In this document: positions 1 to 42,367 of the stretch, piece by piece | Layout of the letters: each line of letters begins with the position of its first letter | How positions within the stretch are numbered: position 1 is the first letter of the stretch | DNA from: Hyphomicrobium sp. | GTDB lineage: Bacteria > Pseudomonadota > Alphaproteobacteria > Rhizobiales > Hyphomicrobiaceae | Direction of reading: 5' to 3' | Assembly: GCA_030148725.1 (NCBI GenBank) | Contig: JASBSU010000058.1 | Location: forward strand, 1 to 42,367 | DNA: 42,367 nucleotides | Translations under genes and position numbers: made by a program | Notes under the pieces: generated by a model | Database searches by the model: none | The model's input: the letters and a program-made list of their open reading frames with translations, nothing else | Told to the model about the DNA's origin: nothing

Positions 1-1
1 C

Positions 2-208
2 GGTAACCCGATCACCTACAAGGTGAAGGGCAAGCAGTACGTGTCGATCTTCGCAGGCCTCGGCGGCTGGATCGGCATCCCTGTCACCGCTGGTCTCGAC
101 ATGGACGACAAGTTCGGCGCGATCGGTGCGACGGCGATGGCAAAAGCCACCGGCCTCGACAAGATCCCGCAGGCTGGCATGCTCTACACCTTCCGTCTCG
201 GTGAGTAA
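2..208 (+). CDS. XoxF-like PQQ methanol dehydrogenase, C-terminal end (partial)
   Basis: The reading frame is open from the window edge to TAA at 206-208, giving the last 68 residues of a periplasmic PQQ-dependent alcohol dehydrogenase. The segment with KGKQYVSIFAGLGGWIG and KFGAIGATAMAKA aligns almost residue for residue with the end of the complete XoxF at 36815-38707, so this is a close paralogue. The PQQ site, the catalytic Asp and the metal ligands lie upstream of the window, so lanthanide dependence can only be inferred from that similarity. It is followed by a hairpin and then by an ankyrin-fused binding protein and a beta-propeller, the same kind of neighbours as the complete xoxF. 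Sure of the family, less sure of the subclade. Confidence 0.85.
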   Translation, partial: GNPITYKVKGKQYVSIFAGLGGWIGIPVTAGLDMDDKFGAIGATAMAKATGLDKIPQAGMLYTFRLGE

Positions 209-231
209 GCACGTCCATTGATGACAGTCGT

Positions 232-263
232 GGCGCCCGGAGCCTTCAATGGCACCGGGCGCC
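232..263 (+). terminator. Intercistronic hairpin after the xoxF-like gene
   Basis: A 9-bp perfect inverted repeat (232-240 with 255-263) is extended by an inner GCC/GGC pairing in the loop. It lies between the dehydrogenase stop and the next start. No T-run follows, so it is more likely an attenuator or 3' mRNA-protecting structure than a full terminator. The other xoxF copy also has a hairpin just after its stop codon. Confidence 0.5.
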
Positions 264-299
264 ATTCCCGTTGATGCCGATCATAGGTAGCGTTCTGCA

Positions 300-2108
300 A
301 TGCAGGTTTCCATGCGCACCGCGCTTCTGTCTTCACTCCTCACCGCAGCTCTTACGACGGCCATCGCCGGCGCCAACGCGATCGAGCGGCCTTCCGGGCG
401 CCGCGACTACATGCTCTCCACGCCGTATGAGCAGATGACACCTGCCGAGATCGGTGCGGCGAAGGCCGCAGCCAAGACACGCAAGGTGTCGAAACTCTCC
501 GTATGCGCCGACCCTGGCAACATGCCGCTATCGGACAACGAGAAGCAGGGCTTCCAGAACAAGATCATCGAGGCGGTCGCCGAGCAGATCGGCGCGCGCG
601 TCGAATACTTCTGGCGCCCGTATCTGGAGCGCGGACTGACGCGCGAGACATTCGCCAACAACGAATGCGACATTCTTCTCGATATGCCGACCGACACGAC
701 GGCGGTGCTGACCACGATTCCGATTTACCGCTCGACGTACGTGCTCGCCTACCTTGCGGACAAGCACTACGACTTCAAGAGCCTCGATGACCCGCGCCTG
801 AAGACGCTGCGTGTCGGCACATACCAGCACTCGGCGATCCGCATCGCGCTCGCCAAGTATGGCGTCAAGAATCTTCAATCGCTCGCCATCGTGACACCCG
901 ATGCCGACCTGAGGCCCGAAAACCAGCCTTGGCGCCAGCTCGAAAAGCTCGTTGACGGCTCGCTCGACGTGGCCGGCGTATGGGGTCCGTTCGCCGGCTG
1001 GTTCCAAAAGGTGAAGGGGGCGCCCATCACCGTGCAACCGGTCAACCTGATGGACGACGACATTCCTCTGGAGTTCAGCCTCTCGATCGGCGTCCAGAAT
1101 ACGGACGTCGTGCTGAAGTTCGTGCTCGACCACGCACTGATGGCGAAGAAGGAGGAGATCGAGAAGATCCTCGCTGACTACGGCGTGCCGCTCGTCCAAT
1201 GCAGCGACTGCGTGGCGGCCGGCAATCTTCCTTCCCACGGATCATACGACAAGGCGCTCGAGAAGAAGTACGAGGAGCGCTACCTGAAATCGGCCACCCC
1301 GCGCCCGGCAACCGCCGCCGCGTCCGAGGACCAGGTCGTCTCCAAGAAGCGACTGGAGGAATGGCTGGCCGCCGGCGCCGACGTCAACGCCGAGCTCGGT
1401 AACGCCGTCATGGCCTTCGATCCCGAGCGTGTGAAGTTCCTCATCAGCAAAGGCGCCGACGTCGACAAGCTGAACGACAACGGCTACGCGCCTCTACACA
1501 CGGCCGCCCGCAGCCGCAATTCCGATCTCGTAAAGCTGCTGCTCGAGAACAAGGCCGATCCAAACCTGCCCGACAGCGACGGCATGACCCCCCTCGTACA
1601 CGCCATAATGCGCAACCACGTTCCGTCCATCGAAGCTCTCGTGGCGGCCGGTGCCGACATCGAGCGCCCGACCAAGCAGGGCTACACACCGTTGGAAGTC
1701 GCCATCGGCGAGGACCAGCTGTTTGCCGCCCGCGCGCTGATCGATGCCGGAGCCAAGGTCAACGTGGCCAGCGGATCGCAGAAGATCACGCCGCTGATGC
1801 TCGTTGCCTCCCAGCTCAGCAAGCAGGCGCGCGCCACGCATCTCGCCGCCGGCCAGACGCCCATCGACATCGCCGAGCTATTGATTGCGAAGGGTGCCGA
1901 GGTCGATGCCAAGTCTGCCGCCGGCGTCACGGCCCTCATGGTTGCGGCTGGGCACAACAATGCGCCGATGATTGGCTTGTTGCTGGGCAAAGGTGCCAAT
2001 CCCGCGCTCAAAAATAACGTTGGCAAAACTGCGCTGGATATCGCACGTGAAGCTCGCAACGAGGTCGCAGTCAGCGCCCTCCAGCTGCTTGCCACCCCCC
2101 CGAACTGA
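300..2108 (+). CDS. MxaJ/XoxJ-like periplasmic binding protein fused to ankyrin repeats (copy A)
   Basis: A 602-residue secreted protein. Residues 5-27 form a signal peptide; ATG 312 (fifth codon) is an equally good start. Residues about 65-305 are a type 2 periplasmic-binding fold of the quinoprotein dehydrogenase-associated family (TIGR03871-like), recognisable from LSVCADPGNMPLS and GFQNKI and alignable with MxaJ in this window. A CxxC (CSDC) marks the end of that domain. Residues about 350-600 form some six ankyrin repeats (GYAPLHTAARS, GMTPLVHAI, GVTALMVAA). XoxJ-type proteins are thought to act on or with the dehydrogenase rather than to feed a transporter. The ankyrin part suggests protein-protein contacts in the periplasm (inference). 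It follows an xoxF-like gene, as does its paralogue at 34924-36690. Confidence 0.85.
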   Translation: MQVSMRTALLSSLLTAALTTAIAGANAIERPSGRRDYMLSTPYEQMTPAEIGAAKAAAKTRKVSKLSVCADPGNMPLSDNEKQGFQNKIIEAVAEQIGARVEYFWRPYLERGLTRETFANNECDILLDMPTDTTAVLTTIPIYRSTYVLAYLADKHYDFKSLDDPRLKTLRVGTYQHSAIRIALAKYGVKNLQSLAIVTPDADLRPENQPWRQLEKLVDGSLDVAGVWGPFAGWFQKVKGAPITVQPVNLMDDDIPLEFSLSIGVQNTDVVLKFVLDHALMAKKEEIEKILADYGVPLVQCSDCVAAGNLPSHGSYDKALEKKYEERYLKSATPRPATAAASEDQVVSKKRLEEWLAAGADVNAELGNAVMAFDPERVKFLISKGADVDKLNDNGYAPLHTAARSRNSDLVKLLLENKADPNLPDSDGMTPLVHAIMRNHVPSIEALVAAGADIERPTKQGYTPLEVAIGEDQLFAARALIDAGAKVNVASGSQKITPLMLVASQLSKQARATHLAAGQTPIDIAELLIAKGAEVDAKSAAGVTALMVAAGHNNAPMIGLLLGKGANPALKNNVGKTALDIAREARNEVAVSALQLLATPPN

Positions 2109-2156
2109 TGTCAGTCGAACGTCGGCGCGTTCCCCAAACGAACAGGACGAGACAGA

Positions 2157-3122
2157 ATGCGTAAAGCATCCGCCCTCGCAATCGTGATTGCACTGCTCGG
2201 CACGACTTCCGCAGACGCCTATCAGCTCTTCATCAGCAACGAGAAGGACAACACGGTTACCGTTCTCGACAGCACGACGATGCAGCCGATCAAGATCATC
2301 AAGACAGGTAAGCGCCCGCGTGGCATTCGCATCACGCCGGATTTCAAGGAGGTGCTGGTCTGCGTTGGAGATGACGATGCCATCGATGTGATCGACACCG
2401 AGAAGTTGGAGGTCGTGCGCTCGATCCCTACCCTGGCTGATCCGGAATATCTGGAAGTCGAGCCAGGCGGCAAACGCATGTTCATCGCAAACGAGGACGA
2501 TGCGATGGTCTCGGTGACGGACATCGCTGATGGCAAGGTCGAGGCGGAAATAGCGGTCGGCATCGAGCCTGAAGGCATCGCCTTCAGTCCGGATGGCAAG
2601 CATGCCGTCGCGACCTCCGAGTCAACCAGCATGGCGCACGTAATCGACACGACGACCTTCAAGCTAATCGCCAACGTCCTCGTCGACACGCGCCCCCGCG
2701 CCGTGCTGTATCAGGACAATGGCGAACGTTTCTGGGTCACGTCTGAGGTCGGCGGAACGCTCGCCGTCATCGACGCCAAGACCTATAAGATCATCAAGAA
2801 GATCGGCTTCGCCATCGAGGGCGTTCGCGATGAGCTGATCCAGCCGCTCGGCATCCGTTTTTCCAAGGACGGCAAGCGCGGCTTCGTCGCGCTCGGTCGC
2901 GCCAACCGGATTGCGGTCGTCGACGTCGAGAAGCTCGAAGTGACGAACTACATCCTCGTCGGCCAACGCCCCTGGCACATGGAGATGTCACCCGACGGCT
3001 CCAAGCTCTATACGGCCAACGGTCTGACGAACGACGTGACCATCATCGACCTCGCCACGCTGCGCGCCGAGAAGTCGGTACCCGTCGGCCGTTTGCCCTG
3101 GGGTATCGCGATCAAGCCTTGA
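2157..3122 (+). CDS. YVTN/PQQ-catabolism-associated beta-propeller protein (copy A)
   Basis: A 321-residue secreted protein with signal peptide 1-21 (ends TSADA). The rest is a series of roughly 40-residue blades such as LFISNEKDNTVTVLDS, MFIANEDDAMVSVTD and LYTANGLTNDVTIIDL. This is the hallmark of the YVTN beta-propeller family, and it fits the PQQ-dependent catabolism-associated subgroup (TIGR03866). It starts 48 bp after the ankyrin-fused binding protein and is probably co-transcribed with it. A paralogue of equal length (31199-32164) ends the other xoxF operon. The function is unproven; a scaffold or accessory factor for periplasmic quinoproteins is the usual guess. It ends about 60 bp from a convergent kinase gene with no clear terminator between. 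Confidence 0.85.
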   Translation: MRKASALAIVIALLGTTSADAYQLFISNEKDNTVTVLDSTTMQPIKIIKTGKRPRGIRITPDFKEVLVCVGDDDAIDVIDTEKLEVVRSIPTLADPEYLEVEPGGKRMFIANEDDAMVSVTDIADGKVEAEIAVGIEPEGIAFSPDGKHAVATSESTSMAHVIDTTTFKLIANVLVDTRPRAVLYQDNGERFWVTSEVGGTLAVIDAKTYKIIKKIGFAIEGVRDELIQPLGIRFSKDGKRGFVALGRANRIAVVDVEKLEVTNYILVGQRPWHMEMSPDGSKLYTANGLTNDVTIIDLATLRAEKSVPVGRLPWGIAIKP

Positions 3123-3182
3123 CCGCGGACCGCCAGCCGTAGGCGCGTCGCCGCGACCCGAACGACCGCGGCAGCATGGCGA

Positions 3183-4565
3183 TCACGCGACCTGCGCTTC
3201 TGCCGCCACCGGAATCCATGCTTCCAGAGAGGCGCCACCTGCCTCCCGGTTCGAAAGCTTCAGCGCGCCGCCTGTCGCCCACACACGCTCGCTCATGCCC
3301 GCCACGCCATAGCTCGGCTTCAACGCCTCCGGCAGGCCCCGGCCATCGTCCGCAACCGTCACGCGCACGACAGCGCCAGACGGCTGCTGCATCGACGGCG
3401 GCACGTTCGGCGGCTCGACAGGCTCAACGATCACGTCGATCGCTTTCGCCTCCGAGTGTTTCAAGGCATTCGTCAGACCCTCCTGCACGATCCGGTAGAT
3501 CGTCAGGTTGGTCGTCTCATCACATTCGGGCAGATCATCCGCGATGGTGAGACTGATTGAGAGGTCACGATGGCTCTGTCGCAACATCGCAACGAGGGAC
3601 GAAAGTTTGGCCTTGATGCCGAACTCATCGAGCCCCAATGGCCGCAGCTTCGCTAGCACGCGCCGATTGACCCGCTGTATGGCATCGAGGCTCGCCAACA
3701 GAGTTGCACCGGCTTCGCGCAATTTCTCCTGATCGGAGCCACCGCGCTGGATCTCGGTGTCTATCACCGTCACGGCAGCACGGATCGTGAAGAGATACGG
3801 CCCCAGCTCATCGTGAAGCTCACGCGCCAGTTCCTTGCGCTCTTCATCCTGCACGTTGATGACGCGCTCCGTGAGCCGCCGGTTTTCCGAAATGGTCCGT
3901 TGTAGCGTCGCGGCAAAATTATTGAGCTTGCGGCATATGTCCGAGATTTCCGGCGGACCACTTTCGGGCACGAGCACGTCGTACCGTCCAGCCTCCAGCA
4001 CCATCAGCGCATCGCCGACGTTCCTGATCGGCCGTAGCAAGTGCGAGATCATGATGCTCATGAAAATCAGCGTCGCTGTGCCGAGGCCGGCGCCCACTGC
4101 GGTGAACGTGAGGATCGAATCCCAGATTTCCGCCGCCTCGTGATCGGCGCGCGGCGAAACAACCAGCTTGCCGAAACTGCGTCCGTTGACGACAACTGGA
4201 ATTTCAAGGTCCGCGATCGGCGCGCCCATCTGCGCCAGCCACTCCGGCGCCGCCCCCTCTCCTTCTTCGCCTTCCTCGCTTTCTGCTTTGGAAGGCTCAG
4301 GCGCTCCATCCTCCGCGCGGTAAATACGAACGTGACGCAGCTCCTTGAGGCCACCCAGAAGGATCTTGAGATGCTGCTCGGGATCAGCGGTCCCCTGCAG
4401 GCTCTCGATCGTCGTCTCGACGAACTCCTTGGCCAGCCGCATGATGCTGTTGTTCTCAGCTCTGATGCGGGGCCCAGCGCTGATCACCATCGCCAGCACG
4501 AACGAGATCAGCGCCACCGAGAGAAGACCAACAATCAGCGCATTGAGACGAAAACTGATGGACAT
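3183..4565 (-). CDS. NarL-type sensor histidine kinase
   Basis: A 460-residue membrane kinase. Transmembrane segments are about 10-30 and 151-174, enclosing a periplasmic domain with a Glu-rich insert at about 96-104. HAMP follows at about 175-228. HisKA_3 dimerisation has phosphoacceptor His251 in RELHDELGPYLF. The HATPase domain has its N box at EGLTNALKH (Asn366), G1 at DDGRG (407-411) and G2 near YGVAGM. All catalytic boxes are intact. It is divergent from the response regulator at 4667, with a GGGA-N5-TCCC palindrome between them. The family resembles FlhS/RfdS-type kinases that control methanol and formaldehyde genes in other alphaproteobacteria (family knowledge). The signal is unknown. 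Confidence 0.9.
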   Translation of the reverse strand: MSISFRLNALIVGLLSVALISFVLAMVISAGPRIRAENNSIMRLAKEFVETTIESLQGTADPEQHLKILLGGLKELRHVRIYRAEDGAPEPSKAESEEGEEGEGAAPEWLAQMGAPIADLEIPVVVNGRSFGKLVVSPRADHEAAEIWDSILTFTAVGAGLGTATLIFMSIMISHLLRPIRNVGDALMVLEAGRYDVLVPESGPPEISDICRKLNNFAATLQRTISENRRLTERVINVQDEERKELARELHDELGPYLFTIRAAVTVIDTEIQRGGSDQEKLREAGATLLASLDAIQRVNRRVLAKLRPLGLDEFGIKAKLSSLVAMLRQSHRDLSISLTIADDLPECDETTNLTIYRIVQEGLTNALKHSEAKAIDVIVEPVEPPNVPPSMQQPSGAVVRVTVADDGRGLPEALKPSYGVAGMSERVWATGGALKLSNREAGGASLEAWIPVAAEAQVA

Positions 4566-4593
4566 GCCATCTCCCTGAGCAGAATCGCAGTTC

Positions 4594-4606
4594 GGGAAAA
4601 ATTCCC
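4594..4606. promoter_or_regulatory. GGGA-N5-TCCC palindrome between divergent kinase and regulator
   Basis: The sequence reads GGGAAAAATTCCC. It lies 28 bp upstream of the kinase start on the minus strand and 60 bp upstream of the regulator start at 4667, so it could serve either gene. An exact match to the recurrent operator-like motif of this window. Autoregulation by the adjacent regulator is an inference. Confidence 0.6.
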
Positions 4607-4666
4607 TATTTTCCCGAGGAAAAAACGAGATGCTACGTTATACAATTGCTTGTAATGAGACGAGAC

Positions 4667-5284
4667 ATGAAGGTGCTTATCGTCGACGATCATCCGCTGG
4701 TTCTGTCCGGCTGCAGGGCTCTCCTTAAAGACACCGACGACATGGAAATGGTCTCGGCCGGGGATGCCGCCGCGGCTCATGACGTGTATCTGAGCGAGCG
4801 CCCCGACGTTGCGGTGATCGACATCAACTTGCCGGACGTTTCGGGGTTTGAGCTCGCGCGCCGTATCCTCTCCGACGATCCCGCCGCGCGCATCATGATG
4901 TTCTCCATGAACGATGACTCGATGTTCGCCGCACAGGCGATCGAGACGGGCGCCAAGGGCTACTTCAGCAAGACCGATCACCCGCAGGACTTCCTCGATG
5001 CCATCCGCGCGGTCTATCGCGGCGGCCACTCGCTGGCGCCAGAAATGGCCCAGAAAATCGCGTTTTTGCGCATTGGCGCGGGCGAAGGCGGCGCCGCCCT
5101 GACGCTGCGCGAGCGTGAGGTGCTGCGGCTCTTGGCCAAGGGCAAGAGCATGTCCGAGATCGCAGCGCTCATAAACGTCTCCTACAAGACAGTCGCCGTC
5201 ATCTGCGCAACTTTGCGCACGAGGTTCGGCGCGCGAACGGCCATGGAACTCATCCGCATTGCCGTCGAGCAGAAGATCGTATGA
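4667..5284 (+). CDS. LuxR/NarL-family response regulator
   Basis: A 205-residue two-domain regulator. The receiver domain (1-120) opens MKVLIVDDHP, with the acidic pair at 8-9, phosphoacceptor Asp52 in VIDINLP and Lys near KTDHP. A GerE/LuxR helix-turn-helix follows at about 143-200 (LTLREREVLRLLAKGKSM, then VSYKTVAV). ATG 4667 is chosen because it gives the canonical receiver N-terminus; in-frame ATG 4655 and TTG 4646 would add 4 or 7 residues. The partner is the divergent kinase at 3183-4565. It likely binds DNA as a phosphorylated dimer, and the palindrome at 4594-4606 is a candidate site. Confidence 0.9.
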   Translation: MKVLIVDDHPLVLSGCRALLKDTDDMEMVSAGDAAAAHDVYLSERPDVAVIDINLPDVSGFELARRILSDDPAARIMMFSMNDDSMFAAQAIETGAKGYFSKTDHPQDFLDAIRAVYRGGHSLAPEMAQKIAFLRIGAGEGGAALTLREREVLRLLAKGKSMSEIAALINVSYKTVAVICATLRTRFGARTAMELIRIAVEQKIV

Positions 5285-5413
5285 GCCGCAAACGAAGCGC
5301 CTCGAGACCCAGGTCGGGAAAATAAGGCAATTGCCACAGGACAATGTGCACTGGCGCGCACCCGCCGATCAGGGTACGCCGGACGACGTTCCCTGCCGTG
5401 AGGAGTAGACTGC

Positions 5414-6945
5414 GTGGCGCATCAGGCGTACCCGCCTACCGACGACCTAATAGAGCCGCCGCCTAACGGCACCACCGGTATTTCGGCCGATCGCCCGCCG
5501 AGCGCCTTCACCCAGCCCGTCGAAACGCTGAGAAACTATTGGTACGGCCTGCCGGTTCGCTGGCAGCTCATGATCTCCATATCGGTGATCAGCATCGGAG
5601 CAGTCCTGCTTTCCATTGTCCTCGCAGTGTTGGATGCGCGAGGCCGTGTCGAGGTCGAGGTCAACTCCTCGATGTCGGTCGCCTACCAGCTCGTGACCGA
5701 TGCGATCGCACGCTCCGACAACAAAACGTCCGGTACCAACCTCATGCAGCTCCTGCCGGAGCAGCTGACCTCCGTCCGCCACGCCCGCATCCTGGTGTCG
5801 GAGAATAACGGCGACCTCATCCAAGTCGCCCCCGACCAGCGTACGACCGACCTCGTCCATCACCCAGAATCCGCGCCCCAGTGGTTCGCCGATCTCGTCG
5901 GTCCGAGCGTCGGCACGCGCCAGATCAGGGTGATGCTGGCCAACGACCGGATCGGCTCGATCCTAATCGTCGGCGAGCCGCGCGACGAATTGGGAGAGGT
6001 GTGGGAGGAAGTTTCGCGGCGCGCCATCATCTGGCTCGCCATCACCGCGCTGATGCTCGCGTTCCTCTATTACGTGCTCGGCCGCCTCCTCAATCCTTTG
6101 GTCGAGCTGTCCGCAGGCATGCACCAGCTGGAAGACGGACACTACGGAGCGCGTGTCGCCGAGCCCCCGGTGCGGGAGCTGGGGGCAATCGCCGGCCAAT
6201 TCAACCTGCTCGCAGGAGCCCTCGAAAAAGCGCGAGACGAAAACAACCGTCTCTACCGAAGCCTCATCGCCGTGCAGGAGGATGAGCGGCGACGCATCGC
6301 CAACGACCTGCACGATGAGGCAGGCCCCTGCCTGTTCGGCATCACGGCCAACGCAGCGTCCATCGCCCGCCTGTCGATGCTCGAACCGAACGCCCAGACG
6401 GCACCGATCAAGACCCGCGTCGAAGAGATCCACACCATCACCGAGCGCCTGAAGGCGATCAATCGCGACCTCCTGCGCAACCTTCGTCCTGTCGAGATCG
6501 GCCGCATCCCGCTGACCGAGCTTATCGGCAGCCTCGTTGCTGGCTTCGAGAGACGGCACCCGGAATGCACCTTCGGGCTGTCGTTCGGCAAAGTCGCGCG
6601 CGGCTACGGCGAGGAAGCCGACATAACGATCTTCCGATGCGTGCAGGAAGGGCTGACGAACGTCATCAAGCACGCCAACGCCACCAAGGCGAAAATCGAC
6701 ATTGGCGAGCAGCCTGAAGCGGTACGTTGCGCATCCGGATCACCGACAACGGCAACGGCCTCCCCGCTAACGTGATCCTGGGTATCGGCCTCACGGCGAT
6801 GCGCGAGCGCATACGCAGCATCAACGGCTCCAGCTCAATCGAAAATGCTGAGCCAGGAACCGTCCTCACAATCGACATCCCGGCAAGACCCGAAGGCGCC
6901 GCAAGAGCGCCTCTTAACGACCAGCCCAAGGAAACCGCCACATGA
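5414..6945 (+). pseudogene. Sensor histidine kinase interrupted by a frameshift (copy A)
   Basis: GTG start with AGGAG at 5401-5405. Frame 2 encodes a proline-rich N-terminus, transmembrane segments at about 50-73 and 205-225, HAMP, HisKA_3 with His300 in NDLHDEAGPCLF and the ATPase N box (EGLTNVIKH). It then runs out at a stop at 6773-6775. The missing G1 and G2 boxes (ITDNGNG, GIGLTAMRER) continue in frame 1 from about 6727 to 6945. The intact paralogue at 27202-28635 aligns across both pieces. One lost base at about 6720-6727 explains the break. As written, the 453-residue product lacks the ATP-lid region and should not autophosphorylate. A sequencing error is possible. The frame-1 end overlaps the regulator start by ATGA. 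Confidence 0.8.
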
Positions 6946-7589
6946 AGGTTCTCGTCATCGACGACCACCCGATCGTATTCCAAGGATGCCGCAGACTTCT
7001 CGAGGGTGTTGGCGTAGACGAGATGCTGGTCGCCGACCGGCCGTCCAAGGGCTTTCGGCTCTACCGCCAAGAAAAGCCGAACATGATCATCGCCGACCTC
7101 TCGATGCAGGCGGCTTCGCTCGGAGGCCTGTCCTTCATCCGCCGCCTCCGCGCCCACGACGAGCACACACCGATCATGGTGCTCAGCATGCACTCCGACC
7201 GTATGATCGTGAGCCGCACCCTCGAAGCCGGCGCGAACGGTTACCTTCTGAAGGATTCCGCCTGGGATGAATTCATGACCGCCTTTCGCGTCGTCCGCGA
7301 AGGCGGACGCTATCTCTGCCACGAGCTGGCATCCCAGATAGCGTTCATGGAAGCGCGCGGTCAGCGCGATCCCCTGGCCCAGATGACCGACCGCGAGCGT
7401 CAGATCATCACGCTGATTGCCGCCGGCAAGCCTTACAGCGAGATCGCTGCACAGCTTCGCATCAGCTACAAGACCGTCGTCAACACGACCGCTCAGCTCA
7501 AGAGTAAGCTCGGCGCTCGCTCGCTGCCGGAGTTGATGCGGATCGCCATCGACCACCTGCCCGCCAACGGCATAAAGGCCGTGCAGTAG
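6942..7589 (+). CDS. LuxR/NarL-family response regulator (copy A)
   Basis: 215 residues. Receiver with MKVLVIDDHP, Asp52 in IIADLSMQ, and Lys in GYLLKDS; GerE helix-turn-helix at about 147-200 (MTDRERQIITLIAAGKPY, ISYKTVVNT). The ATG overlaps the kinase stop by four bases (ATGA), so it was translationally coupled to the now frameshifted kinase. It is closely similar along its length to the regulator at 28632-29279, including the unusual DLSMQ stretch with a few extra residues before GGLSFIRRL. With its own kinase damaged, it may be served by the paralogous kinase or act unphosphorylated (inference). Confidence 0.92.
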   Translation: MKVLVIDDHPIVFQGCRRLLEGVGVDEMLVADRPSKGFRLYRQEKPNMIIADLSMQAASLGGLSFIRRLRAHDEHTPIMVLSMHSDRMIVSRTLEAGANGYLLKDSAWDEFMTAFRVVREGGRYLCHELASQIAFMEARGQRDPLAQMTDRERQIITLIAAGKPYSEIAAQLRISYKTVVNTTAQLKSKLGARSLPELMRIAIDHLPANGIKAVQ

Positions 7590-7639
7590 CGCTGCACATC
7601 GGCGGCATTGGAGCCTCGTCCGCCGACCATGGAGCGATC

Positions 7640-7672
7640 AGGAAATACTCCCGCAACAAGGGAATATTCTCC
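7640..7672. promoter_or_regulatory. Two degenerate GGGA-N5-TCCC-like sites 20 bp apart
   Basis: AGGAAATACTCCC (7640-7652) and GGGAATATTCTCC (7660-7672) begin exactly 20 bp apart, close to two helical turns, upstream of the secreted Cys-rich gene at 7791. The first has one and the second two mismatches to the exact motif. The pairing and phasing make a cooperative regulator site plausible. Confidence 0.45.
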
Positions 7673-7790
7673 GGCGGCGGAAATGAACTTAGCCCTGGTC
7701 AGTCCGCCAGTTTCGCCCTTTGCATGACGTCCTAGCTTACGGCGCGTCTAGGTCCGCCGGGGCGCCTGGTCGTCGCTGACGGAGAGACCC

Positions 7791-8249
7791 GTGACGTTCA
7801 AGTCCATTGCAACCGCGCTCATCCTGCTCATCCCGGCAAGTCAGTTCGCTCACGCTGGCGACGAACAATGCCTGACGAAAAGCGAGCTTGAAGATACCGC
7901 TCGCATGAGCGCGACGATGGGATTGGGTGGTGCCTTGAAACGCTGCGGCGCGTGCCTTGGTGACCGCTATCAGGCGACCGTCGACAAGTTCGAAGGGAGC
8001 GGCATGCTGATCGACTTCCGCCGTTCGGAGGCGGCCATCCAGAGCAGCCGCGAAAAGTTCTACTATGCTGACGACCTCGTTCGCGTCGGCGCTCGCAAGT
8101 ACGCCGCTGACCTCAGCGCCGACTGCACAGCCTGTGCGGCAACCGCGGAAATCGCCAACGGCCTCGGCACCGACGAAGCGCGCGCGAAACTCTACCACGA
8201 GGAATCCGAGCGACTGAAAGCGCTCTCCGCGTTCAAGAGCTGCCCATGA
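7791..8249 (+). CDS. Secreted protein of unknown function with two CxxC motifs
   Basis: 152 residues from a GTG start preceded by GGAGAG at 7780-7785. Signal peptide 1-22 ends FAHAG. The mature part has six cysteines: one near the N-terminus, CGAC, CTAC and one at the extreme C-terminus. The CxxC pairs suggest disulfides or metal/redox chemistry, but no CxxCH haem site is present. I do not recognise the family. It stands alone on the plus strand, behind a pair of operator-like sites, and converges on the small gene at 8297-8668. A periplasmic role linked to the surrounding methanol-oxidation helpers is only suggested by position. Confidence 0.75.
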   Translation: MTFKSIATALILLIPASQFAHAGDEQCLTKSELEDTARMSATMGLGGALKRCGACLGDRYQATVDKFEGSGMLIDFRRSEAAIQSSREKFYYADDLVRVGARKYAADLSADCTACAATAEIANGLGTDEARAKLYHEESERLKALSAFKSCP

Positions 8250-8296
8250 GCCCCGCGTTCCGAGGAATCATTCGCGTTACGCGCAAATAGACCGCC

Positions 8297-8668
8297 TCAG
8301 GATCCGCCGACCGAACGCTCCTGCCACTGCCGCGAAGCCCGCCCGATGTTCCGCTTCGGCCAATCCTGGAAATAGCTCTGCGACGTCGCGCTCGAGAAGC
8401 AGTAGAGCTTTCCGGTGTCCGGATCGATCCAGTTCAGCGAGCAATCGGCTTTGATCATCGCGCCCGAGGCAAGGCCGATTGGGTCATGGCCACCGAACTC
8501 GGCTTTCATTCCGACCGGGGGCACCGACGCTTTCCAGATGCCGCCCGGATGCCGCGCCGGGGCAAGGCGCACCTCACCGCCCGCGCTATCGTTTTCAGCG
8601 GCGCGGGCAGACGACAACCCGACGCTCGCACCGGCCAGAAGCACCAAAAGCACCAAGCGGCGTTGCAT
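8297..8668 (-). CDS. Small secreted protein of unknown function
   Basis: 123 residues. The signal peptide, about 1-23, ends SSARAA. The mature protein is short, with two cysteines (DCSLNWIDPD, then LYCFSS) and a basic, Trp-containing tail. No family is recognised. It lies 47 bp downstream of the DUF3617-like gene on the same strand and could be co-transcribed with it. Real-gene evidence is the clean signal peptide, the position in a strand-consistent pair and the lack of a better overlapping frame. Confidence 0.65.
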   Translation of the reverse strand: MQRRLVLLVLLAGASVGLSSARAAENDSAGGEVRLAPARHPGGIWKASVPPVGMKAEFGGHDPIGLASGAMIKADCSLNWIDPDTGKLYCFSSATSQSYFQDWPKRNIGRASRQWQERSVGGS

Positions 8669-8715
8669 CGCGATCCACCTTCAATGCTGAAATCCCAACA
8701 ATGGTGACAGCAAGC

Positions 8716-9240
8716 CTACTGCACGACCACCTTCACGCCATCGGCCGTCTTTGCTTCGCCAGCGCTCAGCTCGCCGCAGCTCTCACCAAGGTACTTGCCA
8801 TTCTGAAGGATTGTGCGCTTCACGTCTACCGGCGCACCGCCCTGAGTACGCGGAGCGTTCCCGGACACCGAGCTTTCTACCTTCACCTGGAACTCAGTCG
8901 TGAAATCCCCGCTCAGCTCGGTATGCGTCGTGACCTTGCGATCATCGTAGAAGCACAGGGCGTCGACGATCGTTCCAGCCGACGACTTGCTCACGACATA
9001 CTTCGGACAATTGGCGCGATTTTCAGCGCTGCTCATACGCACGGTATTCCGCTCCGCCTCTTCGCCAATGCACATGGTGAGTTTCTGATCGCGCTTGCCG
9101 TGCCCCTCGTCGGTCTGCGTGTTGACGTCCCACAGGCCGGCCTTACGCAACGGAAGATCGAGCTTCTCATCGGCCGCAAAAACGACAGCGCCGAACGACA
9201 TGGATAAGGCGGCAACCAGAATGGGATAGGCGAGGCGCAT
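8716..9240 (-). CDS. DUF3617-like secreted protein (copy 1)
   Basis: 174 residues with signal peptide 1-22 (VVFAADE). The family pattern is visible: LRKAGLWDVN near the start of the mature protein, a CIGEEAERN segment, conserved cysteines, a central beta-rich part (TELSGDFTTEFQVKV) and a GKYLGESCGEL end. DUF3617 proteins are periplasmic and functionally uncharacterised. It aligns along its whole length with the protein at 30613-31137 and more loosely with 29344-29784. A GGGAGCACTTCCC palindrome lies 84 bp upstream of its start. The recurrence of this family beside quinoprotein genes suggests an envelope accessory role (inference). Confidence 0.8.
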   Translation of the reverse strand: MRLAYPILVAALSMSFGAVVFAADEKLDLPLRKAGLWDVNTQTDEGHGKRDQKLTMCIGEEAERNTVRMSSAENRANCPKYVVSKSSAGTIVDALCFYDDRKVTTHTELSGDFTTEFQVKVESSVSGNAPRTQGGAPVDVKRTILQNGKYLGESCGELSAGEAKTADGVKVVVQ

Positions 9241-9324
9241 GAGAGAAGCTCCAACTGATGTGGCGCCGATCTGCTGAAAGGCGCCGTGAGCCGCAAGCTA
9301 TGTGAGCCCAATGGCAAATGGCAT

Positions 9325-9337
9325 GGGAGCACTTCCC
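9325..9337. promoter_or_regulatory. GGGA-N5-TCCC palindrome upstream of DUF3617 gene
   Basis: GGGAGCACTTCCC, an exact match to the motif, in the divergent gap between the DUF3617-like gene (start 9240, minus) and the SRPBCC gene (start 9519, plus). Confidence 0.55.
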
Positions 9338-9411
9338 GACATCGCTCAATATGTTGTGATCCCGCGCCCAACCCGTGCCGCGCGCTCGTCACACTTTTTG
9401 GAAGAACGTTG

Positions 9412-9424
9412 AGGATTTTTTCCC
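9412..9424. promoter_or_regulatory. Near-match palindrome upstream of SRPBCC gene
   Basis: AGGATTTTTTCCC, one mismatch from GGGA-N5-TCCC, 94 bp before the SRPBCC start. With the copy at 9325 it gives one site per divergent gene. Confidence 0.45.
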
Positions 9425-9518
9425 GAACCGCGTGGCGGTGATTGCTGATTCATTGCCGCGAGTGCTACGGCCGATCGCCTTAAACAACGATCCATACGAC
9501 CACCGACGAGGACGCCCT

Positions 9519-10052
9519 GTGAATCGCATCATTGCTGCCGCACTGCTCACCGCACTCCTGCCAGCATTGGCAATCGCTCACGGACCAAGCCGCAAGAAAG
9601 AGGTCACGACCATCGAGATCGACGCGCCCGCCGACAAGGTCTGGGAAATCGTCGGCAACTACGGCGACATGGGCTGGCATCCGGCAATCGCCAAAACCGA
9701 GGCAACGCCCGGCGAGCTGAAGAAGGAAGTGTCCAAGCGCAAGCTGACTTTCAAATCCGGCGCCGTATTCACCGACACCCTGACCCGCTACGAGCCGGAC
9801 AAACGCACCATCGCTTTCATGACCAATGACGAGGACCACAAGGAGTTGCCGGTCGAAGGCTATTCCTCGACGATCTCGGTGGCCGATGAGGCTGGCAAGT
9901 CCAAGGTCGAGTGGAAAGGTGCTTTCTACCGCGGCTATATGAACAACGATCCGCCGCCGGAGCTTTCCGACGAGGCGGCCATGAAGGCAGTCGCAGCGTT
10001 CCAGAAGACCGGGCTCGATGCGCTCAAGGCTAAGGCGGAAGCCGCAAAGTGA
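9519..10052 (+). CDS. MxaD-like SRPBCC/START-fold periplasmic protein
   Basis: 177 residues from GTG 9519, chosen because GAGG at 9507-9510 precedes it and a clean signal peptide (1-18, ending AIAH) follows; a longer open frame starts upstream without support. The mature part has the START/polyketide-cyclase pattern EIDAPADKVWEIVGNYGDM, WHPAIAKTEA and a C-terminal Lys/Ala-rich helix. It is paralogous to the MxaD protein at 16152-16688. MxaD is reported to aid the interaction of methanol dehydrogenase with cytochrome cL, so this copy may serve another quinoprotein (inference). It overlaps the next gene by four bases (GTGA), implying coupled translation. Confidence 0.8.
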   Translation: MNRIIAAALLTALLPALAIAHGPSRKKEVTTIEIDAPADKVWEIVGNYGDMGWHPAIAKTEATPGELKKEVSKRKLTFKSGAVFTDTLTRYEPDKRTIAFMTNDEDHKELPVEGYSSTISVADEAGKSKVEWKGAFYRGYMNNDPPPELSDEAAMKAVAAFQKTGLDALKAKAEAAK

Positions 10053-11008
10053 TGACGAGCATGCGCGAGAGAGTTGCCCTGCTGCTGGTAACAGCCTGCA
10101 TAGCAGCGCCTTTCGCGCATGCCGACGCGCCTCGCGAGGCGCTGATCACAAGCCAGCTCGCCGACAAGGTCGACGTCATCGATCTGGCGACCATGAAGCG
10201 TATCGGCGACGTCGCCGTCAGCGGCCGCCCTGCCGGGATAGCGCTCTCCCCTGACAAGAGCACCGCTTACGTCACGGCCCCCGAGGGCAACGAGCTGATT
10301 GCGATCGACGCAAGCGCCCGCACAGTCCTTTGGCGGCTTTCCACCGGCAAAGGCCCGCTGGGCATCGCGGTCAACCCGCGCACCGGCGTGATCTACGTCG
10401 CCAACTGGTATGGTGATGAGATCGCCGCTGTCGATCCCGTGACCCACACGGTGACCGCGCGCGTACCTGTCGGAAAGGCACCATCAGGCATCGCAGTGAC
10501 GTCGGACGGCGCAACGCTGCTGTCGGCCGACCGCGAAGTGGACGCGATCAGCATCATCGATGCAGCAACCATGAAACGCATCGGGGAGGTGAAGGTCGGC
10601 GAGCATCCGTTCGCCGTATCCATCGACCCCGACGGCAAGCGCGCATTCGTGGCCAATGTCGTGAGCAACGACATCTCCGTCATCGATATGGCAACGCGCG
10701 CCGTCGTCGAAACCGTCAAGGTCGGCGCGCGGCCTTACGGCGTCGCGTTCGCACGCGGCAAGGCGTTCGTCACCAATCAGGCAGCGCGCTCGGTGAGCGT
10801 GTTCGACCTCGCAACCTACACGAGCCTCGCCACGATCACCGCCTGCGACTACCCCGAAGGCATCCAAGCCTCCGCAGACGGTAAGTCCGTGTATGTGGCC
10901 TGCTGGGCGGATAACGAGCTGATCCGCATCGATGTTGATAGCCTCACCGTCGACGCCCGCGCCGAGACCAGCGACGGCCCGCGCGCTTTCGGCGCGTTCC
11001 TGCGCTGA
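10049..11008 (+). CDS. Secreted YVTN-type beta-propeller protein
   Basis: 319 residues. The start is GTG 10049 overlapping the previous stop; ATG 10052 or 10061 are alternatives. A signal peptide ending FAHADA is followed by repeated blades (VDVIDLATMKRIGDVAVSGRP, VIYVANWYGDEIAAVDP, AFVANVVSNDISVIDMA). It belongs to the same superfamily as the two other propellers here but is clearly more diverged from them than they are from each other. Two free cysteines sit in the last blades (ITACDYPEG, VACWADNE). The coupled SRPBCC-propeller pair probably forms one operon. The role is unknown; a binding scaffold in the periplasm is likely. Confidence 0.82.
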   Translation: MMTSMRERVALLLVTACIAAPFAHADAPREALITSQLADKVDVIDLATMKRIGDVAVSGRPAGIALSPDKSTAYVTAPEGNELIAIDASARTVLWRLSTGKGPLGIAVNPRTGVIYVANWYGDEIAAVDPVTHTVTARVPVGKAPSGIAVTSDGATLLSADREVDAISIIDAATMKRIGEVKVGEHPFAVSIDPDGKRAFVANVVSNDISVIDMATRAVVETVKVGARPYGVAFARGKAFVTNQAARSVSVFDLATYTSLATITACDYPEGIQASADGKSVYVACWADNELIRIDVDSLTVDARAETSDGPRAFGAFLR

Positions 11009-11146
11009 CGCCGCACTGCGGACGGCGCGCATCACTACCCTTTCACGAGCCTCACTGGCAACAAGCGTTGACATTCATTCCCGACACACGCCCGGGAATT
11101 CACGAAAACCCGCGTGATCCGGTGGCAAGTCTTTTGTGAATCAATC

Positions 11147-11159
11147 GGGATTAAATCCC
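11147..11159. promoter_or_regulatory. GGGA-N5-TCCC palindrome upstream of TonB receptor
   Basis: GGGATTAAATCCC, an exact motif copy 128 bp before the receptor start. It is flanked by a perfect 7-bp inverted repeat (GTGGCAA 11122-11128, TTGCCAC 11164-11170), so the whole 49-bp segment is symmetric. Confidence 0.55.
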
Positions 11160-11192
11160 CTCGTTGCCACGTTACCCCTGTAGTTGTGGGTT

Positions 11193-11287
11193 CATCAGGT
11201 AGGTCAGGTTTAGCACCTGATGCGCCCCGTGGGGTTGAGTAAGCCGCCTGGCGTTTAAGAAACAGGCGGCACGGGGGAGTAAGAGTA
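11193..11287 (+). promoter_or_regulatory. Structured 5' leader of the TonB receptor gene (riboswitch-like)
   Basis: Three helices can form just before the start codon. The first is 8 bp perfect (11193-11200 with 11215-11222). The second pairs CCCCGT 11225-11230 with ACGGGG 11271-11276, which overlaps the GGGGGAG ribosome-binding site. The third, nested inside it, is 8 bp perfect (11243-11250 with 11263-11270). CCCC can alternatively pair with GGGG at 11231-11234, which would free the ribosome site. This mutually exclusive arrangement looks like translational control. I do not recognise a known riboswitch class. Confidence 0.45.
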
Positions 11288-13708
11288 ATGCGTTTTGCGT
11301 ATGTGTCCGCCGCTTCAGCGGCGGCGATTTTGTCCGTTATCGCGTCTTCCGCGACGGCTCAAGAGCCTCCGACGCCGGCACCGCAAACTGATCAGTTGCC
11401 GCCTGTCGAGGTCATCCAGAAACAGCCGACTGCAGCGCCAGCCGCCAAGAAGAAATCAGCGGCGAAGAAAAAGTCAGTATCTCCGGCGCCTCAGCCTCCG
11501 GCGCCTGCTGCCGCCCCAGCGGAGGTCGCTCGCGACGCAAACGGGAACGTCGTCTCGAACACCGCACCGATTACCTCGCCCGTCAATGGCGAGAACCTTC
11601 TGCCCTCCAATCTGGACGGCTTCAGCAGCGCCGCGTCGCGTGTCACGCAGGCGACGATCGACGAGCAGCGTCCTGTCGATACGCACGAGGCGTTCCGGAC
11701 AATACCTGGCGTCGTCGTTACCGGTGATGACGGCTATGCCCGCCACATCGGCATCGGAATGCGCGGATCGCCTTTCCGCCGCGGCCGCAAGGTCCTCATC
11801 ATGGAGGACGGCCAGTCGATCAACATGGCGAGCTATATCGATCCCTCGACGCACTACACACCGCCGCTTGACCGTGTCGAAAGCATTGAGGTTCTGCGCG
11901 GAACGATCATCTCACATGGCCCACTGAACAATCACGGTGTCGTCAACTTCCGCAACCTCAGCCCATTCGGGGCGGAAGAGACGGTCATCTCGGCCTCGAT
12001 CGGCACAACGGAGCACAGCAACAAGGAGTTGAATAACACACGTCACTTCCACACCCGCCAGCACGCCGGAAACGTCGGCGCCGTATTCTCGTATACGGGA
12101 TCTGAAGCGGCCGGCGCGTGGGACAACGAGGTGCTGCGCTTCAACGACTTCTACGGCGCATTGGGTTGGAAGGGCGTCGATCAAGATCTTACTCTGTCGG
12201 CGACCTACTTTCGGCAGCGCGACAACTACGACGAGGCAAACCTCGAGCTAGAAGACGAGGACGCCCTCAGCGCTATCGGCTTTAACAGCGCGGACGACTA
12301 CTTCTACAGCCTCAAGCACTGCCGGACTTGCTACAATCCCGGTTCCAGCTTCAATACGTACAGCGCCGACGTTGTGCTGCTCCAAGGCACGCACAACTAC
12401 TACCTCGACAAAGACACGACGATTACGTCGCGCCTCTTTGGCATGTACCACAAGCGCGACCGGTACGAGAACGAGATCGAGATCGAGGATCCCGGCGACA
12501 TTCCGGGTGCCATGCCTGGAGATGGCAGCGGCGATTTCGAAATGGAAGGTCGTCGGCGCACGTATCGCCAGTGGGGCGCCGAGGTGCGCGGCGAATGGGC
12601 CAACCGCCCATTCATCGGCGGCATGACGCAGGATATCCAGGCCGGTATCCGCTATCAGAACCAGTCGTTTGCCAACCGCAACTTCCTGGGTGAGGAAGAC
12701 GTCGTCTACGGCTGGGGCGACGAGACCGGCGACGAGCCCCTCCTTGACGAGCGCTATACCTCTCACTCCGTCGCTGCGTTCATGCAGACGGCAATCCACG
12801 TTGCGAAGGATTTCGCTGTTGTTCCGGGTGTCCGCTTCGAGACTTACGACGTCGAGCGCGTGACCACCGTGAACGACGACCGCGGCATTGCACTCGGCGA
12901 CCCCGTCGTCCGCGAGTACGTCGACCACGCGCTGGTCCTTCCAGGAATCGCGTTCAGCTACACTGGCCTGTATAAGTCGACGGTGTTTGGCGGATACCAC
13001 CGGGGACACACACCGCATGTCGGCCGCGGCGAGTTCTTCCCGCTGCCAGCAGAAATCGGCGATAACTTCCAGGTCGGCATTCGCTCGAAGGCTTTCACAG
13101 GGCTAACCTTTGAAGGCAGCCTGTTCCACAGCCGTATCGAAAATTACCAGATCAAAGAAGCCTTCACGAGCCCGGCCGGCAACAACGTATTCGGCAACGT
13201 CAAAGAGGTGGAGATCAACGGCTTTGAGCTCTATTCGAGGCTCGACAGCCAGCCGTTCACCGGCGGATACCTGAACTTCTTCGGTGAAGCCACTTACACG
13301 TACACCGAGTCGGACATCGCAAACGGTGTCGATATCGACGAGGACTCTGGCGACGTGACGGTCGTCAATGGCAACCGTCTGCCCGAAGTTCCCCGCCACT
13401 TCGCTTATCTGACAGTGGGCGTGCAGGAGCGCGGGTTGTGGGATGCCAGCGTGTCGTGGAGCTACCGCGGAGACTTCTACACAGACGTCCTCAATACACG
13501 CCTCGACGGCGAGGGTGAGGTCGGTCTCGTGCCCGACGTATGGCTCCTGTCGGCGCGCGCCAACTATCACATCCCTGGCACCGGGGCGACACTCTGGGTG
13601 TCGGGCAACAACCTCACTGACGAGTACTACATCACCGACCGTGAGGATGGTGTGAAGCCCGGCATCGGCCGAAGCTACTGGGCAGGGTTCAAGATGAAGC
13701 TGCAGTAA
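11288..13708 (+). CDS. TonB-dependent outer-membrane receptor
   Basis: 806 residues. Signal peptide 1-24 (ending SATAQ). PPVEV at about 38-42 is a likely TonB box, followed by a Lys/Ala/Pro-rich linker of some 40 residues. The plug domain is at about 90-225 (RGSPFRRGRKVLIMEDG, ESIEVLRGTI), and a roughly 580-residue beta-barrel runs to the end. Extracellular parts contain strongly acidic stretches and one CxxC. The best Shine-Dalgarno match is GGAG 11276-11279. In a cluster with lanthanide-type dehydrogenases, a receptor for a metal chelate is attractive, but substrate cannot be read from sequence. The gene stands alone between a structured leader and a strong terminator. Confidence 0.9.
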   Translation: MRFAYVSAASAAAILSVIASSATAQEPPTPAPQTDQLPPVEVIQKQPTAAPAAKKKSAAKKKSVSPAPQPPAPAAAPAEVARDANGNVVSNTAPITSPVNGENLLPSNLDGFSSAASRVTQATIDEQRPVDTHEAFRTIPGVVVTGDDGYARHIGIGMRGSPFRRGRKVLIMEDGQSINMASYIDPSTHYTPPLDRVESIEVLRGTIISHGPLNNHGVVNFRNLSPFGAEETVISASIGTTEHSNKELNNTRHFHTRQHAGNVGAVFSYTGSEAAGAWDNEVLRFNDFYGALGWKGVDQDLTLSATYFRQRDNYDEANLELEDEDALSAIGFNSADDYFYSLKHCRTCYNPGSSFNTYSADVVLLQGTHNYYLDKDTTITSRLFGMYHKRDRYENEIEIEDPGDIPGAMPGDGSGDFEMEGRRRTYRQWGAEVRGEWANRPFIGGMTQDIQAGIRYQNQSFANRNFLGEEDVVYGWGDETGDEPLLDERYTSHSVAAFMQTAIHVAKDFAVVPGVRFETYDVERVTTVNDDRGIALGDPVVREYVDHALVLPGIAFSYTGLYKSTVFGGYHRGHTPHVGRGEFFPLPAEIGDNFQVGIRSKAFTGLTFEGSLFHSRIENYQIKEAFTSPAGNNVFGNVKEVEINGFELYSRLDSQPFTGGYLNFFGEATYTYTESDIANGVDIDEDSGDVTVVNGNRLPEVPRHFAYLTVGVQERGLWDASVSWSYRGDFYTDVLNTRLDGEGEVGLVPDVWLLSARANYHIPGTGATLWVSGNNLTDEYYITDREDGVKPGIGRSYWAGFKMKLQ

Positions 13709-13738
13709 TTGCCCCCAGCACTACGCGCAGCTGCTTCA

Positions 13739-13775
13739 CCGCCTCTACCGACAAGGTAGAGGCGGTCTTTTTTTT
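13739..13775 (+). terminator. Rho-independent terminator after TonB receptor
   Basis: An 11-bp perfect GC-rich stem (13739-13749 with 13755-13765) with loop GACAA, followed by TCTTTTTTTT. A classic intrinsic terminator for the receptor gene. Confidence 0.92.
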
Positions 13776-13914
13776 GCGGCACCCTGAAGCACGCGCTGCC
13801 CACTCTAATGTGATCCGTTTGCCAGACTTCCTCGCAGCTTTTGCCACGACTGTCCGTGCCGGCCTGTGCCAGCGTGCGCGCCAAAGAAACCCCTGGGAAC
13901 TAAAGACATTACAG

Positions 13915-14541
13915 ATGCGCAACCTTGCTTTTGCCGCCGCCGCACTCGCCCTCGCCTCCACCTCAGCAGCCGCTGATTGCACGTCGGACGTCAACGACGC
14001 GTTTGCCAAATTGCGCAAGTCCGCAGCCTTCCGCATGGAGACGAAGATCACCAACGCGCAGGGCTCGCTCACCATGAGCAACGACTACGTCCTGCCCGAC
14101 CGCATGCACCAGACGGTCTCGATGAGCTCCGGCGGTCCCGAGAAGATGGAGATGATCCTCGTCTCGGGCAAAGCTTGGAGCAACCAATCGAACGCGGGCT
14201 GGGCCGAGGTGCCGCCCGACTTCGCATCCAAGATTGCCCAGCAGATGAAGGAGACGGTCACCGAGGCCCCGAAGGATACATCCCAGTTCGAATGCCTCGG
14301 CGATGTCGAATTCGAAGGAAAGACCTACGCCGCCTACCGCACCAAGCGCGCCCCTGCATCAGACGGCAAAACGGCCGCCGACCCGAACCCGGGAGCCACG
14401 GTGCAGACGGTCTACATCGACAAGAAGCTCGGCATTCCGGTCCGCAACGTCGTCACCTCTGAAACCGAGCCCGACAAGCGCCTGTTCGACGGCACGTTCA
14501 GCTTGCGGGATGGTCTGAAGATCGAGCCACCCAAACTCTGA
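13915..14541 (+). CDS. Secreted protein of unknown function (possible LolA-like fold)
   Basis: 208 residues from ATG 13915. The open frame extends further upstream, but the signal peptide (MRNLAFAAAALALAS, cleavage after AAA) fixes this start. The mature protein is beta-rich with RMETKITNAQGSLTMSNDYVLPDRMHQTV and later YIDKKLGIPVRNVV. This pattern of an MDx-like strand, a PDRMHQ turn and a closing VDKKLGIPVR resembles lipoprotein-carrier-like (LolA/LppX) folds, but I cannot assign a family. Two cysteines could form a disulfide. It lies 75 bp upstream of the SoxYZ-like gene, with an operator-like palindrome in between. Confidence 0.75.
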   Translation: MRNLAFAAAALALASTSAAADCTSDVNDAFAKLRKSAAFRMETKITNAQGSLTMSNDYVLPDRMHQTVSMSSGGPEKMEMILVSGKAWSNQSNAGWAEVPPDFASKIAQQMKETVTEAPKDTSQFECLGDVEFEGKTYAAYRTKRAPASDGKTAADPNPGATVQTVYIDKKLGIPVRNVVTSETEPDKRLFDGTFSLRDGLKIEPPKL

Positions 14542-14550
14542 CGACAGAGC

Positions 14551-14563
14551 GGGAAAAACTCCC
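14551..14563. promoter_or_regulatory. GGGA-N5-TCCC palindrome upstream of SoxYZ-like gene
   Basis: GGGAAAAACTCCC, extended to 15 bp by flanking C and G, starts ten bases after the previous stop codon and 53 bp before the ATG. This places a promoter in a short gap that otherwise looks operonic. Confidence 0.6.
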
Positions 14564-14616
14564 GCGACAATGCGTCAAAACAAGCGCAGAAATTGATCCT
14601 CTCGGAGGATCGCGCC

Positions 14617-15435
14617 ATGCGCATGTCAAAGCTGCTTTCTGTGTCCGCGGGACTAGCGCTCGCTTTGCTCGTGGCTTCCCTACCGACACGCGCAGCCGAT
14701 GACCCGTGGCCGGACATCTACAAGGGCGTATTCGACGACCGCCCGATCATCGAAAGCGATGGCGCCGTTACTCTCTACGTTCCCGAGCAGGCCGAAGACG
14801 CCGCGCTGGTTCCGGTCGCGATCCACATGTCGCCGGCCATTGCCAATACCGCCAAGTCGCTGACCATCGTTATCGACCGCAACCCAGCGCCTGTTGCCGC
14901 GACGTTCCGCTTCGGCGAAGCATTTGCAGCCTCGCCTGACATCGGCGAGCGCAAGCTCCAGACGCGCGTCCGCGTCGACAGCTTCTCCAACATCCGCGCC
15001 ATCCTAGAAACTGCCGACGGCAAGCTTCACATGGCGAAGAAGTTCGTCCGGGGCGCCGGCGGCTGCTCGGCCCCCGCCTCGAAGGATGCTGACGAAGCCA
15101 TCGCCAATCTCGGCAAGATGCAGGTCAAGACGGCGACCAGCGAAGCGCACGGGCCGCGCTGGCGCGAAGGCGTCATCATGATCCGCCATCCGAACTTCAC
15201 CGGCATGCAGATGGATCTCGAAACGCGTGGCTACACGCCGGCGCGCTATATCGACCTGTTGGAAGTCACCCGCGGCGGCACCCTGCTGCTGCGCATGGAA
15301 GGTGGAATATCCATCTCCGAGAACCCTAACCTGCGGTTCACCTACGATGGGGGCGATGGCGATCAGCTGGAGGTCCGCGCCACGGACAGCAACGACACCA
15401 AGTTCGCTGGAAAGTCTCTTCCGAACGGCTCTTGA
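14617..15435 (+). CDS. Quinoprotein dehydrogenase-associated SoxYZ-like fused carrier
   Basis: 272 residues from ATG 14617 with GGAGG at 14604-14608. Signal peptide 1-27. The N-terminal half is SoxY-like (WPDIYKGVFDDRPI near the start, Ig-like strands) and ends in RGAGGC with Cys150, the equivalent of the SoxY swinging-arm cysteine. The C-terminal half, from about 170, is SoxZ-like (IMIRHPNFTGMQMD, LRFTYDG). This is the family called quinoprotein dehydrogenase-associated SoxYZ-like carrier (TIGR04557). It is found beside PQQ dehydrogenases rather than thiosulfate-oxidation genes, and no other sox gene is present here. What is carried on the cysteine is unknown. It converges on the vWA gene 15 bp away. 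Confidence 0.85.
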   Translation: MRMSKLLSVSAGLALALLVASLPTRAADDPWPDIYKGVFDDRPIIESDGAVTLYVPEQAEDAALVPVAIHMSPAIANTAKSLTIVIDRNPAPVAATFRFGEAFAASPDIGERKLQTRVRVDSFSNIRAILETADGKLHMAKKFVRGAGGCSAPASKDADEAIANLGKMQVKTATSEAHGPRWREGVIMIRHPNFTGMQMDLETRGYTPARYIDLLEVTRGGTLLLRMEGGISISENPNLRFTYDGGDGDQLEVRATDSNDTKFAGKSLPNGS

Positions 15436-15450
15436 GACAATCGCCGCTGC

Positions 15451-16149
15451 TCAGCGCGCAGGTGCCGCCTCACTGACGACTGGACAGCCGAGCGCGGTGT
15501 CGAGCGCCGACGTTACCTCGTCGACGGTGTCGGTCGCGGCATAGGTGCCGCCAGTCTCGTCCGCCAGGCAGCGCGATACGAAGACGCCATCCGTGCCTAT
15601 GGCGCTGGCGATCTGATAGCTGATGACATGCACGACCGTACCCGCGCCTTCGGTCTTGAGACGCTTCGCCAGCGCGCACGGATCGCCCCCGCATGTCTCT
15701 TCGCCATCCGTGAGGAGAACGATGGTCCCCGAGCGATTTCGAAAGTTGAGAACGTCGGCAGCGCGCTGCACGGCACGCGTCAGCGGCGTTCGCCCGTCCG
15801 GCTTCAGCGCGTCCACGCGGCTCATGATGCGCGAACCATTATTGACTTGAGGCCGCAGCTCTAGCGCGACATTGGCACAGACCGGGCGCGATCCCGGACC
15901 ATAAGTAATCAGGCCGATCCGCCTCTTCGACGACACCCTCGGCAATACCCGCGCGAGTGCTGTGCGAACGGAATCGATGCGTCGCAGCCCCGTATTGTCA
16001 CCCGCTGCTGCAGCCATCGACTTCGACGCATCAAAGACGATCATCGTGTCGTCGGTGCAAGGCTGCTGCGCATGCGCCGGGTCAGCCGCATGCAGCATGA
16101 CACAGAGAGGCCAGACCGCAAGAACCCAGCTCGCGGTCTGGCTCGCCAT
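15451..16149 (-). CDS. Secreted von Willebrand factor A protein at the end of the mxa operon
   Basis: 232 residues from ATG 16149; the longer open frame runs into mxaD and lacks a leader. Signal peptide about 1-28 (PAHAQQ). The vWA domain follows with MIDAS residues DASKS near residue 40, the later Thr in GRTPL and Asp in LLTDGEE. Several cysteines (two in TCGGDPC) suggest disulfides. It begins two bases after the mxaD stop, so it is the last gene of the mxa operon. In Methylobacterium the gene after mxaD is mxaE, and this may be its equivalent, but I assign that only by position. vWA proteins of this operon are linked to calcium insertion or assembly of methanol dehydrogenase. Confidence 0.8.
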   Translation of the reverse strand: MASQTASWVLAVWPLCVMLHAADPAHAQQPCTDDTMIVFDASKSMAAAAGDNTGLRRIDSVRTALARVLPRVSSKRRIGLITYGPGSRPVCANVALELRPQVNNGSRIMSRVDALKPDGRTPLTRAVQRAADVLNFRNRSGTIVLLTDGEETCGGDPCALAKRLKTEGAGTVVHVISYQIASAIGTDGVFVSRCLADETGGTYAATDTVDEVTSALDTALGCPVVSEAAPAR

Positions 16150-16151
16150 GA

Positions 16152-16688
16152 CTATTTGCCCTCGGCCTTCGCCTTGAGACCCTGCAGCCCGGTGGTGAAG
16201 TAGTTCTTCATCGCTTTCACCGCCGCCGCATCGTTCTTGTCCGGCGCCGGCTCGTTTCCGGTGTCTGCGCGATAGAACCGACCCATCCACTTGACTGTGC
16301 TGCCACCGTTGGGCCCAGGCTTCACTGTGATTTCGGACGTGTAAGAGCTCACCGGCAGAACGTCGATCTTCTCTTTCGAAAGCCTGTAGAGGTAGTTCAT
16401 CTCCTTGTCGCTATAGTAATCGAGCCCTTCCTGCAGCTCGCCACCCGACTTGAAGGTGATCACGCGCGATGCGTTCGCATCGTTGCCCCCGGTGCCGACG
16501 CTCTTCGTGAGCGCCGGATTCCAATCGGCAATGTTTCCGAAATCCTTGATGATGCTCCACACCTTCTCCGGAGGCGCGGCGATGTCGATGCTCTCATCGA
16601 CTTTTTGCGGCGTAGGCCCATGCGCCTGCGCCGCAAATGCAAGCATGAGCAACGAGATGGATGTAACGAGAAAACGCAGCGGCCGCAT
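16152..16688 (-). CDS. mxaD: MxaD, SRPBCC/START-fold periplasmic protein
   Basis: 178 residues. Signal peptide 1-22 (AAQAHG). START/SRPBCC fold: DIAAPPEKVWSIIKDFGNI, DWNPALTKSVG and a Lys/Ala-rich C-terminal helix. Its position directly after mxaL (adjacent stop and start codons) and the fold match MxaD, a periplasmic protein reported to stimulate electron transfer between methanol dehydrogenase and cytochrome cL. A second, related protein is encoded at 9519-10052. Confidence is high for the fold and good for the name, because operon order agrees with mxaFJGIRSACKLD in other methylotrophs. Confidence 0.82.
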   Translation of the reverse strand: MRPLRFLVTSISLLMLAFAAQAHGPTPQKVDESIDIAAPPEKVWSIIKDFGNIADWNPALTKSVGTGGNDANASRVITFKSGGELQEGLDYYSDKEMNYLYRLSKEKIDVLPVSSYTSEITVKPGPNGGSTVKWMGRFYRADTGNEPAPDKNDAAAVKAMKNYFTTGLQGLKAKAEGK

Positions 16689-17684
16689 TCAGTAAGCTCC
16701 CTGAGATCGAGTTGATGGAAGAATTGCGATGAGAGGTCGCCGGCGATCCAGAACGCCGAGGACGTAGACGAGGACGAGCAGCACCAGTGCGAGAGTGCCC
16801 GGCACCGCGCTGACGTTGGTTGCGACGGTCAGATTTCGCGCATGGCCCGCCGCAGACAGCGGTTGCACAAGATCGCGCGGACTTGCGAGGTAAGTGTAGG
16901 TGAGCCCCGTCAGGCTCGCGAGTTTCTGCAGGTATTCCTCGCGAACGACGGCGAGGTGCTCTTTGTTATTGACGACCGCATTACCGAACGGCGCCCACTT
17001 CGGATGATAACCGGGCCGCGAGGCGGCATCCGGCGGCGGCGGGCCAGAACGGTTCTCCTGAGGCACATCCTGCTGCGCGTAGGTGCCGATCTCACGGCCA
17101 TCGTCATCGTACTTGAGCAGCGGCGAGCGCTTGTGCGAGCCAACGCCAACGATCAGCCCACCGACATCCCCAGGCTTGCCCTCGAATGGACCGACGCCGC
17201 TGAAGGGCAGCGGCGGCAGCTCGTGACCATCCGTGATGAAGAGGAGATCAGCTTTCAGGCTTCCGGCGAGATCTATGGCGCTGAAAAGACCCTTGGAGAC
17301 GTAGCTGTCGCCTTCCCACGCCATGCGCCAGTCTAGAAATGCGATCGCCTCGTCGACTGGCGCAAAATTCTCGCAGACCTCCACCGGATCAAACAGCAGG
17401 AACGAGCGACGCTCCGTGAAGAAGCCGAGCCCCAGTCGCGACCCGCACGGAAGCTTCGCCAGCGTGTCGCGCAGTGCGCTCTTCACAGCATCGAGACGAC
17501 TGACCTTCTCCGTGCCACTTGGAACATCGCGGGTGTTCATGCTCGTCGTGATGTCGACGATGGCAAGCACGTCATAGGCATTTCGCTGCAGCGGAATACG
17601 CGGCACGAACAGCGCCACAAGCGCCAGCAAGAGCGCGCCGGCCGTCAGCCACATCCGGACATCTTTCAAAGCCGGACGGATCAT
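16689..17684 (-). CDS. mxaL: MxaL, membrane-anchored vWA protein
   Basis: 331 residues from ATG 17684, which overlaps the mxaK stop by ATGA; a longer frame reaching 17720 is not needed. A transmembrane segment at about 10-28 leads to a vWA domain with MIDAS DITTS (about 45-49) and ITDGHELPP. A second membrane segment near 296-316 (LALVLLVLVYVLGVL) is followed by a short basic tail. MxaL is one of the proteins needed for calcium insertion into methanol dehydrogenase in Methylobacterium (family knowledge). A Pro-rich stretch and a long insert between the last strands are seen. The assignment rests on vWA fold, topology and order. Confidence 0.85.
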   Translation of the reverse strand: MIRPALKDVRMWLTAGALLLALVALFVPRIPLQRNAYDVLAIVDITTSMNTRDVPSGTEKVSRLDAVKSALRDTLAKLPCGSRLGLGFFTERRSFLLFDPVEVCENFAPVDEAIAFLDWRMAWEGDSYVSKGLFSAIDLAGSLKADLLFITDGHELPPLPFSGVGPFEGKPGDVGGLIVGVGSHKRSPLLKYDDDGREIGTYAQQDVPQENRSGPPPPDAASRPGYHPKWAPFGNAVVNNKEHLAVVREEYLQKLASLTGLTYTYLASPRDLVQPLSAAGHARNLTVATNVSAVPGTLALVLLVLVYVLGVLDRRRPLIAILPSTRSQGAY

Positions 17685-18274
17685 GGCAGCCCCTTGGGTG
17701 CGCCAGGCAGATCCGTCCACAGCTTCTCGGGCGTCTCGAGCGGCTTCTCTTCATCCTCGCCGACCGCCTGCGGCAGGTCACGCACCAGACGCATCGCGAC
17801 GTCGAGGTTGTACTTCGCATCCCAGTGCTCAGGATCGAGCCGCAGCGCGCTGCGATACTCGGCTTTCGCCAGCGTCACCAGCGGGATCGCCTTGTCGTAG
17901 TTGCCCTGCTCGATTGCTTTGATCGCCGCACGCAAGCGCGCGTTGGCCATGTTGTAGAGCATCCGAACGTTCACGGCCGCGTCCGCGCGCTCGCCCGCTT
18001 CGTCCAGCATCGGTTGCGCCTCGTCGATGCGGTTACGCCGCAAAAGATAAGCCGCCCGCGCATCGAGAACGGCCGGAGCCGCCGATGCCGGATCGACCTC
18101 GACGTCGGCGCCCGCACGCAGACGGTCTATCGTCGCGTTGATCCGCATTTTCGAGTACAGCAGCGATCCTGAAATCACGCAGCCGACCACGCCCACAGCG
18201 AGCAGCGCCTTCAGGAGGCCGCCCTTCACGCTTCCAGCTCTCGGTAGCAATTTTTGCAGCCAGTCTCTCATCAC
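17681..18274 (-). CDS. mxaK: MxaK, membrane-anchored helical-repeat protein
   Basis: 197 residues. One N-terminal transmembrane segment (about 18-38, LLKALLAVGVVGCVISGSLL). The soluble part is helical with Ala/Leu-rich repeats (YLLRRNRIDEAQPMLDEAGER, GNYDKAIPLVTLAKAEYRSAL, DPEHWDAKYNLDVAMRL), a TPR-like pattern. Both ends overlap the neighbours by ATGA. MxaK is required together with MxaA and MxaL for calcium insertion into methanol dehydrogenase. The sequence family is poorly conserved, so the name depends on the operon position between the two vWA genes. Confidence 0.85.
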   Translation of the reverse strand: MMRDWLQKLLPRAGSVKGGLLKALLAVGVVGCVISGSLLYSKMRINATIDRLRAGADVEVDPASAAPAVLDARAAYLLRRNRIDEAQPMLDEAGERADAAVNVRMLYNMANARLRAAIKAIEQGNYDKAIPLVTLAKAEYRSALRLDPEHWDAKYNLDVAMRLVRDLPQAVGEDEEKPLETPEKLWTDLPGAPKGLP

Positions 18275-19344
18275 GCAGCCTCCTGCAGCTTGCGTGCGGG
18301 TTCCGCGCGGCGCGCATCCGGGGCGACGGAAGTGGTGCGTACCGCCGATCCTTCGAGACGGACCTCAAACAGTTTTGCGAGCAGCAAAGGCAGTAGCGCC
18401 GCCACGGCGATCGCATAAGCCCACGCCGAGAGAGGCCGCTCGGGGATCCGCTCCTGATAGCGAATCGGATTGCGCTCCAGCTTGTCGATCTCTGTGATCG
18501 CATCCGCGACAGCCTGCGGGTTCTCCGCCTCGAAAGCGCGATAAGGCACCTTGAGAGATTGGAAGAACAGATTGAGATGCCGCTCGGGCAGCGCCTGCGG
18601 AGTATCAGGAACATCCGCGCCTGGCGGATCGAAAATACCCGGCGCACCCGCAGTCCTGATGTACAGCCAGTAGAGGTTTATCGGCCGCTTCGCGATTTGC
18701 GCCCGCAGCTTTTCCTGCACGCGTCTGTCGATCACGCCGGCGCCATCCGATACGAGCACAATAGCCCGCGACGCCGGCGTCGGATCCATTTCCTGCATCG
18801 ATAGCGCCAGTGACAGGCCGAGCCCGACATTCGTGTATGCCAGTCCCGGACGGGCAATGGCATCGACCGCTCCGAGAACCGCGTCCTTGTGACTGGTGAT
18901 CGGCAAAACGTGCATCGGCATGGTCGAGAATGCGGCAACGCCAAAACGGTCGTGCGGACGACGCGTCACGAAGTCCCGCAGAAGGTCACGCGCCGCCGCG
19001 GACTTGGACGCTTCTCCTTCACCCGGCCTGCTGCCGGCAAAAGTATCGTCCATACTGCTCGAACGATCGAGCAGCAGAACGACGTGAGCGCCCTCCCCGA
19101 CCCGCTCCACAGTCTGCCCTTTGAGATAGAGACCACCGATACCCGCCAATAGCGCTCCGATGGCCACCACGCCCGCTGTATGCAGCGCAATATCAACGCC
19201 GCGCGAAATGGAATCCGGCGCAACATCCATGAGCGATGGATATCCCTGCCGCCGCTGCAGCGATACCAGGAGTGGTAGCAGCATCAAGGGAAGGGCGAAG
19301 AGCACCCAAGGTGAGGAAAGCGCCAAGGAAAACGGCAAGTTCAC
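18271..19344 (-). CDS. mxaC: MxaC, vWA membrane protein
   Basis: 357 residues, BatA/BatB-like. Two N-terminal membrane segments (about 10-28 and 50-75) are followed by a vWA domain with MIDAS DRSSS in VVLLLDRSSSMDD (about 90-95), the Thr in LAYTNVG and LVSDGAG. A C-terminal membrane segment lies near 312-328 (AYAIAVAALLPLLLAKL). It is positioned between mxaA and mxaK with ATGA overlaps at both ends. MxaC belongs to the maturation part of the operon. The MoxR-DUF58-vWA combination mirrors general MoxR/Bat chaperone systems. Confidence 0.88.
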   Translation of the reverse strand: MNLPFSLALSSPWVLFALPLMLLPLLVSLQRRQGYPSLMDVAPDSISRGVDIALHTAGVVAIGALLAGIGGLYLKGQTVERVGEGAHVVLLLDRSSSMDDTFAGSRPGEGEASKSAAARDLLRDFVTRRPHDRFGVAAFSTMPMHVLPITSHKDAVLGAVDAIARPGLAYTNVGLGLSLALSMQEMDPTPASRAIVLVSDGAGVIDRRVQEKLRAQIAKRPINLYWLYIRTAGAPGIFDPPGADVPDTPQALPERHLNLFFQSLKVPYRAFEAENPQAVADAITEIDKLERNPIRYQERIPERPLSAWAYAIAVAALLPLLLAKLFEVRLEGSAVRTTSVAPDARRAEPARKLQEAA

Positions 19345-20252
19345 GACGCTCTCCTTTCCGCCGCCCCGAGTTCGGAGCTGAGCGCAACGAGCTCCGAAAC
19401 CGGCATCTCGCCGCGCGCCTCCTCGACATCGTTGGCGAAGAACGCGCGCCGCGACGCGACGAACAAGCGCTCAATGCCGCTCCGCAGCCTCTCGAATTCG
19501 GGGTGCTGACCGAGAAACGACGGCACATCGTCAGCAAGCACGCGCCGACCGGCGGCGACATCGAAAGCACGATGCAGTCTCAGCAGCGCGTCTCGATAGC
19601 CGCCAACTCCGTCGAGTTTGGCGGCATTCAATCTGAGATAGCGCGACGCCTCGGTGAAGGGACGGGCCGGGCGCTTGTTGAAAGGCCACCAGGCGTAATG
19701 CCACGCGAGGCCAATCAACCCGATCAGCGCACTCAATGCCGACACGAGCAGAGCCGTACGTTCGGTGCCCGTCATCAACCTCGGCGCCGGCAGATCGGCC
19801 TGCAAGTCGACCGCGCTTCCAGTGCTCTGGCTTGCGGACGCGAATAGCTGCCGGATCGGCGACGTGATGAACGAAAACTCCGGGACGGTGAGCTCGGAAT
19901 CGTCCTGCAGCTTCAGCTTTACGCCCGGGATCGTCAGCCGGCGCGGATCGAGCGGCGTGTAGAAGGTCTGATACGTAAGATCGAGCGTGTGCACCGTTGC
20001 ATCACCCTCGCTCTTCTCGGCGTGATCGACGCGGCTGATCTCCAGCCAGTAGTTGAGCGGTCCGGGGCGCGGCAGCGACGCGCTGTCGAGCTCTTGGCCC
20101 GCGCCCAGCCGCACGGTGATCCGGCGGCTGAGGACGTCACCGAGAAAGTACCCGAATGCGCGTGGCTCATCGACCGAGATTTGAGGCGCGCGCGCAGCCG
20201 CCGAAGTGGCGACGCTGAGCACGAGCACGATCGCTGCGAGAAGCCACCTCAT
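19341..20252 (-). CDS. mxaA: MxaA, membrane protein for methanol dehydrogenase maturation
   Basis: 303 residues from ATG 20252, overlapping the mxaS stop by ATGA (a much longer open frame reaches 20462 but overlaps mxaS). Signal peptide about 1-24. The periplasmic beta-rich domain (about 25-165) has PRAFGYFLGDVLSRRI and a YYxTFYTPLD-like strand (TYQTFYTPLDPR). A transmembrane helix is at about 180-200 (LLVSALSALIGLIGLAWHYAWW). The C-terminal cytoplasmic helical domain has RPFTEASRYLRLNAA and a PSFLGQHPEFERL motif. This matches MxaA, which is needed for calcium incorporation in methanol dehydrogenase. Confidence 0.88.
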   Translation of the reverse strand: MRWLLAAIVLVLSVATSAAARAPQISVDEPRAFGYFLGDVLSRRITVRLGAGQELDSASLPRPGPLNYWLEISRVDHAEKSEGDATVHTLDLTYQTFYTPLDPRRLTIPGVKLKLQDDSELTVPEFSFITSPIRQLFASASQSTGSAVDLQADLPAPRLMTGTERTALLVSALSALIGLIGLAWHYAWWPFNKRPARPFTEASRYLRLNAAKLDGVGGYRDALLRLHRAFDVAAGRRVLADDVPSFLGQHPEFERLRSGIERLFVASRRAFFANDVEEARGEMPVSELVALSSELGAAERRAS

Positions 20253-21112
20253 GCGTCTCCGCCCATGAGGTAGCCCGCGAACCGCTGCCAATCGATGCGA
20301 TCCCCGATCTCGAACGGCGCCCGCCCGTAGCGTGCCGCCAAAGTCCTCAGATCGGCCCGGCGGCGCCCGCTCCTCCTTAGCCATGCCTCCCGCAATTGTG
20401 GACGCATGACGACCAGACGCCGCCGGCCGACCTCTAGATCGGTGAGAGAGAATATCCCCCACCGAGGTAGCTTCTCTATCTCAAGGCTGTCCGAGAGATG
20501 GATAGGTGCGATGTCATGCTGAGCGAGCGCGCCGAACGTCGCCGCGATGTCCCCACTCGGCATGTAGAAATCGGAGATCACGAACACCAGTTTGCGCCGA
20601 CCAGCGATCATCGCCGCAGCCTCGCGCAAACCAGCAACACTCCTGCCGCGCGGAGCGGCGTTTCTCAGACGCGAAAGCATCTCCAGCTCGCTGCCGCGCG
20701 CACGCGTGGCGAGAAAGGTCAGCTCCGGCCGAACGTGCTCATCGCATCCGATAAGCCCGAATGAATCTCCGGCGCGTCGGGCAGCCGCCGCGAGCGCTCC
20801 GCAAAGCTGTGCCGCGAGAGCGAGTTTCTCGGAACTGCCGCGAAAGCCCATCGACGCCGAGACGTCGACCAGGGCATAGACCGTAACGGCCGACTTCTGC
20901 TCGAAGCGGCGGACGTGCAATCCCTCGAACGGATCGCGGGCGCTGACGCGCAAGTCGATGCGGCGGGGATCCGGGTTGCGGACCAGTGGCACGACATCGC
21001 GAAAGAAGCCACCCGCTCCTTCGAACTTGCTGCGATGCGAACCCACGCGCGCGTGCGCGCTACGCCACGGCAGAATGTACGGAAGGTCCGTCGCATCCAC
21101 CACATCGGTCAT
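20249..21112 (-). CDS. mxaS: MxaS, DUF58 protein
   Basis: 287 residues from ATG 21112, overlapping the mxaR stop by ATGA. DUF58 family: RDPFEGLHVRRFEQKSAVTVYALVDVSASMGFRG is the conserved core (described, not given as one motif: basic HVRRF, then the vWA-like VDVSASM). LVFVISDFYMPSGD follows later. No signal peptide or membrane span, so it is cytoplasmic. DUF58 proteins work with MoxR-type ATPases, and MxaR precedes it. Required for active methanol dehydrogenase in other methylotrophs. The longer open frame to 21271 lies inside mxaR and is rejected. Confidence 0.87.
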   Translation of the reverse strand: MTDVVDATDLPYILPWRSAHARVGSHRSKFEGAGGFFRDVVPLVRNPDPRRIDLRVSARDPFEGLHVRRFEQKSAVTVYALVDVSASMGFRGSSEKLALAAQLCGALAAAARRAGDSFGLIGCDEHVRPELTFLATRARGSELEMLSRLRNAAPRGRSVAGLREAAAMIAGRRKLVFVISDFYMPSGDIAATFGALAQHDIAPIHLSDSLEIEKLPRWGIFSLTDLEVGRRRLVVMRPQLREAWLRRSGRRRADLRTLAARYGRAPFEIGDRIDWQRFAGYLMGGDA

Positions 21113-22161
21113 GGCGCTGGTACCCGCGCGAACAGCTGCTTGATCAGCTCCTGTACGATGGCATCGCGACGCAATTCGTAGATGGGGCTGAGGAAGATGC
21201 GGTGCGCCATCGTCTCGAAGAACACCGCGCGCAGATCTTCCGGTACGACCATGTTGCGTCCATCGAGCCACGCAGAAACGCGCGCCGCACGCAGCAGGTA
21301 GCTCATGCCGCGCGGGCTGGCGCCACCGATGACGAGGCGTTGCATGTCGACATCGTCGATCTCGATGCCAGCGCTATCCGGCGCGCGCACAGCCTGCCAT
21401 AGGTCGAGCGTATAGCGCTCGAGGTCCGGGCTCGTTTCGATCGTCCGCTGGATGGCCGCTGCCACGCCCGGCAGCTCGCGGTGATCGACCATCCCTGACG
21501 GCACCGCCTCGATGAGCCGGTCGCTGTCGTGAAAGCGCGGATCGAAGGCGAGCACCCGCCGCACCTCTGGCTCGGCGGGCGTTGCGATGTTGATCTCCAT
21601 GAGGAACCGGTCGCGCGCCGCAGCCGGCAGCTCGAACGTTTCTTCGCGTTCGATGCGGTTGCGATCGGCGAACACCAGGAGATAGGGGAAATGGTACTCG
21701 CGATTGAACGCGCTGATGCTCCGCTCTGCCATCAGGCGCAGAAGCAGCGAATGCACCTGCGGACGTGCGCGGTTGATCTCGTTGAAAAAGAACACCGTGA
21801 GATCACCGCCGTACCGGATCACAGGGCCCGGCTCGACACGCGGACGACCGTCCTCGCCGATGTAGGTGTGATAGATCATGTCGGCGGGCATAAGATCGAT
21901 GGTGCCTTCGACGCGCTCGTAAGCGCCACCGAGCCCTCGCGCCGCGGCGCGCAACAGCGTCGTCTTGCCGACACCGACATCGCCTTCGAGCAGCACGTGC
22001 CCGCGCGCAAAGATTGCAATCGTCAGCAGGCGAATAACCCGCTGCTGTCCGACGATAACTTTGCCAACCTCTTTTTCCAGCTCGAGGGCGCGCTCGCGCC
22101 AGCCGGAAAGTTCCGCAGTCTGCAGGTTCCGGACCGCCAGAACACCTTCTTCGCGCGCCAA
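21109..22161 (-). CDS. mxaR: MxaR, MoxR-family AAA+ ATPase
   Basis: About 350 residues. TTG 22161 is preferred because GGAGG (22175-22171) lies nine bases upstream; TTG 22167 would be only three bases away. Walker A is GDVGVGKTT (about 60-68), Walker B is LTVFFFNEIN, and sensor/arginine-finger regions follow (DRFLMEI, SPRGMSYLLRAAR). This is the founding-type MoxR chaperone ATPase of the methanol dehydrogenase operon, thought to power maturation or metal insertion together with the DUF58 and vWA partners. It begins the block of six genes joined by successive four-base overlaps and follows a double hairpin after mxaI. Confidence 0.92.
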   Translation of the reverse strand: MAREEGVLAVRNLQTAELSGWRERALELEKEVGKVIVGQQRVIRLLTIAIFARGHVLLEGDVGVGKTTLLRAAARGLGGAYERVEGTIDLMPADMIYHTYIGEDGRPRVEPGPVIRYGGDLTVFFFNEINRARPQVHSLLLRLMAERSISAFNREYHFPYLLVFADRNRIEREETFELPAAARDRFLMEINIATPAEPEVRRVLAFDPRFHDSDRLIEAVPSGMVDHRELPGVAAAIQRTIETSPDLERYTLDLWQAVRAPDSAGIEIDDVDMQRLVIGGASPRGMSYLLRAARVSAWLDGRNMVVPEDLRAVFFETMAHRIFLSPIYELRRDAIVQELIKQLFARVPAP

Positions 22162-22228
22162 AAGCAAACTCCTCCAGCCAACCCTTGGCGGCCAGCCGTC
22201 GACATCGTCTCGGATGCTGAAAACGGTG

Positions 22229-22299
22229 CGGGGTGCAGCATGAGCCGCACCCCGATTCCTCGGGAGGAAGCAGGTTTAGCGTGGATCTGCTCCGAGGAA
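22229..22299 (-). terminator. Two hairpins between mxaI and mxaR
   Basis: Read on the minus strand, the first structure after the mxaI stop pairs 22292-22299 with 22256-22263 (8 bp), with an inner 5-bp helix (22287-22291 with 22269-22273). The second pairs 22247-22254 with 22229-22236 (8 bp perfect, CGGGGTGC/GCACCCCG). A TTTT follows only a few bases after. They probably reduce readthrough or stabilise the mxaFJGI part, giving less RSACKL product. Confidence 0.5.
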
Positions 22300-22312
22300 C
22301 TGACCCCGCGCC

Positions 22313-22600
22313 TTAGTCCCCGATTTCTTCGACGTCGTAGACCCACTTGCCGGTCTTGACGAAGTGCGCGGTGCGCTTGGCATTGCGCTCTTCCATGGCG
22401 CGCTCAGAAGCGCCCTGCTTGGCAAGCTCGGCCGGATCATGCTTCGGGTCGTACTTGGAGCCGGCGATCTTCTCCGGGAAGCCGGGCTTCGGCTCCCAGC
22501 AGTTGCCGGGCGCGCGGCACTTGGTGCCGTCGTAGGCAAAGGCAGACGTCGCAGCGACGAGGACCGCGGCGGTCGTGCCGATGAATAGCAACTTCTTCAT
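22313..22600 (-). CDS. mxaI: MxaI, methanol dehydrogenase small (beta) subunit
   Basis: 95 residues from ATG 22600 with AGGAGG nine bases upstream. Signal peptide 1-22 (TSAFAYD). The mature protein of about 73 residues begins YDGTKCRAPGNCW, with the two cysteines that form the known disulfide, then KPGFPEKIAGSKYDPKHDP and a long Lys/Glu/Arg-rich helix, as in known MxaI. It wraps around MxaF in the alpha2-beta2 calcium enzyme; its exact role is unclear. XoxF enzymes lack it, and none is found beside either xoxF here. Followed by a double hairpin. Confidence 0.95.
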   Translation of the reverse strand: MKKLLFIGTTAAVLVAATSAFAYDGTKCRAPGNCWEPKPGFPEKIAGSKYDPKHDPAELAKQGASERAMEERNAKRTAHFVKTGKWVYDVEEIGD

Positions 22601-22687
22601 CACTTGTTTCCTCCTGGCTTCTTTCACTTGTAGTGCGGCGGTGAGCCCGCCTTCTTTGCTCGCGCCCCTCCGGAAGCGAACATTCGG

Positions 22688-23275
22688 TTACTTCGCCATC
22701 GGTCCACAGATGGCGTCAGGCGCGGCTTTCGCCTGATCGATAGTCCCGTGATCGCTGCCCTCGGGGAGCTTGTATGGCGTGTAGTTCGCCTTCTGCTCCT
22801 TCGTGAGCCACTTCGCGCCCTCCACAGGACCGGTGTAGAGATGACGGATCCATGCCATGGCGAGCAGCAGCTCGTTGAGCTGCAGGTCATTGTGCGGACC
22901 CATCATTCCTTGCGCACCGCCGAAGATCGTCTCGAACAGACCCTTGTCGGTCTTATTCTTCGGGTAGGTCCAATAGTTGTCGTTGAGACCAGGTCCAACC
23001 TTGCCCTCGGCTACGTGACCGTGACAGCCCGAGCACGACGAAAGGTAGATGTACTCTCCACGCGGGAGGCACTCCTTCAGTTCGTTGAACGGGTTGACCC
23101 CCGTTTCGAGGAACTTCTTGACCGCCTCGACGTCCCGACCCTCTTTCGGCGAGTCCTTCTCAACATCCATCACGTCTCCGGTGATGGTGTTGCGGAACGG
23201 CTCGAGCGCGACGGCTGCTAGCGGGAGAGCTGCAACGGCTACACCCGCCAGCAGAATTTTCGTGAACTTCATCAT
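22688..23275 (-). CDS. mxaG: MxaG, cytochrome cL
   Basis: 195 residues. Signal peptide 1-23 (PLAAVALE). Single c-type haem site CSGCH at about 80-84. The axial Met is probably in GGAQGMMGPHND. Sequences such as YIYLSSCSGCHGH, GLNDNYWTYP and LAMAWIRHLYTGP are typical of the methanol dehydrogenase electron acceptor, which passes electrons to a class I cytochrome c. The ATG overlaps the mxaJ stop by ATGA; a second ATG one codon later is also possible. A small hairpin (22637-22651) sits between it and mxaI. Confidence 0.95.
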   Translation of the reverse strand: MMKFTKILLAGVAVAALPLAAVALEPFRNTITGDVMDVEKDSPKEGRDVEAVKKFLETGVNPFNELKECLPRGEYIYLSSCSGCHGHVAEGKVGPGLNDNYWTYPKNKTDKGLFETIFGGAQGMMGPHNDLQLNELLLAMAWIRHLYTGPVEGAKWLTKEQKANYTPYKLPEGSDHGTIDQAKAAPDAICGPMAK

Positions 23276-24168
23276 CCTTGGCGTCCCTCTGGGGTCTTTG
23301 CGATGTCGTCGAGAGGAATGCCTTCGTCTTTCAGGATGCTCTCGATTTCTGGTTGTGATTTCTGAAGCGCAGCATTCACCTGGTCGAGCAGCTCCTTGTC
23401 GTCCTTGCGCACGCCGATCGACTGATCGAAGTGGAACGGAAGATGCTTCCCGTCACTGCGGGTTGCATTGTCCGGAATGACAACAAGCTTCACTGCCCCG
23501 CCGCGCTGCTTCGCGTAGCGTGCTACTTCTGGCGCGAAGACCATGGCTACGTCTGCCTTGCCGTCGGCGACATCGTCGACGTAGCGCTTCGGCTCGACGC
23601 GGACATACTGGTTCCGCTTGCTTTTGAAGCCCGTGAGCGACTTCATGTAGTTGAAGTTGGAATTGAACAGACCGAGCTTCTCGAGCATCACCTGCGCCGG
23701 GCTATCAGCGGCGATTCCAATCTTCTTTGCCTTCAGAAGATCAGGGCTATCCCAGCTGGTGATATCGAGCGGCGAGTCGCTGCGCAGCACGAAAACGTAC
23801 GGCGCCCTGTAATACGGCTTTGACGTCAGAACGCGCTCATCGCCGGTATCCAGGCCGATGACAACGTCGCAGTTCTTCTTGTCGAGCTGGTCGCGCACGA
23901 GATAGATCGCAGGCTTGTCGGTCCAAACGAACTTGACCTTGCGGCCCATCGCATTGGCCAGAACCTTAGCAACCTTGTTCTCAAATCCCTCACCGTCCTT
24001 CGACGAATAGGGCACCTCAACTTCGGAGGCACACACCCGCAGTTCCGAAGGATCTGCGGCTTGTGGAGCAGACGTCTCGGCCCAACCTGGGACCGCGAAA
24101 CCTGCCAGCATCACGGACGAGGAAAGTACAAGCCCCGCTGCGTGATGAGTACGAATTCTCTTGCTCAT
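23272..24168 (-). CDS. mxaJ: MxaJ, periplasmic binding-type protein
   Basis: 298 residues from ATG 24168 (MSKRIRTHH). ATG 24183 would add five residues and sits right behind AGGA, so the start is uncertain by that much. Signal peptide to about 31. Type 2 periplasmic-binding fold: LRVCASEVEVPYSSKDGEGF, DVVIGLDTGDERVLTSKPYYRAPYVF (conserved region), DVADGKADVAMVF and a C-terminal SILKDEGIPLDD. MxaJ (TIGR03870) is a periplasmic protein essential for, or aiding, methanol dehydrogenase assembly. It is related to the binding-protein half of the two ankyrin-fusion proteins in this window. Confidence 0.93.
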   Translation of the reverse strand: MSKRIRTHHAAGLVLSSSVMLAGFAVPGWAETSAPQAADPSELRVCASEVEVPYSSKDGEGFENKVAKVLANAMGRKVKFVWTDKPAIYLVRDQLDKKNCDVVIGLDTGDERVLTSKPYYRAPYVFVLRSDSPLDITSWDSPDLLKAKKIGIAADSPAQVMLEKLGLFNSNFNYMKSLTGFKSKRNQYVRVEPKRYVDDVADGKADVAMVFAPEVARYAKQRGGAVKLVVIPDNATRSDGKHLPFHFDQSIGVRKDDKELLDQVNAALQKSQPEIESILKDEGIPLDDIAKTPEGRQG

Positions 24169-24307
24169 GTTGACGCTTTGCATTCCTGAAGCAGATCTGC
24201 TCCGGCGTGCCGCCCTGCGGCTTCTTATTGTTGGGTCGGCTAGCTCAAGAGACAGCATCCTGACCGTTGGAGGAGTGGACGGATCGGGTCGCTGCAAGTC
24301 GACCGCC

Positions 24308-24337
24308 CCGCTGGAACACCCGAAGGCATCCCAGCGG
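24308..24337 (-). terminator. mxaF-mxaJ intercistronic hairpin with UUCG loop
   Basis: On the minus strand, CCGCTGG-GATGCC-TTCG-GGTGTT-CCAGCGG forms a continuous 13-bp stem (three G-U pairs) capped by a UUCG tetraloop closed by C-G. It lies 17 bases after the mxaF stop. With no T-run, it most likely protects the 3' end of the mxaF message and reduces readthrough into mxaJ. Confidence 0.6.
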
Positions 24338-24354
24338 AAACGATCATCTTGTCA

Positions 24355-26241
24355 TCAGAGCTTCGGCAGCTGCGGCGGATACTCGTCGAGGTTCACGTCG
24401 TCGTACGGACCCTTACCATCGAGCGAGAACACCATCAGACCACCACCCATCTGCGTCCAGTTGGCGAGGTTCTTGAACGCGCCGACAGCACCGAGACCGG
24501 CAGTCGGATCGTTCAGGTCGAACACCAGACCAACTGCGGGCCAGCCACCGACGCCGTAGTAGATGGCGACGTACTGCGTGCCCTTGTGGGTGTAGGTGAT
24601 CGGGTAGCCAATGGCGCCGGACGGGATCTTGAACTTCCAGAGAAGCTCACCCGTGTCGCTGTTGCGAGCCTTCAGGTAGCCGTCCAGCGTTCCGTAGAAC
24701 ACCAGGTCGCCACCGGTGGCGAGCGTGCCACCCCAGGCTGCGAAGCGCTCCATCACTTCCCACTTATACTTACCAGTGATGGCGTTGTAGGCCTTGACCT
24801 GACCGAGGCCGAGGTAGTTCTGACGGTCACCCTTCGGGCCCGGATACATCCACAGCGTTGCACCGACGAAGAACTGGCCGGCACGATACGGAAGCATGAA
24901 CGGTTCCCAGTCCATGCAAATGTGGTTGATCGCGAGATAGAAGAGCTGACGGTTCGGATCGTAGCTGTCATGAGCCTGGTCATGGTAGCCCATGGCCGAC
25001 GGACACACGTTGGTCGCCTTGTGATCCATCCGCGTGCCGTATTCCGGGTTGCGAACCGGGATACCCGTCTTCAGGTCGACGTGCGTCCAAACGTTGACCG
25101 TATCGTCGATCTTGTCGGCCGAGATCAGGTCACCGTTGGTGCGGTCGAGCGTGTAGACGATGCCGTTACGGTCAGGATGGGTGAGAAGCTTGCGCTCCTT
25201 GCCCGTCTTGTCCTTCTGCTTCGACAGCATCATGACGTTGACGCCGGCATAGTCCCACTCGTCGTGAGGGGTCTTCTGATAGCCGAAGCGCAGCTCGCCC
25301 GTGTCGACGTCGCGGCCCATGATGGTCATGGTCCACTTGTTGTCGCCAGGACGCATCGTCTCGTTCCACGGAGAGGGGTTGCCCGATCCGTAATAGATCA
25401 GGTTCTCTTCGGGATCGTAGGCATACCAGCCCCAGTTCGTGCCGCCACCGATCTTCCAGGCGTCGCCTTCCCAGGTCGCGGTGCCGAGACCCTTCTGACC
25501 GTAGTGCGGGTTGGCCTTGTTGAAGTTGTCGCCGATGCCGATTTCCTCATCGGGACCGGTCGCATACTTGCGCCACTTCATGCCGCCAGTCTTGACGTCG
25601 TAGGCCGTGGCATAACCGCGAACACCGAGCTCAGCGCCCGAAGAACCGATGATGACGAGGTCCTTGACGACATAGGGAGCAATCGTGAGCGTCGAGCCGA
25701 CCTTGATGTCGGAGTTCTCGACCTTCCAGTACTCCTCACCCGTCTCAGCATTCAGCGCAACGACATGGCCGTCGAGCTGGTTGTTGATGATGAGCGGAGG
25801 CGTCTTTCCATCGCCCGGCCAGTAGGCCAGACCGCGGTTGACGAGGTCGCAGCAGGCGACCGAGCGAGCGGCCGGGTCCTGCTTCGGCTTATACTGCCAC
25901 TTGATCTTGCCCGGGTTGTCGAGGTCGAGGGCAAAGACGTTGTTGGGGAATGACGTATTGATATACATCACGCCGTTCACAATGCGCGGCGCGCCTTCGT
26001 GGCCGTGCAGCAAACCAGTCGAGAACGACCAGGCAGCCTTCAGCTTCTTGACGTTGTCTTTATTAACCTGCTTCAGCGGGCTGTAGTTATTCGAGTCATA
26101 GTTCTTGCCGGTCATGACCCAGTTGTCGTCGCTCTTCGACAGCTCGATGAGCTTGTCGTTAGCGCTTGCGCTAGCGACAAAACCTACCAACGCCGCCAAC
26201 GAGGCGGACGCAAGCAGGCCTGACTTGAGGTGTGGTTTCAT
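24355..26241 (-). CDS. mxaF: MxaF, calcium-dependent PQQ methanol dehydrogenase large subunit
   Basis: 628 residues. Signal peptide 1-27 (ASASA), so the mature protein begins NDKLIEL. Eight-bladed quinoprotein propeller with W-motifs. The vicinal disulfide Cys130-Cys131 corresponds to mature 103-104. Catalytic base Asp330 (mature 303) lies in DEWDYAG, with Ala two residues on, which marks the calcium form. It oxidises methanol to formaldehyde in the periplasm and passes electrons to cytochrome cL. The start is ATG 26241 with GAGGG on the minus strand seven bases upstream, inside a small hairpin. The open frame continues upstream to 26544 without a signal peptide and is treated as leader. First gene of the mxa operon. 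Confidence 0.97.
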
Positions 26242-26638
26242 CAACAAACCCTCGCGGTTTCGCTCCCAGATGAAAGCGGGTTGCCTGCCGCGGCCGATGT
26301 ACCGCAGAGCGCGGTCAGCCACGACAATTCCGCCTTCGTTAGTTGCAGCCATGCGGGCATTGAGCGCCCGGCTGCGCGGGATAAGAGCCCTTTGGTCGGT
26401 CTGCGGACCGATCAGAAAAGCTGGCTCATCCGGGCTCGAAGCTAGAACGTCGCAGGTGGCGGGGTCTTTAGGCTCAGTTCCAAGATCGAGACGGAACAGG
26501 TGGCAACCATTTGGCATCGAGTTGCCCTCGCTGAGCTCAAACAAGCGAGGTTAAATCTCACAGCGTCTCGAAATACGCCCGCTGCAATAGCAACGAGTGG
26601 ATCTCACCCGCTGTACGCGCCGGGAGGAAATGGCATCG
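26242..26638. other. Divergent intergenic region upstream of mxaF
   Basis: 397 bp between mxaF (minus) and a lipoprotein gene (plus). It must contain the mxaF promoter and probably that of the plus-strand genes, but I cannot place a -35/-10 pair with confidence. It has no exact GGGA-N5-TCCC copy, only a one-mismatch GGGATAAGAGCCC at 26378-26390. Open frames through it lack leaders or family features. The mxaF end carries a hairpin shared with the xoxF leader. Confidence 0.6.
26246..26260 (-). promoter_or_regulatory. GNRA-type hairpin over the mxaF ribosome-binding site
   Basis: Minus strand AAACC-GCGA-GGGTTT: a 5-bp stem with a GCGA loop and one bulged G, directly before the start codon and containing the GAGGG ribosome-binding bases. 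A near-identical element of about 21 bases occurs in the xoxF leader at 38773-38794. Confidence 0.45.
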
Positions 26639-27163
26639 ATGAAAAGCCGGCGAAAATCCATCTTGCACTGCACTCTCCTCCTCGCTGTTTTTTCCGTCGC
26701 CTTCTCGGGTTGCAGCGATGAAGCTCAAACACCGTCAGAGCCGACAGCAAAAGAGCAGCCGACGAAGCCGCAGCTCCATCGAGCGAAATGGTTGTGGGTG
26801 ACCGACGCCAATCCGCCCGAGCAATGGCTTGCGAGCCGCGAGGCCAAACGTGACCTCGCGCTAGACGAGCCTACTGTGCTCGACATGGCCCGCGTGCTCC
26901 ACGTCGCCGCGAAGCGCTTCCGCGACCATCCGCGCATGATCGCCAACCGCGCTGTGCAGCTCGAGGAAATGCTGGGCGAAAAGGGAATCACCGAGAGCGC
27001 GCCGAAGCTGATCGTAACCATATCCCAGGTGCCCGGTGCCACCCGCTCTGTCGAAAGCTTCGCGTCTCTCACTCAGCAATACTATAATCTGCGCAAAGGC
27101 GGCCTGGCTCAGGCGCCTGCCATAGACGCCCTGAAACAGCAGATTGAACGAGCCCCACCCTGA
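26639..27163 (+). CDS. Putative lipoprotein divergent from mxaF
   Basis: 174 residues from ATG 26639, with GGAGG at 26623-26627; ATG 26630 is too close to that site. The signal peptide ends in FSGC, a likely lipobox (Cys about 24), then a Pro/Thr/Lys-rich linker. The mature part is helical (EPTVLDMARVLHVAAKRF, RMIANRAVQLEEML, then a Gln/Arg-rich end). The pattern ANRAVQLEEML near the middle and ESFASLTQQYYNLR near the end suggests a structured domain I do not recognise. By position it could be an mxaH-type accessory protein, since mxaH is a small protein of mxa clusters, but that is a guess. It lies 38 bp upstream of the intact sensor kinase. Confidence 0.7.
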   Translation: MKSRRKSILHCTLLLAVFSVAFSGCSDEAQTPSEPTAKEQPTKPQLHRAKWLWVTDANPPEQWLASREAKRDLALDEPTVLDMARVLHVAAKRFRDHPRMIANRAVQLEEMLGEKGITESAPKLIVTISQVPGATRSVESFASLTQQYYNLRKGGLAQAPAIDALKQQIERAPP

Positions 27164-27201
27164 CACGGATCTCCCCTGAGCGGCTTGCATGGTTCGCCAG
27201 C

Positions 27202-28635
27202 TTGCGAACCGACCTGCACCGCCGCTGGCGAGCCCAATCGGTTCGCCGCCAGCTGATGATCTCCATATCGACGATCAGTATCTCGGCAATCCTGCTGTCG
27301 ATGGCGCTCGCCATTGTTGACGCTCGCGGGCGCGTGGAGGTCGAAGTGAACGCTGCCGTCGAGCTGGCCCAGCAGCTCGTGCGCGACATGGTCAAGCATC
27401 TGTCCTCGCCGGAAGCGCTCCAGGAGCTGTTCGCATCGACCCCGGAGCAGTTGAAGTACGTCCGCCATGCTCGGATTCTGGCGACCAATTCCCAAGGTGA
27501 CCTCGTTCAGATCGCACCCGACGACCGCGCCAAACAGCAACTCGACGGACCTAGAGAGGAAGTCCCGAGCTGGTTTAGGAAGCTCGCTGCGCCAAAGCAG
27601 ACCATACGCGAAATGCGTCTTGTTCCCAATGCAGCAACCATCATGATCGTCAGCGACCCTCGCGACGAGCTTGGCGAAGTCTGGGAAGAAGTCTCCCGAC
27701 GCGCCGTGATCTGGCTCGCCATCACGATTCTCATGCTCGCGCTGCTCTATGTCGTGCTGGGCCGTCTCCTCAACCCACTGGTTGGTCTCGCCAGCGGAAT
27801 GCACGAGCTGGAGGACGGGCGCTACAGCACGCGAGTCCCCGAACCGCCGATGCGCGAGCTGGCTGCCATCGCCAGACGGTTCAACACGCTCGCCGGAGCA
27901 CTGGAGAAGGCACGGCAGGATAACACGCGCCTTTACCGCCATCTCATCGCTGTCCAGGAGGACGAGCGCCGGCAGGTCGCCAACGAGCTCCACGACGAAG
28001 CAGGCCCCTGCCTTTTCGGAATCACCGCGAACGTCGGCTCGATAGATCGGCTCGCCGAACGCCTTCCCGAGGAGCAAGCGGCCCAGATAAAGAACCGGTC
28101 TGCCGAAATTCTGAGCATCGCCGAACGCCTCAAGACCATAAACCGAGACCTGCTGCGCCGCCTTCGGCCCGTCGAGATCGGCCGCATCCCCCTGCAGGAG
28201 CTGGTTGGCAGCCTGTTGGCTGGTTTTGAACGCCGGCATCAGGAAGTGGCGTTCAGGCTTGCCACTGGTTCCCTTGCCGCGGGGTACGGAGAAGCCGTAG
28301 ACCTAACGTTATTTCGTTGCGTCCAGGAGGCGCTAACCAATGCTATGCAGCATGGGGGCGCCACCCGCGTCGAAGTCGAAATCCACGAGGAACAGGCAAT
28401 CGGATCCGGCAAATACGTTCGCCTGAGGGTTCGTGACAACGGCTCGGGCTTCTCAAGTGGAACGCCCAGCGGAATCGGACTGACGGCGATGCGAGAGCGT
28501 GTTCGCGCAATCAACGGAACGAGCGAAATCGAAAGCTCGTCTGCCGGCACGACGATCTCGGTTTCTGTTCCGATCCCCGACAGGCTCTCCCTGCCTCGGC
28601 CAGCCTACGATACGTCCAAAGGTGTCACCGAATGA
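27202..28635 (+). CDS. NarL-type sensor histidine kinase (copy B, intact)
   Basis: 477 residues from TTG 27202; no ATG or GTG is available in frame and the ribosome site is weak. Transmembrane segments about 19-39 and 168-188, periplasmic domain between, HAMP about 189-241, HisKA_3 with His264 in NELHDEAGPCLF. The ATPase has N box EALTNAMQH (Asn380), G1 DNGSG (412-416) and G2 GIGL (424-427). It aligns throughout with the frameshifted kinase at 5414-6945, including the conserved Cys in the H-box region. It is translationally coupled (ATGA) to its regulator. Because it is next to mxaF, a role in controlling mxa or xox expression, as for MxaY/FlhS-type kinases, is plausible. Confidence 0.9.
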   Translation: MRTDLHRRWRAQSVRRQLMISISTISISAILLSMALAIVDARGRVEVEVNAAVELAQQLVRDMVKHLSSPEALQELFASTPEQLKYVRHARILATNSQGDLVQIAPDDRAKQQLDGPREEVPSWFRKLAAPKQTIREMRLVPNAATIMIVSDPRDELGEVWEEVSRRAVIWLAITILMLALLYVVLGRLLNPLVGLASGMHELEDGRYSTRVPEPPMRELAAIARRFNTLAGALEKARQDNTRLYRHLIAVQEDERRQVANELHDEAGPCLFGITANVGSIDRLAERLPEEQAAQIKNRSAEILSIAERLKTINRDLLRRLRPVEIGRIPLQELVGSLLAGFERRHQEVAFRLATGSLAAGYGEAVDLTLFRCVQEALTNAMQHGGATRVEVEIHEEQAIGSGKYVRLRVRDNGSGFSSGTPSGIGLTAMRERVRAINGTSEIESSSAGTTISVSVPIPDRLSLPRPAYDTSKGVTE

Positions 28636-29279
28636 AAGTTCTCGTCATCGACGATCATCCGATCGTCATTCAGGGGTGCCGCCGCCTCCTCGAGGATATG
28701 GGCGTCGAGGAAATCCTCGTCGCCTCGAGCTTGTCTGAAGGCTTCCGCATCTACCGCCAGAAACGCCCCGACATGATCATCGTCGATCTGTCGATGCAGT
28801 CGGGCGCTCTCGGCGGTCTTTCCTTCATCCGCCGCTTGCGCATCCACGACGAGAGCACGCCCGTCCTCGTGCTCAGCATGCATTCCGACCGCATGATCGT
28901 CAGCCGTGCGTTGGAAGTCGGCGCCAATGGCTATCTGCTGAAAGACACTTCCTCAGAAGAGTTCGCCAAGGCGTTCAAGCGCGTTCGTGATGGGCAGCCC
29001 TACCTCAATCACGAGCTGGCTTCGGAAATCGCCTTCCGCGAGGCCCGCGGCGACAGCAATCCCTTGAGCCGTATGTCGTTGCGCGAGCTGCAGACGCTGT
29101 CTTTGATCGCCGAAGGCAAGCCCTATATCGCAATCGCCGAAGAGCTGCACGTCAGCTACAAGACGGTCGTGAACACGAGCGCACAGCTGAAGGTGAAGCT
29201 CGGCGTGCGCACCTTGCCGGAGCTGATGCGCATCGCGATCCAGCACCTGCCGAGCAACGCAGGCAAGCCCGGCTTCTGA
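28632..29279 (+). CDS. LuxR/NarL-family response regulator (copy B)
   Basis: 215 residues. Receiver MKVLVIDDHP, Asp52 in IIVDLSMQ and Lys in GYLLKDT. GerE helix-turn-helix at about 147-200 (MSLRELQTLSLIAEGKPY, VSYKTVVNT). The recognition-helix region YKTVVNTxAQLK is the same as in copy A and similar to the 4667-5284 regulator (YKTVAVICATLR), so the three may read related operators. Four-base overlap with the kinase and a strong terminator behind it define a two-gene unit, perhaps with the lipoprotein gene. Confidence 0.93.
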   Translation: MKVLVIDDHPIVIQGCRRLLEDMGVEEILVASSLSEGFRIYRQKRPDMIIVDLSMQSGALGGLSFIRRLRIHDESTPVLVLSMHSDRMIVSRALEVGANGYLLKDTSSEEFAKAFKRVRDGQPYLNHELASEIAFREARGDSNPLSRMSLRELQTLSLIAEGKPYIAIAEELHVSYKTVVNTSAQLKVKLGVRTLPELMRIAIQHLPSNAGKPGF

Positions 29280-29302
29280 TCAGAAACAAAACGGATTGAT
29301 GG

Positions 29303-29332
29303 CGGCCGAAGCGAGAGCTTCGGCCGTTTTTT
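29303..29332 (+). terminator. Rho-independent terminator after response regulator B
   Basis: A 10-bp perfect stem (29303-29312 with 29317-29326), GAGA tetraloop, then six T. It separates the regulator from the convergent DUF3617-like gene. Confidence 0.92.
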
Positions 29333-29343
29333 GTCGCCGCGCG

Positions 29344-29784
29344 TCAGCCGGCCTTGCCGGCGGCCTTCGTCTCAGGCGGACAATCCGGGCCGACGTACTG
29401 GCCGTCGATCGTCACGCCCATATTCTTCCAGCCCTCCGGCGGGTCGAAGCTCATCTTCATGACGCCGCGATAGCGCGTGTTGAAATCGCCGCCGAACGCT
29501 GTGCTCATGATCTGCTTGCCGTGCGGCTTCGTGCAGACGACGTCAACGATGAACTCGCTACCTGCCTCAGTCACCTTCGGCTTCGAGCAATCACCACTTT
29601 CGGCCGGTGTCGCCAGATCGTCGTCCTTACCGACGCAGGCATCAATGGTCGTCATGCCCGTGCCCGGCGCAACGGTCGTGATCCGCCAATGGCCAGGTTT
29701 GCGCTTCGGCAGTTCGGTGGCGTCGGCCGTCACGACCGGCGCGGTAAGACCCAGCGCAAGTATTCCAAGAACCAGAGCCCGCAA
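29344..29784 (-). CDS. DUF3617-like secreted protein (copy 2)
   Basis: 146 residues with signal peptide 1-20 (VVTADA). The DUF3617-like pattern is KRKPGHWRITTVAPG, DACVGKDDDLA, SGDCSKPKV, then a beta-rich middle (GGDFNTRYRGVMKMSFD) and a Cys near the end (YVGPDCPPE). It is more diverged than the pair at 8716-9240 and 30613-31137. A palindrome GGGATTTTTTCCC lies 101 bp upstream of its start, in the divergent gap shared with the gene at 30046. Function unknown; periplasmic. Confidence 0.75.
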   Translation of the reverse strand: MRALVLGILALGLTAPVVTADATELPKRKPGHWRITTVAPGTGMTTIDACVGKDDDLATPAESGDCSKPKVTEAGSEFIVDVVCTKPHGKQIMSTAFGGDFNTRYRGVMKMSFDPPEGWKNMGVTIDGQYVGPDCPPETKAAGKAG

Positions 29785-29885
29785 CGTCGCCTCCTTGATA
29801 TGACTTCATTTTTTTAGGCCATATCGGCGCTCGGCGCTGGAACTGACAATCCGAATGCACCTTCTTCGGATTCCCGCAATTTTAT

Positions 29886-29898
29886 GGGATTTTTTCCC
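29886..29898. promoter_or_regulatory. GGGA-N5-TCCC palindrome in divergent gap
   Basis: GGGATTTTTTCCC, an exact copy, lies between the DUF3617-like gene (start 29784, minus) and the small secreted gene (start 30046, plus). The same gap has further small inverted repeats (for example TTTGC/GCAAA near 29970-29985). Confidence 0.55.
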
Positions 29899-30045
29899 GA
29901 CGCCAGTCATTGGACATGCGGGAGCGGACGGAGGGCAACATTTCCAGTCCCAATTGCCATCTGTGGCAGTTTGCTCGTGCAAAAGTGGCAAACATCGGCG
30001 TAGTCTGAGCGAAGTCGCTGTTGATCACTTCTTGCGGAGGTGACC

Positions 30046-30471
30046 GTGCATCGCTTCGTCAAGCTACCTGTTCGCTACGCGCAGAGCGCATTAAAGCTCT
30101 CGCTCGCCGTTTCTGTTCTCGCAGTGGGTCTCGCCTCCGGCAGATCGAACGCCGATCCGGCTCCTGCTCCTGAACGCGTCCGCGGCTTCTTCTGCAATGC
30201 CAAAAGTCACTCGATCGACTTCCTGCGCGAACAAGCGGCCGGAGAGAACGAGGAGATCGCAGCCAACGCCGTGAACAAGCGGCTGAAAGCCTTCTCCTGC
30301 GCCTATTATCTGCCCGCGAACGCCATCTACACCGGCGAACACACGGTGATCCAGGACGGCTTGGTCTACAAGCTCCACAGCTACCTGTTCCTGCCGGAGC
30401 GGGTTGAGCGGTGGAGCGGATCGACCATTGGCTCGCTGCAGCCCTCGCCCAGCGCCAAGCACGACGTCTGA
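30046..30471 (+). CDS. Small secreted protein of unknown function
   Basis: 141 residues from GTG 30046, with GGAGG at 30036-30040 five bases upstream; an in-frame GTG at 30040 overlaps that site. Signal peptide to about residue 37 (SGRSNADP). The mature part has two cysteines (RGFFCNAKSH, AFSCAYYLP) and the region EEIAANAVNKRL. No family is recognised. It is followed by a hairpin and then by a DUF3617 gene with its own palindrome, so it is probably monocistronic. Confidence 0.72.
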   Translation: MHRFVKLPVRYAQSALKLSLAVSVLAVGLASGRSNADPAPAPERVRGFFCNAKSHSIDFLREQAAGENEEIAANAVNKRLKAFSCAYYLPANAIYTGEHTVIQDGLVYKLHSYLFLPERVERWSGSTIGSLQPSPSAKHDV

Positions 30472-30479
30472 GCGTCGAC

Positions 30480-30524
30480 GCTCGGACGAAGATGGGTGCA
30501 CGTGCTCACCGCACGTGCCCGAGC
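30480..30524 (+). terminator. Nested hairpin after small secreted gene
   Basis: GCTCGG 30480-30485 pairs with CCGAGC 30519-30524, and an inner 8-bp helix joins 30498-30505 with 30511-30518. A short T-rich stretch (TTCACTTTT) follows. Plausible terminator, weaker than the others. Confidence 0.5.
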
Positions 30525-30551
30525 TTCACTTTTGCGCGAGCCATTTCAAAC

Positions 30552-30564
30552 GGGAATAACTCCC
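30552..30564. promoter_or_regulatory. GGGA-N5-TCCC palindrome upstream of DUF3617 gene
   Basis: GGGAATAACTCCC, an exact copy 48 bp before ATG 30613 (63 bp before ATG 30628), a spacing like that in front of the SoxYZ-like gene. Confidence 0.6.
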
Positions 30565-30612
30565 TTGTGACGCTGCCGGACCATCCCTAATCCAGATGCC
30601 ATCCGTTGCGTC

Positions 30613-31137
30613 ATGGGACATTGCCGAATGCTGCGCACTTCACTCATCGCTGCCGCCATCTTCGCCGTCGGCTGCACCACCACGATCGCCCACGCAAATG
30701 AGGTCGCGCTACCTCTGCGCAAGGCCGGCAAGTGGGAGCAGAAGACCGTCATGGACGAGGGCGGCAAGAAGCACGAGCAGACGCTCACGATCTGCATCGA
30801 CACGGAAATGGAGCGCAACACCGCGCTCGCCAGCGCCGCCGAACACAAAACGCGGTGCTCCAAGTACGACGTCAAGCAGGACGGCGAGAATTTCGTCATC
30901 GAAGCGACGTGCAATATGAACCACCGCGACGTCGAGAGCCGCACCGAGATGAGCGGCGACTTCCAGAAAACCTTCAACGTGAAAATCACCTCGACGACGT
31001 CCGGCGTGCAAGACTCCCAATCGATCGCCATCCCGCGCGTGATCGAGCAGCACGGCACCTACGTCAGCGAGTCCTGCGGTGATCTGAAAGCCGGCGAAGC
31101 GATGGGCACCGACGGCACCCGCGTGATGGTTCAGTAA
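30613..31137 (+). CDS. DUF3617-like secreted protein (copy 3)
   Basis: 174 residues from ATG 30613; ATG 30628 (MLRTSLIAAA) gives a cleaner signal peptide and may be the true start. Signal region ends TIAHAN. The mature part LRKAGKWEQKTVMDEGG, CIDTEMERNTALASAAEHK, RTEMSGDFQKTF and GTYVSESCGDLKAGEA aligns along its length with copy 1 at 8716-9240. Periplasmic, uncharacterised. It is the only gene between its palindrome and a strong terminator, so it is a single-gene unit. The pairing of close paralogues 22 kb apart parallels the duplicated kinase-regulator units. Confidence 0.8.
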   Translation: MGHCRMLRTSLIAAAIFAVGCTTTIAHANEVALPLRKAGKWEQKTVMDEGGKKHEQTLTICIDTEMERNTALASAAEHKTRCSKYDVKQDGENFVIEATCNMNHRDVESRTEMSGDFQKTFNVKITSTTSGVQDSQSIAIPRVIEQHGTYVSESCGDLKAGEAMGTDGTRVMVQ

Positions 31138-31143
31138 GACGAT

Positions 31144-31178
31144 AAAGGCGCCAGCGCTCTGCAGCGCGGCGCCTTTTT
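31144..31178 (+). terminator. Rho-independent terminator after DUF3617 copy 3
   Basis: A 9-bp stem AAAGGCGCC/GGCGCCTTT (31144-31152 with 31168-31176) with an inner GCGC/GCGC helix, ending in five T. It serves the plus-strand gene and also separates it from the convergent beta-propeller gene. Confidence 0.85.
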
Positions 31179-31198
31179 CTTTTGGAGTGGCCGACCGC

Positions 31199-32164
31199 TC
31201 AATCCGGCTTGACCGCGACGCCCCACGGCAGCCGACCGACCGGCACCGACTTCTCCGCCTTCAGCGTTGCAATGTCGATCACCGTAAGATCGTTCGTCAG
31301 ACCGTTTGCGGTGTAGAGCTTCGAGCCGTCGCCCGACAGGGCCATGTGCCACGGCCGCTGACCGGTCAGGATGTAGTTCGTCGTCTCATACGTCGCCGTA
31401 TCGATCACCGCGATGCGATTGGCGCGGCCGATGGCGACGAATGCCTGCTTGCCATCCTTCGAGAACACGATCCCCATCGGCTGGATGAGCTCGGGGCGCA
31501 CGCCCGCGATCTCGAAGTGCAGCTTCTTGACGATCTTGTACGTCGACGCATCGATGATCGCGACGGTGCCGCCGATCTCGGCGGAAACCCACACGTGCTT
31601 GCCGTCTTGCGTGAATGTCGCCACCCGCGGCCGCGTATCGACGAGGATGTTGGCCTTAACCTCGAACGTCGTCGTGTCGATGATGTGCGCCATGCTGGTG
31701 GCTTCGGAAGTTGCGGCGACAATCTTGTCGTCGGGGGCAACCGACATCCCCTCCGGTTCGACGCCGACTTCGATCTCGGCCAGCACCTTGCCGCTGACGC
31801 GTTCCAGAACCGTGACGTAGCCATCGTCTTCATTAGCGACGTAAACGCGCTCCCCCTTGTGATCGATGTCGAGAAGCTCCGGATCGGGGCCGGTGTCCAT
31901 ACGCCTCACGACTTCGAGCGTCGTCGTATCGATCACGTCGAGCTGGTCATCGTCGCCAACGCAAACCAGCACTTCCTTGAAGTCCGGCGAAATGGCGATC
32001 CCTCTTGGCCGCTTGCCGACTGGGATCGTCTTGATCACGCTGAGCGATTTGGAATCCAGCACCGTGACCGTGTTGTCCTTCTCGTTGCTGACGAAAATTG
32101 TATCGGCTGCTGCAGGCGTCCCGGCGACCAATGCGAGCCCCAGCACGACAAAAATATTGCGCAT
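31199..32164 (-). CDS. YVTN/PQQ-catabolism-associated beta-propeller protein (copy B)
   Basis: 321 residues from ATG 32164; a longer frame to 32335 runs inside the upstream gene. Signal peptide 1-20 (AAADT). The repeats IFVSNEKDNTVTVLDS, VYVANEDDGYVTVLE and LYTANGLTNDLTVIDIA match copy A at 2157-3122 very closely, including the ends (VPVGRLPWGVAVKPD). The start shares one base with the stop of the binding-protein gene (TGATG), so translation is coupled. TIGR03866-type accessory protein of PQQ-dependent oxidation; last gene of the xoxF operon. Molecular function unknown. Confidence 0.87.
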   Translation of the reverse strand: MRNIFVVLGLALVAGTPAAADTIFVSNEKDNTVTVLDSKSLSVIKTIPVGKRPRGIAISPDFKEVLVCVGDDDQLDVIDTTTLEVVRRMDTGPDPELLDIDHKGERVYVANEDDGYVTVLERVSGKVLAEIEVGVEPEGMSVAPDDKIVAATSEATSMAHIIDTTTFEVKANILVDTRPRVATFTQDGKHVWVSAEIGGTVAIIDASTYKIVKKLHFEIAGVRPELIQPMGIVFSKDGKQAFVAIGRANRIAVIDTATYETTNYILTGQRPWHMALSGDGSKLYTANGLTNDLTVIDIATLKAEKSVPVGRLPWGVAVKPD

Positions 32165-33456
32165 CACTCTTTCCCTTTGGACGCGTTTGCAGTCATCCGA
32201 CACTTCGTCTCCGGCTGATCGAATCCCAAGGTGTCGGTCAGATATTTCGGGTGCAGGTACCCTTCCTGCGGCGAGATAGAGACGAGCGCGCGAGGGCCAG
32301 CGATGAGGATGGGCTGGCGCAACTGCTGATCCCAAAGCCGGAAGTTCATCCCCTGCCCTTTGAAGCCCGCAACCTCAAACTTCGGTGACAGGATGTAGTC
32401 CCGCAGGGTCTTGGAATCGTCGCTACTGGTGCGTGTCACGGCTTCACCGAAAATGCGCACCGCGAGCCACGCCGTGTAGTCGCGCTCCAGCATGATGCGT
32501 CCCGCCTTGCGTTCGAAGCGGTTCTGCATCTGCGTTCCGGCATATTCCTCGAACGCGCGATGCCATGCCGTCGCGATCAGACCGTGCGTCCCCGCGACCG
32601 GACGCGGCTCCGCTGTTCGAAACAGCAGGTAGTCGCCGAACACGTCGGATTCGTCAGCAACGATCACGACGTCATGATCGGGCGCGCCCTGCGTGAGCAT
32701 CGGCATTTGCGACTGGATCTGCTGATGCCCGGTGTCTGTGCGCCGCGATCCGGCCTCGAAGGCGTACGGGCGCTCATCGACGATCTTCGCGCCGAACCGC
32801 TTCGCAGCGCGCCGTATCGCTTCTGCATAACCCTGATCGGCGGACGACTTCCCGACAATCAAAACCCAGTGCCGCCATTTCTTCCACATGAGGTACTGCG
32901 CCAGCGCATCCGCGCGCATTGCCCAGTTCGGCGGCACGTGAAAAACGTTCGCCCGGCACTGCTCCTGGCGCAGAACGTCGTCGCTCGTGCGCACATCGAA
33001 GATCAGCGCATCATGCGCCTCGGGGAGATCCGAAACCGCGAGCAGATCACTGGCCTCGAGGTCTGCAACGATCAACTTGTGGCCTTCGGCCAGCAGCTGT
33101 TTGGCTTTCTCGACGGGACTTGCATCGGGGCCCAGAAGAGCCTCGAGCAGATCGTAATGCTGACCGAGCAACCGGCCCGTGCGGTTGTTCTCCTCGATCG
33201 CTATGCGCGCGCCTTGGATGCCTTTGTCTTTGACCTCCTTGTCGACCAGCGACAGGGGAGGCGGCTCCCGATAATCCTTGGTGAGATAGACGATCGTCGC
33301 CGTAAGCGATGGCTTGGCGTCGGGCTCGACCCGTATCGGATCGGCCTGACCGCGGCTCGCGATTGCCAATGCAGCCAGGAACGCCATGGCGACTAAAGAG
33401 CCAGCTGTGGTGCCTCTGAAAGGCATGCGAACCTTTGAAATGTTATAACTTTTCAT
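32164..33456 (-). CDS. PQQ-system ABC-type substrate-binding protein (type 1 fold)
   Basis: 430 residues; ATG 33426 (MPFRGTT) preceded by AAAGG is an alternative start. Signal peptide to about 38. Leu/Ile/Val-binding-protein-like fold: TATIVYLTKDYREPPPLSLV, GARIAIEENNRTGRLLG, KWRHWVLIVGKSSADQGYAEAI and DVVIVADESDVFGDYLLF are visible landmarks. It fits the substrate-binding protein of the PQQ-dependent alcohol dehydrogenase system (TIGR03863). That system normally includes an ABC ATPase and permease, and neither is in this window. It lies between the cytochrome and the propeller in the xoxF operon. The ligand is unknown. Confidence 0.82.
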   Translation of the reverse strand: MKSYNISKVRMPFRGTTAGSLVAMAFLAALAIASRGQADPIRVEPDAKPSLTATIVYLTKDYREPPPLSLVDKEVKDKGIQGARIAIEENNRTGRLLGQHYDLLEALLGPDASPVEKAKQLLAEGHKLIVADLEASDLLAVSDLPEAHDALIFDVRTSDDVLRQEQCRANVFHVPPNWAMRADALAQYLMWKKWRHWVLIVGKSSADQGYAEAIRRAAKRFGAKIVDERPYAFEAGSRRTDTGHQQIQSQMPMLTQGAPDHDVVIVADESDVFGDYLLFRTAEPRPVAGTHGLIATAWHRAFEEYAGTQMQNRFERKAGRIMLERDYTAWLAVRIFGEAVTRTSSDDSKTLRDYILSPKFEVAGFKGQGMNFRLWDQQLRQPILIAGPRALVSISPQEGYLHPKYLTDTLGFDQPETKCRMTANASKGKE

Positions 33457-33499
33457 TTTTCTTGTAAGCCAGCCCCGGTACGCCGCGTCAACTCACAGG

Positions 33500-33533
33500 T
33501 TCGCGCGCGGCCCACCGAGAGGCCGCGCGCGAA
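33500..33533 (-). terminator. Long GC hairpin after the xoxF-operon cytochrome
   Basis: A perfect 13-bp stem (33500-33512 with 33521-33533) with an 8-nt loop, six bases past the cytochrome stop. No T-run. It probably sets the message level between the cytochrome and the downstream binding protein. Confidence 0.55.
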
Positions 33534-33539
33534 AGCCGA

Positions 33540-34094
33540 TTACCAGTTCCGCCGGTCCTTCGGTCCTGCATACACCGTGCGGATCCAGGCGATGATCTTC
33601 CATAGATCCTGATCGCTATCGATGAGCTCGCCGAACGGCGGCATCGGCCCGACGACACCTTCGGTGCCCTTGCGCGAGTAGCCGTGCTTCTTCAGCTCGT
33701 CCGTGCCGTACGCAACGAGGCGGAACAGCGTGTCGTCGTCGCTGCCGTACACCCACACGGTGTTCGTCAGAGGCGGGCACATGCCACCCCCGCCGCCACC
33801 ACCGTGACAGCCGTTACAGCTCTTGCCGAAGTACAGCTTCTTGCCCTGGGCAATCGCCTCGGCGTTATCGGTGTAAGGGTTCTTCAGTGTCCCCTTGGCG
33901 GCCGAGTTCGCGCGCTCCAGCGGCTTCATCGTCTTTTTGAGCTCGTCCATCGGCAGTGGCTCAGGCGCTGGCCCCTCCGCCTGCTTCGGCGGAACGGGCG
34001 GCGCATTCTGATCAGCTGCGGAGATCGGATCGACGTATGCAACGAGCGCACCGAACGCCAGTGCCAAAGCTGCCTTGCCGAGTAGTCTGTTCAT
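33540..34094 (-). CDS. xoxG: c-type cytochrome of the xoxF operon (XoxG-like)
   Basis: 184 residues. Signal peptide 1-27 (DPISAAD). A Pro-rich stretch follows, then a class I cytochrome c domain with one haem site CNGCH at about 93-97. Directly after the His comes a run of seven Gly and a Cys (MCPPL). The probable axial Met is in VVGPMPPFGE, and the domain ends DLWKIIAWIRTVYAGP, like MxaG. It corresponds to the methanol metabolism-related cytochromes that accept electrons from XoxF. The name is given for position and type; sequence is distinct from MxaG. Co-transcribed with the xoxF genes upstream. Confidence 0.82.
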   Translation of the reverse strand: MNRLLGKAALALAFGALVAYVDPISAADQNAPPVPPKQAEGPAPEPLPMDELKKTMKPLERANSAAKGTLKNPYTDNAEAIAQGKKLYFGKSCNGCHGGGGGGGMCPPLTNTVWVYGSDDDTLFRLVAYGTDELKKHGYSRKGTEGVVGPMPPFGELIDSDQDLWKIIAWIRTVYAGPKDRRNW

Positions 34095-34123
34095 AGAGAT
34101 TCCCTGTTCTGTTTCCCCAAGGT

Positions 34124-34924
34124 TCAGTCGACGATATCGAAGGCCACCCCTTCGACATCACAGTGCGGTTCTGTTGCCGCTTTTTCCCGAATAGAAGCCG
34201 GAGCTTTTATCCGCTGCACGCTTCCTTCGGTAACTAGGCTCGTCTTGCCATCGACCCAATACGTGGTCGAATAAAAGACTGGATCGGTTCCAAACATTCG
34301 AAGTAGCGCACAGGCAAAATACCTGCCGTCCGCCTTCGACCTTCCCACCGGCTGCTCCACATCGACGAGCGCCACAGGGCTTGCAACGCCCGGCAGCTCG
34401 ATCAGTCCATCCCGCTGCAGGCCGGCAATGTGCTGATGGACCCTGCCCATCACCTGCCAGGCGGCCATGCCGGACTGTGCGCTCTGGCGCTTGATCGTCG
34501 GCAGCCACCACCACGCTTGCGGCGACCGCGTCAGGCTCATCCACCCCGATCCATCTGGACGCGGCGCCTTGTGGATGCGCGCAGCAATCGGCTTCAGATC
34601 GCTCCCCTTGCCGAGCATCCAGAAATCGATCGTGTACGTTTTCGCCGGTGTCGCCTGGTCATGAAACGCCACGTTCGCAAACCAGCCGTAGCCGGTCAGC
34701 CCACGGACCACGCGGACGTCGTCCATAACCAGAGACAGGCGCTCACCGGAACGGGGATCATCGAATACGAAGACGCCGTCGTGGGACCGGCCGGCAATCG
34801 CGGCAGTCGCCGCCGCACCGACCTGCTCCTCGGTCAATTCGTTCGAGTCGGCAGCAGCGGGTGCAACCGTCGTCATCAGCACGGTCGTCCAAACAGCAAC
34901 GAGACCCAACCAACCACGCGACAC
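34124..34924 (-). CDS. Secreted protein of unknown function in the xoxF operon
   Basis: 266 residues from GTG 34924, which shares one base with the stop of the ankyrin-fused gene (TAGTG). Signal peptide to about 25 (APAAADS). The mature part has acidic N-terminal helices, VFVFDDPRSGERLSLVMDD-type strands, a Trp-rich central segment (WWWLPTIKR) and DVEQPVGRSKADGRYFACALL. Two cysteines. I do not recognise the family. It is absent from the shorter block at 1-3122. Tight coupling to the XoxJ-like gene suggests a role in the same periplasmic process. Confidence 0.75.
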   Translation of the reverse strand: MSRGWLGLVAVWTTVLMTTVAPAAADSNELTEEQVGAAATAAIAGRSHDGVFVFDDPRSGERLSLVMDDVRVVRGLTGYGWFANVAFHDQATPAKTYTIDFWMLGKGSDLKPIAARIHKAPRPDGSGWMSLTRSPQAWWWLPTIKRQSAQSGMAAWQVMGRVHQHIAGLQRDGLIELPGVASPVALVDVEQPVGRSKADGRYFACALLRMFGTDPVFYSTTYWVDGKTSLVTEGSVQRIKAPASIREKAATEPHCDVEGVAFDIVD

Positions 34925-36690
34925 TACTGGCTGCCTTCGCTCGAAACCTTGTTGATGAGGCGTAGCGCCTTCGCCGCCGCTTCCGATCCGTTCTGCTCGG
35001 CGATTTCCGCCGCCGTTTTGCCCTGCGCAGACTTGAGATCGGCCTTTGCGCCGACCTGCATCAGGAGGCCGATCATTGGCGCCACGTTGCGGGCAGCAGC
35101 GATCATCAACGCTGTGACACCAGACTTCGACTGCGCGTTGATGTCCGCGCCGCGACCGATGAGGTCACGCGCCAGATCGAGCGGACGCGTGCTGCCGGGA
35201 AGAAATATCTCGCCTTCGCTGGGCTTCACCTGGCTCGCTGCAATCATCAGTGGCGTCAGCTCGTCCGGTCCCGCTCGCGTATCTATATGCGCGCCGGACT
35301 CAAGCAGCACCTTCGCGACCTCGTACTTCGCCTCTGCGAGCGCCAACGCCAGCGGCGAGTACCCGTCGAAATTCTTGCCCTCGATGTCGGCACCATGCTC
35401 CAGCAGTGCCTTCACCGTCGGAACGTGATTGCGCAGCACCGCATGTTGAAGCGGCGTCATGCCGTCGCTGTCGGGGGCATTGAGGTTGGCACCGAGACTT
35501 GCGAACAGCACGATCAGCTCCGGATGGCGCTTGCGCGCCGCGGTATGCACCGGAGCATACCCCTGCGGATCGGCTGCGTTGATGTCCGCGCCTTTCTCGA
35601 CCAGCAGCTTGATCCGATGCTGGTCGCTGGCCAGCACCGCGTTCGACAACTCCTGCGTGAGATCGGCGCCCTCGGCAAGCCACGTCTCGAGCCGCTGGTC
35701 GGTCACCACCTGATCGGGCGACGCGGCCTCCGGCTTCGACTTGTACTCGACGTTCGCCGCGTGGATGTATGCGCCGTGCGACGGCAGCTTACCCTGCACG
35801 ATGCAGGCGCTGCATTCCACGAGCGGCACGCCAAAATCGTTGAGGATCTTTTCGATCTCAGGCTTGGAATCTTCCAGCGCGATATCGAGGAGGTACTTCA
35901 GGCGCGCATCGGTCTTGCGCACGCCGGCCGCCAACTCGTACTCCATGGGCACGACATCTTCCCACAGATTGACCGGCTGGATGACGAGCGGCGCGCCCTG
36001 CATCGTCTTCAGCCACCCGGCGAACGGCCCCCAGATCGCGGCGACATCGAGCTTCCCGTCGAGCACGTCCTGCACGTGCCGCCAGGGCTGGTTCTCCGAC
36101 TTGAGATCGGCATTGTGGCTCAGCGTCTTCAGCTTGAGGTATGGCGCCAGCCCTTTGCGCGTCATGACCTGGCGAATGCTCGACGTCTGAAACACGCCGA
36201 TGCGCAGCCCCTTCAGCGCCGGATCGTCGAAGTTCTTGAAGTTGAAGCCTCGATCATCCCGATAAACGAGCACGTAGCTCGACTTGTAGATAGGGATCGT
36301 CGTCAGAGCTGGTTCGTAGACGGCAGGCAGGTCGAGGAGCACGTCGCACATGTTGGTGTCGAACGTCTCGCGCGTCAGACCGCGCTCCAGATAAGGGCGC
36401 CAGAAATACTCCAGCCGCGCCCCCAGCTTGGCGGCGATGACCTCCGCGATCTTGTTCTGGAAGCCAGACTGATCGTTGGCCGAGAGCGGCATGTTGCCAG
36501 GGTCGGCACATACCACGAGCCGATCCAGGCTCTTCTCCTCGTACATCTTCTTTGCAGCACGCTTCGCGGCTGTCTTCTCCGCCGAAGTCAGCTCATCGAA
36601 AGTCTTCTGCATGTCCCGCGCCGCGATGGCGGGAGCAGCCGCGCCCAACAGAACAGCAACGCCGACTACGAGATGCGATAGGCCGCGCAT
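34924..36690 (-). CDS. MxaJ/XoxJ-like binding protein fused to ankyrin repeats (copy B)
   Basis: 588 residues. Signal peptide 1-23 (AIAARD). Residues about 55-300 form the type 2 binding domain (LVVCADPGNMPLSANDQSGF region, EYFWRPYLERGLTRETF region, IGVFQTSSIRQ). CxxC (CSAC) sits near 297-300 at its end. From about 345 to 580 there are some six ankyrin repeats (GYAPVHTAARK, GMTPLQHAVLRNHVP, GYSPLALALAEAK, GVTALMIAAARN). It aligns over its full length with copy A at 300-2108. Directly follows xoxF, the place of XoxJ in other operons. XoxJ and MxaJ are not normally ankyrin fusions. Confidence 0.87.
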   Translation of the reverse strand: MRGLSHLVVGVAVLLGAAAPAIAARDMQKTFDELTSAEKTAAKRAAKKMYEEKSLDRLVVCADPGNMPLSANDQSGFQNKIAEVIAAKLGARLEYFWRPYLERGLTRETFDTNMCDVLLDLPAVYEPALTTIPIYKSSYVLVYRDDRGFNFKNFDDPALKGLRIGVFQTSSIRQVMTRKGLAPYLKLKTLSHNADLKSENQPWRHVQDVLDGKLDVAAIWGPFAGWLKTMQGAPLVIQPVNLWEDVVPMEYELAAGVRKTDARLKYLLDIALEDSKPEIEKILNDFGVPLVECSACIVQGKLPSHGAYIHAANVEYKSKPEAASPDQVVTDQRLETWLAEGADLTQELSNAVLASDQHRIKLLVEKGADINAADPQGYAPVHTAARKRHPELIVLFASLGANLNAPDSDGMTPLQHAVLRNHVPTVKALLEHGADIEGKNFDGYSPLALALAEAKYEVAKVLLESGAHIDTRAGPDELTPLMIAASQVKPSEGEIFLPGSTRPLDLARDLIGRGADINAQSKSGVTALMIAAARNVAPMIGLLMQVGAKADLKSAQGKTAAEIAEQNGSEAAAKALRLINKVSSEGSQ

Positions 36691-36764
36691 GACTATGGCT
36701 CACCTGGCATGAACGACCCGAACGCAAAAAAGCGCCGGGTCGATGACGATTTGCAGGGAAAGAA

Positions 36765-36794
36765 GTGCGCCCGGCGATCTCTCGCCGGACGCAC
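36765..36794 (-). terminator. Hairpin after xoxF
   Basis: A 13-position stem with a single mismatch (36782-36794 with 36765-36777) and a 4-nt loop, 20 bases past the xoxF stop. On the minus strand TTCTTTCCC follows, so it may terminate part of the transcripts and leave xoxF more abundant than the genes behind it. Confidence 0.6.
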
Positions 36795-36814
36795 CATGCG
36801 TTGGGAGCCTAGGC

Positions 36815-38707
36815 TCAATCGTAGACCCGGAAGGTGAACAGCGTGCCAGCCTGCGGGATCTTGTCGAGGTTCGCAGCCTTGGTCATCGCCGTGGCACCGA
36901 TCGCACCGAACTTGTCGTTGAGATCGAGACCTGCCGTCACCGGCACACCGATCCAGCCGCCGATGCCGGCGAGGATCGAAACGTACTGCTTACCCTTCAC
37001 CTTGTAGGAGATTGGGTTGCCGATGATGCCCGAGGCGAGCTTGCGGTGCCACAGCACCTTGCCCGACTTGCGGTCGACCGCGCGGAAGTCACCACCCAGC
37101 GAGCCGTAGAACACGAGGCCGCCATCGGTGACCATGGTGCCACCCCAGTTCGGATACGGATCCGGGATTTCCCAATCGGCCTTGCCGGTGAGCACGTCGA
37201 ACTTCTTCACCTTGCCAGTCGTGCCGGGCTTCTCGGGGAACATGTACACGTTGGCGAACACGTAAACCGTGCCCTGCTGCGTGTGCGTGCGCTCCTGAGG
37301 CTCAAGTTCCATGCACCAGTTGTTGGTGGGGCAATAGAACTTGTTCGGCTCGGCCGGATCGACGGCGCAAGGCTGCTGGTCCTTGCCGCCCATTGCAGAA
37401 GGGCAAGTCGCAACGTTGCGGCCAACCTCGAGCGGAGAGTGCTCGCGCACCTTCACTGGACGACCGGTCTTAAGGTCGATCTTCTCGGCCCAATCCGTCG
37501 TCACGTACTTGTTGGCGCGCAGCAGCGTGCCGTCCGCACGATCAAGGACGTAAGCGAAGCCGTTACGGTCGAAGTGCACGAGGGCCTTGTGGTCCTTGCC
37601 GTCCACCTTCATGTCGACGAGGATGTTCTCGTTGACGCCGTCATAGTCCCACTGGTCGAACGGGGTCATCTGGTAAGCCCAGACAGCCTCGCCGGTGTCG
37701 ACTTTGCGAGCGAAGATCGTCATCGACCACTTGTTGTCGAACTCACCCGTGTTGCACTCCTCGTGCGTCTTGTCCGGGCAGCGATACTGCGGGCTCCACA
37801 GACCAGGATTACCCGTCGAGTAGTAGACGAGCTTCAGGTCGGGATCGTAGCTGTACCAGCCCCAAGCCGCACCGCCGCCGATCTTCCAATCTTCGCCGGG
37901 GAACGTCTTGATGCCGAGGTCGGTGCCGGCCACGCCGTAATGCGGATTGGCTTTGTTCGTGTCCTTGCTCAGGCACACGTCCTTGTCCGAACCCGTCGAG
38001 TGGCAGCTCCACACCATCTTGCCATCGGCAAGATTGTAGGCCGTCACGCGGCCGCGGGCCGCGAACTCGTCGCCGCCGAAGCCGATGATGACGAGGTTCT
38101 CGGCGATGAGCGGAGCCGACGTGATGGTCTCGCCGTGCTCAGGATAGGCGTGCTTGACGACCCAAGCCTCTTTGCCCGTCTGGGCATCGAGAGCGATGAC
38201 GTAACCGTCGAGCGTGCCGTAAACCAGCTTGCCGTCAGCGTAGGAAGCACCGCGATTGACGGTGTCGCAGCAGGCGCGCGGCACTGCGGACTCGTCGCGA
38301 TCGTCCTTCTTCACGTAGTTCCAGATCTGCTTCGGATTATCCGGATCCGACAGATCAAGACCCTGCGCAATGTTGCACTGAGCCATGTTCGGGCAGCCCG
38401 AGATGAAGAACATCATCGGCTTGCCGCCAACGTCCTCGATGAAGAGAGGCTGGCCTTCGTGACCGCGCAGCGCGCCGGTCGACTGCGACCAGGCCATCTG
38501 CAGCTTACCCACGTTGTCCGTGTTGATGTCCTTCAACGGGCTGTGGCGGGTCAGCTTGTTGTCACGGCCGGGAGCCGGCCATGTGTCTGGGTTCTGCGAT
38601 CTCTTCTCGATTTCCTCGTTGGCCATGCCGGGACCGGCAAAACCTAGTAGGGCAGCGGCCAGAATTCCGCTTACAAGGCGGACGGCCCCTTTCCTTCTCG
38701 TGTGCAT
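36815..38707 (-). CDS. xoxF: XoxF, lanthanide-dependent PQQ methanol dehydrogenase
   Basis: 630 residues from ATG 38707 with GGAGGA seven bases upstream; the open frame continues to 38776 but lacks a better start. Signal peptide about 1-28 (GPGMANE). Quinoprotein propeller with vicinal Cys in RACCDTVNRG. The active site is DQWDYDG, with catalytic Asp354 and Asp356 two residues on, the extra lanthanide-binding Asp diagnostic of XoxF. Additional cysteines (CPNMAQC, RCPDKTHEEC) and WYSYDPDLKLVYYSTGNPG distinguish it from the XoxF5 type; the clade is uncertain (XoxF1 or XoxF3-like). It oxidises methanol in the periplasm. First gene of a six-gene operon, with a long structured leader. Confidence 0.94.
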   Translation of the reverse strand: MHTRRKGAVRLVSGILAAALLGFAGPGMANEEIEKRSQNPDTWPAPGRDNKLTRHSPLKDINTDNVGKLQMAWSQSTGALRGHEGQPLFIEDVGGKPMMFFISGCPNMAQCNIAQGLDLSDPDNPKQIWNYVKKDDRDESAVPRACCDTVNRGASYADGKLVYGTLDGYVIALDAQTGKEAWVVKHAYPEHGETITSAPLIAENLVIIGFGGDEFAARGRVTAYNLADGKMVWSCHSTGSDKDVCLSKDTNKANPHYGVAGTDLGIKTFPGEDWKIGGGAAWGWYSYDPDLKLVYYSTGNPGLWSPQYRCPDKTHEECNTGEFDNKWSMTIFARKVDTGEAVWAYQMTPFDQWDYDGVNENILVDMKVDGKDHKALVHFDRNGFAYVLDRADGTLLRANKYVTTDWAEKIDLKTGRPVKVREHSPLEVGRNVATCPSAMGGKDQQPCAVDPAEPNKFYCPTNNWCMELEPQERTHTQQGTVYVFANVYMFPEKPGTTGKVKKFDVLTGKADWEIPDPYPNWGGTMVTDGGLVFYGSLGGDFRAVDRKSGKVLWHRKLASGIIGNPISYKVKGKQYVSILAGIGGWIGVPVTAGLDLNDKFGAIGATAMTKAANLDKIPQAGTLFTFRVYD

Positions 38708-38745
38708 TGCGCTTCCTCCGTATCCACGCTCTCGCGCTTCCCGAT

Positions 38746-38821
38746 GAGCAGCTGCAAGCAACAGTCCCCCGTGCACAAACCTCGCGGTTTGCGCTCATAG
38801 GTCTGGTCTTTTCAGCTGCTC
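38746..38821 (-). promoter_or_regulatory. Structured xoxF leader with GNRA hairpin
   Basis: On the minus strand a perfect 9-bp outer helix pairs 38813-38821 with 38746-38754. It encloses a 9-bp hairpin at 38773-38794 (one G-U pair) capped by GCGA, a GNRA tetraloop. The hairpin nearly matches the one over the mxaF ribosome site. The bases after it (GCACGGGGGA) also occur just before the TonB receptor start. Possible cis-acting RNA element; ligand or binding protein unknown. Confidence 0.45.
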
Positions 38822-38960
38822 CACCCCCAGCCGCATGCCCGTAGACTGCGACTTGAAAAGAATGCGGTGGCCCGTGTGACGAGTTCGAACACACACGCGG
38901 CCATACCCGCTCAGGTAGCGCGGCACGCCAACATTAGGTGCCGTTTTTGCCCGGAGATAG

Positions 38961-38973
38961 GGGATGAGTTCCC
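38961..38973. promoter_or_regulatory. GGGA-N5-TCCC palindrome upstream of xoxF
   Basis: GGGATGAGTTCCC, an exact copy 253 bp before the xoxF ATG. The distance fits a promoter that produces the structured leader. Confidence 0.55.
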
Positions 38974-39256
38974 GGCGATTTCAGCAAATATTTCCCCATC
39001 ACAATCTCTTGAAGTGACGGAAGCGCATCAACGCGCGCGTTCGCGACCGCAAAAAACTATCGAAATGTGCTGGGTAAAAAAAGAGCGGCCGGGCGTCGAG
39101 AAAACCTAAATGAAGGTCAACGGTTATCTCGGCGCCCAGACCGCAAAGCGTGGCACCTATGACGGTAGGGACATCGCAAGACTCCGACCAGTGGCGACGT
39201 TCCCGACGAGCCGGGAAGTGATTGCTAACACCGGTTGCCGCAAATTCCCGATCGCA

Positions 39257-39285
39257 AAGTTATGCCGCTAAAACCTGCATAACTT
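39257..39285. repeat. 9-bp inverted repeat downstream of serine hydrolase
   Basis: AAGTTATGC at 39257-39265 and GCATAACTT at 39277-39285 with an 11-nt spacer, 28 bp past the stop of the serine hydrolase gene (minus strand). AT-rich and without a T-run on either strand, so either a weak terminator or an operator. Confidence 0.4.
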
Positions 39286-39313
39286 CACTCCCCTGCGAAT
39301 GATCACGATCGCG

Positions 39314-40465
39314 TCAACGGCGAGCGCCTGATCCGACGCTATCGCGCAGCACGCCGAACACTTCGTCGGCCAGCGCATCGAGGCCTTCGATGCCATCGCT
39401 GTTGGTCAGAATAGTTACCGACAGCCACGCTCCATCACCGCGACGCTCGATGGCATTGTACGACGTATAGCCCGGCACCGATCCCGAGTGATGATAGCTG
39501 TCCCATGTTTCGTCGTGCGTCACGTACCAGCCCATGCCGTAATACGTCAGCGGATCGACGCGCGCCGCATCTGAAAACATGGCCGCAAGACTAACTGGCG
39601 AAAGCACACGCTGCTGCATCAGCGCCGTATTCCACGCAAAGAGATCGAGCGCGCTGCTTTCCATGTCGGCGCAGCCATCGAGCCAGTGCGGCTGAGCGAA
39701 CGCCGGGCGGCGTCGATACTGCGGCGCCGCCAGGTTCCCATTGTCAACATGCTCACCCGCAAAGCCGGTGTCATCCAATCCCGATGGCCGCAGCAGTTTC
39801 TCACGCACGTAACCACGCATCGTTCCGCCCTCGGAGCCGGACGTCCGCAGGCTTGTCTCGATGATCTGGCCCAGAAGGAAATAGCTCGTATTGCTGTATT
39901 CGAAAGTATCCGGCCAGCCCCGCGGCACCTCACGCTTCAGTGCTGCGATGAGTTGCGGCACTTCCACCGCGCCCCATGGATCGGCACCGCGCGGCGGAGC
40001 ACGTGTGAAGTTGGGAAGGTTCGACGTCATCGACAGCAATCGGCGCACCGTGATCGGCGGCTGATCATCGGCGGACCATCGCTCGGTACCCTCGAAGATC
40101 TCCTTGAGCGGCGTATCGAGATGCAAAGGACGACGCGACAATGCCGCCGGCCCGCGCTCCTCGATGAGCTTCAGCATCGCCGCAGCGGTGAACTGCTTGG
40201 TCAGCGACCCGATGTGGTAAATGGTTGATGCGGTCGCCAGCACGCCTTGGCGCGCCTCGCCATATCCCCGCGCCGTCGTCAGCTGTCCATTGATGCCAAC
40301 CACGATCGACAGCGCGTGAGGAAGCGCCCGGCCCGTTCGCGGTGTCAGATAATTGCGGACCAGCTGATCGACCTGCGCGTCGAGCCGTGCATCGCCCTCA
40401 GCGCGCGCCGTGAACGCCGTGCAAAGGACGATGAGACCAAAGACGATGCCGCAAATCCTGACCAT
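39314..40465 (-). CDS. Serine hydrolase, beta-lactamase class C/DD-peptidase family
   Basis: 383 residues, signal peptide about 1-22. Active-site motifs of the penicillin-recognising serine enzymes: SLTK at 87-90 (nucleophile Ser87, Lys90), YSN at 190-192, and HSG in YHHSGSVPGY as the third motif. Exported, so it acts in the periplasm or at the envelope, on peptidoglycan-like peptides, beta-lactams or esters; the family is too broad to choose. No link to methanol oxidation is evident. It lies 64 bp after eboB on the same strand. Confidence 0.88.
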   Translation of the reverse strand: MVRICGIVFGLIVLCTAFTARAEGDARLDAQVDQLVRNYLTPRTGRALPHALSIVVGINGQLTTARGYGEARQGVLATASTIYHIGSLTKQFTAAAMLKLIEERGPAALSRRPLHLDTPLKEIFEGTERWSADDQPPITVRRLLSMTSNLPNFTRAPPRGADPWGAVEVPQLIAALKREVPRGWPDTFEYSNTSYFLLGQIIETSLRTSGSEGGTMRGYVREKLLRPSGLDDTGFAGEHVDNGNLAAPQYRRRPAFAQPHWLDGCADMESSALDLFAWNTALMQQRVLSPVSLAAMFSDAARVDPLTYYGMGWYVTHDETWDSYHHSGSVPGYTSYNAIERRGDGAWLSVTILTNSDGIEGLDALADEVFGVLRDSVGSGARR

Positions 40466-40529
40466 GTCACCAACCAGGATATTACACCTGCGCCCGGCGA
40501 CAATGCTCCGCGACCGTTAAAGGTTGCTG

Positions 40530-41498
40530 TCAGGCCTTGTCTGACTGCCCGCAGCCGCAACCACTACCCTCGGCCGGCACCTCGACACGCGGCGCCTGTC
40601 CCCCGCGCAGGATGGTATTGCCATCATAGCGCGCCCGCTGGTCGACTTCGCGATTGGCCCAGTCGGATTCGCTCATCTGGCCGCTCTGACCATAGGCCGC
40701 CAGCGCATTCCCATAAGTCACCCTGCGGATGTCAGCCGGCGCGATGCCCTGCTCCGCCAGCAACATCGCCGTCTTGGGTACGGACAGCGGATCGGAGATC
40801 CCCCAGTCGCACGCGGAATCGACGATGAGCTGCGCGGCGCCGTATTCGCGCACGAGCGCACACATGCGCTCCGCCGTCATTTTCGAATGCGGATAGATCG
40901 AGAATCCGGCCCAGAAACCGCGCTCGGTGACCTCGCGCACGGTCTCCTCGTTGACGTGATCGATCACGACGCGTGAAGGATCGAGCTTGTGCTCAATGAT
41001 GATGTCCATGGATCGCGACGCGCCCCGCTTCTTGTCGCGGTGCGGCGTGTGGATCATCACAGGAAGATCCATCTCGCGTGCGAGATCGAGTTGCAGGCGG
41101 AAATACTTCTCCTCCAGCGCCGTCTGCTCGTCAAACCCGATCTCGCCGATGGCCACGACGCCTTCTTTCGCAGCGAACTCAGGTAGGATCTCCATGACAC
41201 CTTCGGCCAGCGCCTCGTTGTTGGCTTCCTTCGAGTTGAGGCCGATGCAGCAGTAGTGCTGGATCCCGAATTGGCTGGCGCGGAAGCGCTCAAACCCCAG
41301 GATATGCGACAGGTAATCCCGATAGCTGCCGACATTGGTCCGCGCCTGACCGATCCAGAATGCCGGCTCGATCACGGCAACGACACCTGCCCGCGCCATC
41401 ACTTCGTAATCGTCTGTCGTCCGGGAAATCATATGAGCGTGCGGGTCGATGTACCTCACCGGCTCTGCTCCATTCGGATTGGCGGAATTGGCATTCAT
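40530..41498 (-). CDS. eboB: EboB-like TatD-family metal-dependent hydrolase
   Basis: 322 residues, no signal peptide. Amidohydrolase TIM barrel with metal ligands in YIDPHAHM (HxH near 20-22), the Glu in GEIGFDE, His in VMIHTPH, VVIDHVNEE and Asp in IVDSACDWG. The C-terminus is Cys-rich (GSGCGCGQ). It overlaps the upstream EboA-type gene by ATGA. A TatD-type hydrolase next to EboA is the start of the ebo cluster, whose product is unknown and which is linked to moving secondary metabolites to the periplasm in some bacteria and algae. The name rests on this pairing. Confidence 0.75.
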   Translation of the reverse strand: MNANSANPNGAEPVRYIDPHAHMISRTTDDYEVMARAGVVAVIEPAFWIGQARTNVGSYRDYLSHILGFERFRASQFGIQHYCCIGLNSKEANNEALAEGVMEILPEFAAKEGVVAIGEIGFDEQTALEEKYFRLQLDLAREMDLPVMIHTPHRDKKRGASRSMDIIIEHKLDPSRVVIDHVNEETVREVTERGFWAGFSIYPHSKMTAERMCALVREYGAAQLIVDSACDWGISDPLSVPKTAMLLAEQGIAPADIRRVTYGNALAAYGQSGQMSESDWANREVDQRARYDGNTILRGGQAPRVEVPAEGSGCGCGQSDKA

Positions 41499-42367
41499 GC
41501 GAGCATCTCCCAGGTGAGCTTACCATTGCGTATGTCGCGCCAGATCTCGGGCGCCATCTCGAGTTCGATAAGTGCCTCTGGGCTGGGGCATTCCGAGAGC
41601 GCTAGTGCCGCCGCCTTGCGTTCTGGCTCCGCGCCGGAATTCAACACGCGCACCAACTCGTCGAACCCCAAACCTTGATCGGCGAACGGCCCGACGCAAC
41701 GCCACAGCTCGGGCTTGACGTCCCGCCCCGCCGCCCAGCGCTCATGCGCATAGTCGACCAGCATGCGAGCCAGATCCACGTTGCGTCTCTCGTCCAGTCC
41801 TTGGATGGGCGCCAGCGTCGAACCGATGAACAGGGCTTTCACCACCATCTGGTTCCACATCGCCTCGCTGAAATTCTCGGCCGGATACGGGCTGTGATGC
41901 GCGACGGCCTCGTAGATCGGCTGCATGGCGGAGCGGACGCCCTCCAGAGCCAGCGGCAGCAGCCTTGCGGGCGCCGGAAACAGCGGCAACCCGCGAAACA
42001 GCGCGATCTGCTCGCCAATCTCGCCAGAACGCAACAGCGACTCCAGCCGCACGACGAACGCGTCTTCACCCGCGCCTGCGCTGGCCAGAAGGAAAAGCAC
42101 GCGGCAGGTCTGGTCACTCGTCCACGTGCTTGCGTCAAGGCCGGGCCGAACCGAAGCGCCCGCCTCCATCTCCGCCTGATCGAGTTGCAGCACCTCACGC
42201 CCAGCGCGTCGCGGTGCAAGACCGACCGCACGCGCGAGCGCCATGCCGGCTGGTGCCTCGGCAATTCGCGTCGTCTGCTCATCGACCCACGACAACGATT
42301 CCGGGCTTAGTCTGCGCCCGAGCCAGCCGCGCAGAAGCTGTATCCGATCATTGATCTCGCTGGCCAC
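41495..42367 (-). CDS. eboA: EboA-domain protein (start at window edge)
   Basis: 290 residues are visible, reaching the last base of the window, where a GTG could be the start or an internal Val, so the gene may be incomplete. It is a helical protein with the EboA-like run RTCRVLFLLASAGAGEDAFV-type helices, LFRGLPLFPAPARLL, EAVAHHSPYPAENFSEAMWNQMVVKALF and MLVDYAHERWAAGRD. No signal peptide or membrane span. EboA proteins are of unknown function and occur with EboB (TatD hydrolase), EboC (prenyltransferase) and others; those would lie outside this window. Confidence 0.75.
   Translation of the reverse strand: MASEINDRIQLLRGWLGRRLSPESLSWVDEQTTRIAEAPAGMALARAVGLAPRRAGREVLQLDQAEMEAGASVRPGLDASTWTSDQTCRVLFLLASAGAGEDAFVVRLESLLRSGEIGEQIALFRGLPLFPAPARLLPLALEGVRSAMQPIYEAVAHHSPYPAENFSEAMWNQMVVKALFIGSTLAPIQGLDERRNVDLARMLVDYAHERWAAGRDVKPELWRCVGPFADQGLGFDELVRVLNSGAEPERKAAALALSECPSPEALIELEMAPEIWRDIRNGKLTWEMLA

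Follow-up and report, generated by a model that had tools for sequence, protein, structure and literature searches.

In Hyphomicrobium and related genera, genes for the lanthanide-dependent oxidation of methanol and for the handling of lanthanides probably form a regulon whose operator is the palindrome GGGA-N5-TCCC; its predicted reader is the NarL-type response regulator RR-C. The window, by which we mean the whole stretch of 42,367 nucleotides analysed, is one entire contig of a Hyphomicrobium-type genome. An earlier note on this DNA had assigned the palindrome to a regulon for periplasmic quinoprotein support, a function that we now sharpen to the one above, much of which is encoded outside the window (lanM, TonB receptors, a metallohydrolase); and had called that regulon undescribed, which appears correct in that no account of such an operator was found in the open-licence literature.

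Copies of the palindrome in the window

The exact pattern occurred seven times in the window (Table 1), and a pattern scan of the window gave no exact copies besides these. Dinucleotide-shuffled versions of the window contained a mean of 0.58 copies and a maximum of 3, with none of the 100 shuffles reaching at least seven. According to a simple codon-bias gene caller made for this analysis, which yielded a coding fraction of 0.879, all seven copies lay between called genes, so that promoter-region copies in the window exceeded the chance expectation, the positions and placement given in the earlier note were confirmed, and the worry expressed there that intragenic copies had escaped a scan by eye proved groundless for the window. 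When the window was scanned with a weight matrix trained on 64 sites from other genomes, the nine top scores were all intergenic and corresponded to the seven exact copies plus the two one-mismatch copies at 9412 and 7640.

Table 1. Positions of the palindrome copies, the candidate regulators, and the target and contrast genes in the window.
Feature	Position	Strand	Remarks
HK1, HisKA_3 histidine kinase	3183..4565	-	divergent from RR1; Pfam
Operator copy	4594..4606	.	exact; between HK1 and RR1, 73 bp before RR1; matrix 24.1, top score of the window
RR1, NarL-type response regulator	4667..5284	+	second candidate reader; Pfam Response_reg and GerE on 4646-5284
RR2, NarL-type response regulator	6942..7589	+	RR3 type; 70% identical to RR3
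Operator-like, one mismatch	7640..7652	.	intergenic, upstream of small secreted gene 7791-8249; matrix 11.8
DUF3617 protein, possible target	8716..9240	-	Pfam 36.6 bits (cut-off 24.5)
Operator copy	9325..9337	.	exact; between the DUF3617 (8716-9240) and SRPBCC genes; matrix 16.3
SRPBCC/Polyketide_cyc2 protein, possible target	9375..10052	+	start at 9375 or 9519 (called start); Pfam
Operator-like, one mismatch	9412..9424	.	upstream of the SRPBCC gene if its start is 9519; matrix 13.2
Operator copy	11147..11159	.	exact; upstream of the TonB receptor; matrix 19.3
TonB-dependent receptor, target	11288..13708	+	Pfam TonB_dep_Rec_b-barrel and Plug
Operator copy	14551..14563	.	exact; 42 bp upstream of the SoxYZ-like carrier gene
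Quinoprotein-associated SoxYZ-like carrier, target	14593..15435	+	TIGR04557 246.4 bits (cut-off 140)
mxaF, contrast gene without site	24355..26352	-	TIGR03075
RR3, NarL-type response regulator	28632..29279	+	tracks mxaF; Pfam
Operator copy	29886..29898	.	exact; upstream of small secreted gene 30040-30471; matrix 22.7
Small secreted protein, possible target	30040..30471	+	no family match in profile searches; homologue with upstream site in G011
Operator copy	30552..30564	.	exact; upstream of the DUF3617 gene 30613/30628-31137
DUF3617 protein, target	30613..31137	+	Pfam 44.6 bits (cut-off 24.5)
xoxF, target	36815..38707	-	TIGR03075 565.7 bits (cut-off 480.05); start inferred from sequence
Operator copy	38961..38973	.	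exact; upstream of xoxF, 254 bp from its likely ATG at 38707

The copies at 9325 and 4594 each sit between divergent genes, and the copy at 14551 sits in the 51 bp that separate two genes of the same direction. Single copies such as that at 9325 could be chance matches.

Several of these sites recurred in relatives of the source genome: the site upstream of xoxF was in the same place in G003 and G006; that ahead of the SoxYZ-like gene was kept in G003, at -56; the G003 interval matching the 29886 region contained lanM together with the small secreted gene (sec30040) and a weaker site; and the homologue of the DUF3617 gene at 30613 was preceded by sites in G016 and G011 and by a one-mismatch copy in G003. 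Ahead of RR1, the two closest genomes, G003 and G006, gave no exact copy.

The palindrome has a fuller form, CGGGAAWWWTTCCCG. Among 69 exact sites, partner sites were located at -22 (14 sites) and +22 (9 sites), the next offset accounting for 5. Of 21 XoxF sites, 12 had a TANNGT/TAATTT box at constant spacing and 4 had GAAAGT, these -10-like boxes having been counted by eye from the letters; and from the sequence we infer that xoxF sites would lie about 43 bp upstream of the transcription start.

Word counts and conservation upstream of orthologues

Throughout the source genome (3.84 Mb) the bare word was present at 48 places, compared with 31 for the reversed control pattern, which modest excess indicates that the word is mostly background, yet clustered in the window, since 7 of the 48 places fall within that 1.1% of the genome. 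The earlier note had proposed to weigh the word by its density inside genes and genome-wide; outside the window, called genes contained 22 of the 41 places and intergenic DNA the other 19, as a large background for the bare word predicts. Elsewhere in this genome, intergenic copies stand ahead of lanM, of the TIGR04559 metallohydrolase of the quinoprotein relay, and, in three copies, of a tandem pair of TonB receptors; that lanM, on contig C60, scored 170.1 bits against NF053806 (cut-off 135) and thus belongs to the LanM family.

The stricter word GGGAANNNTTCCC, summed over G000 and 29 relatives, occurred 77 times versus 86 for the control and therefore displayed no general excess in most genomes. 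On account of this result over 30 genomes, and of some 31 chance copies of the bare word per genome, we did not accept counts of the bare word as proving a regulon and turned to orthologous promoters. An initial survey of genomes other than the source yielded 52 exact copies. Of these, 37 were intergenic, and 21 of the 37 had a recognised neighbour, the remainder being beside genes not named; one recognised neighbour, in L098, was a chemotaxis-type receiver, which was left out of the regulator count.

For the upstream comparison, we sought exact sites within 800 bp ahead of each locus and set them against 55 control palindromes of the same layout, the resulting counts not being independent because orthologous loci share descent. 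The site preceded 21 of 30 XoxF loci, in 15 genomes and 6 genera (control mean, 0.73), and 20 of 30 loci of the TonB22a receptors, in 20 genomes and 10 genera (control mean, 0.85). Conservation was weaker for the metallohydrolase, with 8 of 30 loci (control mean, 0.58; best control, 5, modestly exceeded), and for SoxYZ, with 6 of 30 (control mean, 1.15; best control, also 6, and so not exceeded). By contrast, no exact site was found within 800 bp upstream of any of the 18 MxaF loci (control mean, 0.42), so that the site at the mxa promoter expected of an FlhR/MoxX regulon was missing. The metal site read D-Y-D in all 30 XoxF loci scanned, whereas Ala replaced the second Asp in 18 of 18 MxaF loci; that second Asp is the hallmark of lanthanide enzymes of the XoxF type, MxaF having Ala. 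These comparisons uphold the view of the earlier note that the word acts as a regulon site, against which a lack of conservation in orthologous upstream regions had been named as one possible objection, and its suggestion that the site separates xox from mxa, no exact copy standing before mxaF.

The exact site was missing at 10 of the 30 TonB22a and 9 of the 30 XoxF loci, several of which lie in genomes (G016, G062, G073, and G089 among them) that possess the RR-C or RR1 type. It was found upstream of only 1 of 25 named lanM loci, and GGGA-N5-TCCC was absent from most of 8 lanM loci of Methylobacterium-type or other distant origin; in strain TVC, lanM has an exact site at -120. Two genomes, G001 and G002, retain RR1, RR3, and RR-C; the word shows no excess in them, and XoxF and TonB22a were unmatched at the thresholds used.

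In Methylocella silvestris, GGGAWNNNWTCCC occurred 15 times versus none for the control. The extension of the whole regulon to that species was nonetheless rejected, because 9 of the 15 copies were in called genes and lanM was the sole recognised target, the site being clear at lanM only. In strain BL2, LanM and the xoxF5 promoter go up with lanthanum (PMC9291206). In Bradyrhizobium, 5 loci have copies downstream of lanM; these lie inside the TonB gene and were taken as a coding coincidence.

Candidate readers and alternative explanations

The earlier note had proposed the three NarL/LuxR regulators of the window as binders, of which RR1 stays a possible reader, RR2 and RR3 follow mxaF, and a better candidate is RR-C, encoded along with its kinase HK-C on contig C20, outside the window. 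We therefore place RR-C with its kinase as the first candidate reader and RR1 as the second, which ranking we infer from gene content and neighbourhood. A receiver plus a GerE helix-turn-helix was found in RR1, RR3, and RR-C (Response_reg, 93 bits; GerE, 38.2 bits), and RR2, at 70% identity to RR3, would be expected to share both. Against MctR (NF052445, cut-off 300 bits) RR1, RR3, and RR-C scored only 138.4, 128.2, and 135.2 bits, and against ErdR (NF041830, cut-off 390 bits) only 56.3, 64.2, and 60.2 bits (the last for RR-C), so that none of them reached either cut-off. The periplasmic part of HK-C resembles LapD/MoxY domains, and the kinases here carry LapD_MoxY_N-like domains.

RR-C genes adjoined xoxF and sites in five genomes (G016, G050, G055, G066, and G090) and a TonB22b gene in G053; in G062, RR-C, lanM, and xoxF formed a single run. 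Of the 20 genomes in which TonB22a has a site, the RR-C type was present in 17, the RR3 type in 10, and the RR1 type in 7, a comparison that is uneven because search depths differed: E 1e-40 with at least 42% identity for RR1 and E 1e-50 for RR3, whereas a search for RR-C at E 1e-25 covered 12 genomes picked for missing RR1 matches. In that last search, E was 8e-69 or lower for 10 of the 11 matches used, and the remaining one came from G011, a genome outside the 20; and in G044, which has a TonB22a site, RR-C was not found at E 1e-25. Sites were situated in the flanks of 7 of 17 RR1 loci, 17 of 40 RR-C loci, and 9 of 27 RR3/RR2 loci, which similar frequencies do not single out RR-C. The RR3 type, which we take to be MoxX-like, was found in 18 of 18 MxaF genomes, and in G050 and G057 xoxF has a site, yet no RR3-type match is present; since its presence thus tracks mxaF, a gene without the site, RR3/RR2 is disfavoured as the main reader.

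On the proposed mechanism, each palindrome would be occupied by a NarL-type response regulator in dimeric form. Paired sites would place two such dimers on the same face of the helix, separated by two turns, and those at xoxF would activate RNA polymerase from a position with its centre near -43. The regulator would be RR-C, phosphorylated by the neighbouring HK-C in response to some periplasmic state linked to lanthanides or methanol; RR1/HK1 may share the operator, and mxa would be under separate control, probably by RR3/RR2. More tentatively, the HK-C/RR-C family, with its sister RR1, may act in Hyphomicrobium and its kin as master regulator of the lanthanide genes, having CGGGAAWWWTTCCCG as its operator and joining lanthanide uptake, lanM storage, and xoxF use, with the xox arm apart from the mxa arm.

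That the same targets are served by a real operator whose main reader is RR1, or which several sister regulators (RR1, RR-C, and RR2/RR3) read in common, we consider rather unlikely, although the aligned DNA-binding ends of all four share a [SAC]YKT[VI]-type recognition helix in 55 of the 57 loci shown, the top-scoring site of the window stands just ahead of RR1, RR1-type genes are often near xoxF in relatives, and site density is alike around the three regulator types; the lower counts of the RR1 and RR3 types in TonB22a-site genomes, with the reservation on search depth already stated, and the association of RR3 with mxaF speak against it. Still less probable is an unrelated reader, such as a one-component metal- or substrate-sensing repressor. 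Metalloregulators often control TonB receptors and metal-binding proteins, a LysR gene adjoins lanM in G000 and in G006/NDB2Meth4, and the tie between site and regulator is indirect; but NarL-type regulator genes adjoin xoxF, lanM, or TonB22-type genes in many relatives, and tandem sites at that spacing along with a xoxF site near -43 would suit an activating response regulator.

The palindrome might also act as an RNA hairpin or terminator rather than as a DNA site. The word can form a 4-5 bp stem, and the copy at C20:24131, with a counterpart by the same gene in G006, separates the ends of two convergent genes; we nevertheless regard the hairpin reading as very improbable, inasmuch as the 55 control palindromes would pair equally well and only GGGA-N5-TCCC was enriched, Rfam gave no match in the window, and the majority of copies precede genes. 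Mere chance clustering of the seven copies, to which the genomic background and the intragenic copies outside the window would lend themselves, is scarcely credible and is refuted for the set by the shuffles, the wholly intergenic placement, and the upstream conservation.

Implications and relation to known systems

The proposed operator bears on a question of methylotrophy, namely by what means rare-earth metals are sensed and the expression of xoxF and lanM is turned on. The conserved word may serve as bait for the regulator, predicts more lanthanide-linked genes (small secreted proteins, DUF3617 proteins, and TonB receptors), and could be used as a promoter part in the sensing or recovery of rare earths; and, if HK-C/RR-C were in truth a master regulator acting at CGGGAAWWWTTCCCG, lanthanide gene sets could be read directly from genomes.

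MoxYX (MxaYX) of Paracoccus denitrificans is reportedly a kinase/response regulator pair controlling methanol and formaldehyde genes. In the same species, FlhSR is likewise such a pair for those genes, and FlhR reportedly binds the mxa and mau promoters, whereas the present site is missing upstream of mxaF at 18 of 18 loci; no FlhR consensus was seen in the part of that source available to us (PMC8879981). In Pseudomonas putida, the histidine kinase PedS2 and the LuxR-type response regulator PedR2 set lanthanide- versus calcium-type PQQ alcohol dehydrogenase, with PedR2 activating pedE and helping to repress pedH, and the main text of that paper does not contain the words 'motif' or 'binding site' (PMC6115532). 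In the system proposed here, the site is at the lanthanide gene, not the calcium gene. The MxaY/MxaB, MxbDM, and MxcQE lanthanide switch of methylotrophs shares two-component control of xoxF versus mxaF, and the available portions of those sources displayed no DNA site for it (PMC11845868, PMC9291206). Finally, the lut cluster and lanM of Methylorubrum/Methylobacterium comprise the same target classes, namely a TonB uptake receptor, lanmodulin, and XoxF (PMC10848612); and TonB22a/b, judging from the site and their lanM neighbours, may be lanthanide receptors.

Occurrence of the palindrome and its putative target genes

The earlier note had reported seven exact copies of the palindrome GGGA-N5-TCCC, all of them intergenic; and a scan of the whole window, which spans all of contig C38 in an assembly (genome G000; 3.84 Mb) of 61 contigs, confirmed just these seven, at 4594, 9325, 11147, 14551, 29886, 30552 and 38961, with none inside a gene. 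Shuffled versions of the window held a mean of 0.58 copies, and 0 of 100 contained at least seven; our own gene caller placed 7/7 between genes, the non-coding share of the window being 12%. Genome-wide the word occurred at 48 places versus 31 for the reversed control. The confinement to promoters that the note expected was borne out by the window copies, but not by the 41 places outside the window, 22 of which lay within called genes and 19 in intergenic DNA.

Putative target genes and NarL-type response regulators (RR1–RR3) in the window
Feature	Window position	Detail
RR1	4667-5284	
RR2	6942-7589	
RR3	28632-29279	
xoxF	38707 (likely ATG)	target; site 254 bp away
SoxYZ-like carrier gene		target; TIGR04557, 246.4 bits, cut-off 140
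DUF3617 genes	8716-9240; 30613-31137	one or two are targets; neighbours of quinoprotein genes and of the predicted operator
TonB receptor gene		target
SRPBCC gene		target
Small secreted protein genes		target

Outside the window, a pair of identical copies (GGGAATTATTCCC), spaced by 22 bp, and a third copy stand upstream of two tandem TonB receptor genes (contig C22); further intergenic copies lie about 99 bp ahead of a lanmodulin gene, lanM (C60; NF053806, 170.1 bits, cut-off 135), and upstream of a quinoprotein-relay zinc metallohydrolase gene (C27; TIGR04559, 409.4 bits, cut-off 280), while the remaining ones adjoin genes without a known link. The DUF3617 proteins may take part in methanol oxidation in the periplasm. 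The contig begins within a gene (window 1-208); the order XoxF, Ank1, YncE1, HK1 (the kinase divergent from RR1) in relatives G003 and G006 suggests that this fragment is probably the last part of another XoxF gene, a second one.

Conservation upstream of orthologues

A stricter word, GGGAANNNTTCCC, exceeded its control in G000 (9 versus 2), G011 (12 versus 2), G003 (6 versus 3), G008 (5 versus 1) and a few other genomes, but over G000 and 29 relatives the total was 77 versus 86, so that the word is not enriched in general. For this reason the promoters of orthologues in 79 genomes of the family were examined for the exact GGGA-N5-TCCC within 800 bp upstream, in at most 30 loci per gene.

Loci with the exact site near orthologues, and loci reached by 55 control palindromes of the same layout
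Gene	Site upstream	Control mean	Best control	Site in 800 bp downstream
XoxF	21/30 (30 of 33 matches); 15 genomes, 6 genera	0.73	4	1
TonB22a (a TonB receptor family)	20/30 (30 of 46 matches); 20 genomes, 10 genera	0.85	3	4
Metallohydrolase	8/30 (30 of 47 matches)	0.58	5	0
SoxYZ	6/30 (30 of 72 matches)	1.15	6	0
MxaF	0/18 (all matches)	0.42	3	0

Because of what the best controls reach, the XoxF and TonB22a cases are clear and that of the metallohydrolase modest, whereas the SoxYZ case is supported by the quality and place of the sites, not by their number; conservation upstream of orthologues, on which the proposed regulon depended, was thus found. Behind the TonB22a gene there is often another receptor gene, which carries its own site, and the TonB22a copy in G083, with a G/C-rich centre, may be due to chance. 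Sites also precede homologues of the window targets DUF3617b (G011, G016) and sec30040 and of sec13915 (both G011), and across the 159 kb that surround target genes in G003 and G006 all nine weight-matrix matches scoring at least 9 were intergenic, some of these sites having also served in matrix training.

Upstream of lanM, the exact site is present in G000 and twice in G062, and among 25 named lanM loci in one, that of Methylocella silvestris TVC; in G003, lanM lies within the interval equivalent to window 29.9 kb, with a one-mismatch site. Against the regulon, the word showed no excess over the control in G001 (1 versus 4) and G002 (0 versus 3), though RR1, RR3 and RR-C (a regulator described below) are kept; in both genomes XoxF and TonB22a matches were absent at the thresholds used, and the metallohydrolase and SoxYZ loci lacked the site. 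The exact site was likewise missing at 9/30 XoxF and 10/30 TonB22a loci, several of them in genomes with RR-C, and in M. silvestris lanM was the only target of the word to be recognised.

The idea that the set supports quinoproteins and perhaps sets xox apart from mxa was upheld and became sharper. XoxF and MxaF loci differed in carrying the site (Fisher p 6.6e-7, the shared ancestry of the loci being left uncorrected). At the metal site all 30 XoxF loci had D-Y-D and all 18 MxaF loci Ala, which we take to be the hallmark of lanthanide versus calcium type, so that the site-bearing set is of the former type and the site-free set of the latter. In five genomes of the same genus the mxaF promoter lacks GGGA-N5-TCCC and has conserved blocks of its own (window ~26352-26600, L194-L197): GTTGCCAC, CTTGGAA, CCTAAAGAC and TCTAGCTT, which may be the RR3/RR2 site.

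Judged from sequence, GGGA-N5-TCCC is a real, conserved predicted operator of a lanthanide/XoxF regulon. One source (PMC9291206) reports, for M. silvestris BL2 with lanthanides, 39- and 26-fold increases of LanM and a 10-fold increase of the xoxF5 promoter; PedS2/PedR2 (PMC6115532) and FlhSR (PMC8879981) are the nearest known switches (cf. also PMC12997753, PMC5784242, PMC11845868, PMC10848612). As the earlier note had supposed, no description of the operator was found in the open-licence literature, and as far as searched the predicted operator is new, its kind being already known.

Site anatomy and candidate binding proteins

Among 69 exact sites, a partner site stood at an offset of -22 in 14 and of +22 in 9, while no other offset was seen more than 5 times. 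At xoxF, counted by eye, a TANNGT/TAATTT box begins 37 bases past the site start in 12/21 sites, and GAAAGT in 4, a spacing by which the site centre would fall some 43 bp before the transcription start, which would be the position of a class II activator. The TonB22a promoters are unlike those of xoxF, many having a second conserved element that separates the sites from a TTGACC-like box; this element (L224-L251), roughly GATGC with CACA about 8 bases on, is perhaps the site of another factor.

That all three window regulators bind the word, as had been proposed, found support in part. The regions flanking RR1 (7/17 loci) and RR3/RR2 (9/27) contain sites, but so equally do those flanking RR-C (17/40), a third regulator type lying on C20 with its own kinase HK-C, and this likeness argues against a simple choice of reader. 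The RR3 type, for its part, follows MxaF: at E 1e-50 it was found in 19/79 genomes, including all 18 with MxaF, the nineteenth being G046 (83% complete). With unequal search depth, the 20 TonB22a-site genomes included 17 with RR-C-type, 10 with RR3-type and 7 with RR1-type genes; G040 and G083 have an unclassed relative, and in G044 no RR-C-type gene was found at E 1e-25. RR-C adjoins xoxF, with sites between them, in five relatives (G016, G050, G055, G066, G090), belongs in G062 to a single run of genes that includes lanM and xoxF, and adjoins a TonB22b receptor gene in G053; sites stand directly ahead of HK-C in G050 and G041. From such linkage to binding by any candidate regulator is a step that we infer.

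In five Bradyrhizobium loci (L058-L062) a NarL-type regulator gene stands between lanM and the gene of a TonB22-like receptor, and at L045 lanM adjoins such a receptor gene, a neighbourhood that is likely a lanthanide cassette; in two MAGs an RR1-like gene is followed by lanM. HK-C carries HAMP, HisKA_3 and HATPase_c domains. It also matches a LapD/MoxY-like domain (cut-off 25 bits), with 23.6 bits for the G000 protein and 30.5 for that of G062. In both G000 (L015:1501, C20:24131) and G006 (L346:2019, C6:15118), a copy of the word also stands where the ends of RR-C and a truncated-haemoglobin-type gene converge, a position that would be unusual for an activator site. In the window, a MoxY-like kinase ORF (5414-6775, + strand) stops ahead of its HATPase_c domain, a weak remnant of which (19.6 bits, below cut-off) lies in a different frame at 6727-6945 (+), upstream of RR2, the break reflecting either a frameshift or a sequencing error.
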